DNA from: Saprospiraceae bacterium | GTDB lineage: Bacteria > Bacteroidota > Bacteroidia > Chitinophagales > Saprospiraceae | Assembly: GCA_020629515.1 (NCBI GenBank) | Contig: JAHDDE010000008.1 | Location: 39,769 to 101,010, forward strand | Reading direction: 5' to 3' | DNA: 61,242 nucleotides | Part shown: one piece after another, positions 1 to 61,242 of the stretch | Position numbering within the stretch: the stretch's first letter is position 1 | Layout of the letters: each line of letters begins with the position of its first letter | Notes under the pieces: generated by a model | Databases searched by the model: none | What the model saw: the letters and a program-made list of their open reading frames with translations, nothing else | Told to the model about the DNA's origin: nothing | Translations under genes and position numbers: made by a program

Positions 1-2142
1 ACTTCCCGGCTCTGCATCCTTACCCGGATCAGCAAAGGTCAATTTACCATTGCTATCTTCTGCCATAAGAATCATTCCTTGAGACATCACCCCTCTAAGC
101 TTTCTTGGAGCCAAATTAGCCAATAAGCTTACTTTTCGTCCAACTATATCTTCAGGATTATAATGATTAGCTATACCCGAAACAACCGTTCGAGTCTCAT
201 CACCAAGACTTAATTCTAATTGTAATAGCTTATCCGCTTTGGGCACTTTTTGTGCAGCTATAATTTCTGCTACACGGATATCCATTTTCATAAAGTCATC
301 AAACTGAATTGTTTCCTTTATGGGTTCCATGTTTCCTTTTATTTTATCAGTTGCCATAGCTGTTTTGGTAGCATTCAGCTTTTCTTTTTGTGCTTTTATT
401 ATGGCATCATCTATTCTAGTAAAGATATGTGTAGAGGTCCCTACTTTATGACCAGGTTTAATAAGATCTTCTCCTTCTGATAACTCCACTAACATCTTAA
501 TCAATTCTCCCTCTCCCTTGATCTCAGGCAGATTGAGCAGCTTCCTCATTCTGGCTGAGGTATAAGGCATGAAGGGATAACATGCCACACTAAGTGCTGT
601 GATATATTGATTGGCCAGATTCATAACAACTTTTACCTGTTCATGATAAGCCTCAAGTTTAATCATCTTCCAAGGTTCATTGAATTGTAATAGCTGATTA
701 CCTTGGGAGCTAATCTCCATCAACTTCTTAAGGCCTGCCCTAAATTCAAAATTTCGAAGATGATCATTTAGATCTTGTAGATCATCATGGAGCTGTATGA
801 TCTCACCATCGTGATAGCCATCATAATCTTGGGTAGATGGACTGACAAAATCTACATTGACATCATACTCAGGTATTATACCATCGTAGTACTTATTGGT
901 TAGTACAATTACTCTATTTACAAAATTGGCAAGATTGTTCACCAATTCGTTATTGACGCTATCTTGGAATCCTGTCCATGTAAACTCGCTATCCTTTTGC
1001 TCAGGCATATTTTTAATCATATGATAGCGTAGCTCATCTTGCTTACCCGGGAGATCTTTTACATAGTCATTGACCCAAACTGCCCAGTTTCTTGATGTAG
1101 ATAGTTTATCTCCTTCGAGATTAACAAATTGATTAGCTGGCACATTCTGTGGCATGATATATCCTCCATGAGCATTTAGAATAGCGGGGAAGATGAGACA
1201 ATGGAATACGATATTGTCCTTACCAATGAAGTGTACTAAAGAGGTATCCTGATCTTTCCAGTAGGGCTCCCAATCTTTACCGTTATCTTTTGCCCATTGC
1301 TTAGTAGCTGAGATATAGCCAATAGGAGCATCCATCCAGACATACAATTTTTTCCCTTCAGCTCCATCAATTTCTTGAGGCACATCTACTCCCCAATCCA
1401 AATCTCTTGTCATAGCTCTAGGATGTAGTCCACTCTCTAACCATGATCGACATTGTCCCAAAACATGATTTTTCCAATAGTTAGGATCATGCAATTGTTC
1501 TCCATCTTTCACTCCTGTTGTTATCCACTCCTTCAACCAAGATTCGTACTTGTCTAAAGGCAAATACCAATGCTTAGTTTTCTTTAATATTGGTTCAGAT
1601 CCAGATATAGTAGACTTAGGATCTATGAGTTCTGTAGGACTCAGAGAGCTGCCACAGTTCTCGCATTGATCTCCATATGCTTTATCATGGCTACATTTTG
1701 GGCATGTACCCATGATATACCTATCTGCAAGAAACTGTTGTGCCTCTGTATCGTAATATTGCTCGCTTTCTTTTTCTTGAAATTCTCCCTTATCATAAAG
1801 TGTCCTAAAAAATTCTTGAGATGTTTCATGGTGAATTTCTTCTGATGTACGATGATATATGTCAAAATCAATCGCCATCTCCTTAAAAGCCACTTTGAAC
1901 AACTCATGATACTGATCAATGATTTCTTGAGGTTGTCTATTCTCTTTTAGTGCCTTTATAGTGATGGCTGCACCATGTTCATCAGAACCACATACATAGA
2001 CCACATCTTTGCCCATAAGTCTTAAGAATCTGACGTAAGCATCTCCAGATAAATAAGCCCCTGCCAAGTGACCAATGTGAAGCGGTCCATTAGCATATGG
2101 CAATGCCGAGGTAACCAGATATCTTTTAGGGTTTAAATTCAT
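1..2142 (-). CDS. metG: Methionyl-tRNA synthetase, 3' end cut by window edge
   Basis: Charges tRNA(Met) with methionine in the cytoplasm. Reading down from the ATG at 2142, the protein starts MNLNPKRYLVTSALPYANG and has the class I HIGH motif at residues 22-25, two Cys-x2-Cys zinc-knuckle pairs encoded around bases 1651-1720, and the KMSKS-type loop as KLSTS at residues 346-350. The last visible residues, near base 1, belong to the C-terminal Trbp111-like tRNA-binding domain (VGRKVSLLANLAPRKLRG), so 714 codons are present and only a short tail is missing. The start lies 4 bases after the thrS stop, so the two synthetase genes form an operon. No stop codon lies in this frame within the window. 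Confidence 0.97.
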   Translation of the reverse strand, partial: MNLNPKRYLVTSALPYANGPLHIGHLAGAYLSGDAYVRFLRLMGKDVVYVCGSDEHGAAITIKALKENRQPQEIIDQYHELFKVAFKEMAIDFDIYHRTSEEIHHETSQEFFRTLYDKGEFQEKESEQYYDTEAQQFLADRYIMGTCPKCSHDKAYGDQCENCGSSLSPTELIDPKSTISGSEPILKKTKHWYLPLDKYESWLKEWITTGVKDGEQLHDPNYWKNHVLGQCRSWLESGLHPRAMTRDLDWGVDVPQEIDGAEGKKLYVWMDAPIGYISATKQWAKDNGKDWEPYWKDQDTSLVHFIGKDNIVFHCLIFPAILNAHGGYIMPQNVPANQFVNLEGDKLSTSRNWAVWVNDYVKDLPGKQDELRYHMIKNMPEQKDSEFTWTGFQDSVNNELVNNLANFVNRVIVLTNKYYDGIIPEYDVNVDFVSPSTQDYDGYHDGEIIQLHDDLQDLNDHLRNFEFRAGLKKLMEISSQGNQLLQFNEPWKMIKLEAYHEQVKVVMNLANQYITALSVACYPFMPYTSARMRKLLNLPEIKGEGELIKMLVELSEGEDLIKPGHKVGTSTHIFTRIDDAIIKAQKEKLNATKTAMATDKIKGNMEPIKETIQFDDFMKMDIRVAEIIAAQKVPKADKLLQLELSLGDETRTVVSGIANHYNPEDIVGRKVSLLANLAPRKLRGVMSQGMILMAEDSNGKLTFADPGKDAEPGS

Positions 2143-2146
2143 GGGA

Positions 2147-4066
2147 CTATAATTGACCTTTGAAATAAGTAGCAAACTCCTCTATACTCATAGATCCTTG
2201 ATCGCCTTCTCCTTGCTTTCGTACTGATACTTGACCTGATTCTGCCTCTTTATCTCCGATTATCAACATGAATGGAATCTTTTTTAATTCGGTGTCTCTT
2301 ATCTTACGTCCTATTGATTCTGTTCGATCATCTACTACCCCTCTGATATCATGTTCGGCGAGTTGAGCCTGAATATCCTTACATAAATCATTGAATCGAT
2401 CAGATATTGGCAGTATTGCATATTGATCTGGCGTCAACCACAATGGGAAACGACCAGCACAATGCTCTGTTAAAACTCCAATAAATCGTTCCATTGACCC
2501 AAATGGAGCTCTATGTATCATGACTGGTCTGTGTGGTGCATTGTCGCTACCAGTATATTCTAACTCAAATCTTTCTGGTAGCTGATAATCTACCTGTATG
2601 GTACCTAACTGCCATGATCTACCCAATGCATCCTTAACCATGAAGTCTAACTTAGGACCGTAGAAGGCTGCTTCTCCCAACTCAGTTACGGTTTCCAGAT
2701 CAACTTCTTGAGTTGCTTCTATTATGGCTTTCTCTGCTTTATCCCAACTTTCATCTGAGCCAAGATATTTTTCTTTATTGTCAGGATCTCGTAGTGAGAT
2801 TTGTGCTGTATAATTATCAAAGCCTAATTTCTCCAATACATGCTGAGTAAGCTCCAATACATTGAGAAACTCTTGTTTTACTTGATCATCAGTACAGAAT
2901 ATATGGGCATCATCCTGGGTGAAACCTCTCACTCTCGTTAATCCATGGAGCTCTCCACTCTGCTCATATCTATACACTGTTCCGAACTCTGCTATCCGTA
3001 TTGGCAATTCCTTGTAGGAGTGTGGTCGATGAGCAAATATCTCACAGTGATGAGGACAGTTCATCGGTTTGAGCAAGAACTCTTCGCCATCCTTGGGGGT
3101 ATGAATCGGCTGAAAACTATCTGCTCCATATTTAGCATAATGTCCTGAAGTCTCATATAGCTCTTTCTTGCCGAGATGAGGTGTAATCACGGGTTGATAC
3201 CCTCTTTTGATCTGTTCTTTCTTGAGGAAGTCTTCTAATCGGGTTCTTAGAGCCGTTCCTTTAGGTAACCAAATAGGAAGGCCGGCACCAACTTTCTCTG
3301 AGAACATAAACAGTTCTAACTCTGCACCTAATTTTCTATGATCTCGCTTTTTGGCTTCTTCGAGGAGTTCTAAGTATTCTGTAAGTTCCTTTTTCTTTGG
3401 AAATGTAATGGCGTAGACACGAGTCATTTGTTTGCGTGTCTCATCACCCCGCCAGTAAGCTCCTGCTAAACTCATCACTTTGATAGCTTTGATAGCTCCC
3501 GTATGTGGTATGTGAGGACCACGACATAGATCCGTGAAGTTACCCTGATTGTAAAAAGTTATTGACCCGTCCTCAAGACCATCAATCAGTTCCAGCTTGT
3601 ATTCATCCTTTTTCTCATTAAAATAAGCTATCGCGTCACTTTTAGATACCTCTGTTCTAACAAATGGATTCTTTTGACTTGCCAATTCTTTCATTTTGGC
3701 CTCGATCTTTTCAAAATCCGCATTGGTTAATATCGTATCCCCTGTATCAATGTCATAGTAAAATCCATTGTCGATAGACGGACCAATACCAAACTTTGTT
3801 CCTGGAAATAAGGCCTCAATAGCTTCGGCCAATAGGTGCGCAGAAGAGTGCCAAAATGTAGCTTTACCCTCTTTATCTCTCCAAGTATGAAACTGTACTG
3901 TTGCGTCCTCTGTTATGGGTCGAGAAGCGTCCCATACTTCCCCATTAACTGATGCTGAAAGGACATTTCTCGCTAATCCTTCACTGATTGATTGGGCCAC
4001 TTCCATTGAAGTTATCCCTTTTTCGTACTCTCTTATCGCCCCATCTGGGAAGCTAATTTTGATCAT
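2147..4066 (-). CDS. thrS: Threonyl-tRNA synthetase
   Basis: Class II synthetase that charges tRNA(Thr) and edits mischarged Ser-tRNA(Thr). At 639 residues it is full length: an N-terminal TGS domain (about 1-60), the HxxxH editing domain ([18 protein letters not shown] at about 72-89), a catalytic core with [10 protein letters not shown] (zinc cysteine), motif 2 ([16 protein letters not shown]) and motif 3 ([15 protein letters not shown]), and the C-terminal anticodon-binding domain. The ATG at 4066 gives [14 protein letters not shown], the normal TGS start. It is the first gene of a thrS-metG operon and is divergent from the Pycsar-effector-like gene. A CAAAGATA (TATCTTTG on the coding strand) lies about 42 bases upstream as a possible -7 box. 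Confidence 0.98.
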
Positions 4067-4107
4067 AGTGCGCTATCTTTATTTAGCGTATTTAAGGTAT
4101 AAGCGAG

Positions 4108-4115
4108 CAAAGATA
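4108..4115 (-). promoter_or_regulatory. Candidate -7 box for thrS-metG
   Basis: On the minus strand this reads TATCTTTG, an exact match to the Bacteroidota -7 consensus TAnnTTTG, 41 bases upstream of the thrS start. I see no convincing -33 TTG at the usual spacing, so the call rests on one box plus position. Confidence 0.4.
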
Positions 4116-4160
4116 ATGGCTATATTCTTCTTACTATGCATAATGAGATATTTTATCGGA

Positions 4161-4194
4161 TTTTGTCATTCCAACTGTAAACCTGTTAAGTTTG
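4161..4194 (+). promoter_or_regulatory. Candidate Bacteroidota promoter for the Pycsar-effector-like gene
   Basis: TTTTG at 4161-4165 (-33) is followed after 21 bases by TAAGTTTG at 4187-4194 (-7, consensus TAnnTTTG). Transcription would begin close to 4200, only a few bases before the ATG at 4204. The message would therefore be nearly leaderless, and the TTG at 4192, inside the -7 box, can be ruled out as the start. Confidence 0.5.
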
Positions 4195-4203
4195 TACTTT
4201 AAT

Positions 4204-4764
4204 ATGGAATCACCTAAGTCAGACATAAAATCAACTATGAAGCTGGACGCTAAAACCCTCGGACATCTCAGGACTACCAGTAGAAATAATGTCGACCGCA
4301 TCAATATAGCTGATCAAAAAGCAAGTGTATTAATGTCTCTAAATGCCATTATGATCACCATTTTGATTCCTTCATTAATCGCAAATCTGGATACTATAAT
4401 AGACAACTATTATTACATTCCCTTGACGATTCTTGGCATCACATGTGCTGGGACACTATACCTTACCGCAAGTGCTCTAAAGCCTACTGCCATAGGCAAT
4501 GATCGGTCTATATACAATAGAAGCAACAATCCAAGTCCTTTTTTCTTCGGTAACTTTTACAGAATGACTCCTTCAGAATTTAAGGCATACTACCAAGAAT
4601 CATTGGCTAATGATGATCATCTTGCGGAGTACGCCTTTCAAGATATCTTTCATATTGGCAAAATAGTAGCTCGCAAATACGACATCATTAGAAGAGCTTA
4701 TATGCTTTTTCTTAATGGTTTATTCGTCGTTTTAGTGGCTTGTATAATAATAGTACTGATATAA
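4204..4764 (+). CDS. Pycsar effector-like membrane protein (PycTM/DUF5706 family), stand-alone
   Basis: 186 residues. The core LRTTSRNNVDRINIADQKAS followed by a hydrophobic helix is the signature of DUF5706, now known as the Pycsar effector family (PycTM). Two membrane helices lie at about residues 40-90 and a third at the C terminus, with the family motif FFFGNFYRMTPSEFKAYY between them. In known Pycsar systems the effector sits beside a pyrimidine cyclase and damages the inner membrane when it senses cCMP or cUMP. Here there is no cyclase, no HD domain and no other defence gene nearby; the neighbours are thrS and uvrB. The gene may act alone, with a distant cyclase, or in a housekeeping role. 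Start chosen at the ATG 4204 because the upstream TTG overlaps the promoter. Family assignment is firm; function is inference. Confidence 0.8.
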   Translation: MESPKSDIKSTMKLDAKTLGHLRTTSRNNVDRINIADQKASVLMSLNAIMITILIPSLIANLDTIIDNYYYIPLTILGITCAGTLYLTASALKPTAIGNDRSIYNRSNNPSPFFFGNFYRMTPSEFKAYYQESLANDDHLAEYAFQDIFHIGKIVARKYDIIRRAYMLFLNGLFVVLVACIIIVLI

Positions 4765-4899
4765 GTCTAGGCCATTATCACGATTATTGTCAACAATTAA
4801 CACAACTATAGAATTAATGTATAATAGCCTGACCATGGCCTTCAAGACTTTTGTATTAAATTTTATAGAGATTTATGGTGATTAATAGGATATTAAAAA

Positions 4900-6924
4900 A
4901 TGGCATTTAAACTCACCTCTAACTATACGCCCACAGGCGATCAACCTCAAGCTATAGAATACCTCACTGCAGGAGTAGAAAATGGTGAAGAAGCTCAAGT
5001 GCTGCTTGGTGTAACTGGATCTGGTAAAACATTTACTATGGCCAATGTCATATCTAAGCTCAATCGTCCTACATTAGTACTCACACATAATAAAACACTT
5101 ACCGCTCAGCTATACAGTGAGCTTTGTGAATTTTTTCCTGATAACGCTGTAGAGTATTTTGTGTCATACTACGACTATTATCAACCAGAAGCATATATCT
5201 CCACCAGTGACACCTATATCGAGAAAGATCTGAGCATCAATGAAGAAGTAGATAAGCTAAGGCTCCGTGCTACCTCAAGTCTGATGTCTGGACGAAGGGA
5301 CGTCATCATAGTGGCCTCTGTATCTTGTATCTATGGTATGGGTAATCCTGAAGATCTTGCCGGAGGAATCATAAGACTTCAAAAAGGTCAAACAATAGCG
5401 AGAAATAGGCTGCTGTATCAATTAGTTGAAGCGCTGTATAGTCGATCTGCAGCAGAATTTAAAAGAGGAACTTTCAGAGTACGTGGCGACACAGTTGATA
5501 TCAATTTGCCATATGCCGATTATGGCTATCGTATAGTGTTTTTTGGGGATGAAATCGAGGAGATAGAACAAATAGAACTTACCTCTGGCAAACGCATAAT
5601 GGCTATGAAAGATGCCGCAATATTCCCTGCGAACTTATATATAGCCCCTAAGGATAAACTCAAAATGATACTACGCCAGATTGAAGGTGAGTTGGATCAG
5701 CATGAAAAGTTCTTTATCCAAGAAGGGCGTTATATTGAAGCCAAAAGAATAAAAGAACGTGTCACTTTTGATGTAGAGATGATGCGTGAACTGGGCTATT
5801 GCAATGGAGTTGAAAATTACTCCAGATTCTTTGATGGCAGAAAGCCTGGCACAAGGCCATTTTGTCTATTGGACTATTTTCCTAAAGACTACTTGATGAT
5901 CATCGATGAGAGTCATGCCACAGTGCCTCAAGTTAGAGGAATGTGGGGCGGCGATAGGGCACGTAAATTAAATCTGGTCAACTTTGGTTTTAGACTTCCT
6001 TCGGCGATCGATAACCGTCCACTAAACTTCGAAGAATTTGAAGGACTGACCAACCAAGTCATATATGTCAGTGCTACCCCAGGAGAATATGAGCTTGAGA
6101 AGACAGAAGGCCTTGTAGTAGAACAAATAGTAAGACCAACAGGATTATTAGACCCTCCTATTGATGTTAGACCTAGTATTAATCAAATTGATGATCTACT
6201 CGAAGAAATACAACTACGTATAGAGGCCAACGAAAGAGTATTAGTCACTACGTTGACTAAACGCATGTCCGAAGAACTTACTAAATACCTACAAAAACTA
6301 AATATCAAAGTACGCTATATACATAGTGAAGTTGACACCTTAGACAGGGTAGAAATAATTAGAGATCTGCGATTAGGAGGATTTGATGTGTTGGTAGGTG
6401 TCAACTTGCTAAGGGAGGGCTTAGATATGCCTGAAGTTTCTCTTGTAGCTATACTGGATGCGGACAAAGAAGGTTTTTTGCGCAACGCTCGATCACTGAC
6501 CCAAACAGCTGGACGTGCTGCTAGAAATAGTAACGGGCTGGTCATCTTCTATGCTGATAAAATCACAGAAAGTATGCAAATGACCATAGACGAAACTAAT
6601 CGACGACGATCTGTACAGATCGCTTACAATGAAAAACATGGTATCACTCCTACCACCATCACAAAAACAAAAGAAGAAATCATAAATCAAAAGTCAATAC
6701 TTGACATAAGAGGTAAAAAGGCAAAAGCCTATATAGAACCTGATATGACAAGTATTGCTGCCGATCCAGTGATCGACTACATGTCTAAAGATCAACTCAC
6801 CAGGCTCATCGAGGAAACAGAAAGAAAAATGAAAAAAGCTGCTAAAGAATTAGATTTTATATCAGCAGCACAATTCAGAGATGAATTATTCGCTTTAAAA
6901 AAGAAGATTAAAGCAAGTATCTAA
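4900..6924 (+). CDS. uvrB: Excinuclease ABC subunit B
   Basis: Damage-verification helicase of nucleotide excision repair, working with UvrA and UvrC. The 674-residue protein is full length. Visible motifs are Walker A GVTGSGKT (37-44), the damage-probing beta-hairpin segment YFVSYYDYYQPEAYI, the DESH helicase motif, the C-terminal helicase motifs (GVNLLREGLDMPEVSLV, TQTAGRAARNSNG) and a final UVR domain (AAKELDFISAAQFRDEL) that contacts UvrC. It lies 135 bases downstream of the PycTM-like gene on the same strand and is followed by a bidirectional hairpin terminator. Standard start at ATG 4900. Confidence 0.98.
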   Translation: MAFKLTSNYTPTGDQPQAIEYLTAGVENGEEAQVLLGVTGSGKTFTMANVISKLNRPTLVLTHNKTLTAQLYSELCEFFPDNAVEYFVSYYDYYQPEAYISTSDTYIEKDLSINEEVDKLRLRATSSLMSGRRDVIIVASVSCIYGMGNPEDLAGGIIRLQKGQTIARNRLLYQLVEALYSRSAAEFKRGTFRVRGDTVDINLPYADYGYRIVFFGDEIEEIEQIELTSGKRIMAMKDAAIFPANLYIAPKDKLKMILRQIEGELDQHEKFFIQEGRYIEAKRIKERVTFDVEMMRELGYCNGVENYSRFFDGRKPGTRPFCLLDYFPKDYLMIIDESHATVPQVRGMWGGDRARKLNLVNFGFRLPSAIDNRPLNFEEFEGLTNQVIYVSATPGEYELEKTEGLVVEQIVRPTGLLDPPIDVRPSINQIDDLLEEIQLRIEANERVLVTTLTKRMSEELTKYLQKLNIKVRYIHSEVDTLDRVEIIRDLRLGGFDVLVGVNLLREGLDMPEVSLVAILDADKEGFLRNARSLTQTAGRAARNSNGLVIFYADKITESMQMTIDETNRRRSVQIAYNEKHGITPTTITKTKEEIINQKSILDIRGKKAKAYIEPDMTSIAADPVIDYMSKDQLTRLIEETERKMKKAAKELDFISAAQFRDELFALKKKIKASI

Positions 6925-6930
6925 CAATAA

Positions 6931-6966
6931 AAAAGGCAGTTTGATTTTTCATCTAACTGCCTTTCT
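6931..6966. terminator. Bidirectional terminator between uvrB and the PDZ gene
   Basis: AAAGGCAGTT (6932-6941) pairs with AACTGCCTTT (6955-6964). An A-run precedes and a T-rich stretch follows. It sits between the convergent ends of uvrB and the PDZ protein and could serve both strands. Confidence 0.7.
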
Positions 6967-6984
6967 CTAACGATATTTTGTTAT

Positions 6985-8004
6985 TTATCTGAAATGTCCC
7001 GGTCTTTCGCCCAACGTCATTTTTAGATTTTTCTCTTTCCCATTTCTTACTATCGTAAGTTCCACTTTGTCATTGGGTTCAAAGTGATTGAGCAATCCCA
7101 GAAGGCCTTCCATTGATCGTGTTCTTGCACCATTTATTTTAATTATAACATCCCCTTTCTCCAATTTTGCATTGTCCGCTGGACTATCCTTCATTAAGTC
7201 TAATACAACTGCACCATTATCTGCTGATTCTATCTGAGCACCCATATATGCATCCGATACTTCCACATCGTTTTCATCTACATCTGCAATGAATATCATA
7301 TCTCTCCCACCCATTTTATGCATTTTCATCTTTCCATGTCCTTTATGCATTTTCATCTTTCCGTCTCCCATATGTTGCATCATCTCTTTTGGCATTTCTC
7401 CATCTCCGTTCCATTCCATCACAGTTTCATTCCCCTCATCATCGATCGTAATCATTTTATACGCATTCTCTGTTTTCATCCTTTTACGAATGATTTTTTG
7501 ATCACCATGACCACCCTGCTTTTTGATCATTTTAATTCGCTTTTCACCTTTACTATCAGCTTCTTTGAGATATTGAGCGATATCAATGTCATGTTCTTCT
7601 GATAATATTTTTAATTGCTCTGGCATATCACCCTCACCATCCCATTCTATTTCTATGACCTCTTCTATCTCTATATCACCTTGTTCTCCATCGCCATCAA
7701 GGATAAAGACATTAACACCTTCTTCCTCCAGTTTCTTTTTAACCTCAGCTGGCATATCACCATTATCAGTCCACTCCATAACCTTTTCATCTGCTCCATC
7801 AATGGTGATTACTTTCACTGTTCTTTCTGAATCACCCATCTTATTTACATCGACAGTTACAATTTTCTCTTTCTTCATACCTTTTACGTCCTCCGTGATT
7901 ACTTTGCCATCAGTGGACTTTTTTATGATCACTTTCTTTTCGACATCTTGAGACATCAATAGAGAGTAAATACACATCATGAATAGTACAAATAGGATTC
8001 TCAT
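6985..8004 (-). CDS. Secreted PDZ-domain protein with acidic repeats and a Met/His-rich segment
   Basis: 339 residues with an N-terminal signal peptide (MRILFVLFMMCIYSLLMSQ), so periplasmic or exported. The C-terminal ~90 residues are a PDZ domain (YMGAQIESADNGAVVLDLMK onward), usually a binder of C-terminal peptides. The middle holds three spaced copies of an EW-(D/N)-G-(D/E)-G-(D/E)-MP motif (EWTDNGDMP, EWDGEGDMP, EWNGDGEMP). These are followed by a Met/His/Lys-rich stretch with the nine-residue unit KMKMHK-x3 duplicated, encoded by the 27-base tandem repeat at 7315-7362. No protease domain is present. The Met/His stretch could bind copper or another soft metal (inference). It converges on uvrB. 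Confidence 0.85.
   Translation of the reverse strand: MRILFVLFMMCIYSLLMSQDVEKKVIIKKSTDGKVITEDVKGMKKEKIVTVDVNKMGDSERTVKVITIDGADEKVMEWTDNGDMPAEVKKKLEEEGVNVFILDGDGEQGDIEIEEVIEIEWDGEGDMPEQLKILSEEHDIDIAQYLKEADSKGEKRIKMIKKQGGHGDQKIIRKRMKTENAYKMITIDDEGNETVMEWNGDGEMPKEMMQHMGDGKMKMHKGHGKMKMHKMGGRDMIFIADVDENDVEVSDAYMGAQIESADNGAVVLDLMKDSPADNAKLEKGDVIIKINGARTRSMEGLLGLLNHFEPNDKVELTIVRNGKEKNLKMTLGERPGHFR
7315..7362. repeat. 27-base tandem repeat in the PDZ gene
   Basis: A 21-base identical core (7315-7335 and 7342-7362, beginning TTTATGCATTTTC) is repeated with a period of 27 bases. It encodes, on the minus strand, two copies of KMKMHK plus three residues. Confidence 0.9.
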
Positions 8005-8088
8005 AGTTTAAAAAATTAAGTTAGTTACAATGGTTTTTTAATGAAATCAATACTAAGTACGAAACTTTTCGTCTAAGATAATGAGACC

Positions 8089-8105
8089 TAAGAAAATATT
8101 TCTTA
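8089..8105. promoter_or_regulatory. 17-base dyad TAAGAAA-ATA-TTTCTTA
   Basis: Perfect 7-base inverted arms around a 3-base centre, in the 130-base region between the divergent PDZ and TonB-domain genes. It could be an operator, but such AT-rich dyads also arise by chance. Confidence 0.3.
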
Positions 8106-8134
8106 ATTAAATATTAAAGTTAACTTGCTAATCA

Positions 8135-8569
8135 ATGAAAAAGGAGAGAAAACCGCATCAGTTTATTGTTAAGCCTTACTACCCAGGTGGACCAAAAGCC
8201 ATGCGAAAATTTATCTCCGAAAATTTGAAGTATCCAGAAGAAGCTCTACAAAATGGTATCGAGGGACATGTAATGATCATTATAGATATCAATCATAAAG
8301 GAAAAGTTATTAAAACTAAAATCAAACAGTCTTTAGGATATGGGTGTGATAAAGAAGCAGATAGAATCTGTCGCTTAATGCGGTTTAAATTAGATCAGGT
8401 GGTCCGTAAAGGAAGGACAATATTTCATAAAACCATACGAATAGGTTTTAAAATTCCAAAGCAGAAGAAAAAGGTAAAAAAGGTAGTCACAAAAATCAAA
8501 TATCACATATCAAAAAAAGGAGAGTCGCCAAACAACCCTCCTTCTTATCATTATACTATAAAGTTGTAA
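8135..8569 (+). CDS. Stand-alone TonB C-terminal domain protein
   Basis: 144 residues. YPGGPKAMRKFISENLKYPE, EGHVMIIIDINHKGKVI and GYGCDKEADRICRLM match the TonB C-terminal domain that normally contacts the TonB box of outer-membrane receptors. There is no membrane anchor, signal peptide or proline-rich linker: the protein begins MKKERKPHQFIVKPYYPGG, directly with the domain, and ends in a very basic Lys-rich tail. As read it would be cytoplasmic, which is odd for this fold, because TonB-CTD proteins normally act in the periplasm. It could be a remnant of a larger protein or a member with a different role. Its stop is one base from the FKBP stop on the other strand. The domain is clear; the function is unknown. 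Confidence 0.8.
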   Translation: MKKERKPHQFIVKPYYPGGPKAMRKFISENLKYPEEALQNGIEGHVMIIIDINHKGKVIKTKIKQSLGYGCDKEADRICRLMRFKLDQVVRKGRTIFHKTIRIGFKIPKQKKKVKKVVTKIKYHISKKGESPNNPPSYHYTIKL

Positions 8570-8570
8570 T

Positions 8571-9218
8571 TTAATTGATACTTAATAACTCAACATCAAA
8601 TATTAATGTCGAATAAGGAGGGATTGCGGCACCGGCACCTCTGCTACCATAAGCCAAATCATAAGGTATAAAAAATCGATACTTGGATCCTGTCTTCATC
8701 AACTGGACTCCTTCCGTCCATCCTGCGATCACTCTGTTAAGAGGAAAAGTCGCTGGCTCCCCTCTATCCACCGAGCTATCAAACATTTCACCATTTAATA
8801 ATTTGCCGACATAGTGAACAGTTACTGAACTTGTTGCTGAAGGTTGAGCCCCTTCTCCAGATACTAATACTTCGTACTGCAATCCGCTTTCTGTAGTGGT
8901 AACTTCTGGTCGCTTACCATTATCAGCTAAAAAAGCTGAACCTTCTTGTTTTATTTCTGTAAACATGAGTTCTTTTTGTGATTGAAAATATGCATAATTA
9001 ATACTGTCACTTGACGACTTTGTGATCATAGTAGGTTTCTTATCCATCAAATCTTGAATTCCTTTGATAAGACTTACATAATCCACTGTTGAGACCCCCT
9101 GGCTATTGAGTCGTGCTCCAATACTCATCCCTAAGCTATAACTAATAGTATCTGTCTGCGCTACTAATTGTGTAGATAGTATCAAGCTAAGCACTAAGAA
9201 AAATAATCTGCTATACAT
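8571..9218 (-). CDS. FKBP-type peptidyl-prolyl isomerase, exported
   Basis: 215 residues. A signal peptide (MYSRLFFLVLSLILSTQLVAQ) is followed by the N-terminal helical dimerisation region of the Mip/FkpA class (DTISYSLGMSIGARLNSQG) and a complete C-terminal FKBP domain. Typical residues there include VHYVGKLLNGEMFDSS, VIAGWTEGVQLMKTGSKY, LAYGSRGAGAAIPPYSTL and FDVELL. It should catalyse prolyl isomerisation and assist folding of exported proteins. I chose the ATG at 9218; the open frame begins one codon earlier with a TTG. It is convergent with the TonB-domain gene, with a one-base gap between stops. Confidence 0.92.
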   Translation of the reverse strand: MYSRLFFLVLSLILSTQLVAQTDTISYSLGMSIGARLNSQGVSTVDYVSLIKGIQDLMDKKPTMITKSSSDSINYAYFQSQKELMFTEIKQEGSAFLADNGKRPEVTTTESGLQYEVLVSGEGAQPSATSSVTVHYVGKLLNGEMFDSSVDRGEPATFPLNRVIAGWTEGVQLMKTGSKYRFFIPYDLAYGSRGAGAAIPPYSTLIFDVELLSIN

Positions 9219-9308
9219 CAAATGACTTTTTTTTGCGAAAATAGGCCATTGATAGATGCATTGCAGAAAATATTTTTGGCATTCCTTTACACAGATTTGA
9301 AATTATTA

Positions 9309-9316
9309 TAATTTTG
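9309..9316 (+). promoter_or_regulatory. Candidate -7 box for tRNA-Gln
   Basis: TAATTTTG matches TAnnTTTG exactly and ends 10 bases before the tRNA. The nearest TTTG upstream (9275-9278) is 30 bases away, longer than the usual spacer, so only the -7 is supported. Confidence 0.4.
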
Positions 9317-9326
9317 CGCCTCCAAT

Positions 9327-9397
9327 TGACCCATGGTGTAATGGTAACACTACGGTTTTTGGTACCGTCATTCTAGGTTCGAGTCCTAGTGGGTCAA
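9327..9397 (+). tRNA. tRNA-Gln (anticodon UUG)
   Basis: 71 bases folding as a cloverleaf. The acceptor stem TGACCCA pairs with TGGGTCA plus discriminator A. The anticodon stem ACGGT/ACCGT encloses the 7-base loop TTTTGGT with anticodon TTG, which reads CAA. The T arm contains GGTTCGAGTCC. CCA is not encoded. It stands alone, flanked by a -7-like box and a strong terminator, so it is its own transcription unit. Confidence 0.96.
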
Positions 9398-9408
9398 CAT
9401 AACATCTT

Positions 9409-9440
9409 TAAAAGCTCCGTTTTTTCGGGGCTTTTTTTTT
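9409..9440 (+). terminator. Intrinsic terminator after tRNA-Gln
   Basis: AAAAGCTCCG and CGGGGCTTTT form a 10-base stem with one wobble pair around a T6 loop, followed by a run of T. It lies 12 bases after the tRNA. Confidence 0.85.
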
Positions 9441-9629
9441 CGGCCAACGAGCATTCATTATTCATTGACGATATGTTAGTTATTCAGCAAGATGCTATTT
9501 AGATGCGACTGTAAGGATGTTAATCGTAGGTACAAGCAACCACACTGAGCTTCAATGAACTGAAATGTCCAATTTTCTTTCGGAACGGTACAAAACTGAT
9601 TATTATATTAGTCTCAATAAATAAATCGT

Positions 9630-10475
9630 ATGGAAGCCTTTTTAGAATTCTTCGAGCAAATGCCTTCTTGGCAAAAACTGCTTTGGATAGTTATATGTCT
9701 TTCTATCAACTGGATTGGAGAAGCAATTAAGCCATTGTTCAACTTTGACTATCAAAAGTTGAAGCATGTAGGGACCAATCTTGTATTTCTCGCCGTTGAC
9801 CTTGCCATCAATGTGTTATTTGGTATTGCCACTTTAGGTATAATGATCTGGCTATCTAATGAACAGATCGGGTTATTATATTTAGTAGATCTTCCATTAG
9901 TTATTGAATTAATAATTGGTGTGATGATCTTGGACTTTATGGCACAGTACTTTGTGCATTATCTACTGCATAATGTTCCTTGGATGTGGAGATTGCACAT
10001 GGTACATCACAGCGATACCCATGTGGACGCCACAACCGCAACCAGACACCACCCAGGAGATTATCTATTAAGAGAAGTATTCTCTCTTATAGCGATTATT
10101 ATCGGAGGAATACCATTAGCCTATTATCTATTTTATAGAATTTTAACCGTATTCTTCGCTTATTTCACACATGCTAATATTAGCCTCCCTAAGAGCATAG
10201 ACAAGGCGTTGAGTTATATTATCGTTACTCCAGACATGCACAAGTTTCATCATCATTTTGAGCGTCCTTGGACGGATACTAACTTTGGCAATATCTTTTC
10301 TTTTTGGGATCGAATGTTTGGTACATTGGTTTATGCTAATCCTAAAGAAATCGTTTATGGCTTAGACGTTACTGATGACAGTAAAAATTTAGATTTAGCC
10401 TATCAATATAGTCTGCCCTTCAATAAGTCGATAAAAGTAGAAAGCAGAGGTTGGATGTTTTGGAAGAAAGAATAG
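9630..10475 (+). CDS. Sterol desaturase / fatty acid hydroxylase family membrane protein
   Basis: 281 residues. It has the di-iron His clusters of the fatty acid hydroxylase superfamily: HYLLH, HMVHHSDTHVD, the ATRHHPGD segment and HKFHHHFE near the C terminus, set among four or more membrane helices. Members oxygenate lipid chains (sterols, carotenoids, sphingoid bases) at the inner membrane. The substrate cannot be read from the sequence. It is followed after 15 bases by the GCS2-CBS gene on the same strand and probably co-transcribed. The 190 bases between the tRNA terminator and this gene show no further gene. Confidence 0.88.
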   Translation: MEAFLEFFEQMPSWQKLLWIVICLSINWIGEAIKPLFNFDYQKLKHVGTNLVFLAVDLAINVLFGIATLGIMIWLSNEQIGLLYLVDLPLVIELIIGVMILDFMAQYFVHYLLHNVPWMWRLHMVHHSDTHVDATTATRHHPGDYLLREVFSLIAIIIGGIPLAYYLFYRILTVFFAYFTHANISLPKSIDKALSYIIVTPDMHKFHHHFERPWTDTNFGNIFSFWDRMFGTLVYANPKEIVYGLDVTDDSKNLDLAYQYSLPFNKSIKVESRGWMFWKKE

Positions 10476-10490
10476 ACCTCCGAAAATGAT

Positions 10491-12362
10491 ATGAACTCAA
10501 ATAAAAAAGTAAGTCAAAAGTCTAAAAATGGCTTCATCAAAGCGTTGCTCAAAGATGTCTCTTCATTTGAGCATATGTTGGATCACAGTTGGTTTGAGGA
10601 GGATATAATTCGGATAGGAGCTGAACAAGAAATAGTCATAATAGACAAGGATACCTATGCTCCTAAAAATTTGGGCCCTACCATCTTAGATCAGCAAAAG
10701 GATCTATCATGGTTGGTAAGTGAATTGGCTCAATTTAATCTTGAGATAAATCTCAGCCCTCAGATATTTACAGGTTCTTGTATAAGCGATATGCGAGAGG
10801 AACTAGAACGATGTCTTGCTCAGGTAAGTGTCTCTCTATCCAATTACAATGCGGATTATCTGCTTACAGGAATCCTTCCTACTCTCAAAAAATACCATTT
10901 AGATCTAAAAAATCTAACCCCAAAAGAACGGTACTATCAATTGATGAATGCATTGAGAGGAGAGTCCAAGACCAAATCCTTTGAGTTGAGATTGGTGGGT
11001 ATAGATGAGCTACTGGTGAGACACGACTCCCCATTGATGGAGGCCTGTAATACGAGCTTTCAGGTACACCTTCAGGTTGCTCCACAAGATTTTGCTGCCT
11101 ATTACAATACAGCTTTAGCTCTTACTGCACCATCCATTGCAATATCTTCAAATTCTCCATTAGTATTTGGCAAACGCCTATGGCACGAGACACGCATAGC
11201 ACTATTTCAGCAAGCGATTGATACTCGAAAGACTTTCGACCATATGAGACAGATGAGTCCTAGAGTAACCTTGGGTAATAATTGGTTGGATAACTCTATC
11301 ATAGAAATATTTAAGGAAGATATAGCTCGATTTAGAGTACTCATACATGAAGCGACACAGGAGGATTCTGCACTAATGATTGAACAAAATAAAGTCCCAA
11401 AATTAAAAGCCTTACAACTTCACAACGGTACAGTATATCGTTGGAATAGACCCTGCTATGGCATTAGTGATACTGGAAAACCTCATATTAGAATTGAGAA
11501 TAGAGTATTTCCCTCTGGACCAACTGTCGCTGATGAAATGGCAAATACTTCTTTTTGGCTCGGAGCAATGGTTGGGATGAAAAATCAATATCAAGACCCT
11601 AAAAATCATATGTCTTTTGAGGATGTGAGGGATAATTTTGGAAAGTCAGCAAGGTTTGGTATTGACTCTAAGTTCACATGGTTCAATGACCAAAAAATAA
11701 ATGCTAAAGATCTAATCCTCCAAGAATTGCTTCCTTTGGCACGAGAAGGTTTAAATACTATGCTAGTAGCTCAAAATGATATAGATAAATATCTAAGTAT
11801 CATAGAAGAACGAGCCTGTAAGCACATGACAGGAGCGAGATGGATCCTGCGATCCTATACTAAACTTCTAAAAGATGCCCATAATAAAGACGAAGCAAGC
11901 AATAAGCTCACAGAAGCACTCTACAATAATCAATCTAATAGCAATGTACCAGTACATCTATGGAAGGAACCAGAATATCACGAATTGATTGGGTATAAGA
12001 GCGATACAATGCTTGTATCAGAAATTATGGAAACAGATTTATTCACTTCGGATAAGAACGACTTGGCTGAGATGGTCTATCAACTAATGCTTTGGAAGGA
12101 TTTTCACTATATCCCAGTAGAAGACAAAAGAGGCAATCTCATAGGGCTGGTTAATCAAGATGATATAAAAAATAGAATCGAAGAAGAAGCCCATAAAGAT
12201 GTTTTGATAAAAGATGTTATGATTGATGAACCCATTACGATTGAAGTCGACCAATCTGTGAAAGAAGCAAAATTATTAATGAACTTCCATGGTGTAAATT
12301 GTCTCCCTGTTGTAAGAGGAAAAGAACTAATAGGTATGATAACAGAAGCCGATCTAATTTAG
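10491..12362 (+). CDS. GCS2-family carboxylate-amine ligase fused to a CBS domain pair
   Basis: 623 residues. The N-terminal ~480 match the glutamate-cysteine ligase type 2 family: an early GAEQEIVII strand, LEINLSP, MEACNTSFQVHLQVAP, SSNSPLVFGKRLWHETRIAL and RIENRVFPSGPT. The last ~125 residues are two CBS motifs (SEIMETDLFTSDKNDLAEMV with PVEDKRGNLIGLVNQDD, then IKDVMIDEPITIEVDQSVKE with PVVRGKELIGMITEADLI), which usually bind adenine nucleotides. The ligase is likely ATP-dependent, joining an amino acid carboxylate to an amine, with CBS-mediated energy sensing (inference). The substrate is not settled, and true gamma-glutamylcysteine synthesis is only one option. Its 3' end overlaps the convergent EamA gene by 9 bases. 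Confidence 0.85.
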   Translation: MNSNKKVSQKSKNGFIKALLKDVSSFEHMLDHSWFEEDIIRIGAEQEIVIIDKDTYAPKNLGPTILDQQKDLSWLVSELAQFNLEINLSPQIFTGSCISDMREELERCLAQVSVSLSNYNADYLLTGILPTLKKYHLDLKNLTPKERYYQLMNALRGESKTKSFELRLVGIDELLVRHDSPLMEACNTSFQVHLQVAPQDFAAYYNTALALTAPSIAISSNSPLVFGKRLWHETRIALFQQAIDTRKTFDHMRQMSPRVTLGNNWLDNSIIEIFKEDIARFRVLIHEATQEDSALMIEQNKVPKLKALQLHNGTVYRWNRPCYGISDTGKPHIRIENRVFPSGPTVADEMANTSFWLGAMVGMKNQYQDPKNHMSFEDVRDNFGKSARFGIDSKFTWFNDQKINAKDLILQELLPLAREGLNTMLVAQNDIDKYLSIIEERACKHMTGARWILRSYTKLLKDAHNKDEASNKLTEALYNNQSNSNVPVHLWKEPEYHELIGYKSDTMLVSEIMETDLFTSDKNDLAEMVYQLMLWKDFHYIPVEDKRGNLIGLVNQDDIKNRIEEEAHKDVLIKDVMIDEPITIEVDQSVKEAKLLMNFHGVNCLPVVRGKELIGMITEADLI

Positions 12363-13217
12363 GCGAGTCTCTTTCAAGATGACATTATACACCATACTAA
12401 CTAAAATCAATATCATACCGCATAAACTAAGAATGGTATAGGTCTCATCATACCACACAAAACCAATAATTAGTGAATATATCACTTCCACATACTTTAC
12501 TGGTGCAACCCTACTGGCAGCTTCAGCTTGAAACGATTTGGTCATGAATACTTGACCTATATATCCAAAACATCCAATTAACAACAAAATAATCCACTCG
12601 TAAGAATTAGGATTTCGCCAATATGGTATCATTGCAACACTTGATAATATTGCTGCTGTTAACATAAAATAATTCACTATCACCATAGGATTCTCGGACT
12701 TCCCTATATATCTGATAGTTACATATACCAACCCTCCAAATAGAGCTCCTAAAATCCCCATTACAAAACCAATAATATCTATTCGACTATCAAATCCTTT
12801 GAGCAAGAAAACACCTATCAAAGCCACTAAAAAACAGATCCAACGTTTGAATCTTATATCCTCTTTTAACAACAATACTGCAAAGATAGCCGTGAATATG
12901 GGCGATAAATATTTCAGTGAAATGGAGGCTCCAAAAGGCATACGTTGTACCGTAGCGAAAAACAAAGTCATTGAGATTATGCCAAATACTGCCCTTAAGA
13001 ATAGAAATTTTTGATTATTACCAATTAAAGAAATTTTACAGTGCCACAAATAGGATATACATAAAGCTGCCGTAATGCAAGACCTAAAAAATACAATTTG
13101 AAACACATGAAAATGAGATAAATCCTTTATCATGCCTTGCATGATGGTAAATCCCAATGTTGCAATTAACATATAACGTATCCCAGGAGTAATAGTCGGT
13201 ATTCTTCTATTGGTCAT
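12354..13217 (-). CDS. EamA/DMT-superfamily transporter
   Basis: 287 residues, about ten hydrophobic helices in two EamA repeats (ITPGIRYMLIATLGFTIMQG at the start; VMGILGALFGGLVYVTIRYI at the start of the second half). The family exports or imports small metabolites across the inner membrane. The gene is last in the minus-strand tricarboxylate operon: its ATG overlaps the dehydrogenase end by 11 bases, which suggests translational coupling. It may move an intermediate or by-product of that pathway (inference). The 3' end overlaps the GCS2-CBS gene by 9 bases tail to tail, leaving no room for a terminator between them. Confidence 0.88.
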   Translation of the reverse strand: MTNRRIPTITPGIRYMLIATLGFTIMQGMIKDLSHFHVFQIVFFRSCITAALCISYLWHCKISLIGNNQKFLFLRAVFGIISMTLFFATVQRMPFGASISLKYLSPIFTAIFAVLLLKEDIRFKRWICFLVALIGVFLLKGFDSRIDIIGFVMGILGALFGGLVYVTIRYIGKSENPMVIVNYFMLTAAILSSVAMIPYWRNPNSYEWIILLLIGCFGYIGQVFMTKSFQAEAASRVAPVKYVEVIYSLIIGFVWYDETYTILSLCGMILILVSMVYNVILKETRLN

Positions 13218-14178
13218 TCAAAGCATCCAAATTCACAATATTAGAATTTTCTCCATCGATAAATGCACATACATTCTCAAATGCTTGACTAAAATATAGT
13301 TCATAGCCTTCTTGTTCGACATATCCCAGATGTGGAGTACATATCACATTGGGCATCTGTAATAATGGATGTTTAGAATCAAATATGGGTTCTTCATCAA
13401 ATACATCGAGAGCTGCATAACCCGGTCTGCCGTGTTTGAGAGCTTCTATAATACCATTTGGTTCTATAAGTCCTGCTCTAGCTGTATTTACCAGTAGAGC
13501 ATCTTCTTTCATCATAAGCAAATCCTCCTTTCTGACTATACCTCTTGTTGATGGTTTAAGTCTTAAATGAAGAGAAATTACATCACAGGACTTGAAAAAC
13601 TCTGCTTTCGTATTTACCGTATTATATCCATCTGAAAGTGCTTTTTGACGAGACACATCGCTGCCCCAGATTATTACCTGAGCTCCGAAAGCATCCGCAT
13701 ATTTAGCTATTCTCCTACCTATCTTCCCATATCCCCAAATACCAATTGTCTTACCATATACTCGCCGTCCTATATTCACCTGCCAATTACCCGTTTTCAT
13801 ACCATTGATGGCTTGAGGGATTAACCGAAGACCACTCATGATCAAACACCAAGTCAATTCAGCTGTAGCAATGGGGTTTCCTTTACTTTCAGCTACAGCT
13901 ATACCCCTTTTAGTACATGCCTCAATATCTATGTGATTAGCGTTTTTGCCAGTTTGCGAGATCATCTTCAAATTGGGCAGATTTGATAAAAGCTCGTCAT
14001 CTACAATAGTTCTGGTCCTAGTAAGGACTAATATTTCTGGATCATTGAGCGCTTTTACTTTGAGTTTTATATTGTCAATGTGTCTCGTCAAGATCGTAAT
14101 CTCATGATCTTTAATTATCTCATAGCACCTAAGTGATCTTATGCAGTCTTGATAATCATCAGGTATAGATATTCTCAT
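13207..14178 (-). CDS. D-2-hydroxyacid dehydrogenase family protein
   Basis: 323 residues, NAD(P)-dependent oxidoreductase of the D-isomer 2-hydroxyacid dehydrogenase family. The nucleotide loop is GIWGYGKIGRRIA. The catalytic triad is visible: Arg in VNTARAGLIE, Glu in DVFDEEP and His in CTPHLGYVE. The enzyme should interconvert a 2-oxo acid and a D-2-hydroxy acid in the cytoplasm. It lies 6 bases after the PrpF-like gene and overlaps the EamA start, so it belongs to the tricarboxylate operon. It may reduce or oxidise a 2-oxo or hydroxy intermediate there; homologues are often found beside TctC-type genes. The exact substrate is unknown. Confidence 0.9.
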   Translation of the reverse strand: MRISIPDDYQDCIRSLRCYEIIKDHEITILTRHIDNIKLKVKALNDPEILVLTRTRTIVDDELLSNLPNLKMISQTGKNANHIDIEACTKRGIAVAESKGNPIATAELTWCLIMSGLRLIPQAINGMKTGNWQVNIGRRVYGKTIGIWGYGKIGRRIAKYADAFGAQVIIWGSDVSRQKALSDGYNTVNTKAEFFKSCDVISLHLRLKPSTRGIVRKEDLLMMKEDALLVNTARAGLIEPNGIIEALKHGRPGYAALDVFDEEPIFDSKHPLLQMPNVICTPHLGYVEQEGYELYFSQAFENVCAFIDGENSNIVNLDALNDQ

Positions 14179-14184
14179 AATATA

Positions 14185-15249
14185 TTAATAATAGACATAT
14201 CCATCCATTAACTTCCTCGCTGTGCGTAGAGTTCCTGCACTGTTAACAGTAAAGTTATCTCCCACTCCAGATACCACGATATCAACCGGTATTTTGCCAG
14301 AAGGATGTTCTACTTCAATACGTTCTTCATTATGATCTCCTACCTTAGCTATATCGTGTGCTATAGTTCCTTTGCACTTAATAGCCGTTCCAATACAGAC
14401 TGCACCACTCACAGCATGAGAAGGATGGAGTGAATGAGGAGTTAGATATTGCGATTTGATATTGCCACCTGCAATAGGTTTAGATAACAATCCGACTTTA
14501 GGTAGTACACTATCTGATACATCACCCAGTCCCGCCATCAATCCGGCTTTTAATCTAATTGCTTCTATTTTTGTCATTAATGCTGGATGATTTTCAAAAT
14601 ATTCCTTCTTTTCTGTACCCTTAATTCCAAGATCATTAGCACGCATTAACATCATCAAATTACCTGCATCCACTATGGAAATATCTATTCCATCAATATT
14701 ATCTTTTTGATGACCTGTAGGAAATAACTTGCCTGTCGCACCTCCTGCTATATCATACATCAGCATATGGATTGGTGCTCCTGTCCCTGGTACTCCATCA
14801 ATCGCAAAGTCTCCGTCTGAATAATTTACTTTTCCTCCAGGAGTCTGAACAGTCATTTTTATGGTCGATTTAGTATTATGATTATATACCATGACTTTAG
14901 TCTCTGGATCTGTAGCTTTTACCCATCCTTGTTCTATAGCAAACGGAGCTACCCCACTCATCATATTGCCGCAAGTTGGATTGGTATCCACAATAGGTCT
15001 ATCAATAATTACTTGCGCAAATAGATAATCTATATCAATACCTTCTCTTTCAGAAGGTTCGACCATTACTACCTTACTTGTCACGAATGTCGCACCACCA
15101 ATACCATCAATTTGCTTTTTATCAGGTGATCCCATAATTTTTAGCAGTGTTTCATCTCTCGAATCCAATTCTTTTGGTAATTCTCTTAGATCTAAAAATG
15201 GGCCTCTTGAGGTGCCTGCTCTCATAAAAGTGCATGGGATTCGTTTCAT
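14185..15249 (-). CDS. PrpF/GalD-family alkene isomerase (4-oxalomesaconate tautomerase-like)
   Basis: 354 residues of the PrpF family (diaminopimelate-epimerase fold). The N terminus RIPCTFMRAGTSRGPFL, IMGSPDKKQIDGIGGA, TSKVVMVEP (Lys59) and TNPTCGNMMSGVAPFA (Cys93) match the family's catalytic Lys/Cys pair. The segment EHPSGKIPVDI and the TLRTARKLMDG end also match. Characterised members isomerise double bonds in tricarboxylates: 2-methylaconitate (PrpF), 4-oxalomesaconate (GalD), or cis/trans-aconitate (fungal Adi1). Beside a tricarboxylate transporter and a tricarballylate-type dehydrogenase, an aconitate isomerase role is attractive (inference). Its overall sequence reads closest to GalD in my recollection, but no other gallate gene is present. 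It lies 9 bases after the TctA-TctB gene. Confidence 0.88.
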   Translation of the reverse strand: MKRIPCTFMRAGTSRGPFLDLRELPKELDSRDETLLKIMGSPDKKQIDGIGGATFVTSKVVMVEPSEREGIDIDYLFAQVIIDRPIVDTNPTCGNMMSGVAPFAIEQGWVKATDPETKVMVYNHNTKSTIKMTVQTPGGKVNYSDGDFAIDGVPGTGAPIHMLMYDIAGGATGKLFPTGHQKDNIDGIDISIVDAGNLMMLMRANDLGIKGTEKKEYFENHPALMTKIEAIRLKAGLMAGLGDVSDSVLPKVGLLSKPIAGGNIKSQYLTPHSLHPSHAVSGAVCIGTAIKCKGTIAHDIAKVGDHNEERIEVEHPSGKIPVDIVVSGVGDNFTVNSAGTLRTARKLMDGYVYY

Positions 15250-15258
15250 AATTTGATA

Positions 15259-17214
15259 TTAGAATAAAATTCCTTCAGGAAACTTTAGGTTAAGGAAATA
15301 TCCAAATAGGGTCAGCATCAGCACAGCTCCTCCGGTCAATAAGCTAGTTTTCAACCATAAAGTTTTGGCCTTGAACGTTAAGAACGACACGAAAAATAGG
15401 ATAATAGCTGGGACAAAACCAATTAATCCACTGAGGGCGTATAAGCCTCCTATCCATAACATAGGTTCATACCACGGAGACTTAAAAGTTCCTTCATCAA
15501 CAGCTTGTTCTGCATCAAAGACTGATGCACTTTTTGGATCATTCTTATATAAGATATAAATCAACCCTATGCCAAATGGAAGGGCTAATAATGAAATAAT
15601 CATGGGAAATGCTCCTCCCAAAAAAGACTGCTTGTAAGCATCTATAAGGGCTATAACAATGAACACAAGTACTGCAATAGCAAAAATCAATTGAGGAGTT
15701 CTATTCATACTTTTACCTCCTATATTGGCTTTTTCCATCAACTCAACATTCTCATCGACGGAGCCTTTTCTACTAAAATAAAGGGAGATCAAGGTTAATA
15801 TCATAATGATGATAACCCCTGGTCTAACAAACATTGACCAACTATAAAACTGTACTGACATATTTAAATAGCTCTCAGCTTGGGCGGCCAAAACAAATCC
15901 TATAAGAAATGCTGGTCTAGACCAGCCAAATCTCTTCATAAATGTCCCAATTAATCCAAATACCAATAGCATCCATAAGTCGGTCATATCCTTAGTAGCT
16001 TGGAAAGCAGCAAAGCTAATCACCATTATCATAAATGGTGCTAACAAGCTGAATCTGATACGAGTCAAAAGAGAAATTGGTTCAGAAAGAAAAAGAGATA
16101 AGCCTGCACCTATCACATTGGCAATCGCTAAGGACCAAATAATACTATATGTCAAAGAAATATCTGTAGTTACCATCGAAGGTCCCGCCTCAATACCGAT
16201 CAATACCATTCCTCCTAAAAAGACAGCCATAGAACCTGATCCTGGTATCCCGAAAAGTAATGTTGGCATAAGAGCTCCTCCTTCTTTAGCATTATTAGCC
16301 GATTCAGGCGCAATTACCCCTCTGATATCTCCTTTACCAAAATGATCTTTATCTTTTGACGTCTGCATGGCGTGACCATATGCTATCCAATCGACCACAC
16401 TACCTCCCATACCGGGTATAGCTCCAACTATAGTCCCTATCCCTGCACATCGGATGGCTAACCATTTGTGCTTGATAAAATCTTTTACTCCATCAAGCCA
16501 GCCATTAGTTTTAAATTCTGCCTCATCACTTGCTATAGCTCGATCTTTCCTGAATAATTCTGAAATCTCAGGAAAAGCGAATATCGAAAGAGCAATGATG
16601 ACTAATGGCAAACCATCATATAGATAATTAATACCAAATATCATTCTAAACTCACCAGTGGCTGGCGCCGCTCCAATACTTCCTATTAATAATCCAAATG
16701 CACATGCCAAAACTCCTTTAACCACACTTTTGCCAGATAGTGAGCCAACCATAGAAAGACCAAAAATCGCTAACATAAACAGCTCAGCAGATCCAAATAT
16801 TAGAATTACAGGTCGAGCAATCTGAACGAAAAATGTAAGAATAATGGCACCAAACAGCCCTCCAAATAAAGAAGAAATAAATGAGGCCGATAGTGCTCTT
16901 GATGCTTGTCCTTTCTTAGACAATGGAAATCCATCCAATACAGTAGCTTGACTTGAACTTGAACCCGGGATACCCATCAAGATCGATGAAAAAGTTGCGG
17001 AAGTAGGAATAACTGCAACTAGTCCCACTAAAGTCGCCAGTGCAGCTACCTGATCCATACCATAAATAAACGGTAATAGTAAAGACAACCCTGCTATACC
17101 TCCTAATCCAGGAAATACACCAACTACGAGTCCTAAAAGGACGCCAAGCACTAAAAACATGAAATTAGAAGGATCAAAAAGGGACTGAAATGCTTGCAAT
17201 ACTAAATCAATCAT
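15259..17214 (-). CDS. Tripartite tricarboxylate transporter permease, TctA fused to TctB
   Basis: 651 residues, where TctA alone is about 500. Residues 1-500 are TctA: the conserved LGVLLGLVVGVFPGLGG near the N terminus, and GTIVGAIPGMGGSVVDWIAY, GVIAPESANNAKEGGALMP and LLFGIPGSGSMAVFLGGM. From about 503 (MNRTPQLIFAIAVLVF) to the end, four further helices finishing in FGYFLNLKFPEGILF have the layout of the small subunit TctB (DUF1468). The two membrane subunits are therefore one polypeptide. With TctC it forms a secondary, ion-driven importer of tricarboxylates across the inner membrane. The ATG lies 3 bases from the TctC stop. No frameshift is needed to read through the join. Confidence 0.9.
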   Translation of the reverse strand: MIDLVLQAFQSLFDPSNFMFLVLGVLLGLVVGVFPGLGGIAGLSLLLPFIYGMDQVAALATLVGLVAVIPTSATFSSILMGIPGSSSSQATVLDGFPLSKKGQASRALSASFISSLFGGLFGAIILTFFVQIARPVILIFGSAELFMLAIFGLSMVGSLSGKSVVKGVLACAFGLLIGSIGAAPATGEFRMIFGINYLYDGLPLVIIALSIFAFPEISELFRKDRAIASDEAEFKTNGWLDGVKDFIKHKWLAIRCAGIGTIVGAIPGMGGSVVDWIAYGHAMQTSKDKDHFGKGDIRGVIAPESANNAKEGGALMPTLLFGIPGSGSMAVFLGGMVLIGIEAGPSMVTTDISLTYSIIWSLAIANVIGAGLSLFLSEPISLLTRIRFSLLAPFMIMVISFAAFQATKDMTDLWMLLVFGLIGTFMKRFGWSRPAFLIGFVLAAQAESYLNMSVQFYSWSMFVRPGVIIIMILTLISLYFSRKGSVDENVELMEKANIGGKSMNRTPQLIFAIAVLVFIVIALIDAYKQSFLGGAFPMIISLLALPFGIGLIYILYKNDPKSASVFDAEQAVDEGTFKSPWYEPMLWIGGLYALSGLIGFVPAIILFFVSFLTFKAKTLWLKTSLLTGGAVLMLTLFGYFLNLKFPEGILF

Positions 17215-17216
17215 CT

Positions 17217-18353
17217 CTAAATATTTAGATCATATTTCTCTCTCAACCAATTTTTCATATACTCTTTTTCCTCCTTTTTAATATTAGTTGCCAGATTAAA
17301 AATTTTCTCTGCTTTCTCTCCAACAGACTGTTCATAGAAACCTAAAGCGACGGGTTTTTCCTTTTTATACTTCTCATCTTTCTTCATGGCCATAATAGCC
17401 TCCCTATACAGACTAACTATTTCATCTGGTGTTTCTTTCGGGGTAAGTAGCAATTTCATACCACCAAAACCTGCTGACATAAATGCAAACCATGTATCCC
17501 ATTTTAACCCCTCCAAAGAATAACCCAATTGTTCATAAACTTCTCCAAAATGTGGTAATTCTGGAAAACTTGGATCTCTTACTAAATTTCCATTTTCATC
17601 TAATGCTCCAAAACTAAAAAGTGGTACAGCGTCTCCCATGGCAACCAGGGGCTTAACATTTTTTATATATGCAGAGGAAGTTTGGTAATCTATCAAGACT
17701 TCTCCTCTCTCGAATGCAAGACGTCCTGCTCCTCGTCCTCTAAATCCAAAAACTGCATCCACATTAAGACCTAAAAGATCGAATGAAAACATAGGAACAA
17801 TATCTAATGATGTAGGCCCCTGACTGGCATATTTAAGCGGGATGTCCTTAATCTTATGTAAATCTGTGGCCGAATTAATCCCCAACGAAGGAGAACAGTA
17901 AACCACTCCTCCAGTAGGATAAGACATCAAAGGTTTATACTTTTTGTAGTCATACCTCACTCTTGGATCGTCTAATAAATAAGGCATCTGTGTTGTACCA
18001 GAAGTACCTAAAATCATTAGCCCATCTGGCTTAACCCTATCAGCGAATAAATTAGCTCCTTTAATTGATCCTCCACCAGGTATATTATTAACTACTACCA
18101 CAGGATTGCCCGATAAATGCTTAGTAAAATACGGGAGATTAAATCTAGCCCATGTATCTCCACCGCCCCCTTCTTTAAAAGGTATAATCCATTCTATGGT
18201 TTTATTCTTAAAATAATCATTACCAATTTCTACAAATGATCCATCTTCATTCTTAATATCTGTTTTTTCAGAAAATACATAAACCACTGTATAATAGAGT
18301 AATAGAAAACTCAATGATAGCAGTAAAGTCTGTTTAAGCTGTTGTTTATTCAT
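17217..18353 (-). CDS. TctC/Bug-family periplasmic tricarboxylate-binding protein
   Basis: 378 residues, somewhat longer than the usual ~320. An N-terminal hydrophobic segment (about residues 9-28) serves as signal or membrane anchor. The family's ligand-loop motif follows as IEWIIPFKEGGGGDTWARFN, then VVVNNIPGGGSIKGANLFAD, GVVYCSPSLGINSATDL and GFRGRGAGRLAFERGE. Bug proteins capture carboxylates in the periplasm through two water-bridged loops. It is followed directly by the TctA-TctB permease and preceded by the TcuA-like gene with a 9-base gap. I see no lipobox, so anchoring by an uncleaved helix is possible. Confidence 0.9.
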   Translation of the reverse strand: MNKQQLKQTLLLSLSFLLLYYTVVYVFSEKTDIKNEDGSFVEIGNDYFKNKTIEWIIPFKEGGGGDTWARFNLPYFTKHLSGNPVVVVNNIPGGGSIKGANLFADRVKPDGLMILGTSGTTQMPYLLDDPRVRYDYKKYKPLMSYPTGGVVYCSPSLGINSATDLHKIKDIPLKYASQGPTSLDIVPMFSFDLLGLNVDAVFGFRGRGAGRLAFERGEVLIDYQTSSAYIKNVKPLVAMGDAVPLFSFGALDENGNLVRDPSFPELPHFGEVYEQLGYSLEGLKWDTWFAFMSAGFGGMKLLLTPKETPDEIVSLYREAIMAMKKDEKYKKEKPVALGFYEQSVGEKAEKIFNLATNIKKEEKEYMKNWLREKYDLNI

Positions 18354-18362
18354 AACTTAAGG

Positions 18363-19844
18363 TTATTCGGCAGCGGCAAAACCCGCCAATCTTCCAAAAA
18401 CCGATCCTGAGGTTAAACCGGAACCTCCTGGATAACCATTGTAAAATACGCCTCCTACCATCTCTCCACAAGCATATAATCCTTTTATAACCGCACCTTC
18501 TACATTTATTACTGCTGCATCTTTATTTACTTTCAATCCTCCATAAGTAAAAGTTATCCCACATGTCACTGGATATGCTTTGTATGGAGGCTGTGATAAC
18601 TTGTTTGCCCAATTCGTTTTATTTGGTGTTAATCCGCTAGTTCTTTTACCATCTAAAGTAGTAGGGTCAAAGGAGCCAGAAGAGTCAACAGCTTTATTAT
18701 ATGTCTTAATAGTTTTAAGTGCTTGACCTTTATCGATGTCGTCTATTTGATCAATCAAGCCTTCAATCGTATCTGATTCAAAAAAACTGGCATCCCAAAA
18801 TTTATATTCTCCATAAAGTAGATCATCCACCTGTCTATCAAAAATTTGCCATGCTACATTCGAAGGTTGATTTAAAATAGCCCTTCCGAATTGCGCATAG
18901 GTATAATTTCGAAAATTTATTCCTTCATCTACAAACCTTTTACCCTCCTTATTTAACATAATTCCTAAGAAATAGCAGATTTTCCGATAATGCTTCCTCT
19001 CTATATAGGGAATACTTTCATTTCCATAGTTAGGCATATTCCTATCCATGGGAGTAGCATGACAACCCTTTGGATTTCCATTAAAATCAGCTCCTATTTC
19101 TAAAGCCATTGCAATACCTGCGCCCGTATTATGCTTTGTTCCTCTCACCTTCGCTTTAACCCACTCTTCCCCCATGAATTTAGCTCTCATTTCAGAATTA
19201 GCCTCAAATCCTCCACACCCCAACACTACGGAGTCCGCACTTAAAAATTCCTCAATTCCATCCGCATTTATGACATCAGTTCCTACTATTCGATCATTTT
19301 TATATACTAACGCCTTAGCTTCAGTATTGTAAACAATCTTACCTCCAAGTCTCAAAAATTCTCTTAACTCGGCTTCTACTAATCCTACGCCTTCTCCTTT
19401 TGCCTCGAGTGTAAGTCCTCCCCAAAAAACATATTTACCATCTTTTTTAAAAGTTTGTCTCGAATAAATAGGTTCAAACTTAATGTTGTGAGTGCCGAGC
19501 CATCTTAATGTATCATAACTCTGATCTATCAAAATATGTTGATGGAGACTCAGGGGAGCTCCATCATTGAATGAGAGTAAATCCTTTTGAAATTTATCCT
19601 TTGTGTAAGAACCAAATTCAGTAATCGAAATCTTCTCATCATTTGGATTTAGAAGTAGTGGCAATAGGTCTTCTTTAGAATTATACACAAAGCGCATGGC
19701 TCCAGCTGTATATTTGCTATTACCACCTGCTTCTTGTTCATTGGCCTTTTCGATTATGGTTACCTCTGCTCCCTTCTCAAGTGCGGCAATACCAGCACAT
19801 AATGCCGCATTCCCACTACCTACAACTATAATCTTTTTTGACAT
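18363..19844 (-). CDS. FAD-dependent tricarballylate dehydrogenase-like protein (TcuA family)
   Basis: 493 residues in the FAD-binding fumarate reductase/succinate dehydrogenase flavoprotein superfamily. The dinucleotide fold IIVVGSGNAALCAGIAALEK and the following GGNSKYTAGAMRF are hallmarks of TcuA. The C-terminal active-site region reads YPVTCGITFTYGGLKV and YACGEMVGGVFYNGYPGGSG. TcuA oxidises tricarballylate to cis-aconitate. In Salmonella the electrons leave through the TcuB membrane protein, but no tcuB is visible here. The gene starts ten bases after a hairpin terminator that follows the receptor gene, so its expression may depend on read-through or on its own promoter. Substrate assignment rests on family and context. 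Confidence 0.85.
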   Translation of the reverse strand: MSKKIIVVGSGNAALCAGIAALEKGAEVTIIEKANEQEAGGNSKYTAGAMRFVYNSKEDLLPLLLNPNDEKISITEFGSYTKDKFQKDLLSFNDGAPLSLHQHILIDQSYDTLRWLGTHNIKFEPIYSRQTFKKDGKYVFWGGLTLEAKGEGVGLVEAELREFLRLGGKIVYNTEAKALVYKNDRIVGTDVINADGIEEFLSADSVVLGCGGFEANSEMRAKFMGEEWVKAKVRGTKHNTGAGIAMALEIGADFNGNPKGCHATPMDRNMPNYGNESIPYIERKHYRKICYFLGIMLNKEGKRFVDEGINFRNYTYAQFGRAILNQPSNVAWQIFDRQVDDLLYGEYKFWDASFFESDTIEGLIDQIDDIDKGQALKTIKTYNKAVDSSGSFDPTTLDGKRTSGLTPNKTNWANKLSQPPYKAYPVTCGITFTYGGLKVNKDAAVINVEGAVIKGLYACGEMVGGVFYNGYPGGSGLTSGSVFGRLAGFAAAE

Positions 19845-19853
19845 CCTATTCTT

Positions 19854-19889
19854 TTAAAAATGGGAGATTCGAAAATCAAACCTCCCATA
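19854..19889 (-). terminator. Hairpin terminator/attenuator between receptor and tcuA-like gene
   Basis: On the minus strand ATGGGAGGTT pairs with AATCTCCCAT (one mismatch in 10), loop of nine, followed directly by TTTTTAAAAG. It lies 36 bases after the receptor stop and 10 bases before the tcuA-like start. It probably lowers expression of the distal catabolic genes relative to the receptor. Confidence 0.6.
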
Positions 19890-19924
19890 AAAACCAAAAT
19901 CTTGTATGAAAAAACTATTCTTCC

Positions 19925-22900
19925 TTAGAAGTTATAATTCAATGCCATATTTAAGAATCTTCCAGTCGTTCCAAACTGATTCACTCTTCTTGAATAGATA
20001 ACTTCTTTTCTTACTTGTGCAGACCTAAGCATATCTGGATATACATCAGTGAAGTTGTTAGCTCCTAATGTAATCGAGAATTGATCTGTGATGTGTCCTG
20101 TAACTGAAAAATCAAATATAGTCTTAGCACTTAGTATTTGAGGATTTCCCGAGTCGTCTCTTAATCGAGGCTCAGAAACCTCACCAAAATTAGTTGCTCG
20201 AAGTAAAAAGCCCAATTTGCCTACTTTATAGTCTACACTTGTTATGATTTTGCGCTTTGGAGCTCCATCAGTCAAGTAAACTATATCATTATTAGCAGTT
20301 GTTAAATCACCTGCATAAATTGATAAAGGTCCTGGCAAATTAACACCATCATCTGGAATAGTTGTGCTGTTAAAGTTAGCAGCCACAGTTACTCCAATGC
20401 TACTTGTCTCACTCATGAACTTCTTATAGGCCGCTACTATATCTAAGCCTTGAGTTTTAGTATCTACGGCATTAGTAAAGATCGTGATCTCATCGTAGTT
20501 AGCTCCATTGAATGCTGTAAAATCTCCAGGATTAATTCCTCCTAATGCTAATATTCTATCGGAAATATTAATCTGGTAGGCATCTACAGTTAATGAAAAT
20601 CCATCAGATAACTGTGCGGTGACACCTGCTGCAATATCAAAAGAAGTTTCAGGATTTAAATTTGAAAAGCCAAATGCGCTTTGCACCAATTCATCACGTA
20701 TAGGCAGTATTGGTTCCAATACAGAATTACCATCATTGTCAAATGAAATCTGACTAAAGTTACTGTACTGATATTGTGCCAAGCCAGGAGCTCTAAAAGA
20801 TCTATTTATTGACGCCCTAATCCCGACCTTATCATTTACCTTATATCTGGATGCAAGTTTATAAGAGAAGTCACTTCCAAAATCTGAGTAGTCTTCAAGT
20901 CTTACTGCTGCAGCTACTAAAAAAGCATCTGATAAATCTGATTCAACTTCAGCATAAATCCCTTTATTATTTCTTCTCCACTCTCCATCTGTTCTGGCAG
21001 TAAAACCCTCACGACCAGATGATCCAATATCCTTGCTATCTCTAAATTCTCCAGGTAGATAAGATTCTATCTGGCCTTGTGATTGCTGAAAAGATTCCAT
21101 TCTAATCTCAGATCCAACGGCCAAAGTGGTATTTCCGAAAGTTTTAACCGCATCCGCATTTATTACTGTCTGAGTAACTCCAAGTGTTCCTGTGTGAAAC
21201 TCTGTAGGAGATAAGATACCCATACTTGGGTTAACTGTATTTCGAGCAAATAAATCTACCTCATTACCACTATGTCCTAAACTTATATCAAGATTCCAAT
21301 CATTTCCTATATCTCCCTTGATACCGGTCGTCATTTGAAAATCCGTTAAATCCGAAGGAACTTCAGGATTATATCCATCAGGGAATATTTCTAATACTGC
21401 TCTCGAAGTTCTGGCAGGAGTTCTTGTAAAAACACCTCCAATTACATGCTTCTTAGTAATTCCACCAAAAGAATAGAAATCCCAATTATCATCGATAGAT
21501 TTTCCAGCATTTACAAAAATGCCCATATTGGTATTTTCAGCAGTACCTAAGACAGCTCTATCTGGATTTATTCCGTTTATTCTCTGTAATTCCTCATCAC
21601 TTGAAACTCCCGCAGCAGCTACCTGAGCATCAGTATACCATCCTGAACTATGAGAGTATGTTCCTGATCTGTCGGTAGGCTCAGCATGGCTATAGGTTAA
21701 GGTTGTATTCACAAACCCATCATCTCCCCATGGAAGTCCAAAATTAGCAGACATATTAATCGTCTGACCATCAACAACTGGGTCATCACCATAAATTTTA
21801 TCACCTTCAGGACCTGCATTAGTGATACCATCATAGGTCGGAGAAGTACTTGTTGACCCGTAATACATTCTTATAGCTCCCCCAGATCTTGAGTCGTTTA
21901 ATTGCATATTCATCACACCTGCGATGGCATCAGAACCATATTGCGCCGCAGCACCATCTCTTAGTATTTCAACTCTTTTAACTGCTGCCGAAGGAATAGA
22001 ATTAATATCATTGGCTAATTGTCCTTTACCAACTCCAGCATTATTACTGAAAAAGGCGACTTTATGTCTTCTTTTCCCATTTAATAATAATAATGTTTGA
22101 TCAGGAGAAAGTCCTCTCAATGATGCAGGATCAACTAAAGGTGCCAAATCATTGATTCCAAATTTAACAGCACTAAAAGAAGGCGCTGAGTAGTGCAAAG
22201 ACTGTCCTATATCAGCCTGACCTGTAGAATTTAATTCCTTAGCATTAATCACATCGATTGGAACAGGACGATCTACATCAGTCCGTGGTCTACCACGTGA
22301 TCCTAAGATTGTAACACTCTCCAAGGCGACGCCTGCCGACATGACAACATTAATTACTGATTGTCCATTTACCTCTATTTCTGTATCATTATAACCTGTA
22401 AATGAAAAAACCAGGACGTTACTTCCATCTGGGACGTTAATGGAATAGTTACCATCTAGATCAGTTATAGTACCCGCTGAAGTGCCTTTGACCAATACAT
22501 TTGCCCCAAACAATGGATCGCCATTGTCATCTGTTACTTGACCAGATACCTGAATAAAGTCTGAGTTAATCGTTTCTTCTGTTACTTTTTGAACCAAAAC
22601 GATATTGGTATTACCATATACGGTAAAATCAATGCCGTATGGATTCAAAAAATTAGATAGTACATTTTGTAGCTTTTCGTTCTGTGCTTCAATTGATACT
22701 TTCTTAATATTTTTAATTAAACCTGGTCGATAGGTGAAGTATACTGAAGCTTCTTTTTCCAATTGTTTTAAGGCCTTTTTCATGCTTACCTCCTCCAATT
22801 CTATATCTATTTTTTGATTCAGAATCTTCTGGGCTTCTGCGCTATTGGCTTTAACAACTGTTAAAGAAAGTGAGATTAAAAACAGTTGAATGAAACTAAA

Positions 22901-22948
22901 TTTCATAACTGATCGGATTAAGTTTGATAGTTTAATGTTTTTCTCCAT
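19925..22948 (-). CDS. TonB-dependent receptor with STN signalling domain (FecA-like)
   Basis: 1007 residues, outer membrane. In order: signal peptide (about 1-38), STN domain (about 45-118; KIDIELEEVSMKKALKQLEK), a carboxypeptidase-regulatory-like beta domain (about 131-211; GQVTDDNGDPLFGANVLVKG), plug (about 220-350) and a 22-strand barrel ending in the aromatic LNMALNYNF. The STN domain talks to FecR, encoded just upstream. There is no SusD partner and the plug is not of the SusC type, so the ligand is probably small: a tricarboxylate or a metal-tricarboxylate chelate (inference, from the neighbours and the FecA precedent). A near-palindrome and a hairpin lie between fecR and this gene. 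Confidence 0.92.
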   Translation of the reverse strand: MEKNIKLSNLIRSVMKFSFIQLFLISLSLTVVKANSAEAQKILNQKIDIELEEVSMKKALKQLEKEASVYFTYRPGLIKNIKKVSIEAQNEKLQNVLSNFLNPYGIDFTVYGNTNIVLVQKVTEETINSDFIQVSGQVTDDNGDPLFGANVLVKGTSAGTITDLDGNYSINVPDGSNVLVFSFTGYNDTEIEVNGQSVINVVMSAGVALESVTILGSRGRPRTDVDRPVPIDVINAKELNSTGQADIGQSLHYSAPSFSAVKFGINDLAPLVDPASLRGLSPDQTLLLLNGKRRHKVAFFSNNAGVGKGQLANDINSIPSAAVKRVEILRDGAAAQYGSDAIAGVMNMQLNDSRSGGAIRMYYGSTSTSPTYDGITNAGPEGDKIYGDDPVVDGQTINMSANFGLPWGDDGFVNTTLTYSHAEPTDRSGTYSHSSGWYTDAQVAAAGVSSDEELQRINGINPDRAVLGTAENTNMGIFVNAGKSIDDNWDFYSFGGITKKHVIGGVFTRTPARTSRAVLEIFPDGYNPEVPSDLTDFQMTTGIKGDIGNDWNLDISLGHSGNEVDLFARNTVNPSMGILSPTEFHTGTLGVTQTVINADAVKTFGNTTLAVGSEIRMESFQQSQGQIESYLPGEFRDSKDIGSSGREGFTARTDGEWRRNNKGIYAEVESDLSDAFLVAAAVRLEDYSDFGSDFSYKLASRYKVNDKVGIRASINRSFRAPGLAQYQYSNFSQISFDNDGNSVLEPILPIRDELVQSAFGFSNLNPETSFDIAAGVTAQLSDGFSLTVDAYQINISDRILALGGINPGDFTAFNGANYDEITIFTNAVDTKTQGLDIVAAYKKFMSETSSIGVTVAANFNSTTIPDDGVNLPGPLSIYAGDLTTANNDIVYLTDGAPKRKIITSVDYKVGKLGFLLRATNFGEVSEPRLRDDSGNPQILSAKTIFDFSVTGHITDQFSITLGANNFTDVYPDMLRSAQVRKEVIYSRRVNQFGTTGRFLNMALNYNF

Positions 22949-22997
22949 AGTTTTGAATTGTTCAAATAATTAGATCAGATTCATCTTTGGTTAGTAC

Positions 22998-23017
22998 AAT
23001 AATGCTGCAACATTATT
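22998..23017. promoter_or_regulatory. 20-base near-palindrome upstream of the receptor gene
   Basis: AATAATGCTGCAACATTATT pairs with itself at 9 of 10 positions. It lies 50 bases upstream of the receptor ATG, a suitable place for an operator or for part of an ECF-dependent promoter region. Confidence 0.4.
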
Positions 23018-23045
23018 ACCAGAGAGAATTGATTAATGAATTTGT

Positions 23046-23078
23046 GTCGAGGGTAACTTTTTATCCTCGACTTTTTTT
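23046..23078. other. Hairpin at the fecR 3' end
   Basis: GTCGAGGGTAA (23046-23056) and TTATCCTCGAC (23061-23071) form an 11-base stem with one wobble and a 4-base loop, with T7 on the plus-strand side. The genes run on the minus strand, where the A-run precedes and no U-run follows. It therefore looks more like an mRNA 3'-end or stability hairpin just after the fecR stop than a classical terminator. Confidence 0.5.
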
Positions 23079-24153
23079 ATTGACAAGAACCATCTATTAT
23101 GATCTTACCATCACGTTCGTAATATGTAAGACCTAAAGGATGACATACGATTTCCAATTTTTCATAAAGCGTTTCTTCTGTAAGCGTAGTTGATAATCTA
23201 CAATCGACTTTTGCGCCTTCATAAATACTTATTTGTACCCCGTAGGCTTCTTCTAATGCTTGAAATATTTCAGAAACAGGTGCTGCATCAAAGTATAATT
23301 TCTTTAAAGTTCTAAGTGGCTTGATAAGACTCGGAGTCGAAGTCAATCTTCTAGTCATACTCTGATCAGCTTTATTAAACACCACTTTTTGATTAGGTGT
23401 TACCACGAGTGGTTTTAACTCACTGGTCTTTATCTTCTTCAATTCCACAATGTCCTTTCTCTTATATACAGCAACTTTTCCTGTTTTAACAATCACCTCA
23501 ATATCCTTATCCAACTCTTTTGCCTTAACAAAAAAACTGGTTCCAAGGACTCTGATCACAGCATCATTAGCATAAACATAAAAGGGCTTAATGGTATCTC
23601 TGGCAATATCAAAAAATGCTTCTCCTTTTAAGATTACGCTTCTTGTTTTACCTGTAAATGATATGGGATATTTTAGATAACTATCTGGCTCAAGCACTAC
23701 AGTACTTCCATCCTTCAACTCGACCCTCCAAATAGCATCGGTGCTATTAGTATATTCTATCCATTTAGAATTTTCGTTTAGCGTTACTAACTCTTCAGAC
23801 TTATCTTCCGTTACAAATAAATGATAACTCGGTATAGATAAGCCTATCACTACGGATGCAGCAATTAACCACCTTTTTACTTTTCCAAAAATAGGATTGT
23901 GATGAGGTTCTATGGAACTCATGATATCGTCCCAAGTATTACTAATTACTTCTTTGGTTATAGGTGTTGAGGTAGAATCATGAAGCTTTAAGATTGTTGC
24001 TTTAGCTTCTTCAACTAAAGATTCTTTGCTGGGATTATTCTTCAACCATTCTCGCCAAAAAGCATTTGAAGATTCAGTTGGATTATGTACCCATTCACAA
24101 AACTGATCGTCAGTTACAAAATCTTCTAATCTATAATCTACAAAATGCCTCAT
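23077..24153 (-). CDS. FecR-family anti-sigma factor
   Basis: 358 residues. A cytoplasmic N-terminal region that holds the sigma factor (about 1-85) is followed by one membrane helix (WLIAASVVIGLSIPSYHLFV, about 89-108), the periplasmic FecR domain (about 135-235; KDGSTVVLEPDSYLKYP, VILKGEAFFDIA, RVLGTSFFVKA) and a C-terminal DUF4974 domain (LKKLYFDAAPVSEIFQALEE). DUF4974 receives the signal from the STN domain of the receptor in Bacteroidota. It lies 58 bases after the sigma gene and 128 bases before the receptor, the usual sigma/FecR/receptor order. Confidence 0.95.
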   Translation of the reverse strand: MRHFVDYRLEDFVTDDQFCEWVHNPTESSNAFWREWLKNNPSKESLVEEAKATILKLHDSTSTPITKEVISNTWDDIMSSIEPHHNPIFGKVKRWLIAASVVIGLSIPSYHLFVTEDKSEELVTLNENSKWIEYTNSTDAIWRVELKDGSTVVLEPDSYLKYPISFTGKTRSVILKGEAFFDIARDTIKPFYVYANDAVIRVLGTSFFVKAKELDKDIEVIVKTGKVAVYKRKDIVELKKIKTSELKPLVVTPNQKVVFNKADQSMTRRLTSTPSLIKPLRTLKKLYFDAAPVSEIFQALEEAYGVQISIYEGAKVDCRLSTTLTEETLYEKLEIVCHPLGLTYYERDGKIIIDGSCQ

Positions 24154-24211
24154 GACATGATTTAATCAATCTATACATGAGTAAGAGTATTAGGAGTTTA
24201 GATTATACTCA

Positions 24212-24778
24212 CTAAATCACATTTTTTTTCTCAACTTTTTTTCTTAACGCATAAATAGCACGTTGCAGAATATTAGCAACTGATTGTACCTTGATCTGCA
24301 TCAATTCAGCTATCTGTTGATTACTTAATTTTTGATAATACTTCAGGTGTAAGGCTTCTATCTGTCTATCAGGCAATAGACTTATTGATTTTCTTACCAA
24401 ATAAGTTCTCGACTGATTGATCTCTTCTTTAATGATCAGGGATTCAATGGATTCTTGTTTTAGCTCTTTGTTATTAATCTGGAGGGAGACAATATTTTTA
24501 TTATTCTTTATTGTCCGAATCAACTTATACTTAAAGCTTTTAAGAAGGTAAGATTTTATATGTTCTACTTCTCCCAGTTTCTGTCGATTATTCCAAAGTT
24601 CTATAAATAACTCCTGAATAGATTCTTTTATGACATCTGTATCTGAACACAATTTGAATCCAAATTGAAACATATCTTTAGCATATAATTGGTAGAGCTG
24701 AGCAAAAGCAATTTTGCATCCATTTCTAAAATCATACCAGATTTGTTGATCTGACATTTTATGCTGTACAGACTTCAT
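24212..24778 (-). CDS. ECF-type RNA polymerase sigma factor (FecI-like)
   Basis: 188 residues. Region 2 (FAQLYQLYAKDMFQFGFKLC through ESIQELFIELWNNRQKL) binds core and the -10 element. Region 4 (LPDRQIEALHLKYYQKLSNQ through LMQIKVQSVANILQRAI) is a helix-turn-helix for the -35 element. It is the first gene of the tricarboxylate locus and is divergent from aconitase across 165 bases. It is expected to be held by the adjacent FecR and released when the receptor binds its ligand. Start at ATG 24778; an internal Met eight codons in is also possible. Confidence 0.94.
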   Translation of the reverse strand: MKSVQHKMSDQQIWYDFRNGCKIAFAQLYQLYAKDMFQFGFKLCSDTDVIKESIQELFIELWNNRQKLGEVEHIKSYLLKSFKYKLIRTIKNNKNIVSLQINNKELKQESIESLIIKEEINQSRTYLVRKSISLLPDRQIEALHLKYYQKLSNQQIAELMQIKVQSVANILQRAIYALRKKVEKKNVI

Positions 24779-24901
24779 ACGAACTTATATATGGAGTGAA
24801 TATAGAAATAAATCAAAACAAAATATCTTCATGCAAGAATTACTCGATATATAAATTTTAAAGGTCGATCTGGCCGCAACAACTAATTTTAGAAAAGAGG
24901 A

Positions 24902-24909
24902 TATATTTG
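24902..24909 (+). promoter_or_regulatory. Candidate -7 box for aconitase
   Basis: TATATTTG matches TAnnTTTG, 34 bases upstream of the aconitase ATG. A -33 element at standard spacing is not evident. Confidence 0.4.
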
Positions 24910-24943
24910 CAGTGATTTTTGAGAACGCTATAAAATACAGCTT

Positions 24944-27229
24944 ATGCCATTTGATTTAGACATGATTAAAGCCCATTATGAGGCACTCCCAGGAAAAATA
25001 GAAAAAATTCGATCAGTTCTTAAAAGACCATTAACACTGTCGGAAAAAATTCTCTATGCACATCTACACGAAGATTCTCCTTTGCAGAATTATTCAAGAG
25101 GGAAAGATTATGTCTTTTTTGCTCCTGATAGAGTTGCTATGCAGGATGCTACCGCTCAGATGGCATTACTCCAGTTCATGATGGCAGGTAAAGATAAAGT
25201 TGCTGTACCTTCTACAGTCCACTGTGACCACCTGATACAAGCTAAAGTAGAAGCAGATGAAGACTTAAAAGTGGCTAATGATATTAACTCAGAAGTATAC
25301 TCATTCTTAGAGTCTGTATCCGATAAGTATGGATTAGGGTTTTGGAAGCCAGGAGCGGGTATCATTCATCAGGTCGTTTTAGAAAATTATGCATTTCCAG
25401 GAGGAATGATGATTGGTACTGATTCTCATACGCCCAATGCTGGCGGATTAGGAATGGTTGCTGTAGGTGTTGGAGGAGCTGATGCAGTAGATGTAATGGC
25501 AGGAATGCCTTGGGAACTAAAAATGCCAAAACTGATTGGCGTAAAATTAACAGGAGAATTGAGCGGATGGGCCTCACCAAAAGACGTTATCCTGAAGGTA
25601 GCGGGAATACTAACCGTAAAAGGAGGAACTGGAGCGATTGTGGAATATTTTGGAGAAGGGACCAGTAAGATAAGTTGTACGGGTAAGGGCACTATGGGTA
25701 ACATGGGGGCCGAGATAGGAGCTACTACATCAACTTTTGGATATGATGACTCAATGAGTCGATACTTAAATGCTACAGGACGATCAGAAATAGCAACTCT
25801 GGCTGATACAGTAAAAGAGCATTTAAATGCAGATCCAGAGTGTTACGCTGATCCAGATAAATACTTTGACCAAGTAATTGAAATTGATCTGAATTCATTA
25901 GAGCCATTATTAAATGGCCCATTCACACCAGATTTAGCAACTCCCGTTTCGGAGATGGCAGCAAAAGCTGCAGCTGAAGGTTGGCCAACAGAATTAGAAT
26001 ACTGCTTAATAGGTTCTTGTACTAATTCGTCTTATGAAGACATTACAAGAGCCGCTTCAATTGCTCAACAGGCGATTGATAAAAAAATCAAAGCTAAATC
26101 TCAATTGACTGTAACTCCTGGCTCAGAACAAGTCAGATTTACGATAGAAAGAGATGGTTTAATCGATACATTGCAAGGAGTTGGTGCAAAGGTTTTTGCC
26201 AATGCTTGTGGACCATGTATTGGACAGTGGGCAAGATTCGCTGATCCTATGAATGCGCCTAAAAATAGTATAGTTCATTCATTCAATAGAAACTTCTCCA
26301 AGAGAGCAGATGGAAGTCCGAATACACATGCATTTGTTGCTTCACCAGAATTAGTAACGGCAATAGCTTTATCTGGCAAACTCGGTTTCAATCCAATTAC
26401 AGATACCCTAACTAATGAAGATGGAGAGGAAGTAAAATTAGATCCGCCAACAGGATTTGAATTGCCACCAAAAGGATTTGATGTAGAAGATGCTGGATAT
26501 AATGCACCAGCAGAAGATGGAAGTAGTATAGAAGTTAAAGTTTCTCCAACTTCTGATAGACTACAACTACTTACTCCTTTTACAACTATCGAAGCTGATC
26601 ATCTACACGATATGAGGTTGCTGATCAAAGCGAAAGGAAAATGTACTACAGATCATATTTCTATGGCTGGACCATGGTTGAAATTTAGAGGACACTTGGA
26701 GAATATCTCCAACAACTGCCTGATAGGGGCTATTAATGAATTTAACGAAAAGGCCAACAGTGTAGCTAACTACACTGATGATCCAAGCAATGCAGAATAC
26801 TTGGCTGTGCCAGATAGCGCAAGAAAATATCAAGCCGCTGGTATAAAGACAGTAGTTTTTGGAGAAGAAAATTATGGTGAAGGATCATCAAGAGAGCACG
26901 CAGCTATGGAGCCAAGATTTTTAGGAGTTCAGGCAGTAATAGTAAAATCCTTTGCACGTATCCACGAAACCAATCTTAAAAAGCAAGGAATGCTGGCATT
27001 AACTTTCGTTAATCCTGATGACTTTGCTAAGGTTAGGCAAGATGATTTAATCTCTTTATACGGATTCGCAGATATGGCACCGGGTAAACCGCTGACGGTA
27101 CATTTACAGCATGCAGACGGTACAGATGATTATTTTGAAGTAATGCATACTTATAATCAAGCTCAAATCGAATGGGTTAGAAGTGGATCAGCTTTGAATA
27201 AGATCCGTGAAGAAGCTGGAGTAGCCTAA
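24944..27229 (+). CDS. Aconitate hydratase, mitochondrial type
   Basis: 761 residues. TCA-cycle enzyme interconverting citrate, cis-aconitate and isocitrate with a [4Fe-4S] cluster. The cluster cysteines are Cys359 (IGSCTNSS), Cys422 and Cys425 (ACGPCIGQW). Other family marks are [15 protein letters not shown] in domain 1, [15 protein letters not shown], and the swivel-domain active-site loop [19 protein letters not shown]. It is divergent from the tricarboxylate operon, whose predicted product cis-aconitate is its substrate, so the placement is functionally sensible. It is also the only aconitase seen here, so it may simply be the housekeeping enzyme. A strong terminator follows. Confidence 0.97.
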
Positions 27230-27276
27230 TCCAAAAAGGTTATTTTAAATAATCGTTAAAAAATATATGTTATTTT

Positions 27277-27318
27277 TGATAGTGTTAGACGTCTAAAGTC
27301 TGACACTATTTTTTTTAC
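27277..27318 (+). terminator. Intrinsic terminator after aconitase
   Basis: ATAGTGTTAGAC and GTCTGACACTAT form a near-perfect 12-base stem around a short loop, followed by eight T. Confidence 0.88.
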
Positions 27319-27346
27319 GATTTATCTAACGAAAAACTTTTATACT

Positions 27347-27742
27347 ATGTGGAAAGAATTTAAGGAGTTCATCATGACAGGCAATGTGATAGATTTTGCT
27401 ATTGCAGTTATCCTTGCCGGTGCCGTTGGACTTGTAGTAACTGGATTTGTAAGTGATATCATTATGCCAGTTGTAGGTCATTTTGCTGGTGGTTATGATT
27501 TTGCAGATCAAAAAATCTTATTATCAGCTGCTGAGATAGGAGCCGATGGAACTGTTCTTAAACCTGAGAATGCTATCCGTTGGGGTGCATGGGTAAATAC
27601 AATTATCAATTTATTAATAGTTGGTATGGTATTATTCTGGATGGCTAAGAGTAAAACAAGATTTATGGGTGATGCCCCAGCTCCTGGCCCAACAGCAGAC
27701 CAAGAGTTACTTGCAGAAATTAGAGACCTATTAAAGAAGTAA
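27347..27742 (+). CDS. mscL: Large-conductance mechanosensitive channel
   Basis: 131 residues. Two membrane helices, the first being the pore helix GNVIDFAIAVILAGAVGLVV with VSDIIMPVVG after it, then a periplasmic loop, TM2 (INLLIVGMVLFWMAKS) and a C-terminal helix ending LLAEIRDLLKK. Homopentameric inner-membrane safety valve that opens under osmotic down-shock. Stands alone between two terminators. Confidence 0.96.
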   Translation: MWKEFKEFIMTGNVIDFAIAVILAGAVGLVVTGFVSDIIMPVVGHFAGGYDFADQKILLSAAEIGADGTVLKPENAIRWGAWVNTIINLLIVGMVLFWMAKSKTRFMGDAPAPGPTADQELLAEIRDLLKK

Positions 27743-27765
27743 TCTAATACAAGAGACAATACTTA

Positions 27766-27806
27766 GATAGCTCTATTGCCAATGCGATAGGGCTATTTTT
27801 TATTTT
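27766..27806 (+). terminator. Intrinsic terminator after mscL
   Basis: ATAGCTCTATTGC pairs with GCGATAGGGCTAT (two wobble pairs), loop of about five bases, followed by TTTTTATTTT. Confidence 0.8.
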
Positions 27807-27820
27807 AATAATTTTATCAA

Positions 27821-28228
27821 ATGAGAAAAATTGAACACATAGGCATAGCCGTAAAGGATTTAGAAAAAAGTGAAGAATTGTTTTCTAAACTATTAGGCGT
27901 TAATTCTTATAAAAGAGAGTTAGTCCCCTCTGAAAATGTTTCAACGTCATTTTTTAGAACTGGGCCCAATAAGATCGAATTAGTCGCATCATCTTCTGAA
28001 GAGTCTCCTATCAATAAGTTTATTAGAAACAAAGGAGAAGGTATTCACCATATTGCATTTGCTGTTGGGGATATCAAATCAGAAATGGAACGATTAGAGC
28101 AAGAAGGGTTTACATTGCTGAACAAAGAACCAAAAAAAGGAGCTGATAACAAACTCATTTGCTTTGTACATCCCAAAAGTTCCAATGGTGTGTTGATAGA
28201 ATTGTGTCAGGAGATATCAACGCATTAG
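27821..28228 (+). CDS. mce: Methylmalonyl-CoA epimerase
   Basis: 135 residues of the VOC/glyoxalase fold with two beta-alpha-beta repeats. HIGIAVKDLEKSEELFSKLL, FFRTGPNKIELVAS, GIHHIAFAVGDIKSEMERL and the terminal GVLIELCQ match methylmalonyl-CoA epimerases and supply the metal-binding His and Glu residues. It interconverts (S)- and (R)-methylmalonyl-CoA in propionate and odd-chain metabolism. The next gene starts with GTG directly after its TAG stop, which suggests translational coupling. Confidence 0.92.
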   Translation: MRKIEHIGIAVKDLEKSEELFSKLLGVNSYKRELVPSENVSTSFFRTGPNKIELVASSSEESPINKFIRNKGEGIHHIAFAVGDIKSEMERLEQEGFTLLNKEPKKGADNKLICFVHPKSSNGVLIELCQEISTH

Positions 28229-28990
28229 GTGGACTTATATACTATCATTTTAGCTATAGGCGGTGGCTTCTTGGCCGGCATCGTTAATACTTTAGCGGGA
28301 AACGGGTCTGCGATCACCTTAAGTATATTCACAGAACTCTTAGGATTACCAGGTAATCTTGCAAATGGTACCAATAGAGTTGGAGTAATGCTCCAAAGTG
28401 GCGCTTCGAGTTTAGGCTTTCTAAAGAATAACAGATACGCCATTGTACCTCACACAAAACTTTATGTTATAGTAGCTACGATAGGTGCTATTACAGGGGT
28501 ATATATAGCGCTTAATATCTCCAATGAACAGTTTTCCTCAGTATTCAAATATTTGCTCTTATTAATGTTGATAGTCCTATTGGTAAAACCCAAAAGATGG
28601 CTAATCAAAACAGAGATCAACTCTGAACACAACTTATATTTAACGATTCCTGCCTTTTTCTGCTTAGGTCTTTATGGTGGATTCATCCAGATGGGAATGG
28701 GTGTACTATTCCTAATAATAACTGTTCTTCTCATGAAAATAAATATTATTGATTCTAACGCGCTTAAAACTTTTATCATCGCTCTTTACTCATTGGTTGT
28801 GGTGGCAATATTTCACCTAAACGGAATGATAGAATGGCACTTAGGACTTATTGTTGCCTCCGGTCAAGCTACTGGTGGATACTTAACAGCAGATCTGTCT
28901 TCTAAATATCCAAAAGCTGATGTTTGGGCTTACCGCTTACTTATCATAGTAATAGTATTAGCTATACTCAGCACTTTCAATTTAATATGA
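28229..28990 (+). CDS. TauE/SafE-family membrane permease
   Basis: 253 residues, about eight helices. GGGFLAGIVNTLAGNGSAIT and LPGNLANGTNRVGVMLQS are the family's first repeat motif; LGLYGGFIQMGMGVLFLI and VASGQATGGYLTADL belong to the second half. Members transport sulfite, sulfonates or other organic anions at the inner membrane; the substrate here is unknown. The GTG start at 28229 follows the mce stop with no gap, and no earlier start exists in frame. The stop TGA overlaps the next gene's ATG (ATGA), so three genes appear translationally coupled. Confidence 0.88.
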   Translation: MDLYTIILAIGGGFLAGIVNTLAGNGSAITLSIFTELLGLPGNLANGTNRVGVMLQSGASSLGFLKNNRYAIVPHTKLYVIVATIGAITGVYIALNISNEQFSSVFKYLLLLMLIVLLVKPKRWLIKTEINSEHNLYLTIPAFFCLGLYGGFIQMGMGVLFLIITVLLMKINIIDSNALKTFIIALYSLVVVAIFHLNGMIEWHLGLIVASGQATGGYLTADLSSKYPKADVWAYRLLIIVIVLAILSTFNLI

Positions 28991-30207
28991 TGAAATATTA
29001 CTTTTTTGCAATTAGCTTACTTATTACTCTATACAGCTGCCACGATAAGTATCCATTTGAGCAACCGTGGAATAAAATCTTCGAAAAGGGATCTTCACTT
29101 TTTAAGACTGTTATTGCTCAAAAAGATCAATTTGAATTACAGATAATCTATACTCAAGTAAAAAGGGACACAGCAGACTCAATTGCTTTAGTACATCATT
29201 ATTTCAACCAAAATGATAACCAATACTTTTATCCAGCAAGTACTGTGAAAATGCCTGTAGCATTTTTAGCATTGGAGCACATAAATGAATTGAAAAAATC
29301 AAATGCCCAAATCAATGAATACTCTACTATTTTATTTGATTCAATTGCACCACCACAATCTTCAGAATGGACCGATAACACATCACCTACTGGATATCCC
29401 AATGTGTCGCATTATATCGAAAAGATCTTTTCGGTAAGCGATAATAATGCCTTCAATCGTTTATATGAATTTCTTGGACAAGACTTAATCAATGATAAAC
29501 TCGTAGAGAAAGGAATATTCTCCAATAGTAAAATAATCCATAGAGTGGGTGTATCTGGATTTGATAGAGAATCTAATAAATACACTAATCCTTACAAGAT
29601 AATCGGAACGCAGGGTGATATCTTATATTCTCAAAATGAATTATATGCCCTATATAATAATCATCCTGTAGTGACTGAGACTATCAAAGGAGTAGGGAGA
29701 TATGATGACAAGGTAGATAGTATAATTAATGAGCCATTTAACTTTACTCACAAGAACTTCATCAGCCTAACTGACCTACAAAATGCCTTAGAGCGAATTA
29801 TTTTTCCACGATACTTTGATATAGATCAAAGATTTGATCTAACTGATGTACAGATTGAGTGGTTAAAATCCACTATGAGCAAATTACCCAAAGAATATGA
29901 TCATCTTAAATCAAACGAGGAATACTATGATAGTTATGTCAAGTTCCTAATGTATGGCGACTCCAAAGAACCAATACCCAACCATATAGATATATACAAT
30001 AAGGTTGGATGGGCTTATGGCTATCTTACAGATTGTGCCTATATCGTTGATCGAAAAAACAATATTGATTTTTTCTTATCAGCAACTATCCATGTCAATG
30101 GAAATCAAATCTACAATGACGGAGTATATGAGTACGACTCTATTGGCATACCCTTTTTAGCTGAGTTAGGTGAGTTAGTATATCAATATGAATTAAGCAA
30201 ATTATAG
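28987..30207 (+). CDS. Class A beta-lactamase-fold serine hydrolase, lipoprotein
   Basis: 406 residues from the ATG at 28987, which overlaps the TauE stop. This start gives a lipoprotein signal (MMKYYFFAISLLITLYSC, Cys18). Active-site motifs of the class A superfamily are present: S-x-x-K as STVK (Ser85-Lys88), SDN at 151-153, and a KTG-like triad as KVG in YNKVGWAYGYLTD. The protein is longer than true class A enzymes (about 290), with an insertion before the third motif. It may be a penicillin-interacting or esterase-type hydrolase and need not confer resistance. Its 3' end overlaps DsbD by 6 bases tail to tail. Confidence 0.85.
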   Translation: MMKYYFFAISLLITLYSCHDKYPFEQPWNKIFEKGSSLFKTVIAQKDQFELQIIYTQVKRDTADSIALVHHYFNQNDNQYFYPASTVKMPVAFLALEHINELKKSNAQINEYSTILFDSIAPPQSSEWTDNTSPTGYPNVSHYIEKIFSVSDNNAFNRLYEFLGQDLINDKLVEKGIFSNSKIIHRVGVSGFDRESNKYTNPYKIIGTQGDILYSQNELYALYNNHPVVTETIKGVGRYDDKVDSIINEPFNFTHKNFISLTDLQNALERIIFPRYFDIDQRFDLTDVQIEWLKSTMSKLPKEYDHLKSNEEYYDSYVKFLMYGDSKEPIPNHIDIYNKVGWAYGYLTDCAYIVDRKNNIDFFLSATIHVNGNQIYNDGVYEYDSIGIPFLAELGELVYQYELSKL

Positions 30208-32682
30208 TTTTTCAAAAGATTGCAGTCCACACTCCAAATAATTTCTATAGTCTTCAGTCCCTTCCTTATATCCTCTTGGATTTGCAATGACTTCTTCTTC
30301 TGGAGTAACCATGACATATAATGGTTGGGAGTTTTGTTCAAAATTCACTATCTGAAAGTCAGCCCACTTATTACCAATATTCCGCATTTTTTTGTTGCGT
30401 ATCTTAGAAATCAACATCTCATCTAGCTTTTCATCATCATCAACATAAAGTGAAATTAGTACAAACTCATCATTGAGCATTCTTCTTACCTCAGGATCCA
30501 CCCATATATGCTCTTCAGTCTTTCGACAATTGACGCATCCATAACCTGTATGATCTAATAATATTGGTCGATCTGTTTCTTTAGCAAAAGCCAATCCTTC
30601 ATAATAATCTTTGAAACAATCAATATTGTTAGCGCACTTGCTGAATGAAGGATACTTTTCCCTTATACTTTCATCAATCTCAGATTCTGGAAGGAAGAAG
30701 TTATAACTTGATGGTGGAGCAATACCACTTAATAGCGGAAGTGAATTATAATTGTTGGTTTCTGACTTATAGATAAACCCAGTACCTAAATAAAAAGCCA
30801 GTGCTAACGATCCTAAAGAAAACATCCAACGTCGAGGACTTAACTTTTTAACTGGACTATCGTGAGGAAACTTAATAAAGCCAAATCCATACAAAGCCAT
30901 AGCCACTGCTACTAAGACCCATATAGCCATAAATACTTCATATCTTAAAAATCCCCAATGATTAGTCATATCTGCCACAGATAAAAATTTAAATGCCAAA
31001 GCTAATTCGATAAAGCCTAATACGACTTTGACATTAGTCATCCATCCTCCTGATCTCGGGAGAGAATTCAACCATGCCGGAAAAGCAGCAAATAAACCAA
31101 AAGGCAAGGCTAAGGCAATAGAAAAACCCAACATAACAATGAATGGCCCCAATTGATTGGAAGCCGCCTGCACTATAGCAGTACCTATAATAGGACCAGT
31201 GCATGAGAACGAGACTATGGCCAAAGTAAATGCCATGAAGAAGATTCCAATCAGTCCTCCTTTGTCAGCCATCTTATCTGATTTACTAGACCAAGAACTT
31301 GGTAATGTAATCTCATAAAAGCCGAAAAAAGAAAAAGCAAAAATGATAAAGATTACAAAAAATATAGTGTTAGCAATCCAGTTCGTGCTTAACCTATTTA
31401 ATGCCTCGGCTCCAAAGAGCATCGTTATTAATAATCCGATCGACACATAAATAACTACTATCGACAAAGAATATATAAGGGCGTTAGTCCAACCTTTGGT
31501 CTTAGTATCCTTAGTGAAAAAGCTCACAGTCAAAGGGATCATAGGAAAAACGCAAGGAGTTAATAATGCTAATAATCCACCTATAAACCCAAAGAAGAAC
31601 ATCAGCAGTAAACTATCACGTTCTACAGCATCTTCACCACAATCAGCGATAGGGCTTTGATAAGTTTCCTTCAATTTCGGTCTGGATTGATCAATCACAT
31701 TACCCTCCACTTTGGCCAAAGCGTTAGAGTTTACAGGAATATCGCCTAAATACGCTTTTCCTTCTTGAAAATCTACAGCAAATTCTACATCGGTAGGAGG
31801 CAAACATTTCTGGTCGTTGCATACCATATATGTCAAATAGCCTTTCAACAGCTCAGACCTATCTAAGAGCTCTATCTTTTGGGTTAATGTATATGGCTCT
31901 TGAGAAAAGAACTTTTTTACATTTATACCAAACACTGGATCTATACCTTCTTTACTGTATCCACTTTCGGTTGCTTCACCAATATTATTTACAACGTTTT
32001 CTGTCTCATACCAAACTGATGTGGGCACAGGTCCTCCATCTTCTATAAACTGAGAATAGACATTCCAGCCCTCATTGATATGTGCTGTGTAACTTATTTC
32101 GTACTGTAGATCAGAGTTTTTTTTTAGGTCAATCGACCATTGCACAGGCTTCTCTTCTTTAATCGCTGCAGGCATCAATGACTTTTCAACACTTTCTGAA
32201 TGATTTATCATACTCTTCCCACCACCAAAATCAAATTCAAAGTCAACATCAGTCGGAGGTAAGCAACGTTCATCATCACATGTCATGTAAGTCAAGTAAC
32301 CTGTCAGTTTTTTAGTGGGATCTAAGACTTTAACTCTCTGTGTAATTACAAAAGGTTGATCATCTAAAAACTTAATCACATTCATTTCAAAAATTGGATC
32401 CATCCCTTCTTTCTTATGACCCATTTCTTGAGCTTTTCCAATGTTTTCTACCACTCCTTCTGTCTCATACCATATGGAGGTGGGAACAGGACCTCCTTCA
32501 TCTATAAATTGTGAATAGACATTCCACCCCTTATCAATTTCAGCTTTAAACACTATTTCAAACTCATTTTCACTTATTTGATTAGCTTCATAAGTCCATT
32601 TTACCGGCTCAAAATTTTGTCCAAAAGCGAGACCAACGGTAAGTAATAAAAGGTTAAAAATTAAGATTTTATATAAAGACAT
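30202..32682 (-). CDS. dsbD: Thiol:disulfide interchange protein DsbD with two tandem alpha domains
   Basis: 826 residues. After a signal peptide come two copies of the N-terminal DsbD-alpha domain (about 25-155 and 180-305), each with the pattern VYSQFI-D-GGPVPTS and ending C-x4-CLPPTDV. Then come the eight-helix electron-transfer domain (about 365-640) with the conserved cysteines LLTPCVFPMIP and SFSCTGPIIG, and a C-terminal thioredoxin-like domain with CVNC at about 715. DsbD passes electrons from cytoplasmic thioredoxin to periplasmic proteins. The doubled alpha domain is unusual compared with E. coli. ATG at 32682 chosen; the frame opens one codon earlier with TTG. A third alpha domain is encoded by the preceding gene. 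Confidence 0.93.
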   Translation of the reverse strand: MSLYKILIFNLLLLTVGLAFGQNFEPVKWTYEANQISENEFEIVFKAEIDKGWNVYSQFIDEGGPVPTSIWYETEGVVENIGKAQEMGHKKEGMDPIFEMNVIKFLDDQPFVITQRVKVLDPTKKLTGYLTYMTCDDERCLPPTDVDFEFDFGGGKSMINHSESVEKSLMPAAIKEEKPVQWSIDLKKNSDLQYEISYTAHINEGWNVYSQFIEDGGPVPTSVWYETENVVNNIGEATESGYSKEGIDPVFGINVKKFFSQEPYTLTQKIELLDRSELLKGYLTYMVCNDQKCLPPTDVEFAVDFQEGKAYLGDIPVNSNALAKVEGNVIDQSRPKLKETYQSPIADCGEDAVERDSLLLMFFFGFIGGLLALLTPCVFPMIPLTVSFFTKDTKTKGWTNALIYSLSIVVIYVSIGLLITMLFGAEALNRLSTNWIANTIFFVIFIIFAFSFFGFYEITLPSSWSSKSDKMADKGGLIGIFFMAFTLAIVSFSCTGPIIGTAIVQAASNQLGPFIVMLGFSIALALPFGLFAAFPAWLNSLPRSGGWMTNVKVVLGFIELALAFKFLSVADMTNHWGFLRYEVFMAIWVLVAVAMALYGFGFIKFPHDSPVKKLSPRRWMFSLGSLALAFYLGTGFIYKSETNNYNSLPLLSGIAPPSSYNFFLPESEIDESIREKYPSFSKCANNIDCFKDYYEGLAFAKETDRPILLDHTGYGCVNCRKTEEHIWVDPEVRRMLNDEFVLISLYVDDDEKLDEMLISKIRNKKMRNIGNKWADFQIVNFEQNSQPLYVMVTPEEEVIANPRGYKEGTEDYRNYLECGLQSFEKL

Positions 32683-32695
32683 CAATAGATATTTA

Positions 32696-33160
32696 TCAAT
32701 TTAAAACAACTATGAAAGGAACATCAGTTGGGGGTAAACATTGCCTACCATTACAAGCCATATAGGTAATGAACCCTTTTGAAACGGCTTCCCTTACTTC
32801 AGATTTTACGATTTTTACGAATTCTGCTTTTTTTGTGAGTTTCATAACATTTTGACCAAATAATGCCTCAAATTCTGTCTTTGGTTTAGTGATTTCTATG
32901 AGGTCTTCTTCAATCTTTACACCAGGGGTATGATCAAAAGTTATGTCGGTAGGAATAGGACCTCCCTCAGGAGAAATCGATGAATAAATCATCCACTCAT
33001 CATCTATATACGCATCAAAATGAACCTTGAATTGTCCATTTCCTATTGATTCTGTAAAAATATGCCATCGTACTGGTGCAAAATGATCTTGAGCAAATAA
33101 AATGTTGACACTCAATAATATAAAAACAACTAAGACCAAGGGTATCCTACTCATCATCAT
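32696..33160 (-). CDS. Stand-alone DsbD-alpha-like exported protein
   Basis: About 154 residues. A signal peptide (from MMMSRIPLVLVVFILLSVNI) is followed by one domain that resembles each of the two alpha domains of the adjacent DsbD: WHIFTESIGNGQFKVHFDAY, SSISPEGGPIPTDITFD and the end YMACNGRQCLPPTDVPF, with both cysteines of the redox pair. It is likely a periplasmic partner accepting electrons from DsbD, and probably arose by duplication. Start chosen at the first of three consecutive ATG codons (33160); the open frame begins at a GTG eight codons earlier that would spoil the signal peptide. It lies 13 bases before dsbD. Confidence 0.85.
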   Translation of the reverse strand: MMMSRIPLVLVVFILLSVNILFAQDHFAPVRWHIFTESIGNGQFKVHFDAYIDDEWMIYSSISPEGGPIPTDITFDHTPGVKIEEDLIEITKPKTEFEALFGQNVMKLTKKAEFVKIVKSEVREAVSKGFITYMACNGRQCLPPTDVPFIVVLN

Positions 33161-33211
33161 AAAGGTATTACAATTGAATAGCACAACTTTGAACTTATGA
33201 AAAAATTAACG

Positions 33212-34204
33212 CTAAAAAATAAATTGAAGACGATCTCCATATTGCACAAAAAATACAGCTAACAAAAGAACAATATGTACTAACTCAATTCTTGCCCAGT
33301 TCTTGATTGAATATAATGTCATTGCCATCATAATCGAAAAAGGAAATATAAGGATCAATAAATGGTCAGAAACGATATATCTATAGCAAAAGAGCGTTAA
33401 TAATAGCAGAAAACATACTAAATATAAAAAGTCTATTTTCTTTCGAGATTCTACATTCTTCTTTTTTTGATAGCTGTAGTAACTGAGTAAACCAACAATT
33501 AATGAGACTAATAGAATACCATATCCAACTATCTCCTTATTATTTTGTGGAATCAGAAATTCATAAGATAATCCTAAACTAAATTGATTAAAAAGCTCAA
33601 AAGTTATCATATCAAAAAAGTATAGAAAAGCTCCGACTATCCAAAATGTACAAAACAGCCCTATTAAAAATTGTAGCTGTTCTTTAAAAGAAAAACTCCT
33701 CAATACGAACATCTCAACTAATAAGGCCAATCCTACTAGCAAATAAGGCGGATAAATCAGACTAGCCAACCCTAAAGATAGGGCGGCATTAAAAATTTCT
33801 GTATTCGCATTATTTCGTTTATACACTTTATAGGTATAGTATACCCCGACTAAAAAAAAGGTCATTCCTATTAAAACGGGGGATAACATCCTTAGAGAGG
33901 GTACTAAAGAAGCTAAAAGAACATATAGCATACCAGCATATCCACATTGAGATCCATAAATTCTATTTCTATTAGAAATATTATTAATGAATATTGCTTG
34001 AATGTATAAAAGCAAAATGGCAACAATTGATTGGACAATAGGGCTATACAACAGGTTTTTGTAGAGTGCATTAATAAGAACTCCATCATATGACTGCACT
34101 AGATATACATCTGGAGTTATCAAGGTATCTAATCTTAATAAGACAGTATAAGGCAGAAGAGCCAACAAATTGAGGATATCGTTCTTTTTAAAAATCTTCG
34201 TCAC
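33212..34204 (-). CDS. DUF6427-family integral membrane protein
   Basis: 330 residues with about ten membrane helices and little else. The segment TEIFNAALSLGLASLIYPPYL is the recognisable conserved core of the Bacteroidota family DUF6427. No enzymatic motif is visible and function is unknown. The start is a GTG at 34204; the upstream frame closes within 6 codons. A TACCTTTG box at 34209-34216 would place transcription initiation at or near the start codon. It lies 28 bases upstream of the DsbD-alpha gene and may lead that operon. Confidence 0.78.
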   Translation of the reverse strand: MTKIFKKNDILNLLALLPYTVLLRLDTLITPDVYLVQSYDGVLINALYKNLLYSPIVQSIVAILLLYIQAIFINNISNRNRIYGSQCGYAGMLYVLLASLVPSLRMLSPVLIGMTFFLVGVYYTYKVYKRNNANTEIFNAALSLGLASLIYPPYLLVGLALLVEMFVLRSFSFKEQLQFLIGLFCTFWIVGAFLYFFDMITFELFNQFSLGLSYEFLIPQNNKEIVGYGILLVSLIVGLLSYYSYQKKKNVESRKKIDFLYLVCFLLLLTLFCYRYIVSDHLLILIFPFSIMMAMTLYSIKNWARIELVHIVLLLAVFFVQYGDRLQFIF

Positions 34205-34208
34205 CTTA

Positions 34209-34216
34209 CAAAGGTA
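34209..34216 (-). promoter_or_regulatory. Candidate -7 box for the DUF6427-dsbD operon
   Basis: TACCTTTG on the minus strand matches TAnnTTTG and ends 5 bases before the GTG start, implying a leaderless message. No clear -33 box. Confidence 0.35.
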
Positions 34217-34313
34217 TATTTATAATCAATTTATAGTACATGCAGATTCCTGACTTCCTAAACTAAAAGATTCTTCAAGCATTTAAATTGGTATTTTGTG
34301 ATGGATTAAGAAT

Positions 34314-35288
34314 ATGATGTCTGAATTAGGTACAATAAAAAAACCTATAGCTGAAGAGCTTGAAATCTTTGAAAAGAGGTTCAAAGATTCTATGAAAAGT
34401 TCTGTGCCCCTTTTAGATCGCATAACTTACTACATTGTTCAAAGGAAAGGGAAACAAGTTCGACCGATGTTTGTGTTTCTTTGTGCCAAGATTTTTGGAC
34501 CAATTAAAAATGAAACTTATCTGGCAGCCTCATTAATAGAATTATGCCATACTGCATCGCTCGTTCACGATGATGTGGTTGATGATTCTCATCTTAGACG
34601 AGGTGTTTTTTCAATTAATGCACTATGGAAAAATAAAATCGCAGTTATCGTTGGAGATTATTTATTATCAAAAGGCCTGCTGTTAGCAGTAGAGCATGAG
34701 CAATACCAAACCTTAAAAATTATCTCAACTGCTGTTAAAGAATTGACTGAGGGTGAATTGCTTCAAATAGAAAAAGCAAGAAAATTGGATATTACTGAAG
34801 AAGTATATTTTGACGTTATAAGACAAAAAACAGCTTCATTAATGGCAGCTGCATGTAGTGCAGGAGCATCCAGTGCGGGTAGGTCTAAAGAAGAAATAGC
34901 AGATTTTAAAAAATTTGGGGAAAGTGCAGGTATGGCCTTTCAGATAAAAGATGACTTGTTTGATTATGGCTTTAATAATGTTGGAAAACCCACAGGTATA
35001 GATATCAAAGAGAAAAAAATGACTCTTCCTTTGATTCATGCATTGACAAATTGCAGCCCTAAAGAAAAAAAATCCATCTTAAATAAGCTCAAAAGAAAGA
35101 GTGAAAGCAAGCAGGTAAGGAAAGAAATAATTGCCTTCACAAAATCCTATGGAGGAATTGATTATGCAGAACAAGTAATGAATCAATTTAAGGATCAGGC
35201 TATCAGTCTGCTAGAGAAATATCCCTCAAATGAAGCCATGACTTCGCTTAAACTATTAGTAAATTTTGTTGTGGCAAGGAATTCTTAG
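34314..35288 (+). CDS. All-trans polyprenyl diphosphate synthase
   Basis: 324 residues. The two aspartate-rich motifs that bind the Mg-diphosphate of the allylic substrate are DDVVDD (86-91) and DDLFD (213-217). GKQVRPMFVFL holds the IPP-binding Arg. Chain-elongating enzyme of the isoprenoid pathway, most likely making the octaprenyl- or heptaprenyl-type side chain of menaquinone, which the adjacent-region succinate dehydrogenase uses. Chain length cannot be read reliably. Two ATG codons in tandem at 34314. The 3' end overlaps murA by 4 bases tail to tail. Confidence 0.93.
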   Translation: MMSELGTIKKPIAEELEIFEKRFKDSMKSSVPLLDRITYYIVQRKGKQVRPMFVFLCAKIFGPIKNETYLAASLIELCHTASLVHDDVVDDSHLRRGVFSINALWKNKIAVIVGDYLLSKGLLLAVEHEQYQTLKIISTAVKELTEGELLQIEKARKLDITEEVYFDVIRQKTASLMAAACSAGASSAGRSKEEIADFKKFGESAGMAFQIKDDLFDYGFNNVGKPTGIDIKEKKMTLPLIHALTNCSPKEKKSILNKLKRKSESKQVRKEIIAFTKSYGGIDYAEQVMNQFKDQAISLLEKYPSNEAMTSLKLLVNFVVARNS

Positions 35289-36604
35289 AGTCTCTCAATT
35301 CGTGCTCCAATGGCATTAAGCCGGGTATCAATATCTTGATAACCTCTATCTATTTGTTGAATATTATGAATAGTAGATATCCCATCAGCTGACAAAGCAG
35401 CAATCAATAGCGACACTCCTGCTCTAATATCTGGTGAAGTCATTTCTATTGCTCTGAGATTTTGTTTTCTTCCCATACCTATTACCGTGGCTCGATGAGG
35501 ATCACACAATATTATCTGAGCTCCCATGTCTATTAATTTATCCACAAAAAACAACCTACTCTCAAACATCTTCTGATGAATCAAAACGCTACCCTGCGCT
35601 TGCGTTGCTACCACTAATAATATACTGATCAAATCCGGTGTAAAGCCAGGCCAAGGAGAATCATAAATAGTCATAATAGATCCATCTATAAAAGATTGAA
35701 CCTCATAAACTTCTTGGCTAGGCACAATGATATCGTTGTCCTCTTCACGCACTTTTATTCCGATCTGTTCAAAAATCGATGGAATAATTCCCAGATCTGC
35801 ATTTCCTCCTCCTTTTATAGTAATTTCTGACTGAGTCATTGCAGCAAGACCAATAAAACTACCGATTTCTATAAAATCTGGTTGAATTGTATGTTCAGTT
35901 CCATTGAGAGACTCAACTCCATTAATGATCAATCGATTAGAACCTATTCCTTCGATATCAGCACCCATACTTATCAGCATCCTACAGAGCTGTTGGAGAT
36001 ATGGTTCACAAGCAGCATTATAAATGGTAGTCTCCCCTCTAGTCAATGCAGCCGCCATCAGTATGTTAGCAGTACCTGTCACGGATATTTCATCCATAAG
36101 GATATATGCCCCCTTCAGGTTATCTCCGCCTAAAAAATAGCTCTCCCTTTCTTTATCAAAATCAAATCTCGCTCCGAGCTTATGAAATCCATTGATATGA
36201 GCATCAAGGCGTCTACGGCCTATTTTATCTCCTCCAGGCTTAGGCATAAAGGCCTTACCGTATCTTGCAATCATTGGGCCCATGAGCATTACAGAACCTC
36301 TTATCCTCTTAGCGTTTTTCTGATATTCTGCACTGGCTAAGTAATCGAGATCAATATCTGATGCTTTAAACTTGTAAGTACTCTTATTGACTCTATTGAC
36401 TTCTACTCCAAGGCCTTTTAATAATTCGATTAGTCTTCTGACGTCAATTATGTCAGGTACATTATTCATAACAACCTCTTCACTTGTCATTAGACAGGCC
36501 GAGATTACTTGTAGGGCTTCATTTTTGGCCCCTTGTGGAATGATAGTTCCTGACAGTTTAGCATTGCCATGGACCTTGAAAGAGTTACCATTTAATTGTC
36601 CCAT
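35285..36604 (-). CDS. murA: UDP-N-acetylglucosamine 1-carboxyvinyltransferase, Cys-to-Asp variant
   Basis: First committed step of peptidoglycan synthesis: transfer of enolpyruvate from PEP to UDP-GlcNAc. 439 residues from the ATG at 36604 (a GTG two codons upstream is less likely). IPQGAKNEALQVISACLM holds the catalytic Lys of the N-terminal KNxxLP-type motif. The active-site loop reads PKPGGDKIGRRRLDAHING, so the residue matching E. coli Cys115 is Asp126 (codon at 36227-36229, GAT). Asp at this site is functional and known to prevent covalent inactivation by fosfomycin. It is the last gene of the operon GT5-like, DUF4270, glmS, DUF4290, murA, 5 bases after DUF4290. Confidence 0.95.
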   Translation of the reverse strand: MGQLNGNSFKVHGNAKLSGTIIPQGAKNEALQVISACLMTSEEVVMNNVPDIIDVRRLIELLKGLGVEVNRVNKSTYKFKASDIDLDYLASAEYQKNAKRIRGSVMLMGPMIARYGKAFMPKPGGDKIGRRRLDAHINGFHKLGARFDFDKERESYFLGGDNLKGAYILMDEISVTGTANILMAAALTRGETTIYNAACEPYLQQLCRMLISMGADIEGIGSNRLIINGVESLNGTEHTIQPDFIEIGSFIGLAAMTQSEITIKGGGNADLGIIPSIFEQIGIKVREEDNDIIVPSQEVYEVQSFIDGSIMTIYDSPWPGFTPDLISILLVVATQAQGSVLIHQKMFESRLFFVDKLIDMGAQIILCDPHRATVIGMGRKQNLRAIEMTSPDIRAGVSLLIAALSADGISTIHNIQQIDRGYQDIDTRLNAIGARIERL

Positions 36605-36609
36605 GCTCA

Positions 36610-37284
36610 CTATCTACGACGCCTTGATTGTCCTCGATTATTGTTACGTCTTCTATTATTGGACCTACCGTTATTGTTATTTCTTTTTCTATTATTGTTA
36701 TTGCTGCGAGTATTATACTTTACCGCAGATATGTCTATTACATCTTCCTCAGTAAGAGACAAAGCTCCATTTGACAATTTCTTCAAATCTTGCTTTATTA
36801 TTTCATCATTGACATAGTGTTCTCTATTCCAAGTACGGTAAGCCAATTTCATATAAGAAGCTATTATCATAGTGAACTCAGCTTTTTTCTCTTCATCCTC
36901 TAACTCTATAGCTTTAGCTATCAACTTTCGAATATGGCCGCCGTAATGCCTATAGCCTCTTTGATTACTTGTGTAAGGAATAGTGGTTGGCTTATATTCA
37001 CTTTCTTCCGGAGTAGGTATAACCCCACTTGGCGGAACTACATCTATACTATAATCTGCAATCCTAAAGAGGTGCCTCCACAATTTTTCTTTATGATCTT
37101 CATCCCCTTTCCTGTGCGGGTTCATCTGATTCATTAATTCAACTAATGCCTCGGTAAAATTCTGCCGTTCTTCCTTATCCTCTATTTTGATGGCATAGTT
37201 TATTAAGTTTTGGACATTTCTCCCATACTCAGCGATTACTAAGTTTTCTTTTTGGGAATTATATTCCATTCCGTGATTTATCAT
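36610..37284 (-). CDS. DUF4290-family protein with Arg/Asn-rich tail
   Basis: 224 residues. Residues 1-185 match the Bacteroidota family DUF4290 (MEYNSQKENLVIAEYGRNVQ, MNPHRKGDEDHKEKLWRHLF, YGGHIRKLIAKAIELEDEEK), which has no known function. The last ~35 residues are almost only Asn, Arg, Gly, Ser and Lys, a disordered basic tail of the kind that often binds RNA. It lies between glmS (1-base gap) and murA (5-base gap), so it is co-expressed with cell-wall precursor enzymes. A regulatory or RNA-linked role is possible but not shown. Confidence 0.85.
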   Translation of the reverse strand: MINHGMEYNSQKENLVIAEYGRNVQNLINYAIKIEDKEERQNFTEALVELMNQMNPHRKGDEDHKEKLWRHLFRIADYSIDVVPPSGVIPTPEESEYKPTTIPYTSNQRGYRHYGGHIRKLIAKAIELEDEEKKAEFTMIIASYMKLAYRTWNREHYVNDEIIKQDLKKLSNGALSLTEEDVIDISAVKYNTRSNNNNRKRNNNNGRSNNRRRNNNRGQSRRRR

Positions 37285-37285
37285 T

Positions 37286-39127
37286 TTATTCTACTGTTAC
37301 AGATTTTGCTAAATTTCTTGGCTGATCAACGTCACAACCTCTCATCACTGCTATGTGATATGCTAATAATTGGAGAGGAATAACCGATAATATCGGTGTC
37401 AAAGCTTCTTGAGTTTCTGGAATTGATATTGTATAATCTGCCAATTCCTTTATTCTTTCATCCTTCTCATTTACAATCGCAATTACAACTCCTTTCCTTG
37501 CCTTTACTTCTTCTATGTTACTAACAATCTTATCATAAGAACTCTCATTAGTAGCGATTACTATGACAGGCATGTAAATATCAATCAGAGCAATAGGCCC
37601 GTGTTTCATTTCAGCAGCTGGATATCCTTCGGCATGTATATAAGAAATCTCTTTAAGCTTCAAGGCTCCTTCCAAAGCAACTGGAAAATTGTATCCTCTA
37701 CCTAAATATAATGCATTACTCGCACTCTTTATTTCTGAAGCGATGTACTTTATTTTATCACTTTGCTTTAATATCTTTTCAATTTTCCCAGGAAGCGCCT
37801 CTAATGAAGATATTAACGACATGTATTCATCTTGGGTGATTTTACCTCTTTCGAATCCTAACTGGATTGCCATCAGAGATAAAACGACCAACTGACTTGT
37901 AAATGCCTTAGTAGAAGCCACACCGATTTCTGGGCCTGCATGTATATAAGATCCTGTATCGGTTAGTCTTGCTATGCTGGATCCAACCACATTCACTATA
38001 CCATAGGTCATAGCTCCTTTTTCTTTGGCAAGTTGCAATGCTGCCAATGTATCCGCTGTTTCTCCTGACTGAGACAGGACAATCAAAAGATCATCAGGAC
38101 CAATAATCGGATTACGATATCTCAACTCAGAGGCATACTCTACCTCACAAGAGATCCTCGCGAGATCTTCAAATAAATATTCCGCAATAAGTGCTGTATG
38201 CCATGAAGTTCCACATGCAGCAAGTATTATTCTTTTTGAATTTTTAATTCTTCCTATCTGTTTTGATAAACCCCCTACCGAAATCCATCCTTCTTTCGTG
38301 TTGAGTCTACCTCTCATGCTATCCGCCACAGTATTAGGTTGCTGAAAAATTTCTTTCAGCATATAGTGCGGATATCCATCTTTCTCTAACTCCTCAATTT
38401 TAATATCAATCTTAGAAATTTCATATTGGGCTGTAGAATCATCTAAGTTTGAAATATTGTAATTGCCATCTCTATCTAATTTGACCATTTGTTCCTCTTC
38501 AAGGAAGATAAATGAATCAGTATACTTGGCTATAGGAGAAGTATCAGAGGCTAAAAAGAATTCATTTTCTCCTAATCCTAAAACCAAAGGACTTGATTTT
38601 CTGGCACCAATAAGTGTATCAGGAGCGCCTTTATCCATTACTACTATAGCATATGCTCCTTCCACCTTTCTCAATGCTCGCTTTGTGGCCTCTTCGATAC
38701 TTAGATTCATCGAATCTCTCATTTCTTGTATCAAATGAGCGACTACTTCTGTATCAGTTTGGCTTTTAAATTGATATCCTAAGTCTTCAAGTACTTTTTT
38801 GAGATCTTGATAGTTTTCAATGATTCCATTGTGTATGACAGAGATAGACCCATCCTTCGACAAGTGAGGGTGCGCATTTATATCATCGGGAGCCCCATGC
38901 GTTGCCCAACGAGTATGACCCATACCCATAGTCCCAGTAACTTTCTCTCGATCTACTATATCATCGAGTTCTTTGACTTTTCCTTCTTTCTTAAAAGTCA
39001 ATAAATCCTTATCTGTAAGTATTGACACCCCTGCACTATCATATCCACGATATTCAAGTCTATATAAACCTTCAATGAGGATAGGAAAGGCATTCTGTTC
39101 GCCCAAATAGGCTACGATTCCGCACAT
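37286..39127 (-). CDS. glmS: Glutamine-fructose-6-phosphate aminotransferase (isomerizing)
   Basis: 613 residues, full length. Cys2 of MCGIVAYLG is the glutaminase nucleophile. The N-terminal Ntn domain (HTRWATHGAPDDINAHPH) is followed by two SIS domains (AACGTSWHTALIAEYLF, LSQSGETADTLAAL, AEGYPAAEMKHGPIALI) and the conserved end DQPRNLAKSVTVE. It makes glucosamine-6-phosphate for UDP-GlcNAc, the substrate of MurA encoded two genes downstream. No glmS ribozyme is expected in this phylum and none is visible; the upstream 4-base gap to DUF4270 leaves no space for one. Confidence 0.97.
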   Translation of the reverse strand: MCGIVAYLGEQNAFPILIEGLYRLEYRGYDSAGVSILTDKDLLTFKKEGKVKELDDIVDREKVTGTMGMGHTRWATHGAPDDINAHPHLSKDGSISVIHNGIIENYQDLKKVLEDLGYQFKSQTDTEVVAHLIQEMRDSMNLSIEEATKRALRKVEGAYAIVVMDKGAPDTLIGARKSSPLVLGLGENEFFLASDTSPIAKYTDSFIFLEEEQMVKLDRDGNYNISNLDDSTAQYEISKIDIKIEELEKDGYPHYMLKEIFQQPNTVADSMRGRLNTKEGWISVGGLSKQIGRIKNSKRIILAACGTSWHTALIAEYLFEDLARISCEVEYASELRYRNPIIGPDDLLIVLSQSGETADTLAALQLAKEKGAMTYGIVNVVGSSIARLTDTGSYIHAGPEIGVASTKAFTSQLVVLSLMAIQLGFERGKITQDEYMSLISSLEALPGKIEKILKQSDKIKYIASEIKSASNALYLGRGYNFPVALEGALKLKEISYIHAEGYPAAEMKHGPIALIDIYMPVIVIATNESSYDKIVSNIEEVKARKGVVIAIVNEKDERIKELADYTISIPETQEALTPILSVIPLQLLAYHIAVMRGCDVDQPRNLAKSVTVE

Positions 39128-39131
39128 TCAT

Positions 39132-40508
39132 TTATAATTTAGTGTATGTAACTCTTATTTTAGCTGGATAGTTAGCATCTTTCGGACCATATAATATAGT
39201 TCTTTCTGGATTATCTGCTTTATCTAATATGGATAGATATAGAGTCGTTGGCTCATCACCATCCAAAATATCTTTCACATGGGTTGTCAAATTCATTTTA
39301 TAAGACTCTAAACCGGTGAATTCACCACTCTGAGTTCTATTACCCCCGAATAAAATATTGGTAGCTCCAGTAGTTTGTGCAATCCTTAAATCTTCAATTT
39401 GAACAAGATCTCCATCAGCATTTTTCTTGTAAAGGCCAATCGATCTTGCTGCAGGATAATTCACTGTATCTACTAACTCGGTAGAAGCAATGAAAAATTC
39501 CAATTCCACATGATTTAACAAAATGTCTTCGGGCAAACTTGTAAGACTAGACAAATCAATCTCAGCATCAGGTCCATTCATACCTTGAAGATAGATAACA
39601 TCTTCAGGTCCTACATCAACATTTAGTCGATTGATAATCTCAGTATCCAAATAATCATGACGATATTGTATAGGTCTATCGAATCCTAATAAATAATTAA
39701 ATCGTGTTGATGTAGTATCATTTGGTGTATAAAAAAGTGAAAAAATACTATTGGTAGAATTACCTGACAGGTCAAACGACATAACTACACTTCCATCTAC
39801 TAATCCTCTCAAGTAAAAACCACTAAAATTTTCTAATAGATCATCTGCTGCACCATCAGTTGGAATGGGGAGAGAATGTAACTCTTCCGCAAAATCCATA
39901 TCAATAGGGATTCTGATAGCATTGGTTACAGTTAATGTATCTCTCACAATTGGGTCATAAAAAGTAAATGAGTCCTGTGCTCCTGGGGCATATCCCTCCA
40001 ATCTTCCTATTGGTGTTTCTCCAATCTGGAAAACATCATCAGATCTTATTGTATCGATATTTAGAATATTGTCAATTAACCTGTAAACTTCAAAATCAAT
40101 CTTATCTGAATCGTTACCATAAACTACACTCGTATCAATTTCTATCATTAGGACTGCTGAATCAACTGTTGATTCGCTGTAATCAGGTAAGATAGTATTG
40201 AAATATCTCATCTGGAAATAAATAGAAGCTGAAGTGTAGCCAAAAACGGGATCATTTAACTCTCCTACCAAATGTGAGTTAATTGGATTATTGAGAGATG
40301 TAAATGTTATGGTAGGTTGTGTTATTACAGATTTGACCGAAAAGTCTAAGTCATCTCTAAATTCAATATTGATGTCCTCATCGTTGAGCAACCCTGAGCC
40401 TACTTCTGTGGCCTCTCCACAGGACAATAAAAACATAAAGCTTAAAGCTAATATGGCTACAGCGAGATTAGTCAATCTTAACTTCAAAGGATAATTTTTA
40501 TTCTTCAA
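39132..40508 (-). CDS. DUF4270-family lipoprotein
   Basis: 458 residues. The N terminus ends in a lipobox (ALSFMFLLSCGEATEVG), so the protein is lipid-anchored. The body matches DUF4270, a Bacteroidota family with beta-rich predicted structure (for example NDPVFGYTSASIYFQMRY, YLSILDKADNPERTILYGP). Function unknown. The only start giving a full signal peptide is the TTG at 40508; the next Met lies within the hydrophobic core. That start overlaps the end of the GT5-like gene by 11 bases. Conserved placement before glmS suggests an envelope role (inference). Confidence 0.85.
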   Translation of the reverse strand: MKNKNYPLKLRLTNLAVAILALSFMFLLSCGEATEVGSGLLNDEDINIEFRDDLDFSVKSVITQPTITFTSLNNPINSHLVGELNDPVFGYTSASIYFQMRYFNTILPDYSESTVDSAVLMIEIDTSVVYGNDSDKIDFEVYRLIDNILNIDTIRSDDVFQIGETPIGRLEGYAPGAQDSFTFYDPIVRDTLTVTNAIRIPIDMDFAEELHSLPIPTDGAADDLLENFSGFYLRGLVDGSVVMSFDLSGNSTNSIFSLFYTPNDTTSTRFNYLLGFDRPIQYRHDYLDTEIINRLNVDVGPEDVIYLQGMNGPDAEIDLSSLTSLPEDILLNHVELEFFIASTELVDTVNYPAARSIGLYKKNADGDLVQIEDLRIAQTTGATNILFGGNRTQSGEFTGLESYKMNLTTHVKDILDGDEPTTLYLSILDKADNPERTILYGPKDANYPAKIRVTYTKL

Positions 40509-41304
40509 GTAATGATTTATAAAAGTCCAAATAGTGCGCTAAATACTCATCTTCGGCATGCACTAAACTTGGTAATTCTGAATCAGAAATCAATTTAGAT
40601 ATATTATCATCTAAATCTTGTCCCGCAGCTATTAACGCATCAGCGTACTTAATCGCTCCTTCATGCAATATTACCTTATCTCCATCTTTGAATGAATGTA
40701 GGTCTTCTGTCTCCAAATTATTGATAGATGCCTTATCAAAGAAACTCTGATCAAAGGTAGATGCATAGGTCTCTTTGTATGCAGAATAGATCAATTTAGA
40801 ATTTTCGAAAATAGGATCATTTCTATATATCTTATTAAGGTATAAAGGAACTAAACTTGTCATCCACCCATGACAGTGTATAATATCTGGCGCCCACCCA
40901 AATTTTTTGACTGTCTCCATCACTCCCTTACAGAAAAACACCATTCTATCCGCATTGTCTTCAAATGGTTGATTATCCACGTCATCAAAGACAAATTTTC
41001 TCTTGAAGAATTCTTCATTGTCCAGAAAATATACCTGCATCCTTGAGCCTGGTAAAGACGCCACCTTAATGATCAAAGGAAAATCATCATCATCAACAAT
41101 GATATTCATCCCTGATAATCTCACAACCTCATGCAGACGATGTCTTCTCTCATTAATTAAACCATATTTTGGCATTAATACTCTTACCTCATAACCCTTA
41201 TTATAGGCATAAGGAGCAAGCTGATTTAATATATCAGAAATTTCTCCAATGCTGGTATATGGTTTCATCTCTTGTGAAACAAAAAGAACTCTTTTTTTAC
41301 TCAT
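40498..41304 (-). CDS. Glycogen/starch synthase N-terminal (GT5) domain protein, half-length
   Basis: 268 residues, matching only the N-terminal Rossmann domain of glycogen synthases (KRVLFVSQEMKPYTSIGEIS, YEVRVLMPKYG, APDIIHCHGWMTSLVPLYL, GAIKYADALIAAGQD). The C-terminal GT-B half, with the nucleotide-sugar site, is absent. The K-x-G-G-L loop near the N terminus, which contacts ADP-glucose, is replaced by YTSIGEISD. It is unlikely to be an active glycogen synthase; a sugar-binding or regulatory role, or partnership with another subunit, fits better. It heads the operon that contains glmS and murA and has a good -7 box upstream. Confidence 0.85.
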   Translation of the reverse strand: MSKKRVLFVSQEMKPYTSIGEISDILNQLAPYAYNKGYEVRVLMPKYGLINERRHRLHEVVRLSGMNIIVDDDDFPLIIKVASLPGSRMQVYFLDNEEFFKRKFVFDDVDNQPFEDNADRMVFFCKGVMETVKKFGWAPDIIHCHGWMTSLVPLYLNKIYRNDPIFENSKLIYSAYKETYASTFDQSFFDKASINNLETEDLHSFKDGDKVILHEGAIKYADALIAAGQDLDDNISKLISDSELPSLVHAEDEYLAHYLDFYKSLLEE

Positions 41305-41329
41305 AGGGAACGTTTTCTAAATAGGGCTG

Positions 41330-41337
41330 CAAAGATA
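41330..41337 (-). promoter_or_regulatory. Candidate -7 box for the GT5-DUF4270-glmS-DUF4290-murA operon
   Basis: TATCTTTG (minus strand), exact match to TAnnTTTG and identical to the thrS box at 4108-4115, 25 bases upstream of the ATG. No evident -33 box. Confidence 0.45.
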
Positions 41338-41373
41338 AGCTTTTTTAGCATTACTAATTTTGACCATTTAAGA

Positions 41374-43542
41374 TCAAGCCTTATTCTTTAATTTTTCTAC
41401 AAAACCAAACTCTATTTGTCTTTTTTGCAAGTCTACCTCTAAAACTTCAACAACAATCGAATCACCAATTGTTAAAACAAAACCAGTTCGATTTCCAACA
41501 GCTTTGATGTAAGCAGAATGTATAGTAAATGGTTCATCAAAACTGTCAAACCTTATCATACCATCGCATTGACTATGTTTTAGCTCAACAAAAACACCTT
41601 TATCCACAATTCCCCGAATATTACCTTCTATTTTTTCTCCAATTTTATTAGAAAGAAATTCGACCTGTTTATATTTTATCGATTCTCTTTCTGCACTTAT
41701 GGCACTTCTTTCTTTAGTTGAAATGTGTAAACACTGTTCTTCTAATTTAGCAAGGTCTATTCGACTTTCTCCAGTTAAATTTTTATCCAAAATTCTATGG
41801 ACCAAAACATCTGAGTATCTTCTGATAGGAGAGGTAAAATGTGTGTAATACTCAAATCCTAAGCCATAGTGACCAATATTATTAGTACTATACGCTGCTT
41901 TCGCCATTGTCCTAATTGCCATTGGTTTTAGTACTTTCATGAGATGTTCATCAATCCCTTCCTTTGACAGATTATTAAGAGAGTTAGTAATATTATTAGG
42001 TGTATCCAGTTGTAAAGAAATTCCCAATTCTGAAGCTAATAAGCCAAGCTCTGATAGACGCTCTGGATCTGGAAGATCATGAACCCTATATACAAATGGA
42101 ATGCTGTTTTTAGCTTTCTTAGCAATGAACTTTGCAACCTTTTTATTAGCTAAGAGCATAAACTCTTCGACCAATTTATGAGAATCACCCCTTACCTTCA
42201 ACTTTACATCAATGGGTCGATTTTCATCATCCAAAACAAACTTAACCTCCTCACTTTCAAAATCTATCGAACCTTTTTCAAACCTCTTCTTCTTTAATAC
42301 TTTCGCCAAGCGATTCAAACCCAATAGTTCTGCTGCAAAATCACCTTCCTCATTATCTATGATAGTCTGAGCCTCCTGATAGGTAAATCTTCTCTTGCTA
42401 TGGATCAAAGTCCTTCCAAACCATTGATCAATTATTTTGTCAGATTTATTAAAAGTAAATATTGCCGAAAAACTAAACTTATCTTCATCAGGTCTCAGTG
42501 AACATAACTCATTGGAAATCTTCTCTGGCAGCATCGGACAGACTCTATCTACTAAATATACCGATGTGCTTCTCATACTCGCTTCTTTATCCAGAGCAGA
42601 AGTCTCTTTGACAAAATGAGTTACATCTGCTATATGGATACCTATCTCTATGTTACCGTTTTCTAATATCTCATAAGATAGAGCATCATCAAAGTCTTTA
42701 GCATCAAATGGATCAATAGTAAATACATCCTTATCTCTAAGGTCTCTACGATCCTTGAGATCTTGATCAGTTATAACATCTCGTAATTGATCCGTTTCTT
42801 TTAACACCTCATCGCTAAATGCAATATCAAACCCATGACTTAATAGGATTGAATTCATTTCATATTCGTTCCTATTTTTCTGATCAATTTCTGCTAAAAC
42901 TCGACCTAAAAGATTATTGCGTTTGGTTTCACCAAAATCATATATATCTACAACTACAATATCTCCATCTTCAGCATCTCTAATGTCATTGGGCATGATT
43001 TTGATTTCTAGCTCAACCTTGCCATCATCTACATAGACTAAGCCATATTTCTTTGTTTGACTAAAAGTCCCAATAAAGGCTGTTCTATTTCTTTTGATAA
43101 CCTCCAACACCTTTCCTTCAGGCCTTTTACCATTTTTAAAAAAAATAGTTTCAATTCTGACTCGATCTTTATGTAATGCACCATTGATATCTCGCTTATT
43201 GACATAAACATCTCTTTCTTGTCCCTCTACAACTACAAATGCTGCACCCGAACTTATGGATTCTAATTTTCCCTCAAGGATTCTTTTATTAGATCCAGGA
43301 TTTGATTTGAGATAATCTAAATTAATGCTATATCTGCCCTTATTATCTGAGAAAATTTTATTCTTTCTCTCCAACTCCACAAGAGCTGATATAATGGAAT
43401 CTTTAGAATTCTTGACACCTAGCTTTTGTCCAATCACTTTGGGATTGTAAGATTTAGAAGACTTCTTTTTCAACAATTTAAAAATGGCCTGCTGTAAAAA
43501 TCGTTGTGGTAGTTTTTTAGAGTAATTCACTTTGCTTGCCAT
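41374..43542 (-). CDS. rnr: Ribonuclease R
   Basis: 722 residues. 3'-to-5' hydrolytic exoribonuclease of the RNB/RNase II family, able to degrade structured RNA. Order: N-terminal winged-helix (about 10-75), two cold-shock domains (about 85-230), the RNB catalytic domain with DPFDAKDFDDAL at 277-288 (the Mg-binding Asp cluster), and a C-terminal S1 domain (KIEGNIRGIVDKGVFVELKH). The active-site Tyr/Arg region PFVYRVHDLPDPERL and GHYGLGFEYYTHFTSPIRRY are intact. The upstream unknown gene (stop 4 bases before) is likely in the same unit. Confidence 0.96.
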   Translation of the reverse strand: MASKVNYSKKLPQRFLQQAIFKLLKKKSSKSYNPKVIGQKLGVKNSKDSIISALVELERKNKIFSDNKGRYSINLDYLKSNPGSNKRILEGKLESISSGAAFVVVEGQERDVYVNKRDINGALHKDRVRIETIFFKNGKRPEGKVLEVIKRNRTAFIGTFSQTKKYGLVYVDDGKVELEIKIMPNDIRDAEDGDIVVVDIYDFGETKRNNLLGRVLAEIDQKNRNEYEMNSILLSHGFDIAFSDEVLKETDQLRDVITDQDLKDRRDLRDKDVFTIDPFDAKDFDDALSYEILENGNIEIGIHIADVTHFVKETSALDKEASMRSTSVYLVDRVCPMLPEKISNELCSLRPDEDKFSFSAIFTFNKSDKIIDQWFGRTLIHSKRRFTYQEAQTIIDNEEGDFAAELLGLNRLAKVLKKKRFEKGSIDFESEEVKFVLDDENRPIDVKLKVRGDSHKLVEEFMLLANKKVAKFIAKKAKNSIPFVYRVHDLPDPERLSELGLLASELGISLQLDTPNNITNSLNNLSKEGIDEHLMKVLKPMAIRTMAKAAYSTNNIGHYGLGFEYYTHFTSPIRRYSDVLVHRILDKNLTGESRIDLAKLEEQCLHISTKERSAISAERESIKYKQVEFLSNKIGEKIEGNIRGIVDKGVFVELKHSQCDGMIRFDSFDEPFTIHSAYIKAVGNRTGFVLTIGDSIVVEVLEVDLQKRQIEFGFVEKLKNKA

Positions 43543-43546
43543 TTTT

Positions 43547-44050
43547 TCATTCTTGCAATGAGAAGACTATGTCCCCATTAATCATTAATTCCATAGACAT
43601 ATTCTGGCTTTTTTGAGCGTCATAATAGTTCGCTCCCGATGCTTGATGTCCTACTATTATGTTGATGATCCAGTCTTCATCTATTGTCGCTACTGATCTA
43701 GTAATTCCATTATCGTCGCTTCGAATACCTGCAATTACTTTCCTATTCATAAGTATACCATTCTTATTAAATGTGCATAGGATATAGTCATATTTCAACA
43801 ATCCTCCTTTCCAATATACTACAGCGTGGACATCCTTTGTGTCAGGTATTTTGACGCAAGGTATGTACTCAGTGAATTCATCATCCTGCTCTGCAGCTCC
43901 TTGCTGAGATAAAAATTGTCTTATCAAATCAGGATGCAAGGGCTTATTTTTCTTTGAGAAATACGGAACGTTGTCTTCTGAAAACACTATTGGGAAATTC
44001 TCAATAGAGAAGCAGGATAAAAAAGCTTTGAAAGCTTGAGCTCTCGTCAT
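43547..44050 (-). CDS. Hypothetical protein upstream of rnr
   Basis: 167 residues; I do not recognise the family. It is soluble, with no signal peptide or membrane segment, and mixed alpha/beta in appearance. Conserved-looking features are the N-terminal FLSCFSIENFPIVFSED, a central VVYWKGGLLKYDYILCTFNK strand pair and DEDWIINIIVGHQ. It precedes RNase R by 4 bases and shares its strand, so the two are probably co-transcribed. Coding status is supported by its length, its tight spacing and a good ATG. Confidence 0.7.
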   Translation of the reverse strand: MTRAQAFKAFLSCFSIENFPIVFSEDNVPYFSKKNKPLHPDLIRQFLSQQGAAEQDDEFTEYIPCVKIPDTKDVHAVVYWKGGLLKYDYILCTFNKNGILMNRKVIAGIRSDDNGITRSVATIDEDWIINIIVGHQASGANYYDAQKSQNMSMELMINGDIVFSLQE

Positions 44051-44214
44051 AAATTATTTTTAAATCTTACACTTGCAAGTTACGTAGTATATAGTTCATA
44101 AGTATTTGCTGTGACTTCATTAAACAAGATTGTCCCTACTATGATCGATCAAAATAGATCATATCTAAATAGATTTAGACCAAGAACCTTACCATCCGAA
44201 ACTGTTTTAATATT

Positions 44215-44222
44215 TAGATTTG
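44215..44222 (+). promoter_or_regulatory. Candidate -7 box for sdhCAB
   Basis: TAGATTTG matches TAnnTTTG, 23 bases upstream of the sdhC ATG. The -33 region is not clear. Confidence 0.4.
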
Positions 44223-44245
44223 CCAAACTTAATTTGTGATTAGTT

Positions 44246-44929
44246 ATGAAATGGCTTTCCAACTTCTTCACATCGAGTATAGGTCGAAAATTAATTATGT
44301 CATTGACTGGATTATTTTTGATTTTATTCTTGGTGGTACACTTGATAGGTAATTTGCAACTACTCTCTAACGATGAGGGTAAAGCATTCAACATTTATAC
44401 TGACTTTATGAGTCACAATCCCGTGATTCAATTGATAGCAAAAGGAAATTACTTTTTTATTCTTTTGCATGCTATCATGGGAATCCTTCTCGCTGTTAAA
44501 AATAAAAATGCTAAAGGTTCTAAGTATGCGGTTAGTCCAAATAATAAGACCTCTTGGGCGTCCAATAACATGGCTTTATTAGGTACTTTGATTTTTGCAT
44601 TTTTATTGATGCACATGGGACATTTTTGGTTTCAATTTAAGTGGGGAAGCGGTTTACCTATGGTAAATTATGACGGAGTAGAAATGATTAATGCTTATGC
44701 AAAAGTGACAACAGTTATGTCGCAACCCATCTGGATGGTCGCATATCTAATAGGCTTGTTAGTTTTAGCATTTCATTTGTGGCATGGATTTGCCAGCGCA
44801 TTTCAGAGCTTAGGCCTAAGACACAAAAAATATACACCAATCATAGAAGGGTTAGGTAAGGCATATTCTATACTCGTACCGCTTGGCTTTGCAATCTTGC
44901 CGCTTTATATATTCTTCACTCAATCTTAA
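44246..44929 (+). CDS. sdhC: Succinate dehydrogenase cytochrome b558 subunit
   Basis: 227 residues with five membrane helices, the single-subunit diheme anchor of class B succinate:menaquinone oxidoreductases. Candidate haem-ligand histidines are in [31 protein letters not shown] and [13 protein letters not shown]. It carries electrons between SdhB and menaquinone at the inner membrane. First gene of sdhCAB, 11 bases before sdhA. There is no sdhD, as expected for this class. Confidence 0.94.
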
Positions 44930-44940
44930 ATGTAAAAGGC

Positions 44941-46938
44941 ATGGAATTAAAGAATAACGTACCAGTTGGAGAATTATCCGAAAAGTGGACTCAGTATAGG
45001 TCTACGATGAATCTTGTAGCACCTAATAATAAAAGAAGAATTGAAATCATTGTAGTCGGAACAGGGCTTGCAGGTGCCTCAGCTGCCGCTACATTAGGTG
45101 AGTTAGGATATAATGTGAAGTGTTTTTCATTTCATGATAGCCCAAGACGAGCACATAGTATTGCTGCGCAAGGAGGAATAAATGCTGCAAAGAATTATCA
45201 GAATGATGGGGATAGTGTATACCGTCTTTTTTACGATACCATCAAAGGCGGTGACTATAGGTCCCGAGAAGCCAATGTTCACCGATTAGCCGAGGCGAGT
45301 GTAGACATCATAGATCAATGTGTAGCACAAGGGGTTCCATTCGCACGAGAATATGGAGGTCTGTTGGCCAATCGTTCATTTGGAGGAGTCCAAGTATCTC
45401 GAACGTTTTATGCCAAGGGCCAAACAGGTCAACAGTTGCTTATAGGCGCTTATCAAGCACTCAGTCGTCAGATTGCCTCTGGTTCTGTCAAGATGTATAA
45501 CAAGCACGAAATGCTCGATGTAGTTAAGATGGATGGGAAGGCAAGAGGAATCATCGCAAGGAATTTAAAGACAGGATCCATAGAGCGACATGCCGCACAC
45601 TGTGTTGTGCTGGCTACGGGTGGATACGGTAATGTTTTCTATTTGTCAACCAATGCAATGGGATCAAACGTAACTGCTGCATGGAAAGCTGTGAAAAGAG
45701 GCGCATTAATGGCAAATCCTTGTTACACTCAAATCCATCCTACTTGCATCCCTGTGTCGGGCGATTATCAGTCTAAATTGACTTTAATGTCGGAATCACT
45801 GAGAAATGATGGAAGAGTATGGGTGCCAAACAAAATAGAAGATGCTGAGGCTATAAGAGAAGGGAGAAAAAATGCGTTAGATATCCCTGAAAATGAGAGA
45901 GATTATTACTTAGAGCGCAGATACCCTGCATTTGGTAATCTTGTTCCACGAGACGTAGCTTCTCGAGCCGCTAAAGTGGCTTGTGATGAAGGTAAAGGGG
46001 TTTCTCCTACAGGTCTAGCCGTTTATCTTGACTTTGCTTCTGCAATAGAACGTTATGGTAAAGGGGAGGCTTTATCTAAAGGAATTAAAAATCCTTCTTC
46101 TTCTCAAATAATTGAATTAGGTGAAGCAGTAATTGCCCAGAAGTATGGTAATCTATTTGAGATGTATGAAAAAATCACAGGAGAGAACCCTTACAAGTTA
46201 CCTATGAAAATATATCCTGCCGTTCACTATACAATGGGAGGACTATGGGTAGATTATAACCTAGAAACTAACGTTCCAGGGCTATTTGCTCTGGGAGAAG
46301 CCAATTTCTCTGATCATGGAGCTAACCGATTAGGGGCATCCGCACTTATGCAAGGATTAGCAGATGGATATTTCGTGATACCATATACAATCGGACAGTT
46401 TCTATCCGGTGAAATACGTACCCCTTCTATTGATCCAAATGCCAAGGAGTTTGAAGAAGCTGAGAAGAATGTTAGATCCTTATTGGACAAACTGATATCT
46501 GTAAAGGGCAATAAATCTGTCGAATCTTTTCATAGAAGATTGGGCAAATTAGTCTGGGAATACTGTGGTATGAGCAGGAATGCCGAGGGCTTAGAAAAAG
46601 GTAGAAAATTAATTAGAGAATTAAGAGAAGAGTTCTATCAAGATGTATTTATACCAGGTAGTGCAGACGAATTTAATCCAGAACTTGAAAAAGCGGTTAG
46701 AGTAGCTGATTTCTTAGAGTTAGGTGAAGTTATGATGGTTGATGCCCTAAATAGAAATGAATCATGCGGTGGTCACTTTAGAGAAGAATATGCTACACCA
46801 GAAGGCGAAGCAAAAAGAAATGATAAGGACTATGCTTATGTGGCAGCATGGAGCTGGAGTGAGGATGGCAATCATAAGTTGCACAAAGAAGAGCTGACAT
46901 TTGAAAATGTAGAGCTCAAAACAAGAAGTTATAAATAA
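44941..46938 (+). CDS. sdhA: Succinate dehydrogenase/fumarate reductase flavoprotein subunit
   Basis: 665 residues, the length of the Bacteroidota/epsilon-type SdhA. The FAD fold is [35 protein letters not shown] carries the flavin-attachment His. Active-site segments are [32 protein letters not shown] and [20 protein letters not shown]. It oxidises succinate to fumarate in the TCA cycle, or the reverse under anoxia. Second gene of sdhCAB. Confidence 0.97.
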
Positions 46939-46973
46939 AGTACGAATATTCCATTGACGATAAATCAAGAGAT

Positions 46974-47717
46974 ATGAAACTCAATCTGAAAGTCTGGAGA
47001 CAAAAAAATAATGATTCTAAAGGTTCTTTTGAAACCCATACTGTAAATGCTTCTGAGCACATGTCCTTTCTAGAGATGATGGACGTACTCAATGAACGTC
47101 TTATCTCTGAGAAAAAAGATCCAGTTGCTTTTGAACATGACTGTCGAGAAGGAATCTGTGGTGCTTGTAGCATGGTAATCAATGGAAGACCTCACGGTCC
47201 TCAACAAGGAACCACTACGTGTCAATTGCACATGCGAAAATTTAAGGATGGAGATACAATTGTGGTTGAACCATTCAGAGCCAAAGCTTTTCCTATTTTA
47301 AAAGATCTTGTTGTTGATAGATCAGCTTTTGATCGAATCATTCAATCTGGTGGATATATCTCGGTTAATACCGGTCAAGCTACTGATGGCAACTCTGTTC
47401 CGATAGAAAAAGACTTAGCTCTCAAGGCATTCGATGCAGCACAATGTATAGGTTGTGGAGCTTGCGCAGCCGCATGTCCAAATGGTTCTGCCATGTTGTT
47501 CACCTCAGCTAAAGTGTCTCATTTAGGGTTACTTCCACAGGGTGAGGTAGAGCATACTAAAAGAGTACAAAGTATGGTAGCTCAAATGGATGAAGAGGGT
47601 TTTGGATTCTGTTCAAATATAGGTGCATGTGAGGTGGAATGTCCAAAAGAAATCTCTACCGAGAATATTGCAAGAATGAATAGAGATTACTTTAAGGCTT
47701 CATTAGTAAGTGAATAA
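46974..47717 (+). CDS. sdhB: Succinate dehydrogenase iron-sulfur subunit
   Basis: 247 residues. The N-terminal ferredoxin domain holds the [2Fe-2S] ligands in [16 protein letters not shown] and a later TTCQLHM. The C-terminal helical domain holds the [4Fe-4S] and [3Fe-4S] ligands in [14 protein letters not shown] and [15 protein letters not shown]. It passes electrons from SdhA to SdhC. The stop is 2 bases from the glucosaminidase stop on the other strand. Confidence 0.97.
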
Positions 47718-47719
47718 TT

Positions 47720-48661
47720 TTAATCACCAACTACTACAGTAACCGTTTCTTCCCATAGATATTGATCCGCGTTATTTTTAATGCTAGGATCTTTTATCCA
47801 TTTAGGCGTCTTCTTAAAGTGAATAAAGTGATCTATTGCCAGCTGTTCTCCTACCTTTGGTTGACTACCAAAAGGCATCCTATTTTGGAAATATAACTTT
47901 CTTAATTCAATATTGAAATTAGCGGCTATGTCACGCATACTTTCACCTTGTTTGACTTGATAAAATCCATACTTAGAGTGATCTTTATTAGAAGTTCGTT
48001 TCTTTTCCTTTATGATGACCACGTCTGATTGAAATTCATCAGGAGTTATGATCTGCGACTCTTTTTCCTGAGCTTTCTTAGGCCTTTCTGCTAACTCTTC
48101 AGACCAAATATTTGGAGCAATTCCGAGATCTAATTCATATAATTTATACGTCTCAATTATACCTATAAGCTTTTGGGGATAATTTGGATCTGTAGCATAA
48201 CCAGCCTTTTTAAGACCCTTTGCCCATGATTTATAATCATATATATCTAAATCAAATAAGAACTTATATCGCTTAGAATAGGGATTAGCCAAAAAATCAG
48301 AGTGTGCATAAAATGACTCCGCCGGATCATCATAAGCTCTGAAACAACTTCTAATTAACAATCCGTTCTCATAATCATCATCTTCTCGATATACTTCTCC
48401 ACCTGTCCAGTTTTTACCACACTTTATGCCAAAATGATTGTTAGATTGTCGAGCTAAAGTACTTCTCCCACTATTTGATTCTAATATAGCTTGAGCCATT
48501 TTAATACTAGCTGGAATTCCTACCCTACTCATTTCATTTATAGCTATTGGGCTATACTTTTCTATATATTGTAGTGTAGCATCGCTGGCCTGAACATTCT
48601 TGCAAATAGAAACTACCCAGAATAATAAAAATATCTTAATATGTGCTGGAATCTTTGTCAT
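47720..48661 (-). CDS. Exported glucosaminidase with LysM domain
   Basis: 313 residues from the ATG at 48661. A hydrophobic signal region (HIKIFLLFWVVSICKNVQA) is followed by a mannosyl-glycoprotein endo-beta-N-acetylglucosaminidase-like domain (about 30-195; AQAILESNSGRSTLARQSNN, FGIKCGKNWTGGEVY, AESFYAHSDFLANPYSKRY), then a LysM domain (YQVKQGESMRDIAANFNIEL). It should cleave peptidoglycan at the cell wall. The start codon lies inside the right arm of a perfect 16-base inverted repeat (48650-48700), so translation could be controlled by an mRNA hairpin. The frame remains open a further 16 codons upstream, but that would add a non-signal extension. Confidence 0.88.
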   Translation of the reverse strand: MTKIPAHIKIFLLFWVVSICKNVQASDATLQYIEKYSPIAINEMSRVGIPASIKMAQAILESNSGRSTLARQSNNHFGIKCGKNWTGGEVYREDDDYENGLLIRSCFRAYDDPAESFYAHSDFLANPYSKRYKFLFDLDIYDYKSWAKGLKKAGYATDPNYPQKLIGIIETYKLYELDLGIAPNIWSEELAERPKKAQEKESQIITPDEFQSDVVIIKEKKRTSNKDHSKYGFYQVKQGESMRDIAANFNIELRKLYFQNRMPFGSQPKVGEQLAIDHFIHFKKTPKWIKDPSIKNNADQYLWEETVTVVVGD

Positions 48662-48700
48662 AGCTCGTATGTTATTCTGTAGGTAGCTATGACAAAGATT
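48650..48700. repeat. Perfect 16-base inverted repeat covering a start codon
   Basis: AATCTTTGTCATAGCT (48650-48665) and AGCTATGACAAAGATT (48685-48700) are exact reverse complements around a 19-base loop. On the minus-strand transcript the second arm contains the glucosaminidase ATG and its first codons, so the RNA hairpin would bury the start. As DNA it could also be an operator between the divergent glucosaminidase and DUF937 genes. Confidence 0.85.
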
Positions 48701-48745
48701 ATACCACAATTAGATTATTTTTCACTTTCAAATATTTATTAATAT

Positions 48746-49363
48746 ATGGCGAATATTTTCGACCTCCTCCAATCTCAAGTTTCGGACGATGTAATTGGAG
48801 CTTTAACACAACAGATTGGTGGTAATGCCAATTCTCAACAGACATCTTCTGCAGTATCCAATGGTATGGCAATACTAATGAATGCATTAGCGAAGAATTC
48901 GTCAAACACTTCTGGAGCCGATGCTCTCGGCGCCGCATTGGATAGAGATCATGATGGAGGCATTCTTGAGGATCTCTTAGGTTATGTTCAGGGAACATCA
49001 CCAGTCAATAATACAAGAGCTACTAATGGCGCTGGAATATTAGGTCATTTGTTAGGAAGCAAACAAGGTGGAGCTATCGATGCACTTTCCAAAATGAGCG
49101 GATTAAATCAAAATCAATCTTCTAATATTCTGATCAAACTAGCCCCAATAGTATTGGGTATGCTCGGCAAACAAAAAAGAACAGCAGGAGTAAGCAATTC
49201 TGATTTATCCAGTCTATTAGCGAATGCCGTAGGATCAGCCAATCAGAAGGCCAGCAATCCTAGTCTCATAACTTCATTATTGGATAGAGATGGCGATGGC
49301 AACATCACTAACGAAGCTACTTCATTAGGTCTAAATTTACTTAAGAGGTTATTCAAAAGATAA
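48746..49363 (+). CDS. DUF937-family protein with DxDxDG motifs
   Basis: 205 residues. The N-terminal ~150 are Ala/Ser/Asn/Gly-rich helices of the DUF937 type (IFDLLQSQVSDDVIGALTQQ, SSNILIKLAPIVLGMLGKQK). Two Asp-rich loops resemble calcium-binding DxDxDG loops: ALDRDHDGGILEDLLG in the middle and LLDRDGDGNITNEATSL near the C terminus. No signal peptide or membrane segment is seen. Function unknown. It is divergent from the glucosaminidase, with the inverted repeat between them, and convergent with the nucleotidyltransferase. Confidence 0.85.
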   Translation: MANIFDLLQSQVSDDVIGALTQQIGGNANSQQTSSAVSNGMAILMNALAKNSSNTSGADALGAALDRDHDGGILEDLLGYVQGTSPVNNTRATNGAGILGHLLGSKQGGAIDALSKMSGLNQNQSSNILIKLAPIVLGMLGKQKRTAGVSNSDLSSLLANAVGSANQKASNPSLITSLLDRDGDGNITNEATSLGLNLLKRLFKR

Positions 49364-49374
49364 CGATTATGTTA

Positions 49375-49406
49375 GATAGGAGAAGATGAAATCACCTTCT
49401 CCTATA
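49375..49406. terminator. Hairpin between DUF937 and nucleotidyltransferase genes
   Basis: ATAGGAGAAG (49376-49385) and CTTCTCCTAT (49396-49405) are exact complements with a 10-base loop. The right arm overlaps the last codons of the convergent nucleotidyltransferase gene. A T-tract is weak, so termination activity is uncertain. Confidence 0.45.
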
Positions 49407-50282
49407 TTTATCTTTTGATAGCGTCGCTTCTATCCATGATGATAAAGGGTCTCTCAATTTATCATCTTTCAAAGCAAATTCTACCATTGATTTGATATAA
49501 GATAATAGGTTTCCCATATCATGGCGTTTTCCATTTATCTTATAAGCAAACACCTGTTCATTTTTGGCTAATCGATCCATAGCATCAGTGATCTGTATTT
49601 CACCATTTTTACCAACTGGTGTGTGCTCCAGGACATCAAAAATGCTTGGAGTAAATATATATTGTCCAGCGACCACTATATCTGAAGGTGCATTGTTCGC
49701 ACTTGGCTTCTCTACCCAACCCCTTGTCCTATACAGCCCTTCCTCTATCTCTACGCCATCCATTACACCATACCGATGTACTATATCAAGAGGAACTCTT
49801 TGAGTGCCAATGCAAGATGAAGAAAAACGTTCATAGACCTTCATCATACTCTGTAATGTAGTCTCATCACCATATGACTCAACTATATTATCACCTAATA
49901 ATACTGCAAAGCCTTCCTGTTTTACGAAGTCTTTTGCTAATAAAATGGCATCTCCCAGACCTCTTAATTCCTCCTGATACACATATTCCATTTTGCAGAG
50001 ATTATTTAACTCCTCAATTTCTATTATGGCATTGAACTTGTCTTTTTTCTTCAGCTCTTTATTAATGTGTTCTATAGGGCTAAAATGATCAATAATTGAT
50101 TCTTTCCCACGACTGATAATTACTAATATCTCTTCTATACCCGATCTCACTGCGTCCCTAACTATGTGTTCAATTATAGGTCGATTCATCAAAGGCAACA
50201 TCTCTTTAGGAATTGACTTAGTACTCGTATACATTCTCGTCCCTAAGCCAGCCGCTGGTATTATAGCCTTACGTATTGACAT
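49392..50282 (-). CDS. GalU-like UTP-sugar-1-phosphate uridylyltransferase
   Basis: 296 residues. The nucleotidyltransferase signature AIIPAAGLGTRMYTSTKSIP with KEMLPLMNRPIIEHIV is the UTP-glucose-1-phosphate uridylyltransferase type. FAVLLGDNIVES is the metal-binding Asp loop, and GWVEKPSANNAPSDIVVAGQYIF and KNGEIQITDAM also match. It should make a UDP-sugar from UTP and a sugar-1-phosphate. It is coupled to the preceding GHMP kinase (14-base overlap using the ATG at 50282), which supplies a 1-phosphate. The natural substrate may therefore be that kinase's product rather than glucose-1-phosphate (inference). Confidence 0.88.
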   Translation of the reverse strand: MSIRKAIIPAAGLGTRMYTSTKSIPKEMLPLMNRPIIEHIVRDAVRSGIEEILVIISRGKESIIDHFSPIEHINKELKKKDKFNAIIEIEELNNLCKMEYVYQEELRGLGDAILLAKDFVKQEGFAVLLGDNIVESYGDETTLQSMMKVYERFSSSCIGTQRVPLDIVHRYGVMDGVEIEEGLYRTRGWVEKPSANNAPSDIVVAGQYIFTPSIFDVLEHTPVGKNGEIQITDAMDRLAKNEQVFAYKINGKRHDMGNLLSYIKSMVEFALKDDKLRDPLSSWIEATLSKDKYRRR

Positions 50283-51279
50283 GCTCAACTATATTTGGTT
50301 TAATGACAATAATATTGTGCTTTTTCATAAGCTCAACGAGGTTGTCAAACATATAATCATCCTTATATCGACCTATTATAGCACCTCCTGACCCCGTGAA
50401 CTTGGCAGATGCCCCACATGAACGTGCTAATTCTATCATTCGTTTTTGACTAACAGCAATTCTGCAAATACGCGCTCGAATGTCAAAATTCCTATTCATT
50501 TTCTCACCAATATCTGCTATCATCTTACGACTAACTAAACCATACACCTCTTGAGTTAATTCAGCCAACTCCTCCATAGCACTTACTACCTGTATTTCTT
50601 GTTTGTCAAATCTTTGTCTCAAATTATTATGGACCACTTCAGACCCTTCGGCACTTGATTGTGCATAGGCTATATAGAATTTTGAAAAGTCCGATTTATT
50701 CATTTTACGATATTCGCCGTACCCTTGATTTTGCATCAACTCTCGGTCAAAGGACATAAATACTGGACACTCATAAACTTGTGCAACTCTATCTTGTAAT
50801 CCAGCAGGAATACCCAACTCCTCAGTTTCTACACTCAAAATCAAATTGGCCAATAATGGTTTATCTAATGAAACATCATAGTAACTCATTAGAGCTTTCA
50901 TCGTTGCAGTAATTATTGCACTGGAACCTGCCATTCCCACCCTCACCGGTATATTACTTTGATATCTTAATTCAAACCCCTGCTTATGCAAATCTACATG
51001 ATCAAATTTTTCGTAGAATTTTTTTACGGTAGCTTTTATCAGACGAATTCCTCCATAATAACCATATTGGTTTAGATGATCGACCATCTGCTTTGGGCTA
51101 CTATACGAGACTTTATCAATAGTTGCAGGCTGAATATGAATTCCCGATGGTATTGGAGATAAAGTGACTTCAGCTCTATAATTATCAAATACAAATGCAA
51201 TTGTTTTACCATAAAACCCATCTGAGGGATTTCCTATGACCGCAGCTCGTGGATAAGAATATGAAATAATTTCTTTCAT
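50269..51279 (-). CDS. GHMP-family kinase resembling plant glucuronokinase
   Basis: 336 residues. The GHMP motifs are present: the N-terminal RAAVIGNPSDGFYGKTIAF, the phosphate loop PVRVGMAGSSAIITATMKAL and the C-terminal AKFTGSGGAIIGRY. The motif 1 form with GNPSDG-x-GKT resembles plant glucuronokinase, which converts glucuronate to glucuronate-1-phosphate. Other sugar kinases of the superfamily (galactokinase, heptose kinase HddA, mevalonate kinase) carry different residues there. Ends overlap the nucleotidyltransferase start, and it follows the isomerase gene by 4 bases. A kinase plus UDP-sugar pyrophosphorylase pair is the plant salvage arrangement. Substrate not proven. Confidence 0.8.
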   Translation of the reverse strand: MKEIISYSYPRAAVIGNPSDGFYGKTIAFVFDNYRAEVTLSPIPSGIHIQPATIDKVSYSSPKQMVDHLNQYGYYGGIRLIKATVKKFYEKFDHVDLHKQGFELRYQSNIPVRVGMAGSSAIITATMKALMSYYDVSLDKPLLANLILSVETEELGIPAGLQDRVAQVYECPVFMSFDRELMQNQGYGEYRKMNKSDFSKFYIAYAQSSAEGSEVVHNNLRQRFDKQEIQVVSAMEELAELTQEVYGLVSRKMIADIGEKMNRNFDIRARICRIAVSQKRMIELARSCGASAKFTGSGGAIIGRYKDDYMFDNLVELMKKHNIIVIKPNIVEHVNT

Positions 51280-51283
51280 CTAT

Positions 51284-52141
51284 CTATCCTAAAGATTTTA
51301 TTAAGTGTTCCAACTTATGACCATATTCAATAAAAATCTGACACTCTCTATCTTCGTCGACTGATTTAAAATTTTCATGAAAAACTTTACCCATATGCGG
51401 CTCTATAGCTAGTATCCCTTGATAATTTCTTTTTATCAAATCTCGAAGAATCTCTTTGATGTATCCCAATCCTTCTCCTGGATAAACATATTGAGTTTTG
51501 CTGATATTTCTTTGGACATCCTTAATATGATAGTGGATCACATGATCCTTAACCGCATTATAAAATGCGAAAACATCTTGCCAAGGAGCTGGCTCTGTTT
51601 TTGATCTATCTATTTGTGAAACAGGGTTACCAGTATCAAATACTAATTTTAGATTAGGAATCTCTTCAATTAATCGCAGCGTATGATCTGCTGATAGTCC
51701 TCCATAATTCATACAGTTTTCATGAACTGCTATAAGTCCAGCATCTTCAAAACGCTCTACAATATGTCTTAATCTTACAACCCTTTCTGACACTTTCTGA
51801 TCATCTCCCCAAGATTCTTGACCATATGACATAACCCTTGCCATTTTCACATTTAGCTTTAGCATACGGGGGATACATCGATCTATTTCATCTTTTGTCA
51901 CAGTCCAGTCAGAATGAATAGTCTTAGACCAGCTGCCTATTAATGTCCCAAATTCAGCCACTTTTAGCCCATTTTGATCAATCAATCCATAAACTTCATC
52001 AAACTCTTTATCAGAAATATCATGTATATTTTTGTCACCTATAGTACGTAGCGAAATATACTCCCAACCTAACTCTTTGATGACTTTTATCTGTTTATTA
52101 ATATCAACAGATGCTTCATCTGCAAACCCTGATAATTTCAT
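51284..52141 (-). CDS. Sugar phosphate isomerase/epimerase (xylose isomerase-like TIM barrel)
   Basis: 285 residues from the ATG at 52141 (MKLSGFADEASVDINKQI); the frame runs 19 codons further upstream, but this would extend into the preceding gene. TIM-barrel metal ligands appear in AVHENCMNYGG (Glu), LVFDTGNPVSQ (Asp), IHYHIKDVQ (His) and LAIEPHMG (Glu). Members isomerise or epimerise sugars, keto-inositols or related polyols. One base separates it from the Gfo/Idh gene; such a pairing with Gfo/Idh oxidoreductases is common in inositol and sugar-acid catabolism. Confidence 0.87.
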   Translation of the reverse strand: MKLSGFADEASVDINKQIKVIKELGWEYISLRTIGDKNIHDISDKEFDEVYGLIDQNGLKVAEFGTLIGSWSKTIHSDWTVTKDEIDRCIPRMLKLNVKMARVMSYGQESWGDDQKVSERVVRLRHIVERFEDAGLIAVHENCMNYGGLSADHTLRLIEEIPNLKLVFDTGNPVSQIDRSKTEPAPWQDVFAFYNAVKDHVIHYHIKDVQRNISKTQYVYPGEGLGYIKEILRDLIKRNYQGILAIEPHMGKVFHENFKSVDEDRECQIFIEYGHKLEHLIKSLG

Positions 52142-52142
52142 A

Positions 52143-53198
52143 TTATAATTTGATCCATTTACCACTATTTTGAGCACTTTCGTAAATAGCTCGGACAATC
52201 CTAACCGCTTTCATAGCCTCTTCTCCGTTTATTTGCGGGACCTCATTTTTGTCAATGGCACCAATAAAATCCTCAATATTTGACTTATGCCCCATATGAT
52301 CTATATTATTTGCATCATTAGCTCCTAATCCTGCATTGTCTTGAGTCATTAACTCTCTCCTCACTTGGTGATCTATGTCTAACTCATCCCTAAATTCCCA
52401 AATTCTAAATCGATCGTCTGCCATAAATACAGAACCAGTATCACCTGAAATATTAATCATTGATGGATGACCCGTTTTTGACCAACAAGCTGTAGAAGCT
52501 TGTATGCTTCCTATTGCACCATTCTTAAATTTTAGCATTGCTACTGCTGTGTCTTCAACTTCAATAGATTGATGGGCAACTGTATTCACTACTCCACATA
52601 ATTCTACAATATCTCCCATCAAATATTGTAACAAATCAATCGTATGGATAGCTTGATTCATCAGAGCTCCTCCACCATCTAAGAGCCATGTACCACGCCA
52701 TGCACCAGAATCATAATACTCTTGTGATCTATACCATTTTATCTGAGCATCAGCTATTGCTATAGTACCAAACCTTTTATGATCTATTGCTTCTTTAAGC
52801 AATTTAACTGCAGGGTTAAATCGTCTATTGAATATCCCTCCCAGTACCACTCCTTGATTCTGACAGAACTTAATCATTTCTTCGATTCTTTGAGTAGTTA
52901 CTTCCAATGGTTTCTCACATAAAATATGTTTTCCCCATTTTGCCGCTTTCCTGGATGGCTCAAGATGTGCTCCTGATGGAGTAGCTATTGTGACAATATC
53001 TATCTCAGCGTTCGATAGCATTCTATCCAAATCATTATATATGCTACAATTATACACTTCAGATAAATCCCCATTTTTGCTGGCATCTCTTGCATAAATT
53101 GCGATTAATTCAGCATTATCAATTTCTGAAATAGCCTTTGCATGATATTTTGCTATCATCCCAGAGCCAACAATTCCAAATTTGTAATTTTTAGTCAT
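52143..53198 (-). CDS. Gfo/Idh/MocA-family NAD(P)-dependent oxidoreductase
   Basis: 351 residues. Rossmann fold YKFGIVGSGMIAKYHAKAI, ATPSGAHLEP, the family's EKP motif in ILCEKPLEV with the catalytic Lys, and the conserved GGGALMNQAIHTIDLLQYLM in the C-terminal domain with the active-site His. Typical substrates are inositols, sugars and sugar acids. It overlaps the transporter gene by 8 bases and precedes the isomerase by 1 base. It may oxidise the imported compound as the first step (inference). Confidence 0.9.
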   Translation of the reverse strand: MTKNYKFGIVGSGMIAKYHAKAISEIDNAELIAIYARDASKNGDLSEVYNCSIYNDLDRMLSNAEIDIVTIATPSGAHLEPSRKAAKWGKHILCEKPLEVTTQRIEEMIKFCQNQGVVLGGIFNRRFNPAVKLLKEAIDHKRFGTIAIADAQIKWYRSQEYYDSGAWRGTWLLDGGGALMNQAIHTIDLLQYLMGDIVELCGVVNTVAHQSIEVEDTAVAMLKFKNGAIGSIQASTACWSKTGHPSMINISGDTGSVFMADDRFRIWEFRDELDIDHQVRRELMTQDNAGLGANDANNIDHMGHKSNIEDFIGAIDKNEVPQINGEEAMKAVRIVRAIYESAQNSGKWIKL

Positions 53199-54792
53199 TT
53201 TCCTCTTTCTCCCGTCTTAAAAATCCATATACTCCAATTACAAAAAGGAGTGGTAATCCTAATAATCCAAAAAATCCAAAAAAACGATCATATAAAGATG
53301 CACTATCTATCTTGCCAATTAGGCCCCATATAGAAGCAAAAGAAGCCACTAATATTGATAAAATCATTAATATGTTGATTGTCCATCTTTTCTGAGGTAA
53401 TTCATTCCGAAGAACCTTACTACTATTCATTAATAATAAAAATGTCAAATAGGCGATGGGTAATAAAATAGTAGCGATGACAGAAGCTGGCACTACCAAT
53501 GCAGATTTAATAGTGCCTTCCCAAATTATAGGAGAAAATACACCCAGAAATGCGGGAATCAAAGCACCCAAGACAAATATCTTTTGATTACCATAGAAAC
53601 CAAATGCCTCAGAAACTGCATAACCATTCATCATCATGTGCACTATGATGGTACTTAGTCCCATTGCCAACACGCCAATGCCAAATATGAGTTGAGCCCA
53701 TCTTCCCAAAAAAGGCTGAAGGGACCTTGCTAAGTCGTTAGCATTCCTTTTTGCTAACATAACACTCAGTTTTTTATCAATTATTGATGCTCTATATCTC
53801 AATTCTATTTTCTTATCCTCAGTAAGACTATAATATTCATTATTCTGATAAGACAATCGTTTATCCAAAACCTCGTTGTACGCTAATTCACTTACAATCC
53901 CATTTTCATTAGCATGAAATTGAGATGCAGTGGTAACAATCAGACATGAGGAAGCTAATAAAAAAGGAATCATTAACCCCAATACAAGATCATACCTTGA
54001 TAATTCTCTTTCTGCTAAGCTCCATTTTTTTCGAAGTAGCGTGTAAGGCAGTAAAAATGTCATATTAATCCCAACAACGGTACCAAATGCTCCTATGATA
54101 ATATTACGCTGATTAGATATGATATAATCGTTCCAAAAAGAATAGGATGGAGTTCCTTCTACTGGCAAATATGGTAAGTACGCAGTACTAGGATTAAACA
54201 ACCCAGAAAAATCTGGGATCAGTCCGCTCAATAATGCTGTCCAATCTAATCCACCCTGAATTATTAAGAATAAAACAGCTCCCATAAATGAAAGCACAAT
54301 TAACGCAACTAATACTTTGATAAGTCCATCAACCAACTTGGCCCATGGGCTATCCTCTTTAGAAAACAGGTAGATAAGAAATGTAACAATCCCAAATATG
54401 GAAATCGAAATAATAAACGGATTGAGCTCGGTTAATCCTAAGTTCCCTTGCAATGCATCAGCCACTAAGGCAAACTGAGAAGAACAAAATACCACATTGG
54501 CCACCACCGTTGCGATCAACCAACCCCAGGCCAATATTGGAGATATATGTTTCTTAACCAAACCGAAAGGGCGTTGTCCCGAAGGTTCTTTAGATAAGGT
54601 AACATAGGATAAGGCAGTCAACATAACGATGCCACAAAACATAGCAAGCGGCTGCAACCACATAAATTGATATCCTCCTACTACTCCCAGATAGAGAGAT
54701 CCAACTAAGGATCCTCCTCCTAAAGTAACCGCAGCTTGAATCCAACCAGGGCCCCCTTTTTTAGCATAAGTGATAAATTTCGAGATTGACAC
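53191..54792 (-). CDS. Nramp-family-like transporter lacking the metal-binding DPGN
   Basis: 533 residues, about eleven membrane helices. TM1 begins GGPGWIQAAVTLGGGSLVG, in the position where true Nramp proteins have GPGxxxxxxxxDPGN: the Asp and Asn metal ligands are replaced (GGGS). The TM6 methionine region reads GINMTFLLPYTLLRKKW. A hydrophilic insertion of about 60 residues (DKRLSYQNNEYYSLTEDKKI) interrupts the middle of the protein. The start is GTG at 54792; no ATG lies upstream in frame before a stop. It leads the operon with the Gfo/Idh, isomerase, kinase and nucleotidyltransferase genes, so it may import a sugar or polyol and not a divalent metal (inference). Confidence 0.8.
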   Translation of the reverse strand: MSISKFITYAKKGGPGWIQAAVTLGGGSLVGSLYLGVVGGYQFMWLQPLAMFCGIVMLTALSYVTLSKEPSGQRPFGLVKKHISPILAWGWLIATVVANVVFCSSQFALVADALQGNLGLTELNPFIISISIFGIVTFLIYLFSKEDSPWAKLVDGLIKVLVALIVLSFMGAVLFLIIQGGLDWTALLSGLIPDFSGLFNPSTAYLPYLPVEGTPSYSFWNDYIISNQRNIIIGAFGTVVGINMTFLLPYTLLRKKWSLAERELSRYDLVLGLMIPFLLASSCLIVTTASQFHANENGIVSELAYNEVLDKRLSYQNNEYYSLTEDKKIELRYRASIIDKKLSVMLAKRNANDLARSLQPFLGRWAQLIFGIGVLAMGLSTIIVHMMMNGYAVSEAFGFYGNQKIFVLGALIPAFLGVFSPIIWEGTIKSALVVPASVIATILLPIAYLTFLLLMNSSKVLRNELPQKRWTINILMILSILVASFASIWGLIGKIDSASLYDRFFGFFGLLGLPLLFVIGVYGFLRREKEEND

Positions 54793-54852
54793 TCTACCTA
54801 TTTTTGAAAAAATCTATTCCAAAATACAAAGAGTATCCGTTACCCAAGTCCG

Positions 54853-57441
54853 TTACATGGTGTTATATCTCTGTCTCAATATCTCGTTAGTCTCTCTTTC
54901 CTTTATCTCCTGAATAATTTCATTCAATGATGAAGAAAATTCTGGTGCCGCCTCTGAATAATAATACTTTAATCCACTGATGAGATTGGTAGAAGAAAAC
55001 TTATAGAATAAGTTCTCTTCAGGATTGATAGCGATTGACTTGAGGTCAACTACCTTCTCTGTTATTAAGTCAAGTGGTTGATCCTTAAGAAGGTGAAAGT
55101 AACTTTCGTAAAAATCGAACACCTGATATAAGCTTATATTTGTCAATTTTTCTTCAAAAAAAGGTATGTATGTAGGATCGCCAGAAAAAGAGTATATCTC
55201 AGCTACGGCAGCTAAAATGTTTGCATTTTTTTCGTTTTTAAGGAGATTTGCCTTTTCTAGAGCTTTGTCTTGATCTATGGATAATAAGCCATCCAATGCT
55301 GCTCCTAATACAACATAAGACTTCTCTTGGTCAAATACGTTCTCTATCATTGGACTTAAATCAATAGATGGATCATCAGAAAGCTTTTTTATCGCTGCCG
55401 CACGGACAGCAGAATGCTCATCTTCTGTAATCATACTTGCAAGAATCTCTATTACTTGCTTATCGCCTTGTAGATCTAAATTTTGTATGGCTTTTACTCG
55501 TATGCTATGGTGCTCATCTAATAGGGCCTTTTTCATAGTCTCCTGTCCTTCACCTTTAGCTGCCAAATTCTCTATTGCTTCGAATCGATGAATAAATACC
55601 TCTGACCATTCATATTGATTAGCATATTCATTTACACTTTTATCTTCTTTCTTAGTAAATAACAACAAATCATTGTGATCAAATGTAACTAAAGATGGTA
55701 TTTCCCCATATGGCAATCTGAGTTCTTGATCTCTCTTATTGATCCAAGTGTCGAATAATGATTCTTTACCATCCTTATTGTATATACTCAGCGTTACAGG
55801 TAACTGAAAAATGGGTGTGCTCAATTCTGGGTCTTGAACTTGACTGACCGCCACCACCACTTCTGCTGCAGTAGTATCATAAGAGTAGCTTATCTCTAAT
55901 TCTGGATGCCCCGCAGTATGAAACCATTGATCAAAAAACCAATTTAAATCTTCACCTGATGTATCTTCAAATGCCATTCGCAATTCGTCAGCCTCTACAG
56001 CTGTATAAGCATTATCTGTTAGGTATCTATTTAGTGAGGCATAAAATGCTTCATCTCCCATATAATGTCGCAACATATGTAGAACAAGACCACCCTTATT
56101 GTAGGAATGTCCATCAAACATTTCTTCTTTATCATTATATCCATAATGGATCAATGGATGTGTTCCTGATTGTTGGATAGAATTAAGGTAACCCAGTTTT
56201 TCATTCATTCTCAGATAGCCTGCCTCTTGTAGGCCATATTTATATTCTTCCCATAAATATTCACTATAATTAGCAAATCCCTCATTCAGCGTCAAGTTCG
56301 ACCAGCTCTCACAAGTTACTAAGTCTCCAAACCAATGATGTATTAACTCATGAGCTACGATATAATCATTGTCATTATCTATTAACTCTCTGTCTGTCTT
56401 TTGTACAAACTCTCCAAATATCACTGCCGTCGTATTTTCCATAGCTCCAGAAACATAGTCTCTAGTAATTATCTGACTATACTTATCCCATGGATATGGA
56501 TAATCTAATAGCTCCGAAAAAAAAGTAAGCATTTCTGGTGTATGAGCAAATATCTGTTTAGCATATGGCTCATATTCCTTTTCCACATAATAAGCTAATT
56601 CTTTTCCGTTCCAAGATTCCTTGACAATAGCATACTCGCCCACAGCTATCATAAATAAGTATGGAGCATGAGGATCATCCATTTTCCAATGGTCAGTTCT
56701 TTTACCATCGGCGTGATTGACTGAAGAAACCATAATGCCGTTGGACAAAGTAACAAATCGATCTTCGACCGTTAACTTAATTTCTTGAGTAGTATTTTCA
56801 TTAGGTTTATCAATAGTAGGAAACCATTTCGAATTATGCTCGGTTTCTCCCTGTGTCCATATTTGTTGAGGTTTATCGGCTTCTTCGTTCCTTGGATTAA
56901 TAAAGAATAATCCTTTATCAGAAGTTATAGCTTCGCTCCCTCCAACTGGGCCTTCAGAAGGCTTTGCTATATAATCAATTATCAGCCTAACCTCTTCTTG
57001 GCGGGTATACATTTTATCCAAAATAACGTTCAACTTCTTTCCATCATAACCATACTCAAGATCCTTACCTGCAAATGTTGTGATACTTAATATATCAAAA
57101 CCTTTAGCATCCAAAATCAATAATTGCTTTGGGTAGAAATATGGCTTGAGGAATAATTCAGCACGCCCTAGAACATGTTCATTGGTCCAATCAAATCTTA
57201 AGTCCAAGCTGGTGTGAATAAGATCGAATTCTCTTTTAGCTGCCTGATTATAATTAGGAAGTACATAATCTCTTGGTGCCGTAATCTGCAACTCGTCTAA
57301 TAATCTCTCCTCAATGATTACTTCTTCAGGTTCAAATAACTCTTCTTCAACTATAACCGGCTCTTCAAGCACCTTTGAACTTTTACAAGAAGCAAGAAGG
57401 ACAAATGATGCAAGCAAAAATACTATCCCTTTAGAATTCAT
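54853..57441 (-). CDS. M1-family aminopeptidase, lipoprotein, with C-terminal HEAT-like region
   Basis: 862 residues. A lipobox (FVLLASCKSS, Cys19) predicts a lipid anchor. The peptidase domain has GAMEN at 332-336 and the zinc motif HELIHHW (364-370) with the third ligand Glu387 in LNEGFANY. Residues after about 620 form alpha-helical HEAT-like repeats (EHHSIRVKAIQNLDLQG, SAVRAAAIKKLSDD). It cleaves N-terminal residues from peptides, probably in the periplasm or on the surface. 61 bases separate it from the transporter gene, and the yqeY gene is just upstream with an 8-base gap. Confidence 0.94.
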   Translation of the reverse strand: MNSKGIVFLLASFVLLASCKSSKVLEEPVIVEEELFEPEEVIIEERLLDELQITAPRDYVLPNYNQAAKREFDLIHTSLDLRFDWTNEHVLGRAELFLKPYFYPKQLLILDAKGFDILSITTFAGKDLEYGYDGKKLNVILDKMYTRQEEVRLIIDYIAKPSEGPVGGSEAITSDKGLFFINPRNEEADKPQQIWTQGETEHNSKWFPTIDKPNENTTQEIKLTVEDRFVTLSNGIMVSSVNHADGKRTDHWKMDDPHAPYLFMIAVGEYAIVKESWNGKELAYYVEKEYEPYAKQIFAHTPEMLTFFSELLDYPYPWDKYSQIITRDYVSGAMENTTAVIFGEFVQKTDRELIDNDNDYIVAHELIHHWFGDLVTCESWSNLTLNEGFANYSEYLWEEYKYGLQEAGYLRMNEKLGYLNSIQQSGTHPLIHYGYNDKEEMFDGHSYNKGGLVLHMLRHYMGDEAFYASLNRYLTDNAYTAVEADELRMAFEDTSGEDLNWFFDQWFHTAGHPELEISYSYDTTAAEVVVAVSQVQDPELSTPIFQLPVTLSIYNKDGKESLFDTWINKRDQELRLPYGEIPSLVTFDHNDLLLFTKKEDKSVNEYANQYEWSEVFIHRFEAIENLAAKGEGQETMKKALLDEHHSIRVKAIQNLDLQGDKQVIEILASMITEDEHSAVRAAAIKKLSDDPSIDLSPMIENVFDQEKSYVVLGAALDGLLSIDQDKALEKANLLKNEKNANILAAVAEIYSFSGDPTYIPFFEEKLTNISLYQVFDFYESYFHLLKDQPLDLITEKVVDLKSIAINPEENLFYKFSSTNLISGLKYYYSEAAPEFSSSLNEIIQEIKERETNEILRQRYNTM

Positions 57442-57449
57442 CTTTTCCT

Positions 57450-57896
57450 TTAGTTTAAGAGTGACTTTACTATGCCAGAAATGGTTTTCCCATCTGCTTG
57501 TCCTGCTATTTGGCTACCGGCAAGTCCCATGACCTTGCCCATATCTTTCATTCCTTGCGCTCCTGTTTTGGCTATTATCTCCTTGATAATCACTTCTATC
57601 TCCTCTTTAGACAATTGTTTTGGAAGATATTTAGAGATTACAGCTATCTCTTCTTCTTCAACTTTGGCAAGATCCTCCCTACCTTGCTTATTGAATATGT
57701 CCAAAGAGTCTTGCCTTTGTTTTACCAATTTTTGAAGGAGTTTAATTTCTGAGGCATTATCCAATTCCTTTCCAGAACCATCAGTTTTGGTCAATAAAAT
57801 TGCCGCTTTTATAGCTCTTATACCTCTTAATGCCGCTTGATCTTTATCTTTCATTGCCTGTTTCAGATCAGACATGATATTTTTCTCTAAACTCAT
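57450..57896 (-). CDS. GatB/YqeY-family protein
   Basis: 148 residues matching YqeY (MSLEKNIMSDLKQAMKDKDQ, LVKQRQDSLDIFNKQGREDL, GAQGMKDMGKVMGLAG). The fold equals the C-terminal tail domain of GatB, the tRNA-dependent amidotransferase subunit. The stand-alone form has no settled function but is thought to act on tRNA. It lies one base downstream of ksgA. Confidence 0.93.
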   Translation of the reverse strand: MSLEKNIMSDLKQAMKDKDQAALRGIRAIKAAILLTKTDGSGKELDNASEIKLLQKLVKQRQDSLDIFNKQGREDLAKVEEEEIAVISKYLPKQLSKEEIEVIIKEIIAKTGAQGMKDMGKVMGLAGSQIAGQADGKTISGIVKSLLN

Positions 57897-57897
57897 A

Positions 57898-58671
57898 TTA
57901 CTGTTTTTCTAATAGATTCGTAAGTTCAAAATAGTTTTCAATACTCATTTGTTCGGGCCTTCGAGTCATAAACTTATGTTCAAATAATAAGTGATTATCG
58001 ACTAAAGATTTAACCGAATTCCTGATCATTTTTCTTCTTTGGTTGAAGGAAGCCTTTACAACAGTTTTAAACAGTTTTTCATTACAAGGAAGTTCATAAT
58101 TGTTCTTTCTTTTTAACAAGATGACAGCAGATGTAACTTTTGGCGCAGGATAGAATGATCCTGGTTTAACATAAAAAAGCATTTGTGCATCATAAGATGC
58201 CTGTATGAGTACACTTAATATGCCGTAAATTTTGTTGCCAGGTGGAGATACTATGCGCTCAGCAACTTCTTTTTGAAACATTCCGACCATTAACGGAACC
58301 ATATCCTTGTACTTGTTGATACGAAATAAAATTTGAGAAGAGATATTATATGGAAAATTACCAATCACTGAAAACTCCTCTTTATCAAAAACCTTATCAA
58401 GTGGAATTTTTAAAAAATCTTCTCGTATTAATTGATCTCCACTTATAGGATAGTGCTCTAAAAGATAATTATACATATCCCAGTCCGCCTCAACTGCTTT
58501 AAAGTTGAACTTTGATTTTTGGATCAGAAACTTAGTTAATGCCCCTTTCCCAGGTCCTACTTCGAGTACATTTTTTGTATCGCAATTTTGAGAAAAGTTG
58601 TCTACTATTCTTTCACAAATCGATTCATTAATCAAAAAATTCTGCCCGTATGACTTTTTGGGTTTTACCAA
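57898..58671 (-). CDS. ksgA: 16S rRNA (adenine1518-N6/adenine1519-N6)-dimethyltransferase
   Basis: 257 residues. SAM-binding motifs: KSYGQNFLI at the N terminus, VLEVGPGKGALTKFLI (motif I), AVEADWDM and the catalytic VIGNFPYNISSQIL (NxPY motif IV). The C terminus is the small helical domain (FNQRRKMIRNSVKS). It dimethylates two adenosines in helix 45 during small-subunit assembly. The start is a TTG at 58671, since the frame closes three codons upstream and no ATG precedes KPKKSYGQ. Confidence 0.95.
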   Translation of the reverse strand: MVKPKKSYGQNFLINESICERIVDNFSQNCDTKNVLEVGPGKGALTKFLIQKSKFNFKAVEADWDMYNYLLEHYPISGDQLIREDFLKIPLDKVFDKEEFSVIGNFPYNISSQILFRINKYKDMVPLMVGMFQKEVAERIVSPPGNKIYGILSVLIQASYDAQMLFYVKPGSFYPAPKVTSAVILLKRKNNYELPCNEKLFKTVVKASFNQRRKMIRNSVKSLVDNHLLFEHKFMTRRPEQMSIENYFELTNLLEKQ

Positions 58672-58789
58672 TTTCTTCTATTATATATTGAATATTAATG
58701 AAGTAATACAAAGATTGCCCTTTCAATTCAAATCGGAGCATCAGCATTTATTTATCTTCGCCAAACAGATAAAAAAAGATTGAGGTGAT

Positions 58790-59842
58790 ATGAAGTTGAA
58801 AATTGGAATAACAATAGGGGATATAAACGGTATTGGCCCAGAAGTAATTATAAAGGCGCTGTCTAACGAATATATATTAAATCAATGTACGCCGATAATA
58901 TATGGATCGTCTAAAACCATCGGCTACCATAAAAATATTGTAGATAACGGAATCTTCTCCTTTGTAAATACTACTGCGCCTGAAAAGGCATCAGAAGGTA
59001 AGGTCAACGTAATCAATTGTTGGCAGGAAGCTGTAAATATCAATATAGGTGAAGCAACGGTTGAAGCTGGTAAATGTGCTTACATCGCACTTGACAAAGC
59101 AATGAATGATCTAAACAATGGACTGATTGATGCATTAGTCACAGCACCAATAAATAAACATGCCATGAAAATGGCAGAATTTCCTTACTTGGGTCATACA
59201 GATTATATTGCCGAAAAGTCGGGAGCACATGATTCTTTGATGTTTATGGTATCAGATAATATCAAAGTAGGCTTAGTGACAGCTCATATTCCTATAAGTG
59301 AAGTCGCAGAACAAATAACTGCAGATAAAATATTGGATAAATTAGACATGTTAGATAACACCCTAAAAGTAGATTTTGGTATAGAAAAACCAATAATTGC
59401 AGTGCTTGGTTTAAATCCTCATGCAGGTGATAATGGTGAAATCGGAGAGGAAGATGAAACACATGTTAAACCAGCTATTGAAGCTGCCAAAGAAAATGGC
59501 ATTTTGGCGCAAGGGCCTTATGCCGCCGATGGATTTTTTGGGAGCAATCAACATAAAAAGTTTGATGCCATCTTGGCCATGTATCATGATCAAGGATTGG
59601 TTCCATTTAAATCTATTGCTTTTGGGAGTGGTGTAAATTATACTGCTGGTTTGGAAGTAGTGAGAACTTCTCCTGATCACGGAACAGGTTACGAAATTGC
59701 TGGCCAAAACATTGCTAATGAAGCATCTTTTAGAAGTGCATTATTTGCAGCTATCGATATAACTAAAAGTAGGAAAGAACATGAAGATATGAGTGCGAAT
59801 TCTATCGAAAATGTTGTAGAGCATAAAGAAGAAGAGAACTAA
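58790..59842 (+). CDS. pdxA: 4-hydroxythreonine-4-phosphate dehydrogenase
   Basis: 350 residues. NAD-dependent step of pyridoxal 5'-phosphate synthesis, giving 3-amino-2-oxopropyl phosphate. Metal-binding His residues are in YLGHTDYIAEKSG, GLVTAHIPI and MYHDQGLVPFK. ITIGDINGIGPEVIIKAL is the N-terminal signature and LNPHAGDNGEIGEE the mid-protein one. Divergent from ksgA across 118 bases. A strong bidirectional terminator overlaps the stop. Confidence 0.96.
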   Translation: MKLKIGITIGDINGIGPEVIIKALSNEYILNQCTPIIYGSSKTIGYHKNIVDNGIFSFVNTTAPEKASEGKVNVINCWQEAVNINIGEATVEAGKCAYIALDKAMNDLNNGLIDALVTAPINKHAMKMAEFPYLGHTDYIAEKSGAHDSLMFMVSDNIKVGLVTAHIPISEVAEQITADKILDKLDMLDNTLKVDFGIEKPIIAVLGLNPHAGDNGEIGEEDETHVKPAIEAAKENGILAQGPYAADGFFGSNQHKKFDAILAMYHDQGLVPFKSIAFGSGVNYTAGLEVVRTSPDHGTGYEIAGQNIANEASFRSALFAAIDITKSRKEHEDMSANSIENVVEHKEEEN

Positions 59843-59870
59843 AAAAGGGGCCTAAAAAGCCCCTTTTTAC
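59842..59870. terminator. Bidirectional terminator between pdxA and the adhesin gene
   Basis: AAAAAGGGGC and GCCCCTTTTT form a perfect 10-base stem with a 7-base loop. A-rich and T-rich flanks let it work in both directions; both convergent genes end within a few bases. Confidence 0.9.
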
Positions 59871-59874
59871 TTAA

Positions 59875-61242
59875 TTATCTATTTGGGATAGAAGAGAATA
59901 TTCCATTATTCTGCTCCCATAATATTCGATCCTTAATATTAATATCACCATTCAAATCGTAGTCTTCATTGAAGTAACTACTGTTAGATCCATTTTCTTC
60001 GAGCCAACTGGTAAGGTCTCTCACATTGATATCAATATAAGATGAAATCTCAGTAATAATGTCTCCATTACCCGCAGCCATGACAAACGTGCCGTCATAT
60101 ATCTCTACTTGTCCAACTCCTATAATAGAAGTAAAAGAGTCAGATTTGGAAAAGTCATAACTTATTGCTCCTTCAGATATAGATAACTTATAAGGAGTCA
60201 TTACTGGTAGATGATTTCTATGCTCTATTACAACATAGAACTCTTTTATATCTACAACTAACTCTGTACTCGGTTTATTAAGAATTTCTATATAACCATC
60301 GCTATGTAATAATGCAGCACCCTGCCAAAACTGAGTCGATTTAGTACTTTCAGATCTAAAACTTACTAATACCCAATCTACAACATCTGAAGAGTAAAAT
60401 TCTTCATTCGACTTACCATCATCTTTCATGGACATCCCTTCTGTGCCCTCATAGAACCAAGGAGCTTCATTATAAGGCTGTCCAGCCTCAGCGGCACGAC
60501 CAAAAAATGTTGTTGGCTTTTGACCTGGTAAGTAGCCCAATTTATTCAAATGAGTGGTCATTAAACCATTTACTGGACTATATGCCCCTTGAAGCATCAC
60601 TGTGAGGTTCAAATCTATTTCAGAAAAGAACTCAGACGTCTCAGTACAATCATCTTCTGGTTGTATAATTATAGTCATAACCTCGTCACATCCATTACTG
60701 TTCTGTATATAGAGATCATATGTTCCTGCATTTAAACTATCAAATAAGGCTAATTCTTGATAATTCTCTCCATCTAAACTGAATAGCAACCCATCAGAAG
60801 GACCATCATATATGATAGCTCCATTATCATTATCTGGACAAGTAGCATTCACAATCACTGGGTCTACTGGCATTATATCATTACACTCGTCATCATCACA
60901 ATCTATTAAGCCATCGTTGTCGTCGTCAATACCATTATTGCAAATTTCATTTGCAGTCTCGTCAGTTGCTGTACAGTCAGACCCGGTTAATGGAACTTCG
61001 ATAATTACACTACATCCAAAACTATTCTCAATTACTAAACTGAACATCTGGGTCCCAGAACCTGTCTCTACAGTCAAACCATTGAATACATTAGTATCTT
61101 GGAATGTTGCTCCATTGTCTAAACTGTAAGCTAATCCATCAAGATTTTGGTTGGTAGCAACACTTATTACTCCATTATTATTATCAGGACATGATGGGTC
61201 AATAACATCTATCATAAATTGTCCTATATCTAAACCACAATC
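59875..61242 (-). CDS. SprB-repeat cell-surface/adhesin protein, C-terminal part
   Basis: The frame is open to the right edge, so the N terminus lies outside. The visible 455 residues hold two SprB-like repeats (DPSCPDNNNGVISVA, NATCPDNDNGAIIYD), an EICNNGIDDDNDGLIDCDDD motif of the MopE/metal-binding type, and a long C-terminal region that ends in DYDLNGDINIKDRILWEQNN and SSIPNR. The ending resembles the dockerin-like/gliding-motility tails of proteins secreted by the type IX system. It is probably a large surface adhesin (inference). The Met at 61215 is internal and not the start. Confidence 0.8.
   Translation of the reverse strand, partial: DCGLDIGQFMIDVIDPSCPDNNNGVISVATNQNLDGLAYSLDNGATFQDTNVFNGLTVETGSGTQMFSLVIENSFGCSVIIEVPLTGSDCTATDETANEICNNGIDDDNDGLIDCDDDECNDIMPVDPVIVNATCPDNDNGAIIYDGPSDGLLFSLDGENYQELALFDSLNAGTYDLYIQNSNGCDEVMTIIIQPEDDCTETSEFFSEIDLNLTVMLQGAYSPVNGLMTTHLNKLGYLPGQKPTTFFGRAAEAGQPYNEAPWFYEGTEGMSMKDDGKSNEEFYSSDVVDWVLVSFRSESTKSTQFWQGAALLHSDGYIEILNKPSTELVVDIKEFYVVIEHRNHLPVMTPYKLSISEGAISYDFSKSDSFTSIIGVGQVEIYDGTFVMAAGNGDIITEISSYIDINVRDLTSWLEENGSNSSYFNEDYDLNGDINIKDRILWEQNNGIFSSIPNR

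Follow-up and report, generated by a model that had tools for sequence, protein, structure and literature searches.

TonB-dependent receptors (TBDRs) are usually linked to iron chelates, vitamins and glycans. In signalling of the FecIRA type, an STN-bearing TBDR, a FecR protein and an ECF sigma factor are encoded in adjacent genes, and this sigma/FecR/STN-receptor architecture is of the ferric-citrate type. For tricarboxylate catabolism, part of the published work on Salmonella describes tcuA as encoding tricarballylate dehydrogenase and tcuB as encoding its FADH2:quinone oxidoreductase (PMC10468695), and TarA, an enzyme of the PrpF superfamily, is described as an aconitate isomerase in a portion of the corresponding study (PMC11495376). 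Tripartite tricarboxylate transporters (TTTs) of Bacteroidota are already on record, contributing 18 of the 152 homologues of the alginate TctC counted in an excerpt of another report (PMC13390454). Literature searches returned no operon that joins a receptor to a TTT, a result that does not prove absence from print.

Here we describe such an arrangement in a 61,242-nucleotide stretch of Saprospiraceae DNA (the window). We propose that the block at 12354–24778 is probably a self-contained, apparently transferred operon for the uptake and catabolism of a C6 tricarboxylate, tricarballylate and/or trans-aconitate being the likeliest compounds.

Gene content of the block

Nine minus-strand genes make up the block, in the order sigma factor, FecR, TBDR, TcuA-like dehydrogenase, TctC, TctA-TctB, isomerase, D-2-hydroxyacid dehydrogenase (D2HDH) and EamA transporter (Table 1). 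All ten ORFs that an earlier note on this DNA had listed are present where it placed them, and nine of them have a Pfam match, TctC being the exception; neither a SusD partner nor glycan enzymes were found among these ten scanned genes. The genes from TcuA through EamA are tightly packed (gaps of 9, 2, 9 and 6 bp, the last junction being an 11-bp overlap), and spacing is wider further up: TcuA lies 80 bp from the receptor, the receptor 128 bp from fecR, and fecR 58 bp from sigma. Base composition is not foreign (GC 0.367 for the block and 0.367 for the window) and carries no signal of recent transfer. A consensus promoter scan was uninformative, giving 38 sites, fewer than the mean of 48.1 in shuffled sequence.

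Table 1 Genes of the block and its neighbours in the window
Feature	Position	Strand	Basis
ECF-type sigma factor, 188 aa	24212..24778	-	Sigma70_r4_2; TIGR02985 below cut-off; homologues beside FecR
FecR anti-sigma factor, 358 aa	23077..24153	-	PF04773 + PF16344
TonB-dependent receptor, STN-type N-terminal segment + CarbopepD_reg domain, 1007 aa	19925..22948	-	Pfam
TcuA-like FAD-dependent dehydrogenase, 493 aa	18363..19844	-	NF006130, tree
Divergent TctC solute-binding protein, 378 aa	17217..18353	-	Predicted fold + homologues' PF03401
Fused TctA-TctB membrane permease, 651 aa	15259..17214	-	PF01970 + PF07331 (latter below cut-off)
GalD/LigU/YbhH-type PrpF-superfamily isomerase, proposed aconitate isomerase, 354 aa	14185..15249	-	PF04303
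D-isomer-specific 2-hydroxyacid dehydrogenase (D2HDH), 323 aa	13207..14178	-	PF02826 + PF00389
EamA-family transporter, 287 aa	12354..13217	-	PF00892
Housekeeping aconitase, outside block	24944..27229	+	TIGR01340
Left flank gene, outside block	10491..12362	+	By eye: glutamate-cysteine-ligase-like + CBS domains

The sigma factor scores 36.2 bits against Sigma70_r4_2 (cut-off 25.7) and 82.9 bits against TIGR02985, short of the cut-off of 126.4; homologues at 35–39% identity adjoin FecR in L104, L192, L196 and L197. The FecR protein matches PF04773 (55.7 bits) and PF16344 (FecR_C; 39.4 bits), both above cut-off, and has homologues at 40–44% in four sister loci. Scores of the receptor were 105.7 bits for the TonB barrel, 64.6 for the Plug and 67.6 for CarbopepD_reg_2; its STN domain (20.2 bits) falls below the cut-off of 28.4, which that of the L192 orthologue passes (35.7 bits). 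An ECF sigma factor and FecR thus adjoin an STN-type TBDR, the Fec-type signalling arrangement. Among eight intact receptors compared, the STN-type N-terminal extension is present in all five beside sigma/FecR and in none of the three scored as without them, one of the latter judged from just 292 bp of flank. Because the extension accompanies sigma/FecR in this way, control of the locus by sigma/FecR, as the earlier note had proposed, is likely.

The four best matches of the receptor outside its own genome (nine genomes searched) are all receptors adjoining the same genes (69, 62, 52 and 50% identity), which bears out its claimed membership in the locus; judged by these similarities, it looks co-inherited with the cassette. 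In both G480 and G484, a further related receptor is encoded at a distance from the cassette (one at 43%, the other at 56% over 511 residues and at a contig end). The receptor had also been called FecA-like, a description that fails by sequence: its nearest solved structures are PirA, SusC homologues, FepA, CirA and BtuB, and FecA is missing among its 22 PDB matches at E 1e-5. We therefore reject FecA homology and retain the Fec likeness for the STN/FecR/sigma logic only.

Within the permease, the TctA part matches PF01970 at residues 19–437 (412.9 bits, cut-off 28.9), and the C-terminal part, a putative TctB fusion, covers the whole length of PF07331 at residues 510–646 with 26.1 bits, below the cut-off of 29.1. 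Even with E relaxed to 10, TctC matched nothing in Pfam. Among six of its homologues scanned, those of L104 (30.1 bits) and L025 (30.4 bits) pass PF03401 (cut-off 27), three fall below the cut-off and that of L018 has no match. The AlphaFold model of TctC (pLDDT 88.3) has TTT-type binding proteins as all of its 17 best PDB matches, including 2dvz and Bug27, which we take to be of this type; by predicted fold, TctC is a TTT periplasmic binding protein. It has an N-terminal hydrophobic stretch without a cysteine and may be membrane-tethered. Its divergent sequence does not allow the ligand to be read from it, which we counted against our proposal. The EamA transporter scores 111.5 bits against PF00892.

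The TcuA-like protein matches FAD_binding_2 (118.4 bits), passes NF006130 (547.5 bits, cut-off 369) and misses the narrower TIGR02485 (209.7 bits, cut-off 372.55). In the TcuA tree it groups with Bacteroidota, gamma- and alphaproteobacterial proteins (SH-aLRT 100), in a clade separate from classical TcuA, and the order of the Bacteroidota, gamma and alpha branches is not resolved. TcuB (TIGR02484) is absent from the window's genome and present in one of eight genomes searched, G484. The isomerase carries the PrpF domain PF04303 (339.1 bits) but scores nearer to GalD/OMA tautomerase (NF033377, 438 bits, cut-off 440) than to PrpF (TIGR02334, 198.4 bits, cut-off 440.55). It aligns with the LigU and YbhH structures, its Lys59 and Cys93 aligning with LigU residues that are presumably catalytic, and the Lys and Cys motifs are present in all eight sequences searched. 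D2HDH matches PF02826 (2-Hacid_dh_C; 167.5 bits) and PF00389 (71.6 bits) and contains the Arg, Glu and His motifs, whose roles are catalytic.

Conservation, insertion site and relatives

Four further genomes from the family contain the complete sigma-to-D2HDH set, and two of these also have EamA. Because the set recurs, the block is not a chance assembly, and the search for the same genes in relatives that the earlier note had advised supports its view of a single transport-plus-catabolism locus. A search of 298 genomes from the family found a fused TctAB in 16 of them; across 15 other loci with TctAB at 73–80% identity, EamA is present in 5 and D2HDH in 6. The receptor adjoins the cassette in 8 of the 12 loci with adequate flank (seven others and the window). 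Its orthologue neighbours the cassette in members of three families of the order, and in Flavobacterium it is found next to TcuA-PrpF. No match to it was found in L102, L189, L190 and L191, where TctAB is 77–80% identical and several kb of flank are available. TctC-TctAB is kept without TcuA in L190 and L191 and without PrpF in L102, L190, L194 and L195, and the transporter can therefore work in other routes. Two loci show exchanged parts: G484 combines receptor, TctC, TctAB and PrpF with a classical TcuA (TIGR02485, 597.5 bits, cut-off 372.55) and TcuB (TIGR02484, 436.4 bits, cut-off 246.6), and Flavobacterium muglaense has receptor-TcuA-PrpF next to an MFS transporter.

TctA is rare in the class: it is matched in 5 of 395 genomes, four above cut-off, the window's genome among them. 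For TcuA, a search at E 1e-100 found only the window's own among the 395 of the phylum sample and only that of F. muglaense among the 199 of its genus; at E 1e-60, the order sample of 298 gave three, namely the window's genome, one at 67% and one classical at 34%. Receptor pairing was not found as a general pattern among other Bacteroidota TTTs (L107–L115, TctA 26–34%), for which nine neighbouring genes were scanned in six of the nine loci: L114 alone has a SusC/SusD-type pair, 4–6 kb away.

The earlier note had included the divergent aconitase (Pfam 480.9 bits, TIGR01340 1089.8 bits), which is no member of the locus: relatives that lack the block have the two genes flanking it here as direct neighbours. 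The left-flank gene homologue and aconitase lie 72 bp apart in the family-mate G202 and 939 bp apart in the same-genus G396; in the window, the block puts 12,581 bp between them. Moreover, aconitase has no match in any of the 18 other tabulated loci, within the stretches covered, and we rejected it as a member. It is the sole aconitase found in the genome, the second match being a 29% partial one, and no AcnB type was found there.

A TctC-TctAB-PrpF-D2HDH-TcuA cassette beside TctED is found in Alphaproteobacteria. Among 40 loci whose TcuA match is at least 57%, 13 have TctED (12 alpha, 1 gamma), 13 TctC, 17 PrpF and 13 D2HDH (all alphaproteobacterial); TctA is matched in 17, 15 being of the fused type and two of these partial. 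The window's TBDR, FecR and sigma factor have no match in the alphaproteobacterial cassette loci. In a TctAB tree (36 rows, each at least 480 aa), six Bacteroidota proteins form one clade (SH-aLRT 100) within an otherwise mainly alphaproteobacterial fused clade, with the 53% relative L106 outside the six. Rhizobium adjoins the Bacteroidota clade with weak support (81), donor and direction not being resolved. We infer that the block has apparently moved horizontally.

Proposed function and alternatives

In the proposed operon, the TBDR would carry the compound, free or metal-bound, across the outer membrane using TonB energy, and its STN segment would signal occupancy to FecR. FecR would then release the ECF sigma factor, switching on transcription of the operon. 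The fused TctA-TctB permease would receive the acid from membrane-tethered TctC. Once in the cytoplasm, tricarballylate would be oxidised to cis-aconitate by TcuA or, as an alternative entry, trans-aconitate would be isomerised to the same product by the PrpF/GalD-type enzyme, and cis-aconitate would enter the TCA cycle through the cell's own aconitase. The case for tricarballylate or trans-aconitate as the presumed substrate is strengthened by a sister locus that carries classical TcuA and TcuB together. We weighed against the proposal the separate TcuA clade and the TIGR02485 miss, the missing TcuB, the GalD-like isomerase scores, the loci keeping TctC-TctAB without TcuA or PrpF, the second receptors, the lack of a fit for D2HDH and EamA in a two-step route, and the size of a free tricarboxylate (about 176 Da), which is small for a TBDR.

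More tentatively, a small tricarboxylate, either free or chelated to a metal, may be a carbon source that the TBDR both senses and actively imports before handing it to tethered TctC and fused TctAB. Such a Bacteroidota receptor-to-TTT relay would stand in place of the porin and TctED of Proteobacteria. It would have arisen when a cassette that Alphaproteobacteria share came together with a Bacteroidota receptor and sigma/FecR module, and its TcuA would belong to a branch of tricarballylate dehydrogenases that work without TcuB.

A longer or oxidised tricarboxylate, such as a C7 oxo- or hydroxy-acid, is an unlikely substrate. D2HDH would yield its 2-oxo acid, TcuA would desaturate and the GalD-type enzyme tautomerise, as in the lower gallate/protocatechuate route; D2HDH would then have a role, the isomerase does resemble GalD, LigU and YbhH, and D2HDH recurs in 13 of the 40 TcuA loci, all 13 alphaproteobacterial, and in 6 of the 15 other TctAB loci counted above. 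However, the LigK/GalC aldolase that ends this route (TIGR02798) has no match in the window's genome, G428, G466 or G484, and matches in the remaining four of the eight genomes searched are all below cut-off, which weakens a gallate-type lower pathway. The ten scanned genes likewise include no aldolase or hydratase other than aconitase, and G484 has the classical TcuA-TcuB. It is also rather improbable that the transporter carries some other acid (an aldarate, oligouronide, aromatic or sulfonated acid) on which the enzymes act. TTT binding proteins accept very varied acids, including alginate oligosaccharides, according to part of one study (PMC13390454), the window TctC is divergent, and the related fused TctAB of L106 sits with gamma-glutamyltranspeptidase and amidohydrolases; but TcuA- and PrpF-type enzymes are recurrent neighbours in both Bacteroidota and Alphaproteobacteria, and the ten scanned genes include no polysaccharide lyase or glycosidase.

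That the locus serves iron acquisition first, the receptor importing a ferric-tricarboxylate chelate and the enzymes disposing of the carrier acid, is very unlikely: the ten scanned genes include no iron gene, whether for a FecBCDE-type ABC transporter, a ferric reductase or another function, the receptor sequence is not FecA-like, and the catabolic genes are kept in sister loci lacking sigma/FecR. Pointing the other way are the ferric-citrate-type architecture and a weak match of FecR to NF007296 (FecR of ferric citrate uptake; 34.1 bits, cut-off 385). We consider it extremely improbable that a TTT catabolic operon has the receptor and the regulators beside it by accident, as the four TctAB loci without a receptor match might suggest, against the receptor's presence in 8 of 12 loci, in three families and beside TcuA-PrpF in Flavobacterium.

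A receptor tied by inheritance to tricarboxylate catabolism raises the question of whether the 176-Da acid or its metal complex is pumped. The relatives offer a natural swap series for part-by-part roles (TTT or MFS inner transporter, TcuB-linked or TcuB-less TcuA, sigma/FecR or none), and the locus suggests a substrate guess for the TcuA-PrpF-TctABC cassette also present in roseobacters.

Comparison with known systems

The locus shares with FecIRA-type cell-surface signalling the adjacency of an STN-bearing TBDR, FecR and an ECF sigma factor, but its receptor is not FecA-like, and it continues with catabolic genes, none of the scanned ones being an iron gene. With Salmonella tcuABC it would share a TcuA-family dehydrogenase supplying cis-aconitate to aconitase; Salmonella has TcuB and the TcuC transporter, according to part of the published work (PMC10468695), whereas the window lacks TcuB, has a TTT instead and adds an isomerase and an outer-membrane receptor. 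As in Bacillus velezensis tarRAB, which serves trans-aconitate assimilation, a PrpF-superfamily isomerase adjoins an importer; there, TarB is an MFS-type importer and TarR a regulator, as a portion of the study states (PMC11495376), in contrast to the TTT, TcuA and sigma/FecR found here. Pseudomonas aeruginosa OpdH with TctD-TctE likewise represents a substrate-controlled, dedicated outer-membrane step for tricarboxylates, but OpdH is described in an excerpt of its report as a porin under two-component control (PMC6403454), whereas the window has a TBDR, probably under sigma/FecR. The Rhodobacterales/Rhizobiales cassette has the fused TctA-TctB, divergent TctC, GalD/PrpF-type isomerase, D2HDH and a TcuA of the same clade, and differs in its TctED two-component regulators and in a GntR regulator, which 8 of the 15 loci whose TctAB is of the fused type possess; an energised outer-membrane receptor, present in the window, is absent near the alphaproteobacterial versions compared here.

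Layout and recurrence of the operon

All open reading frames of the earlier note were present where it had placed them, and their names were assigned by Pfam and NCBIfam. Nine minus-strand genes encode, in order, a sigma factor, FecR, a TonB-dependent receptor (TBDR), a TcuA-like dehydrogenase, TctC, a fused TctA–TctB (TctAB), a PrpF/GalD-type isomerase (PrpF), a D-2-hydroxyacid dehydrogenase (D2HDH) and an EamA protein, which may be an exporter or an importer. Because the genes from TcuA to EamA are separated by 9, 2, 9 and 6 bp and then overlap, this stretch is very likely a single transcript.

Coordinates of features in the window and in fetched loci (L-numbers) of other genomes (G-numbers)
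Feature	Location	Strand	Remark
Left-flank gene	10491-12362	+	adjoins block
Nine-gene block, sigma to EamA	24778-12354	-	
TctC	17217-18353	-	
Hairpin	23046-23071		11 pairs, between fecR and receptor gene; T-run at + strand side
Aconitase	24944-27229	+	adjoins block
TctC–TctB fusion	L107:6719-9716		family member; 500 aa, adjoins TctA; other fusion order of the transporter
Second related receptor	L164:5506-8361		G480
Second related receptor	L165:3-1544		G484
AcnB-type aconitase	L157:7071-9875		same-genus G395; inside left-flank-gene/aconitase gap
TcuA, TctED, TonB receptor, TctC	L008:9995-18216		gammaproteobacterial MAG; adjacent

Searches with TctAB matched 12 of 148 relatives; across the family, 16 of 298 genomes carried a match at E 1e-100. 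Gene maps of 15 loci besides the window (TctAB identity 73–80%) revealed the complete set from sigma factor to D2HDH in four (L104, L192, L196 and L197), with EamA additionally in L104 and L196; L198, cut by contig ends on both sides, holds the receptor through D2HDH. A TBDR was found in 7/15 loci (these five, L103 and L105), gave no match despite enough flank in four (L102, L189, L190 and L191), and lay beyond judgement in four whose contigs end before its position (L101, L193, L194 and L195). TcuA of the window's clade occurs in 10/15 loci and classical TcuA in L105; PrpF, D2HDH and EamA occur in 11, 6 and 5, respectively. Two further loci, L106 and L199 (TctAB 52–53%), carry TctC–TctAB without the enzymes of the block. 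The gene set is real and kept together, and the transporter occurs without it too. The core of the earlier note, an operon of receptor, transporter and enzymes, is right: the block is a real, conserved operon. In L106, the distant TctAB adjoins a gamma-glutamyltranspeptidase and amidohydrolases, which suggests a different substrate for the same transporter type.

The window TctC gave zero Pfam matches, even at E 10; its homologues in L104 and L025 exceed the PF03401 cut-off. An AlphaFold model built from 13 sequences (pLDDT 88.3) had as its top 17 PDB matches exclusively binding proteins of the tripartite tricarboxylate transporter (TTT) type, namely BugD, TphC, MatC, Bpro_3516, the Ideonella terephthalate binder, Rpa4515, and 2dvz and Bug27, which we take to be of this type. 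The protein is a divergent TctC. By eye, its N-terminus has a hydrophobic stretch without Cys, those of L105 and L106 are lipobox-like, Bacteroidota TctC N-termini look membrane-tethered, and alphaproteobacterial ones resemble ordinary cleaved signals.

Receptor and predicted signalling

The receptor was searched against nine genomes. In other genomes, the four top-ranking matches all adjoin the same genes (G428, 69%; G480, 62%; G484, 52%; Flavobacterium muglaense, 50%). Within the genome of the window, the closest paralogue is a two-piece match (213.5 and 173.3 bits), and the same-genus G396, which has no fused TctAB, gave no match at E 1e-30. Judged by these matches, the receptor belongs to the locus. 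Weaker matches came from second related receptors in G480 (43%) and, at a contig end, in G484 (56% over 511 residues), with no cassette alongside in the short contigs covered.

In all five receptors beside sigma/FecR (window, L104, L192, L196 and L197) the CarbopepD domain begins at residue 125–134, and in four of them it is preceded by a Pfam STN match (20.2, 26.3, 35.7 and 21.4 bits, one of which is above the 28.4 cut-off); the L197 receptor has no Pfam STN match. In the three receptors without sigma/FecR (L103, L105 and L010) CarbopepD begins at 35–47 with no STN match. FecR and sigma had no match anywhere in the stretches examined of L103 and L010, and FecR had none in the 292 bp covered upstream of the L105 receptor, within which its start would be expected. 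Because the N-terminal segment is present with sigma/FecR and missing without, its distribution fits the predicted STN–FecR–sigma signalling.

The likeness to FecA proposed earlier does not hold for the sequence, which is closest to PirA, to homologues of SusC and to other receptors for siderophores or B12. To our knowledge, a TBDR with so small a ligand is unusual, and the transported species here may be a metal chelate.

Aconitase as a bystander

The aconitase had also been claimed for the locus, and this was not borne out. In the family-mate G202, homologues of the left-flank gene and the aconitase lie on the same strand with 72 bp between; in G396 an interval of 939 bp that contains one ORF on the opposite strand separates them, and 8/9 of the window genes next right of the aconitase recur in the same order. 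The corresponding 12,581 bp of the window are occupied by exactly the nine-gene block. Different genes fill this gap in G395 and G451 (5.0 and 4.5 kb), and the AcnB-type gene of G395 shows that its content differs from genome to genome. In none of G142, G361, G428 and G480 did the stretches examined show the pair together. The aconitase is thus a bystander outside the locus. Its genome (G000) holds a single full aconitase, with one partial match at 29%, and no AcnB type, which was also not found in G396, G428 and G480; therefore, the downstream step may still fall to the window aconitase.

Substrate and known systems

Component swaps bear on the substrate. In L105 (G484), the receptor, TctC, TctAB and PrpF are accompanied by classical TcuA and TcuB, which in Salmonella are tricarballylate dehydrogenase and its FADH2:quinone oxidoreductase (excerpt of PMC10468695). 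In F. muglaense (L010), an MFS transporter comes after receptor, TcuA and PrpF, and the stretch examined gave no match to a TTT. In Alphaproteobacteria, TctD–TctE adjoin a TctC, fused TctAB, PrpF, D2HDH and TcuA of the same kind. Among 80 TcuA loci fetched, 40 had a TcuA match of at least 57%; these contained TctED in 13 (12 alpha, 1 gamma), fused-type TctAB in 15 (two partial), PrpF in 17, D2HDH in 13, a TBDR match in two (L008, 29%, and L010), and FecR, sigma or TcuB in none. A PrpF-superfamily protein of Bacillus acts as aconitate isomerase (PMC11495376, in part). Together, the swaps and this isomerase lead us to favour, as an educated guess, tricarballylate and trans-aconitate, each one step from cis-aconitate. 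The isomerase is closer to GalD, LigU and YbhH than to PrpF and is accompanied by D2HDH, which leaves room for a different tricarboxylate; the absence of the LigK/GalC aldolase speaks against a full gallate-type route. No TcuB was found in G000.

Among the TcuA loci, L008 (TcuA 63%, TctC 53%) is possibly an independent receptor–TTT pairing outside Bacteroidota. The MAG contig L068 bears the label Chitinophaga pinensis, but its TcuA is placed among betaproteobacterial ones on a very short branch, probably through a binning error. Eighteen Methylobacterium loci with this TcuA (L024, L026, L027, L029–L034, L036–L041, L046, L081 and L085) have a GntR-regulator match nearby in 17 and no TTT or PrpF match within the fetched flank.

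The literature searched yielded no TBDR–TTT operon. Bacteroidetes TTT binding proteins have already been counted in print, and one TTT, from Vibrio, has alginate oligosaccharides as its substrate (both from an excerpt of PMC13390454); what a member transports is thus not settled by the family name. For tricarboxylates, Pseudomonas aeruginosa uses the porin OpdH under TctD–TctE (PMC6403454, in the part available).
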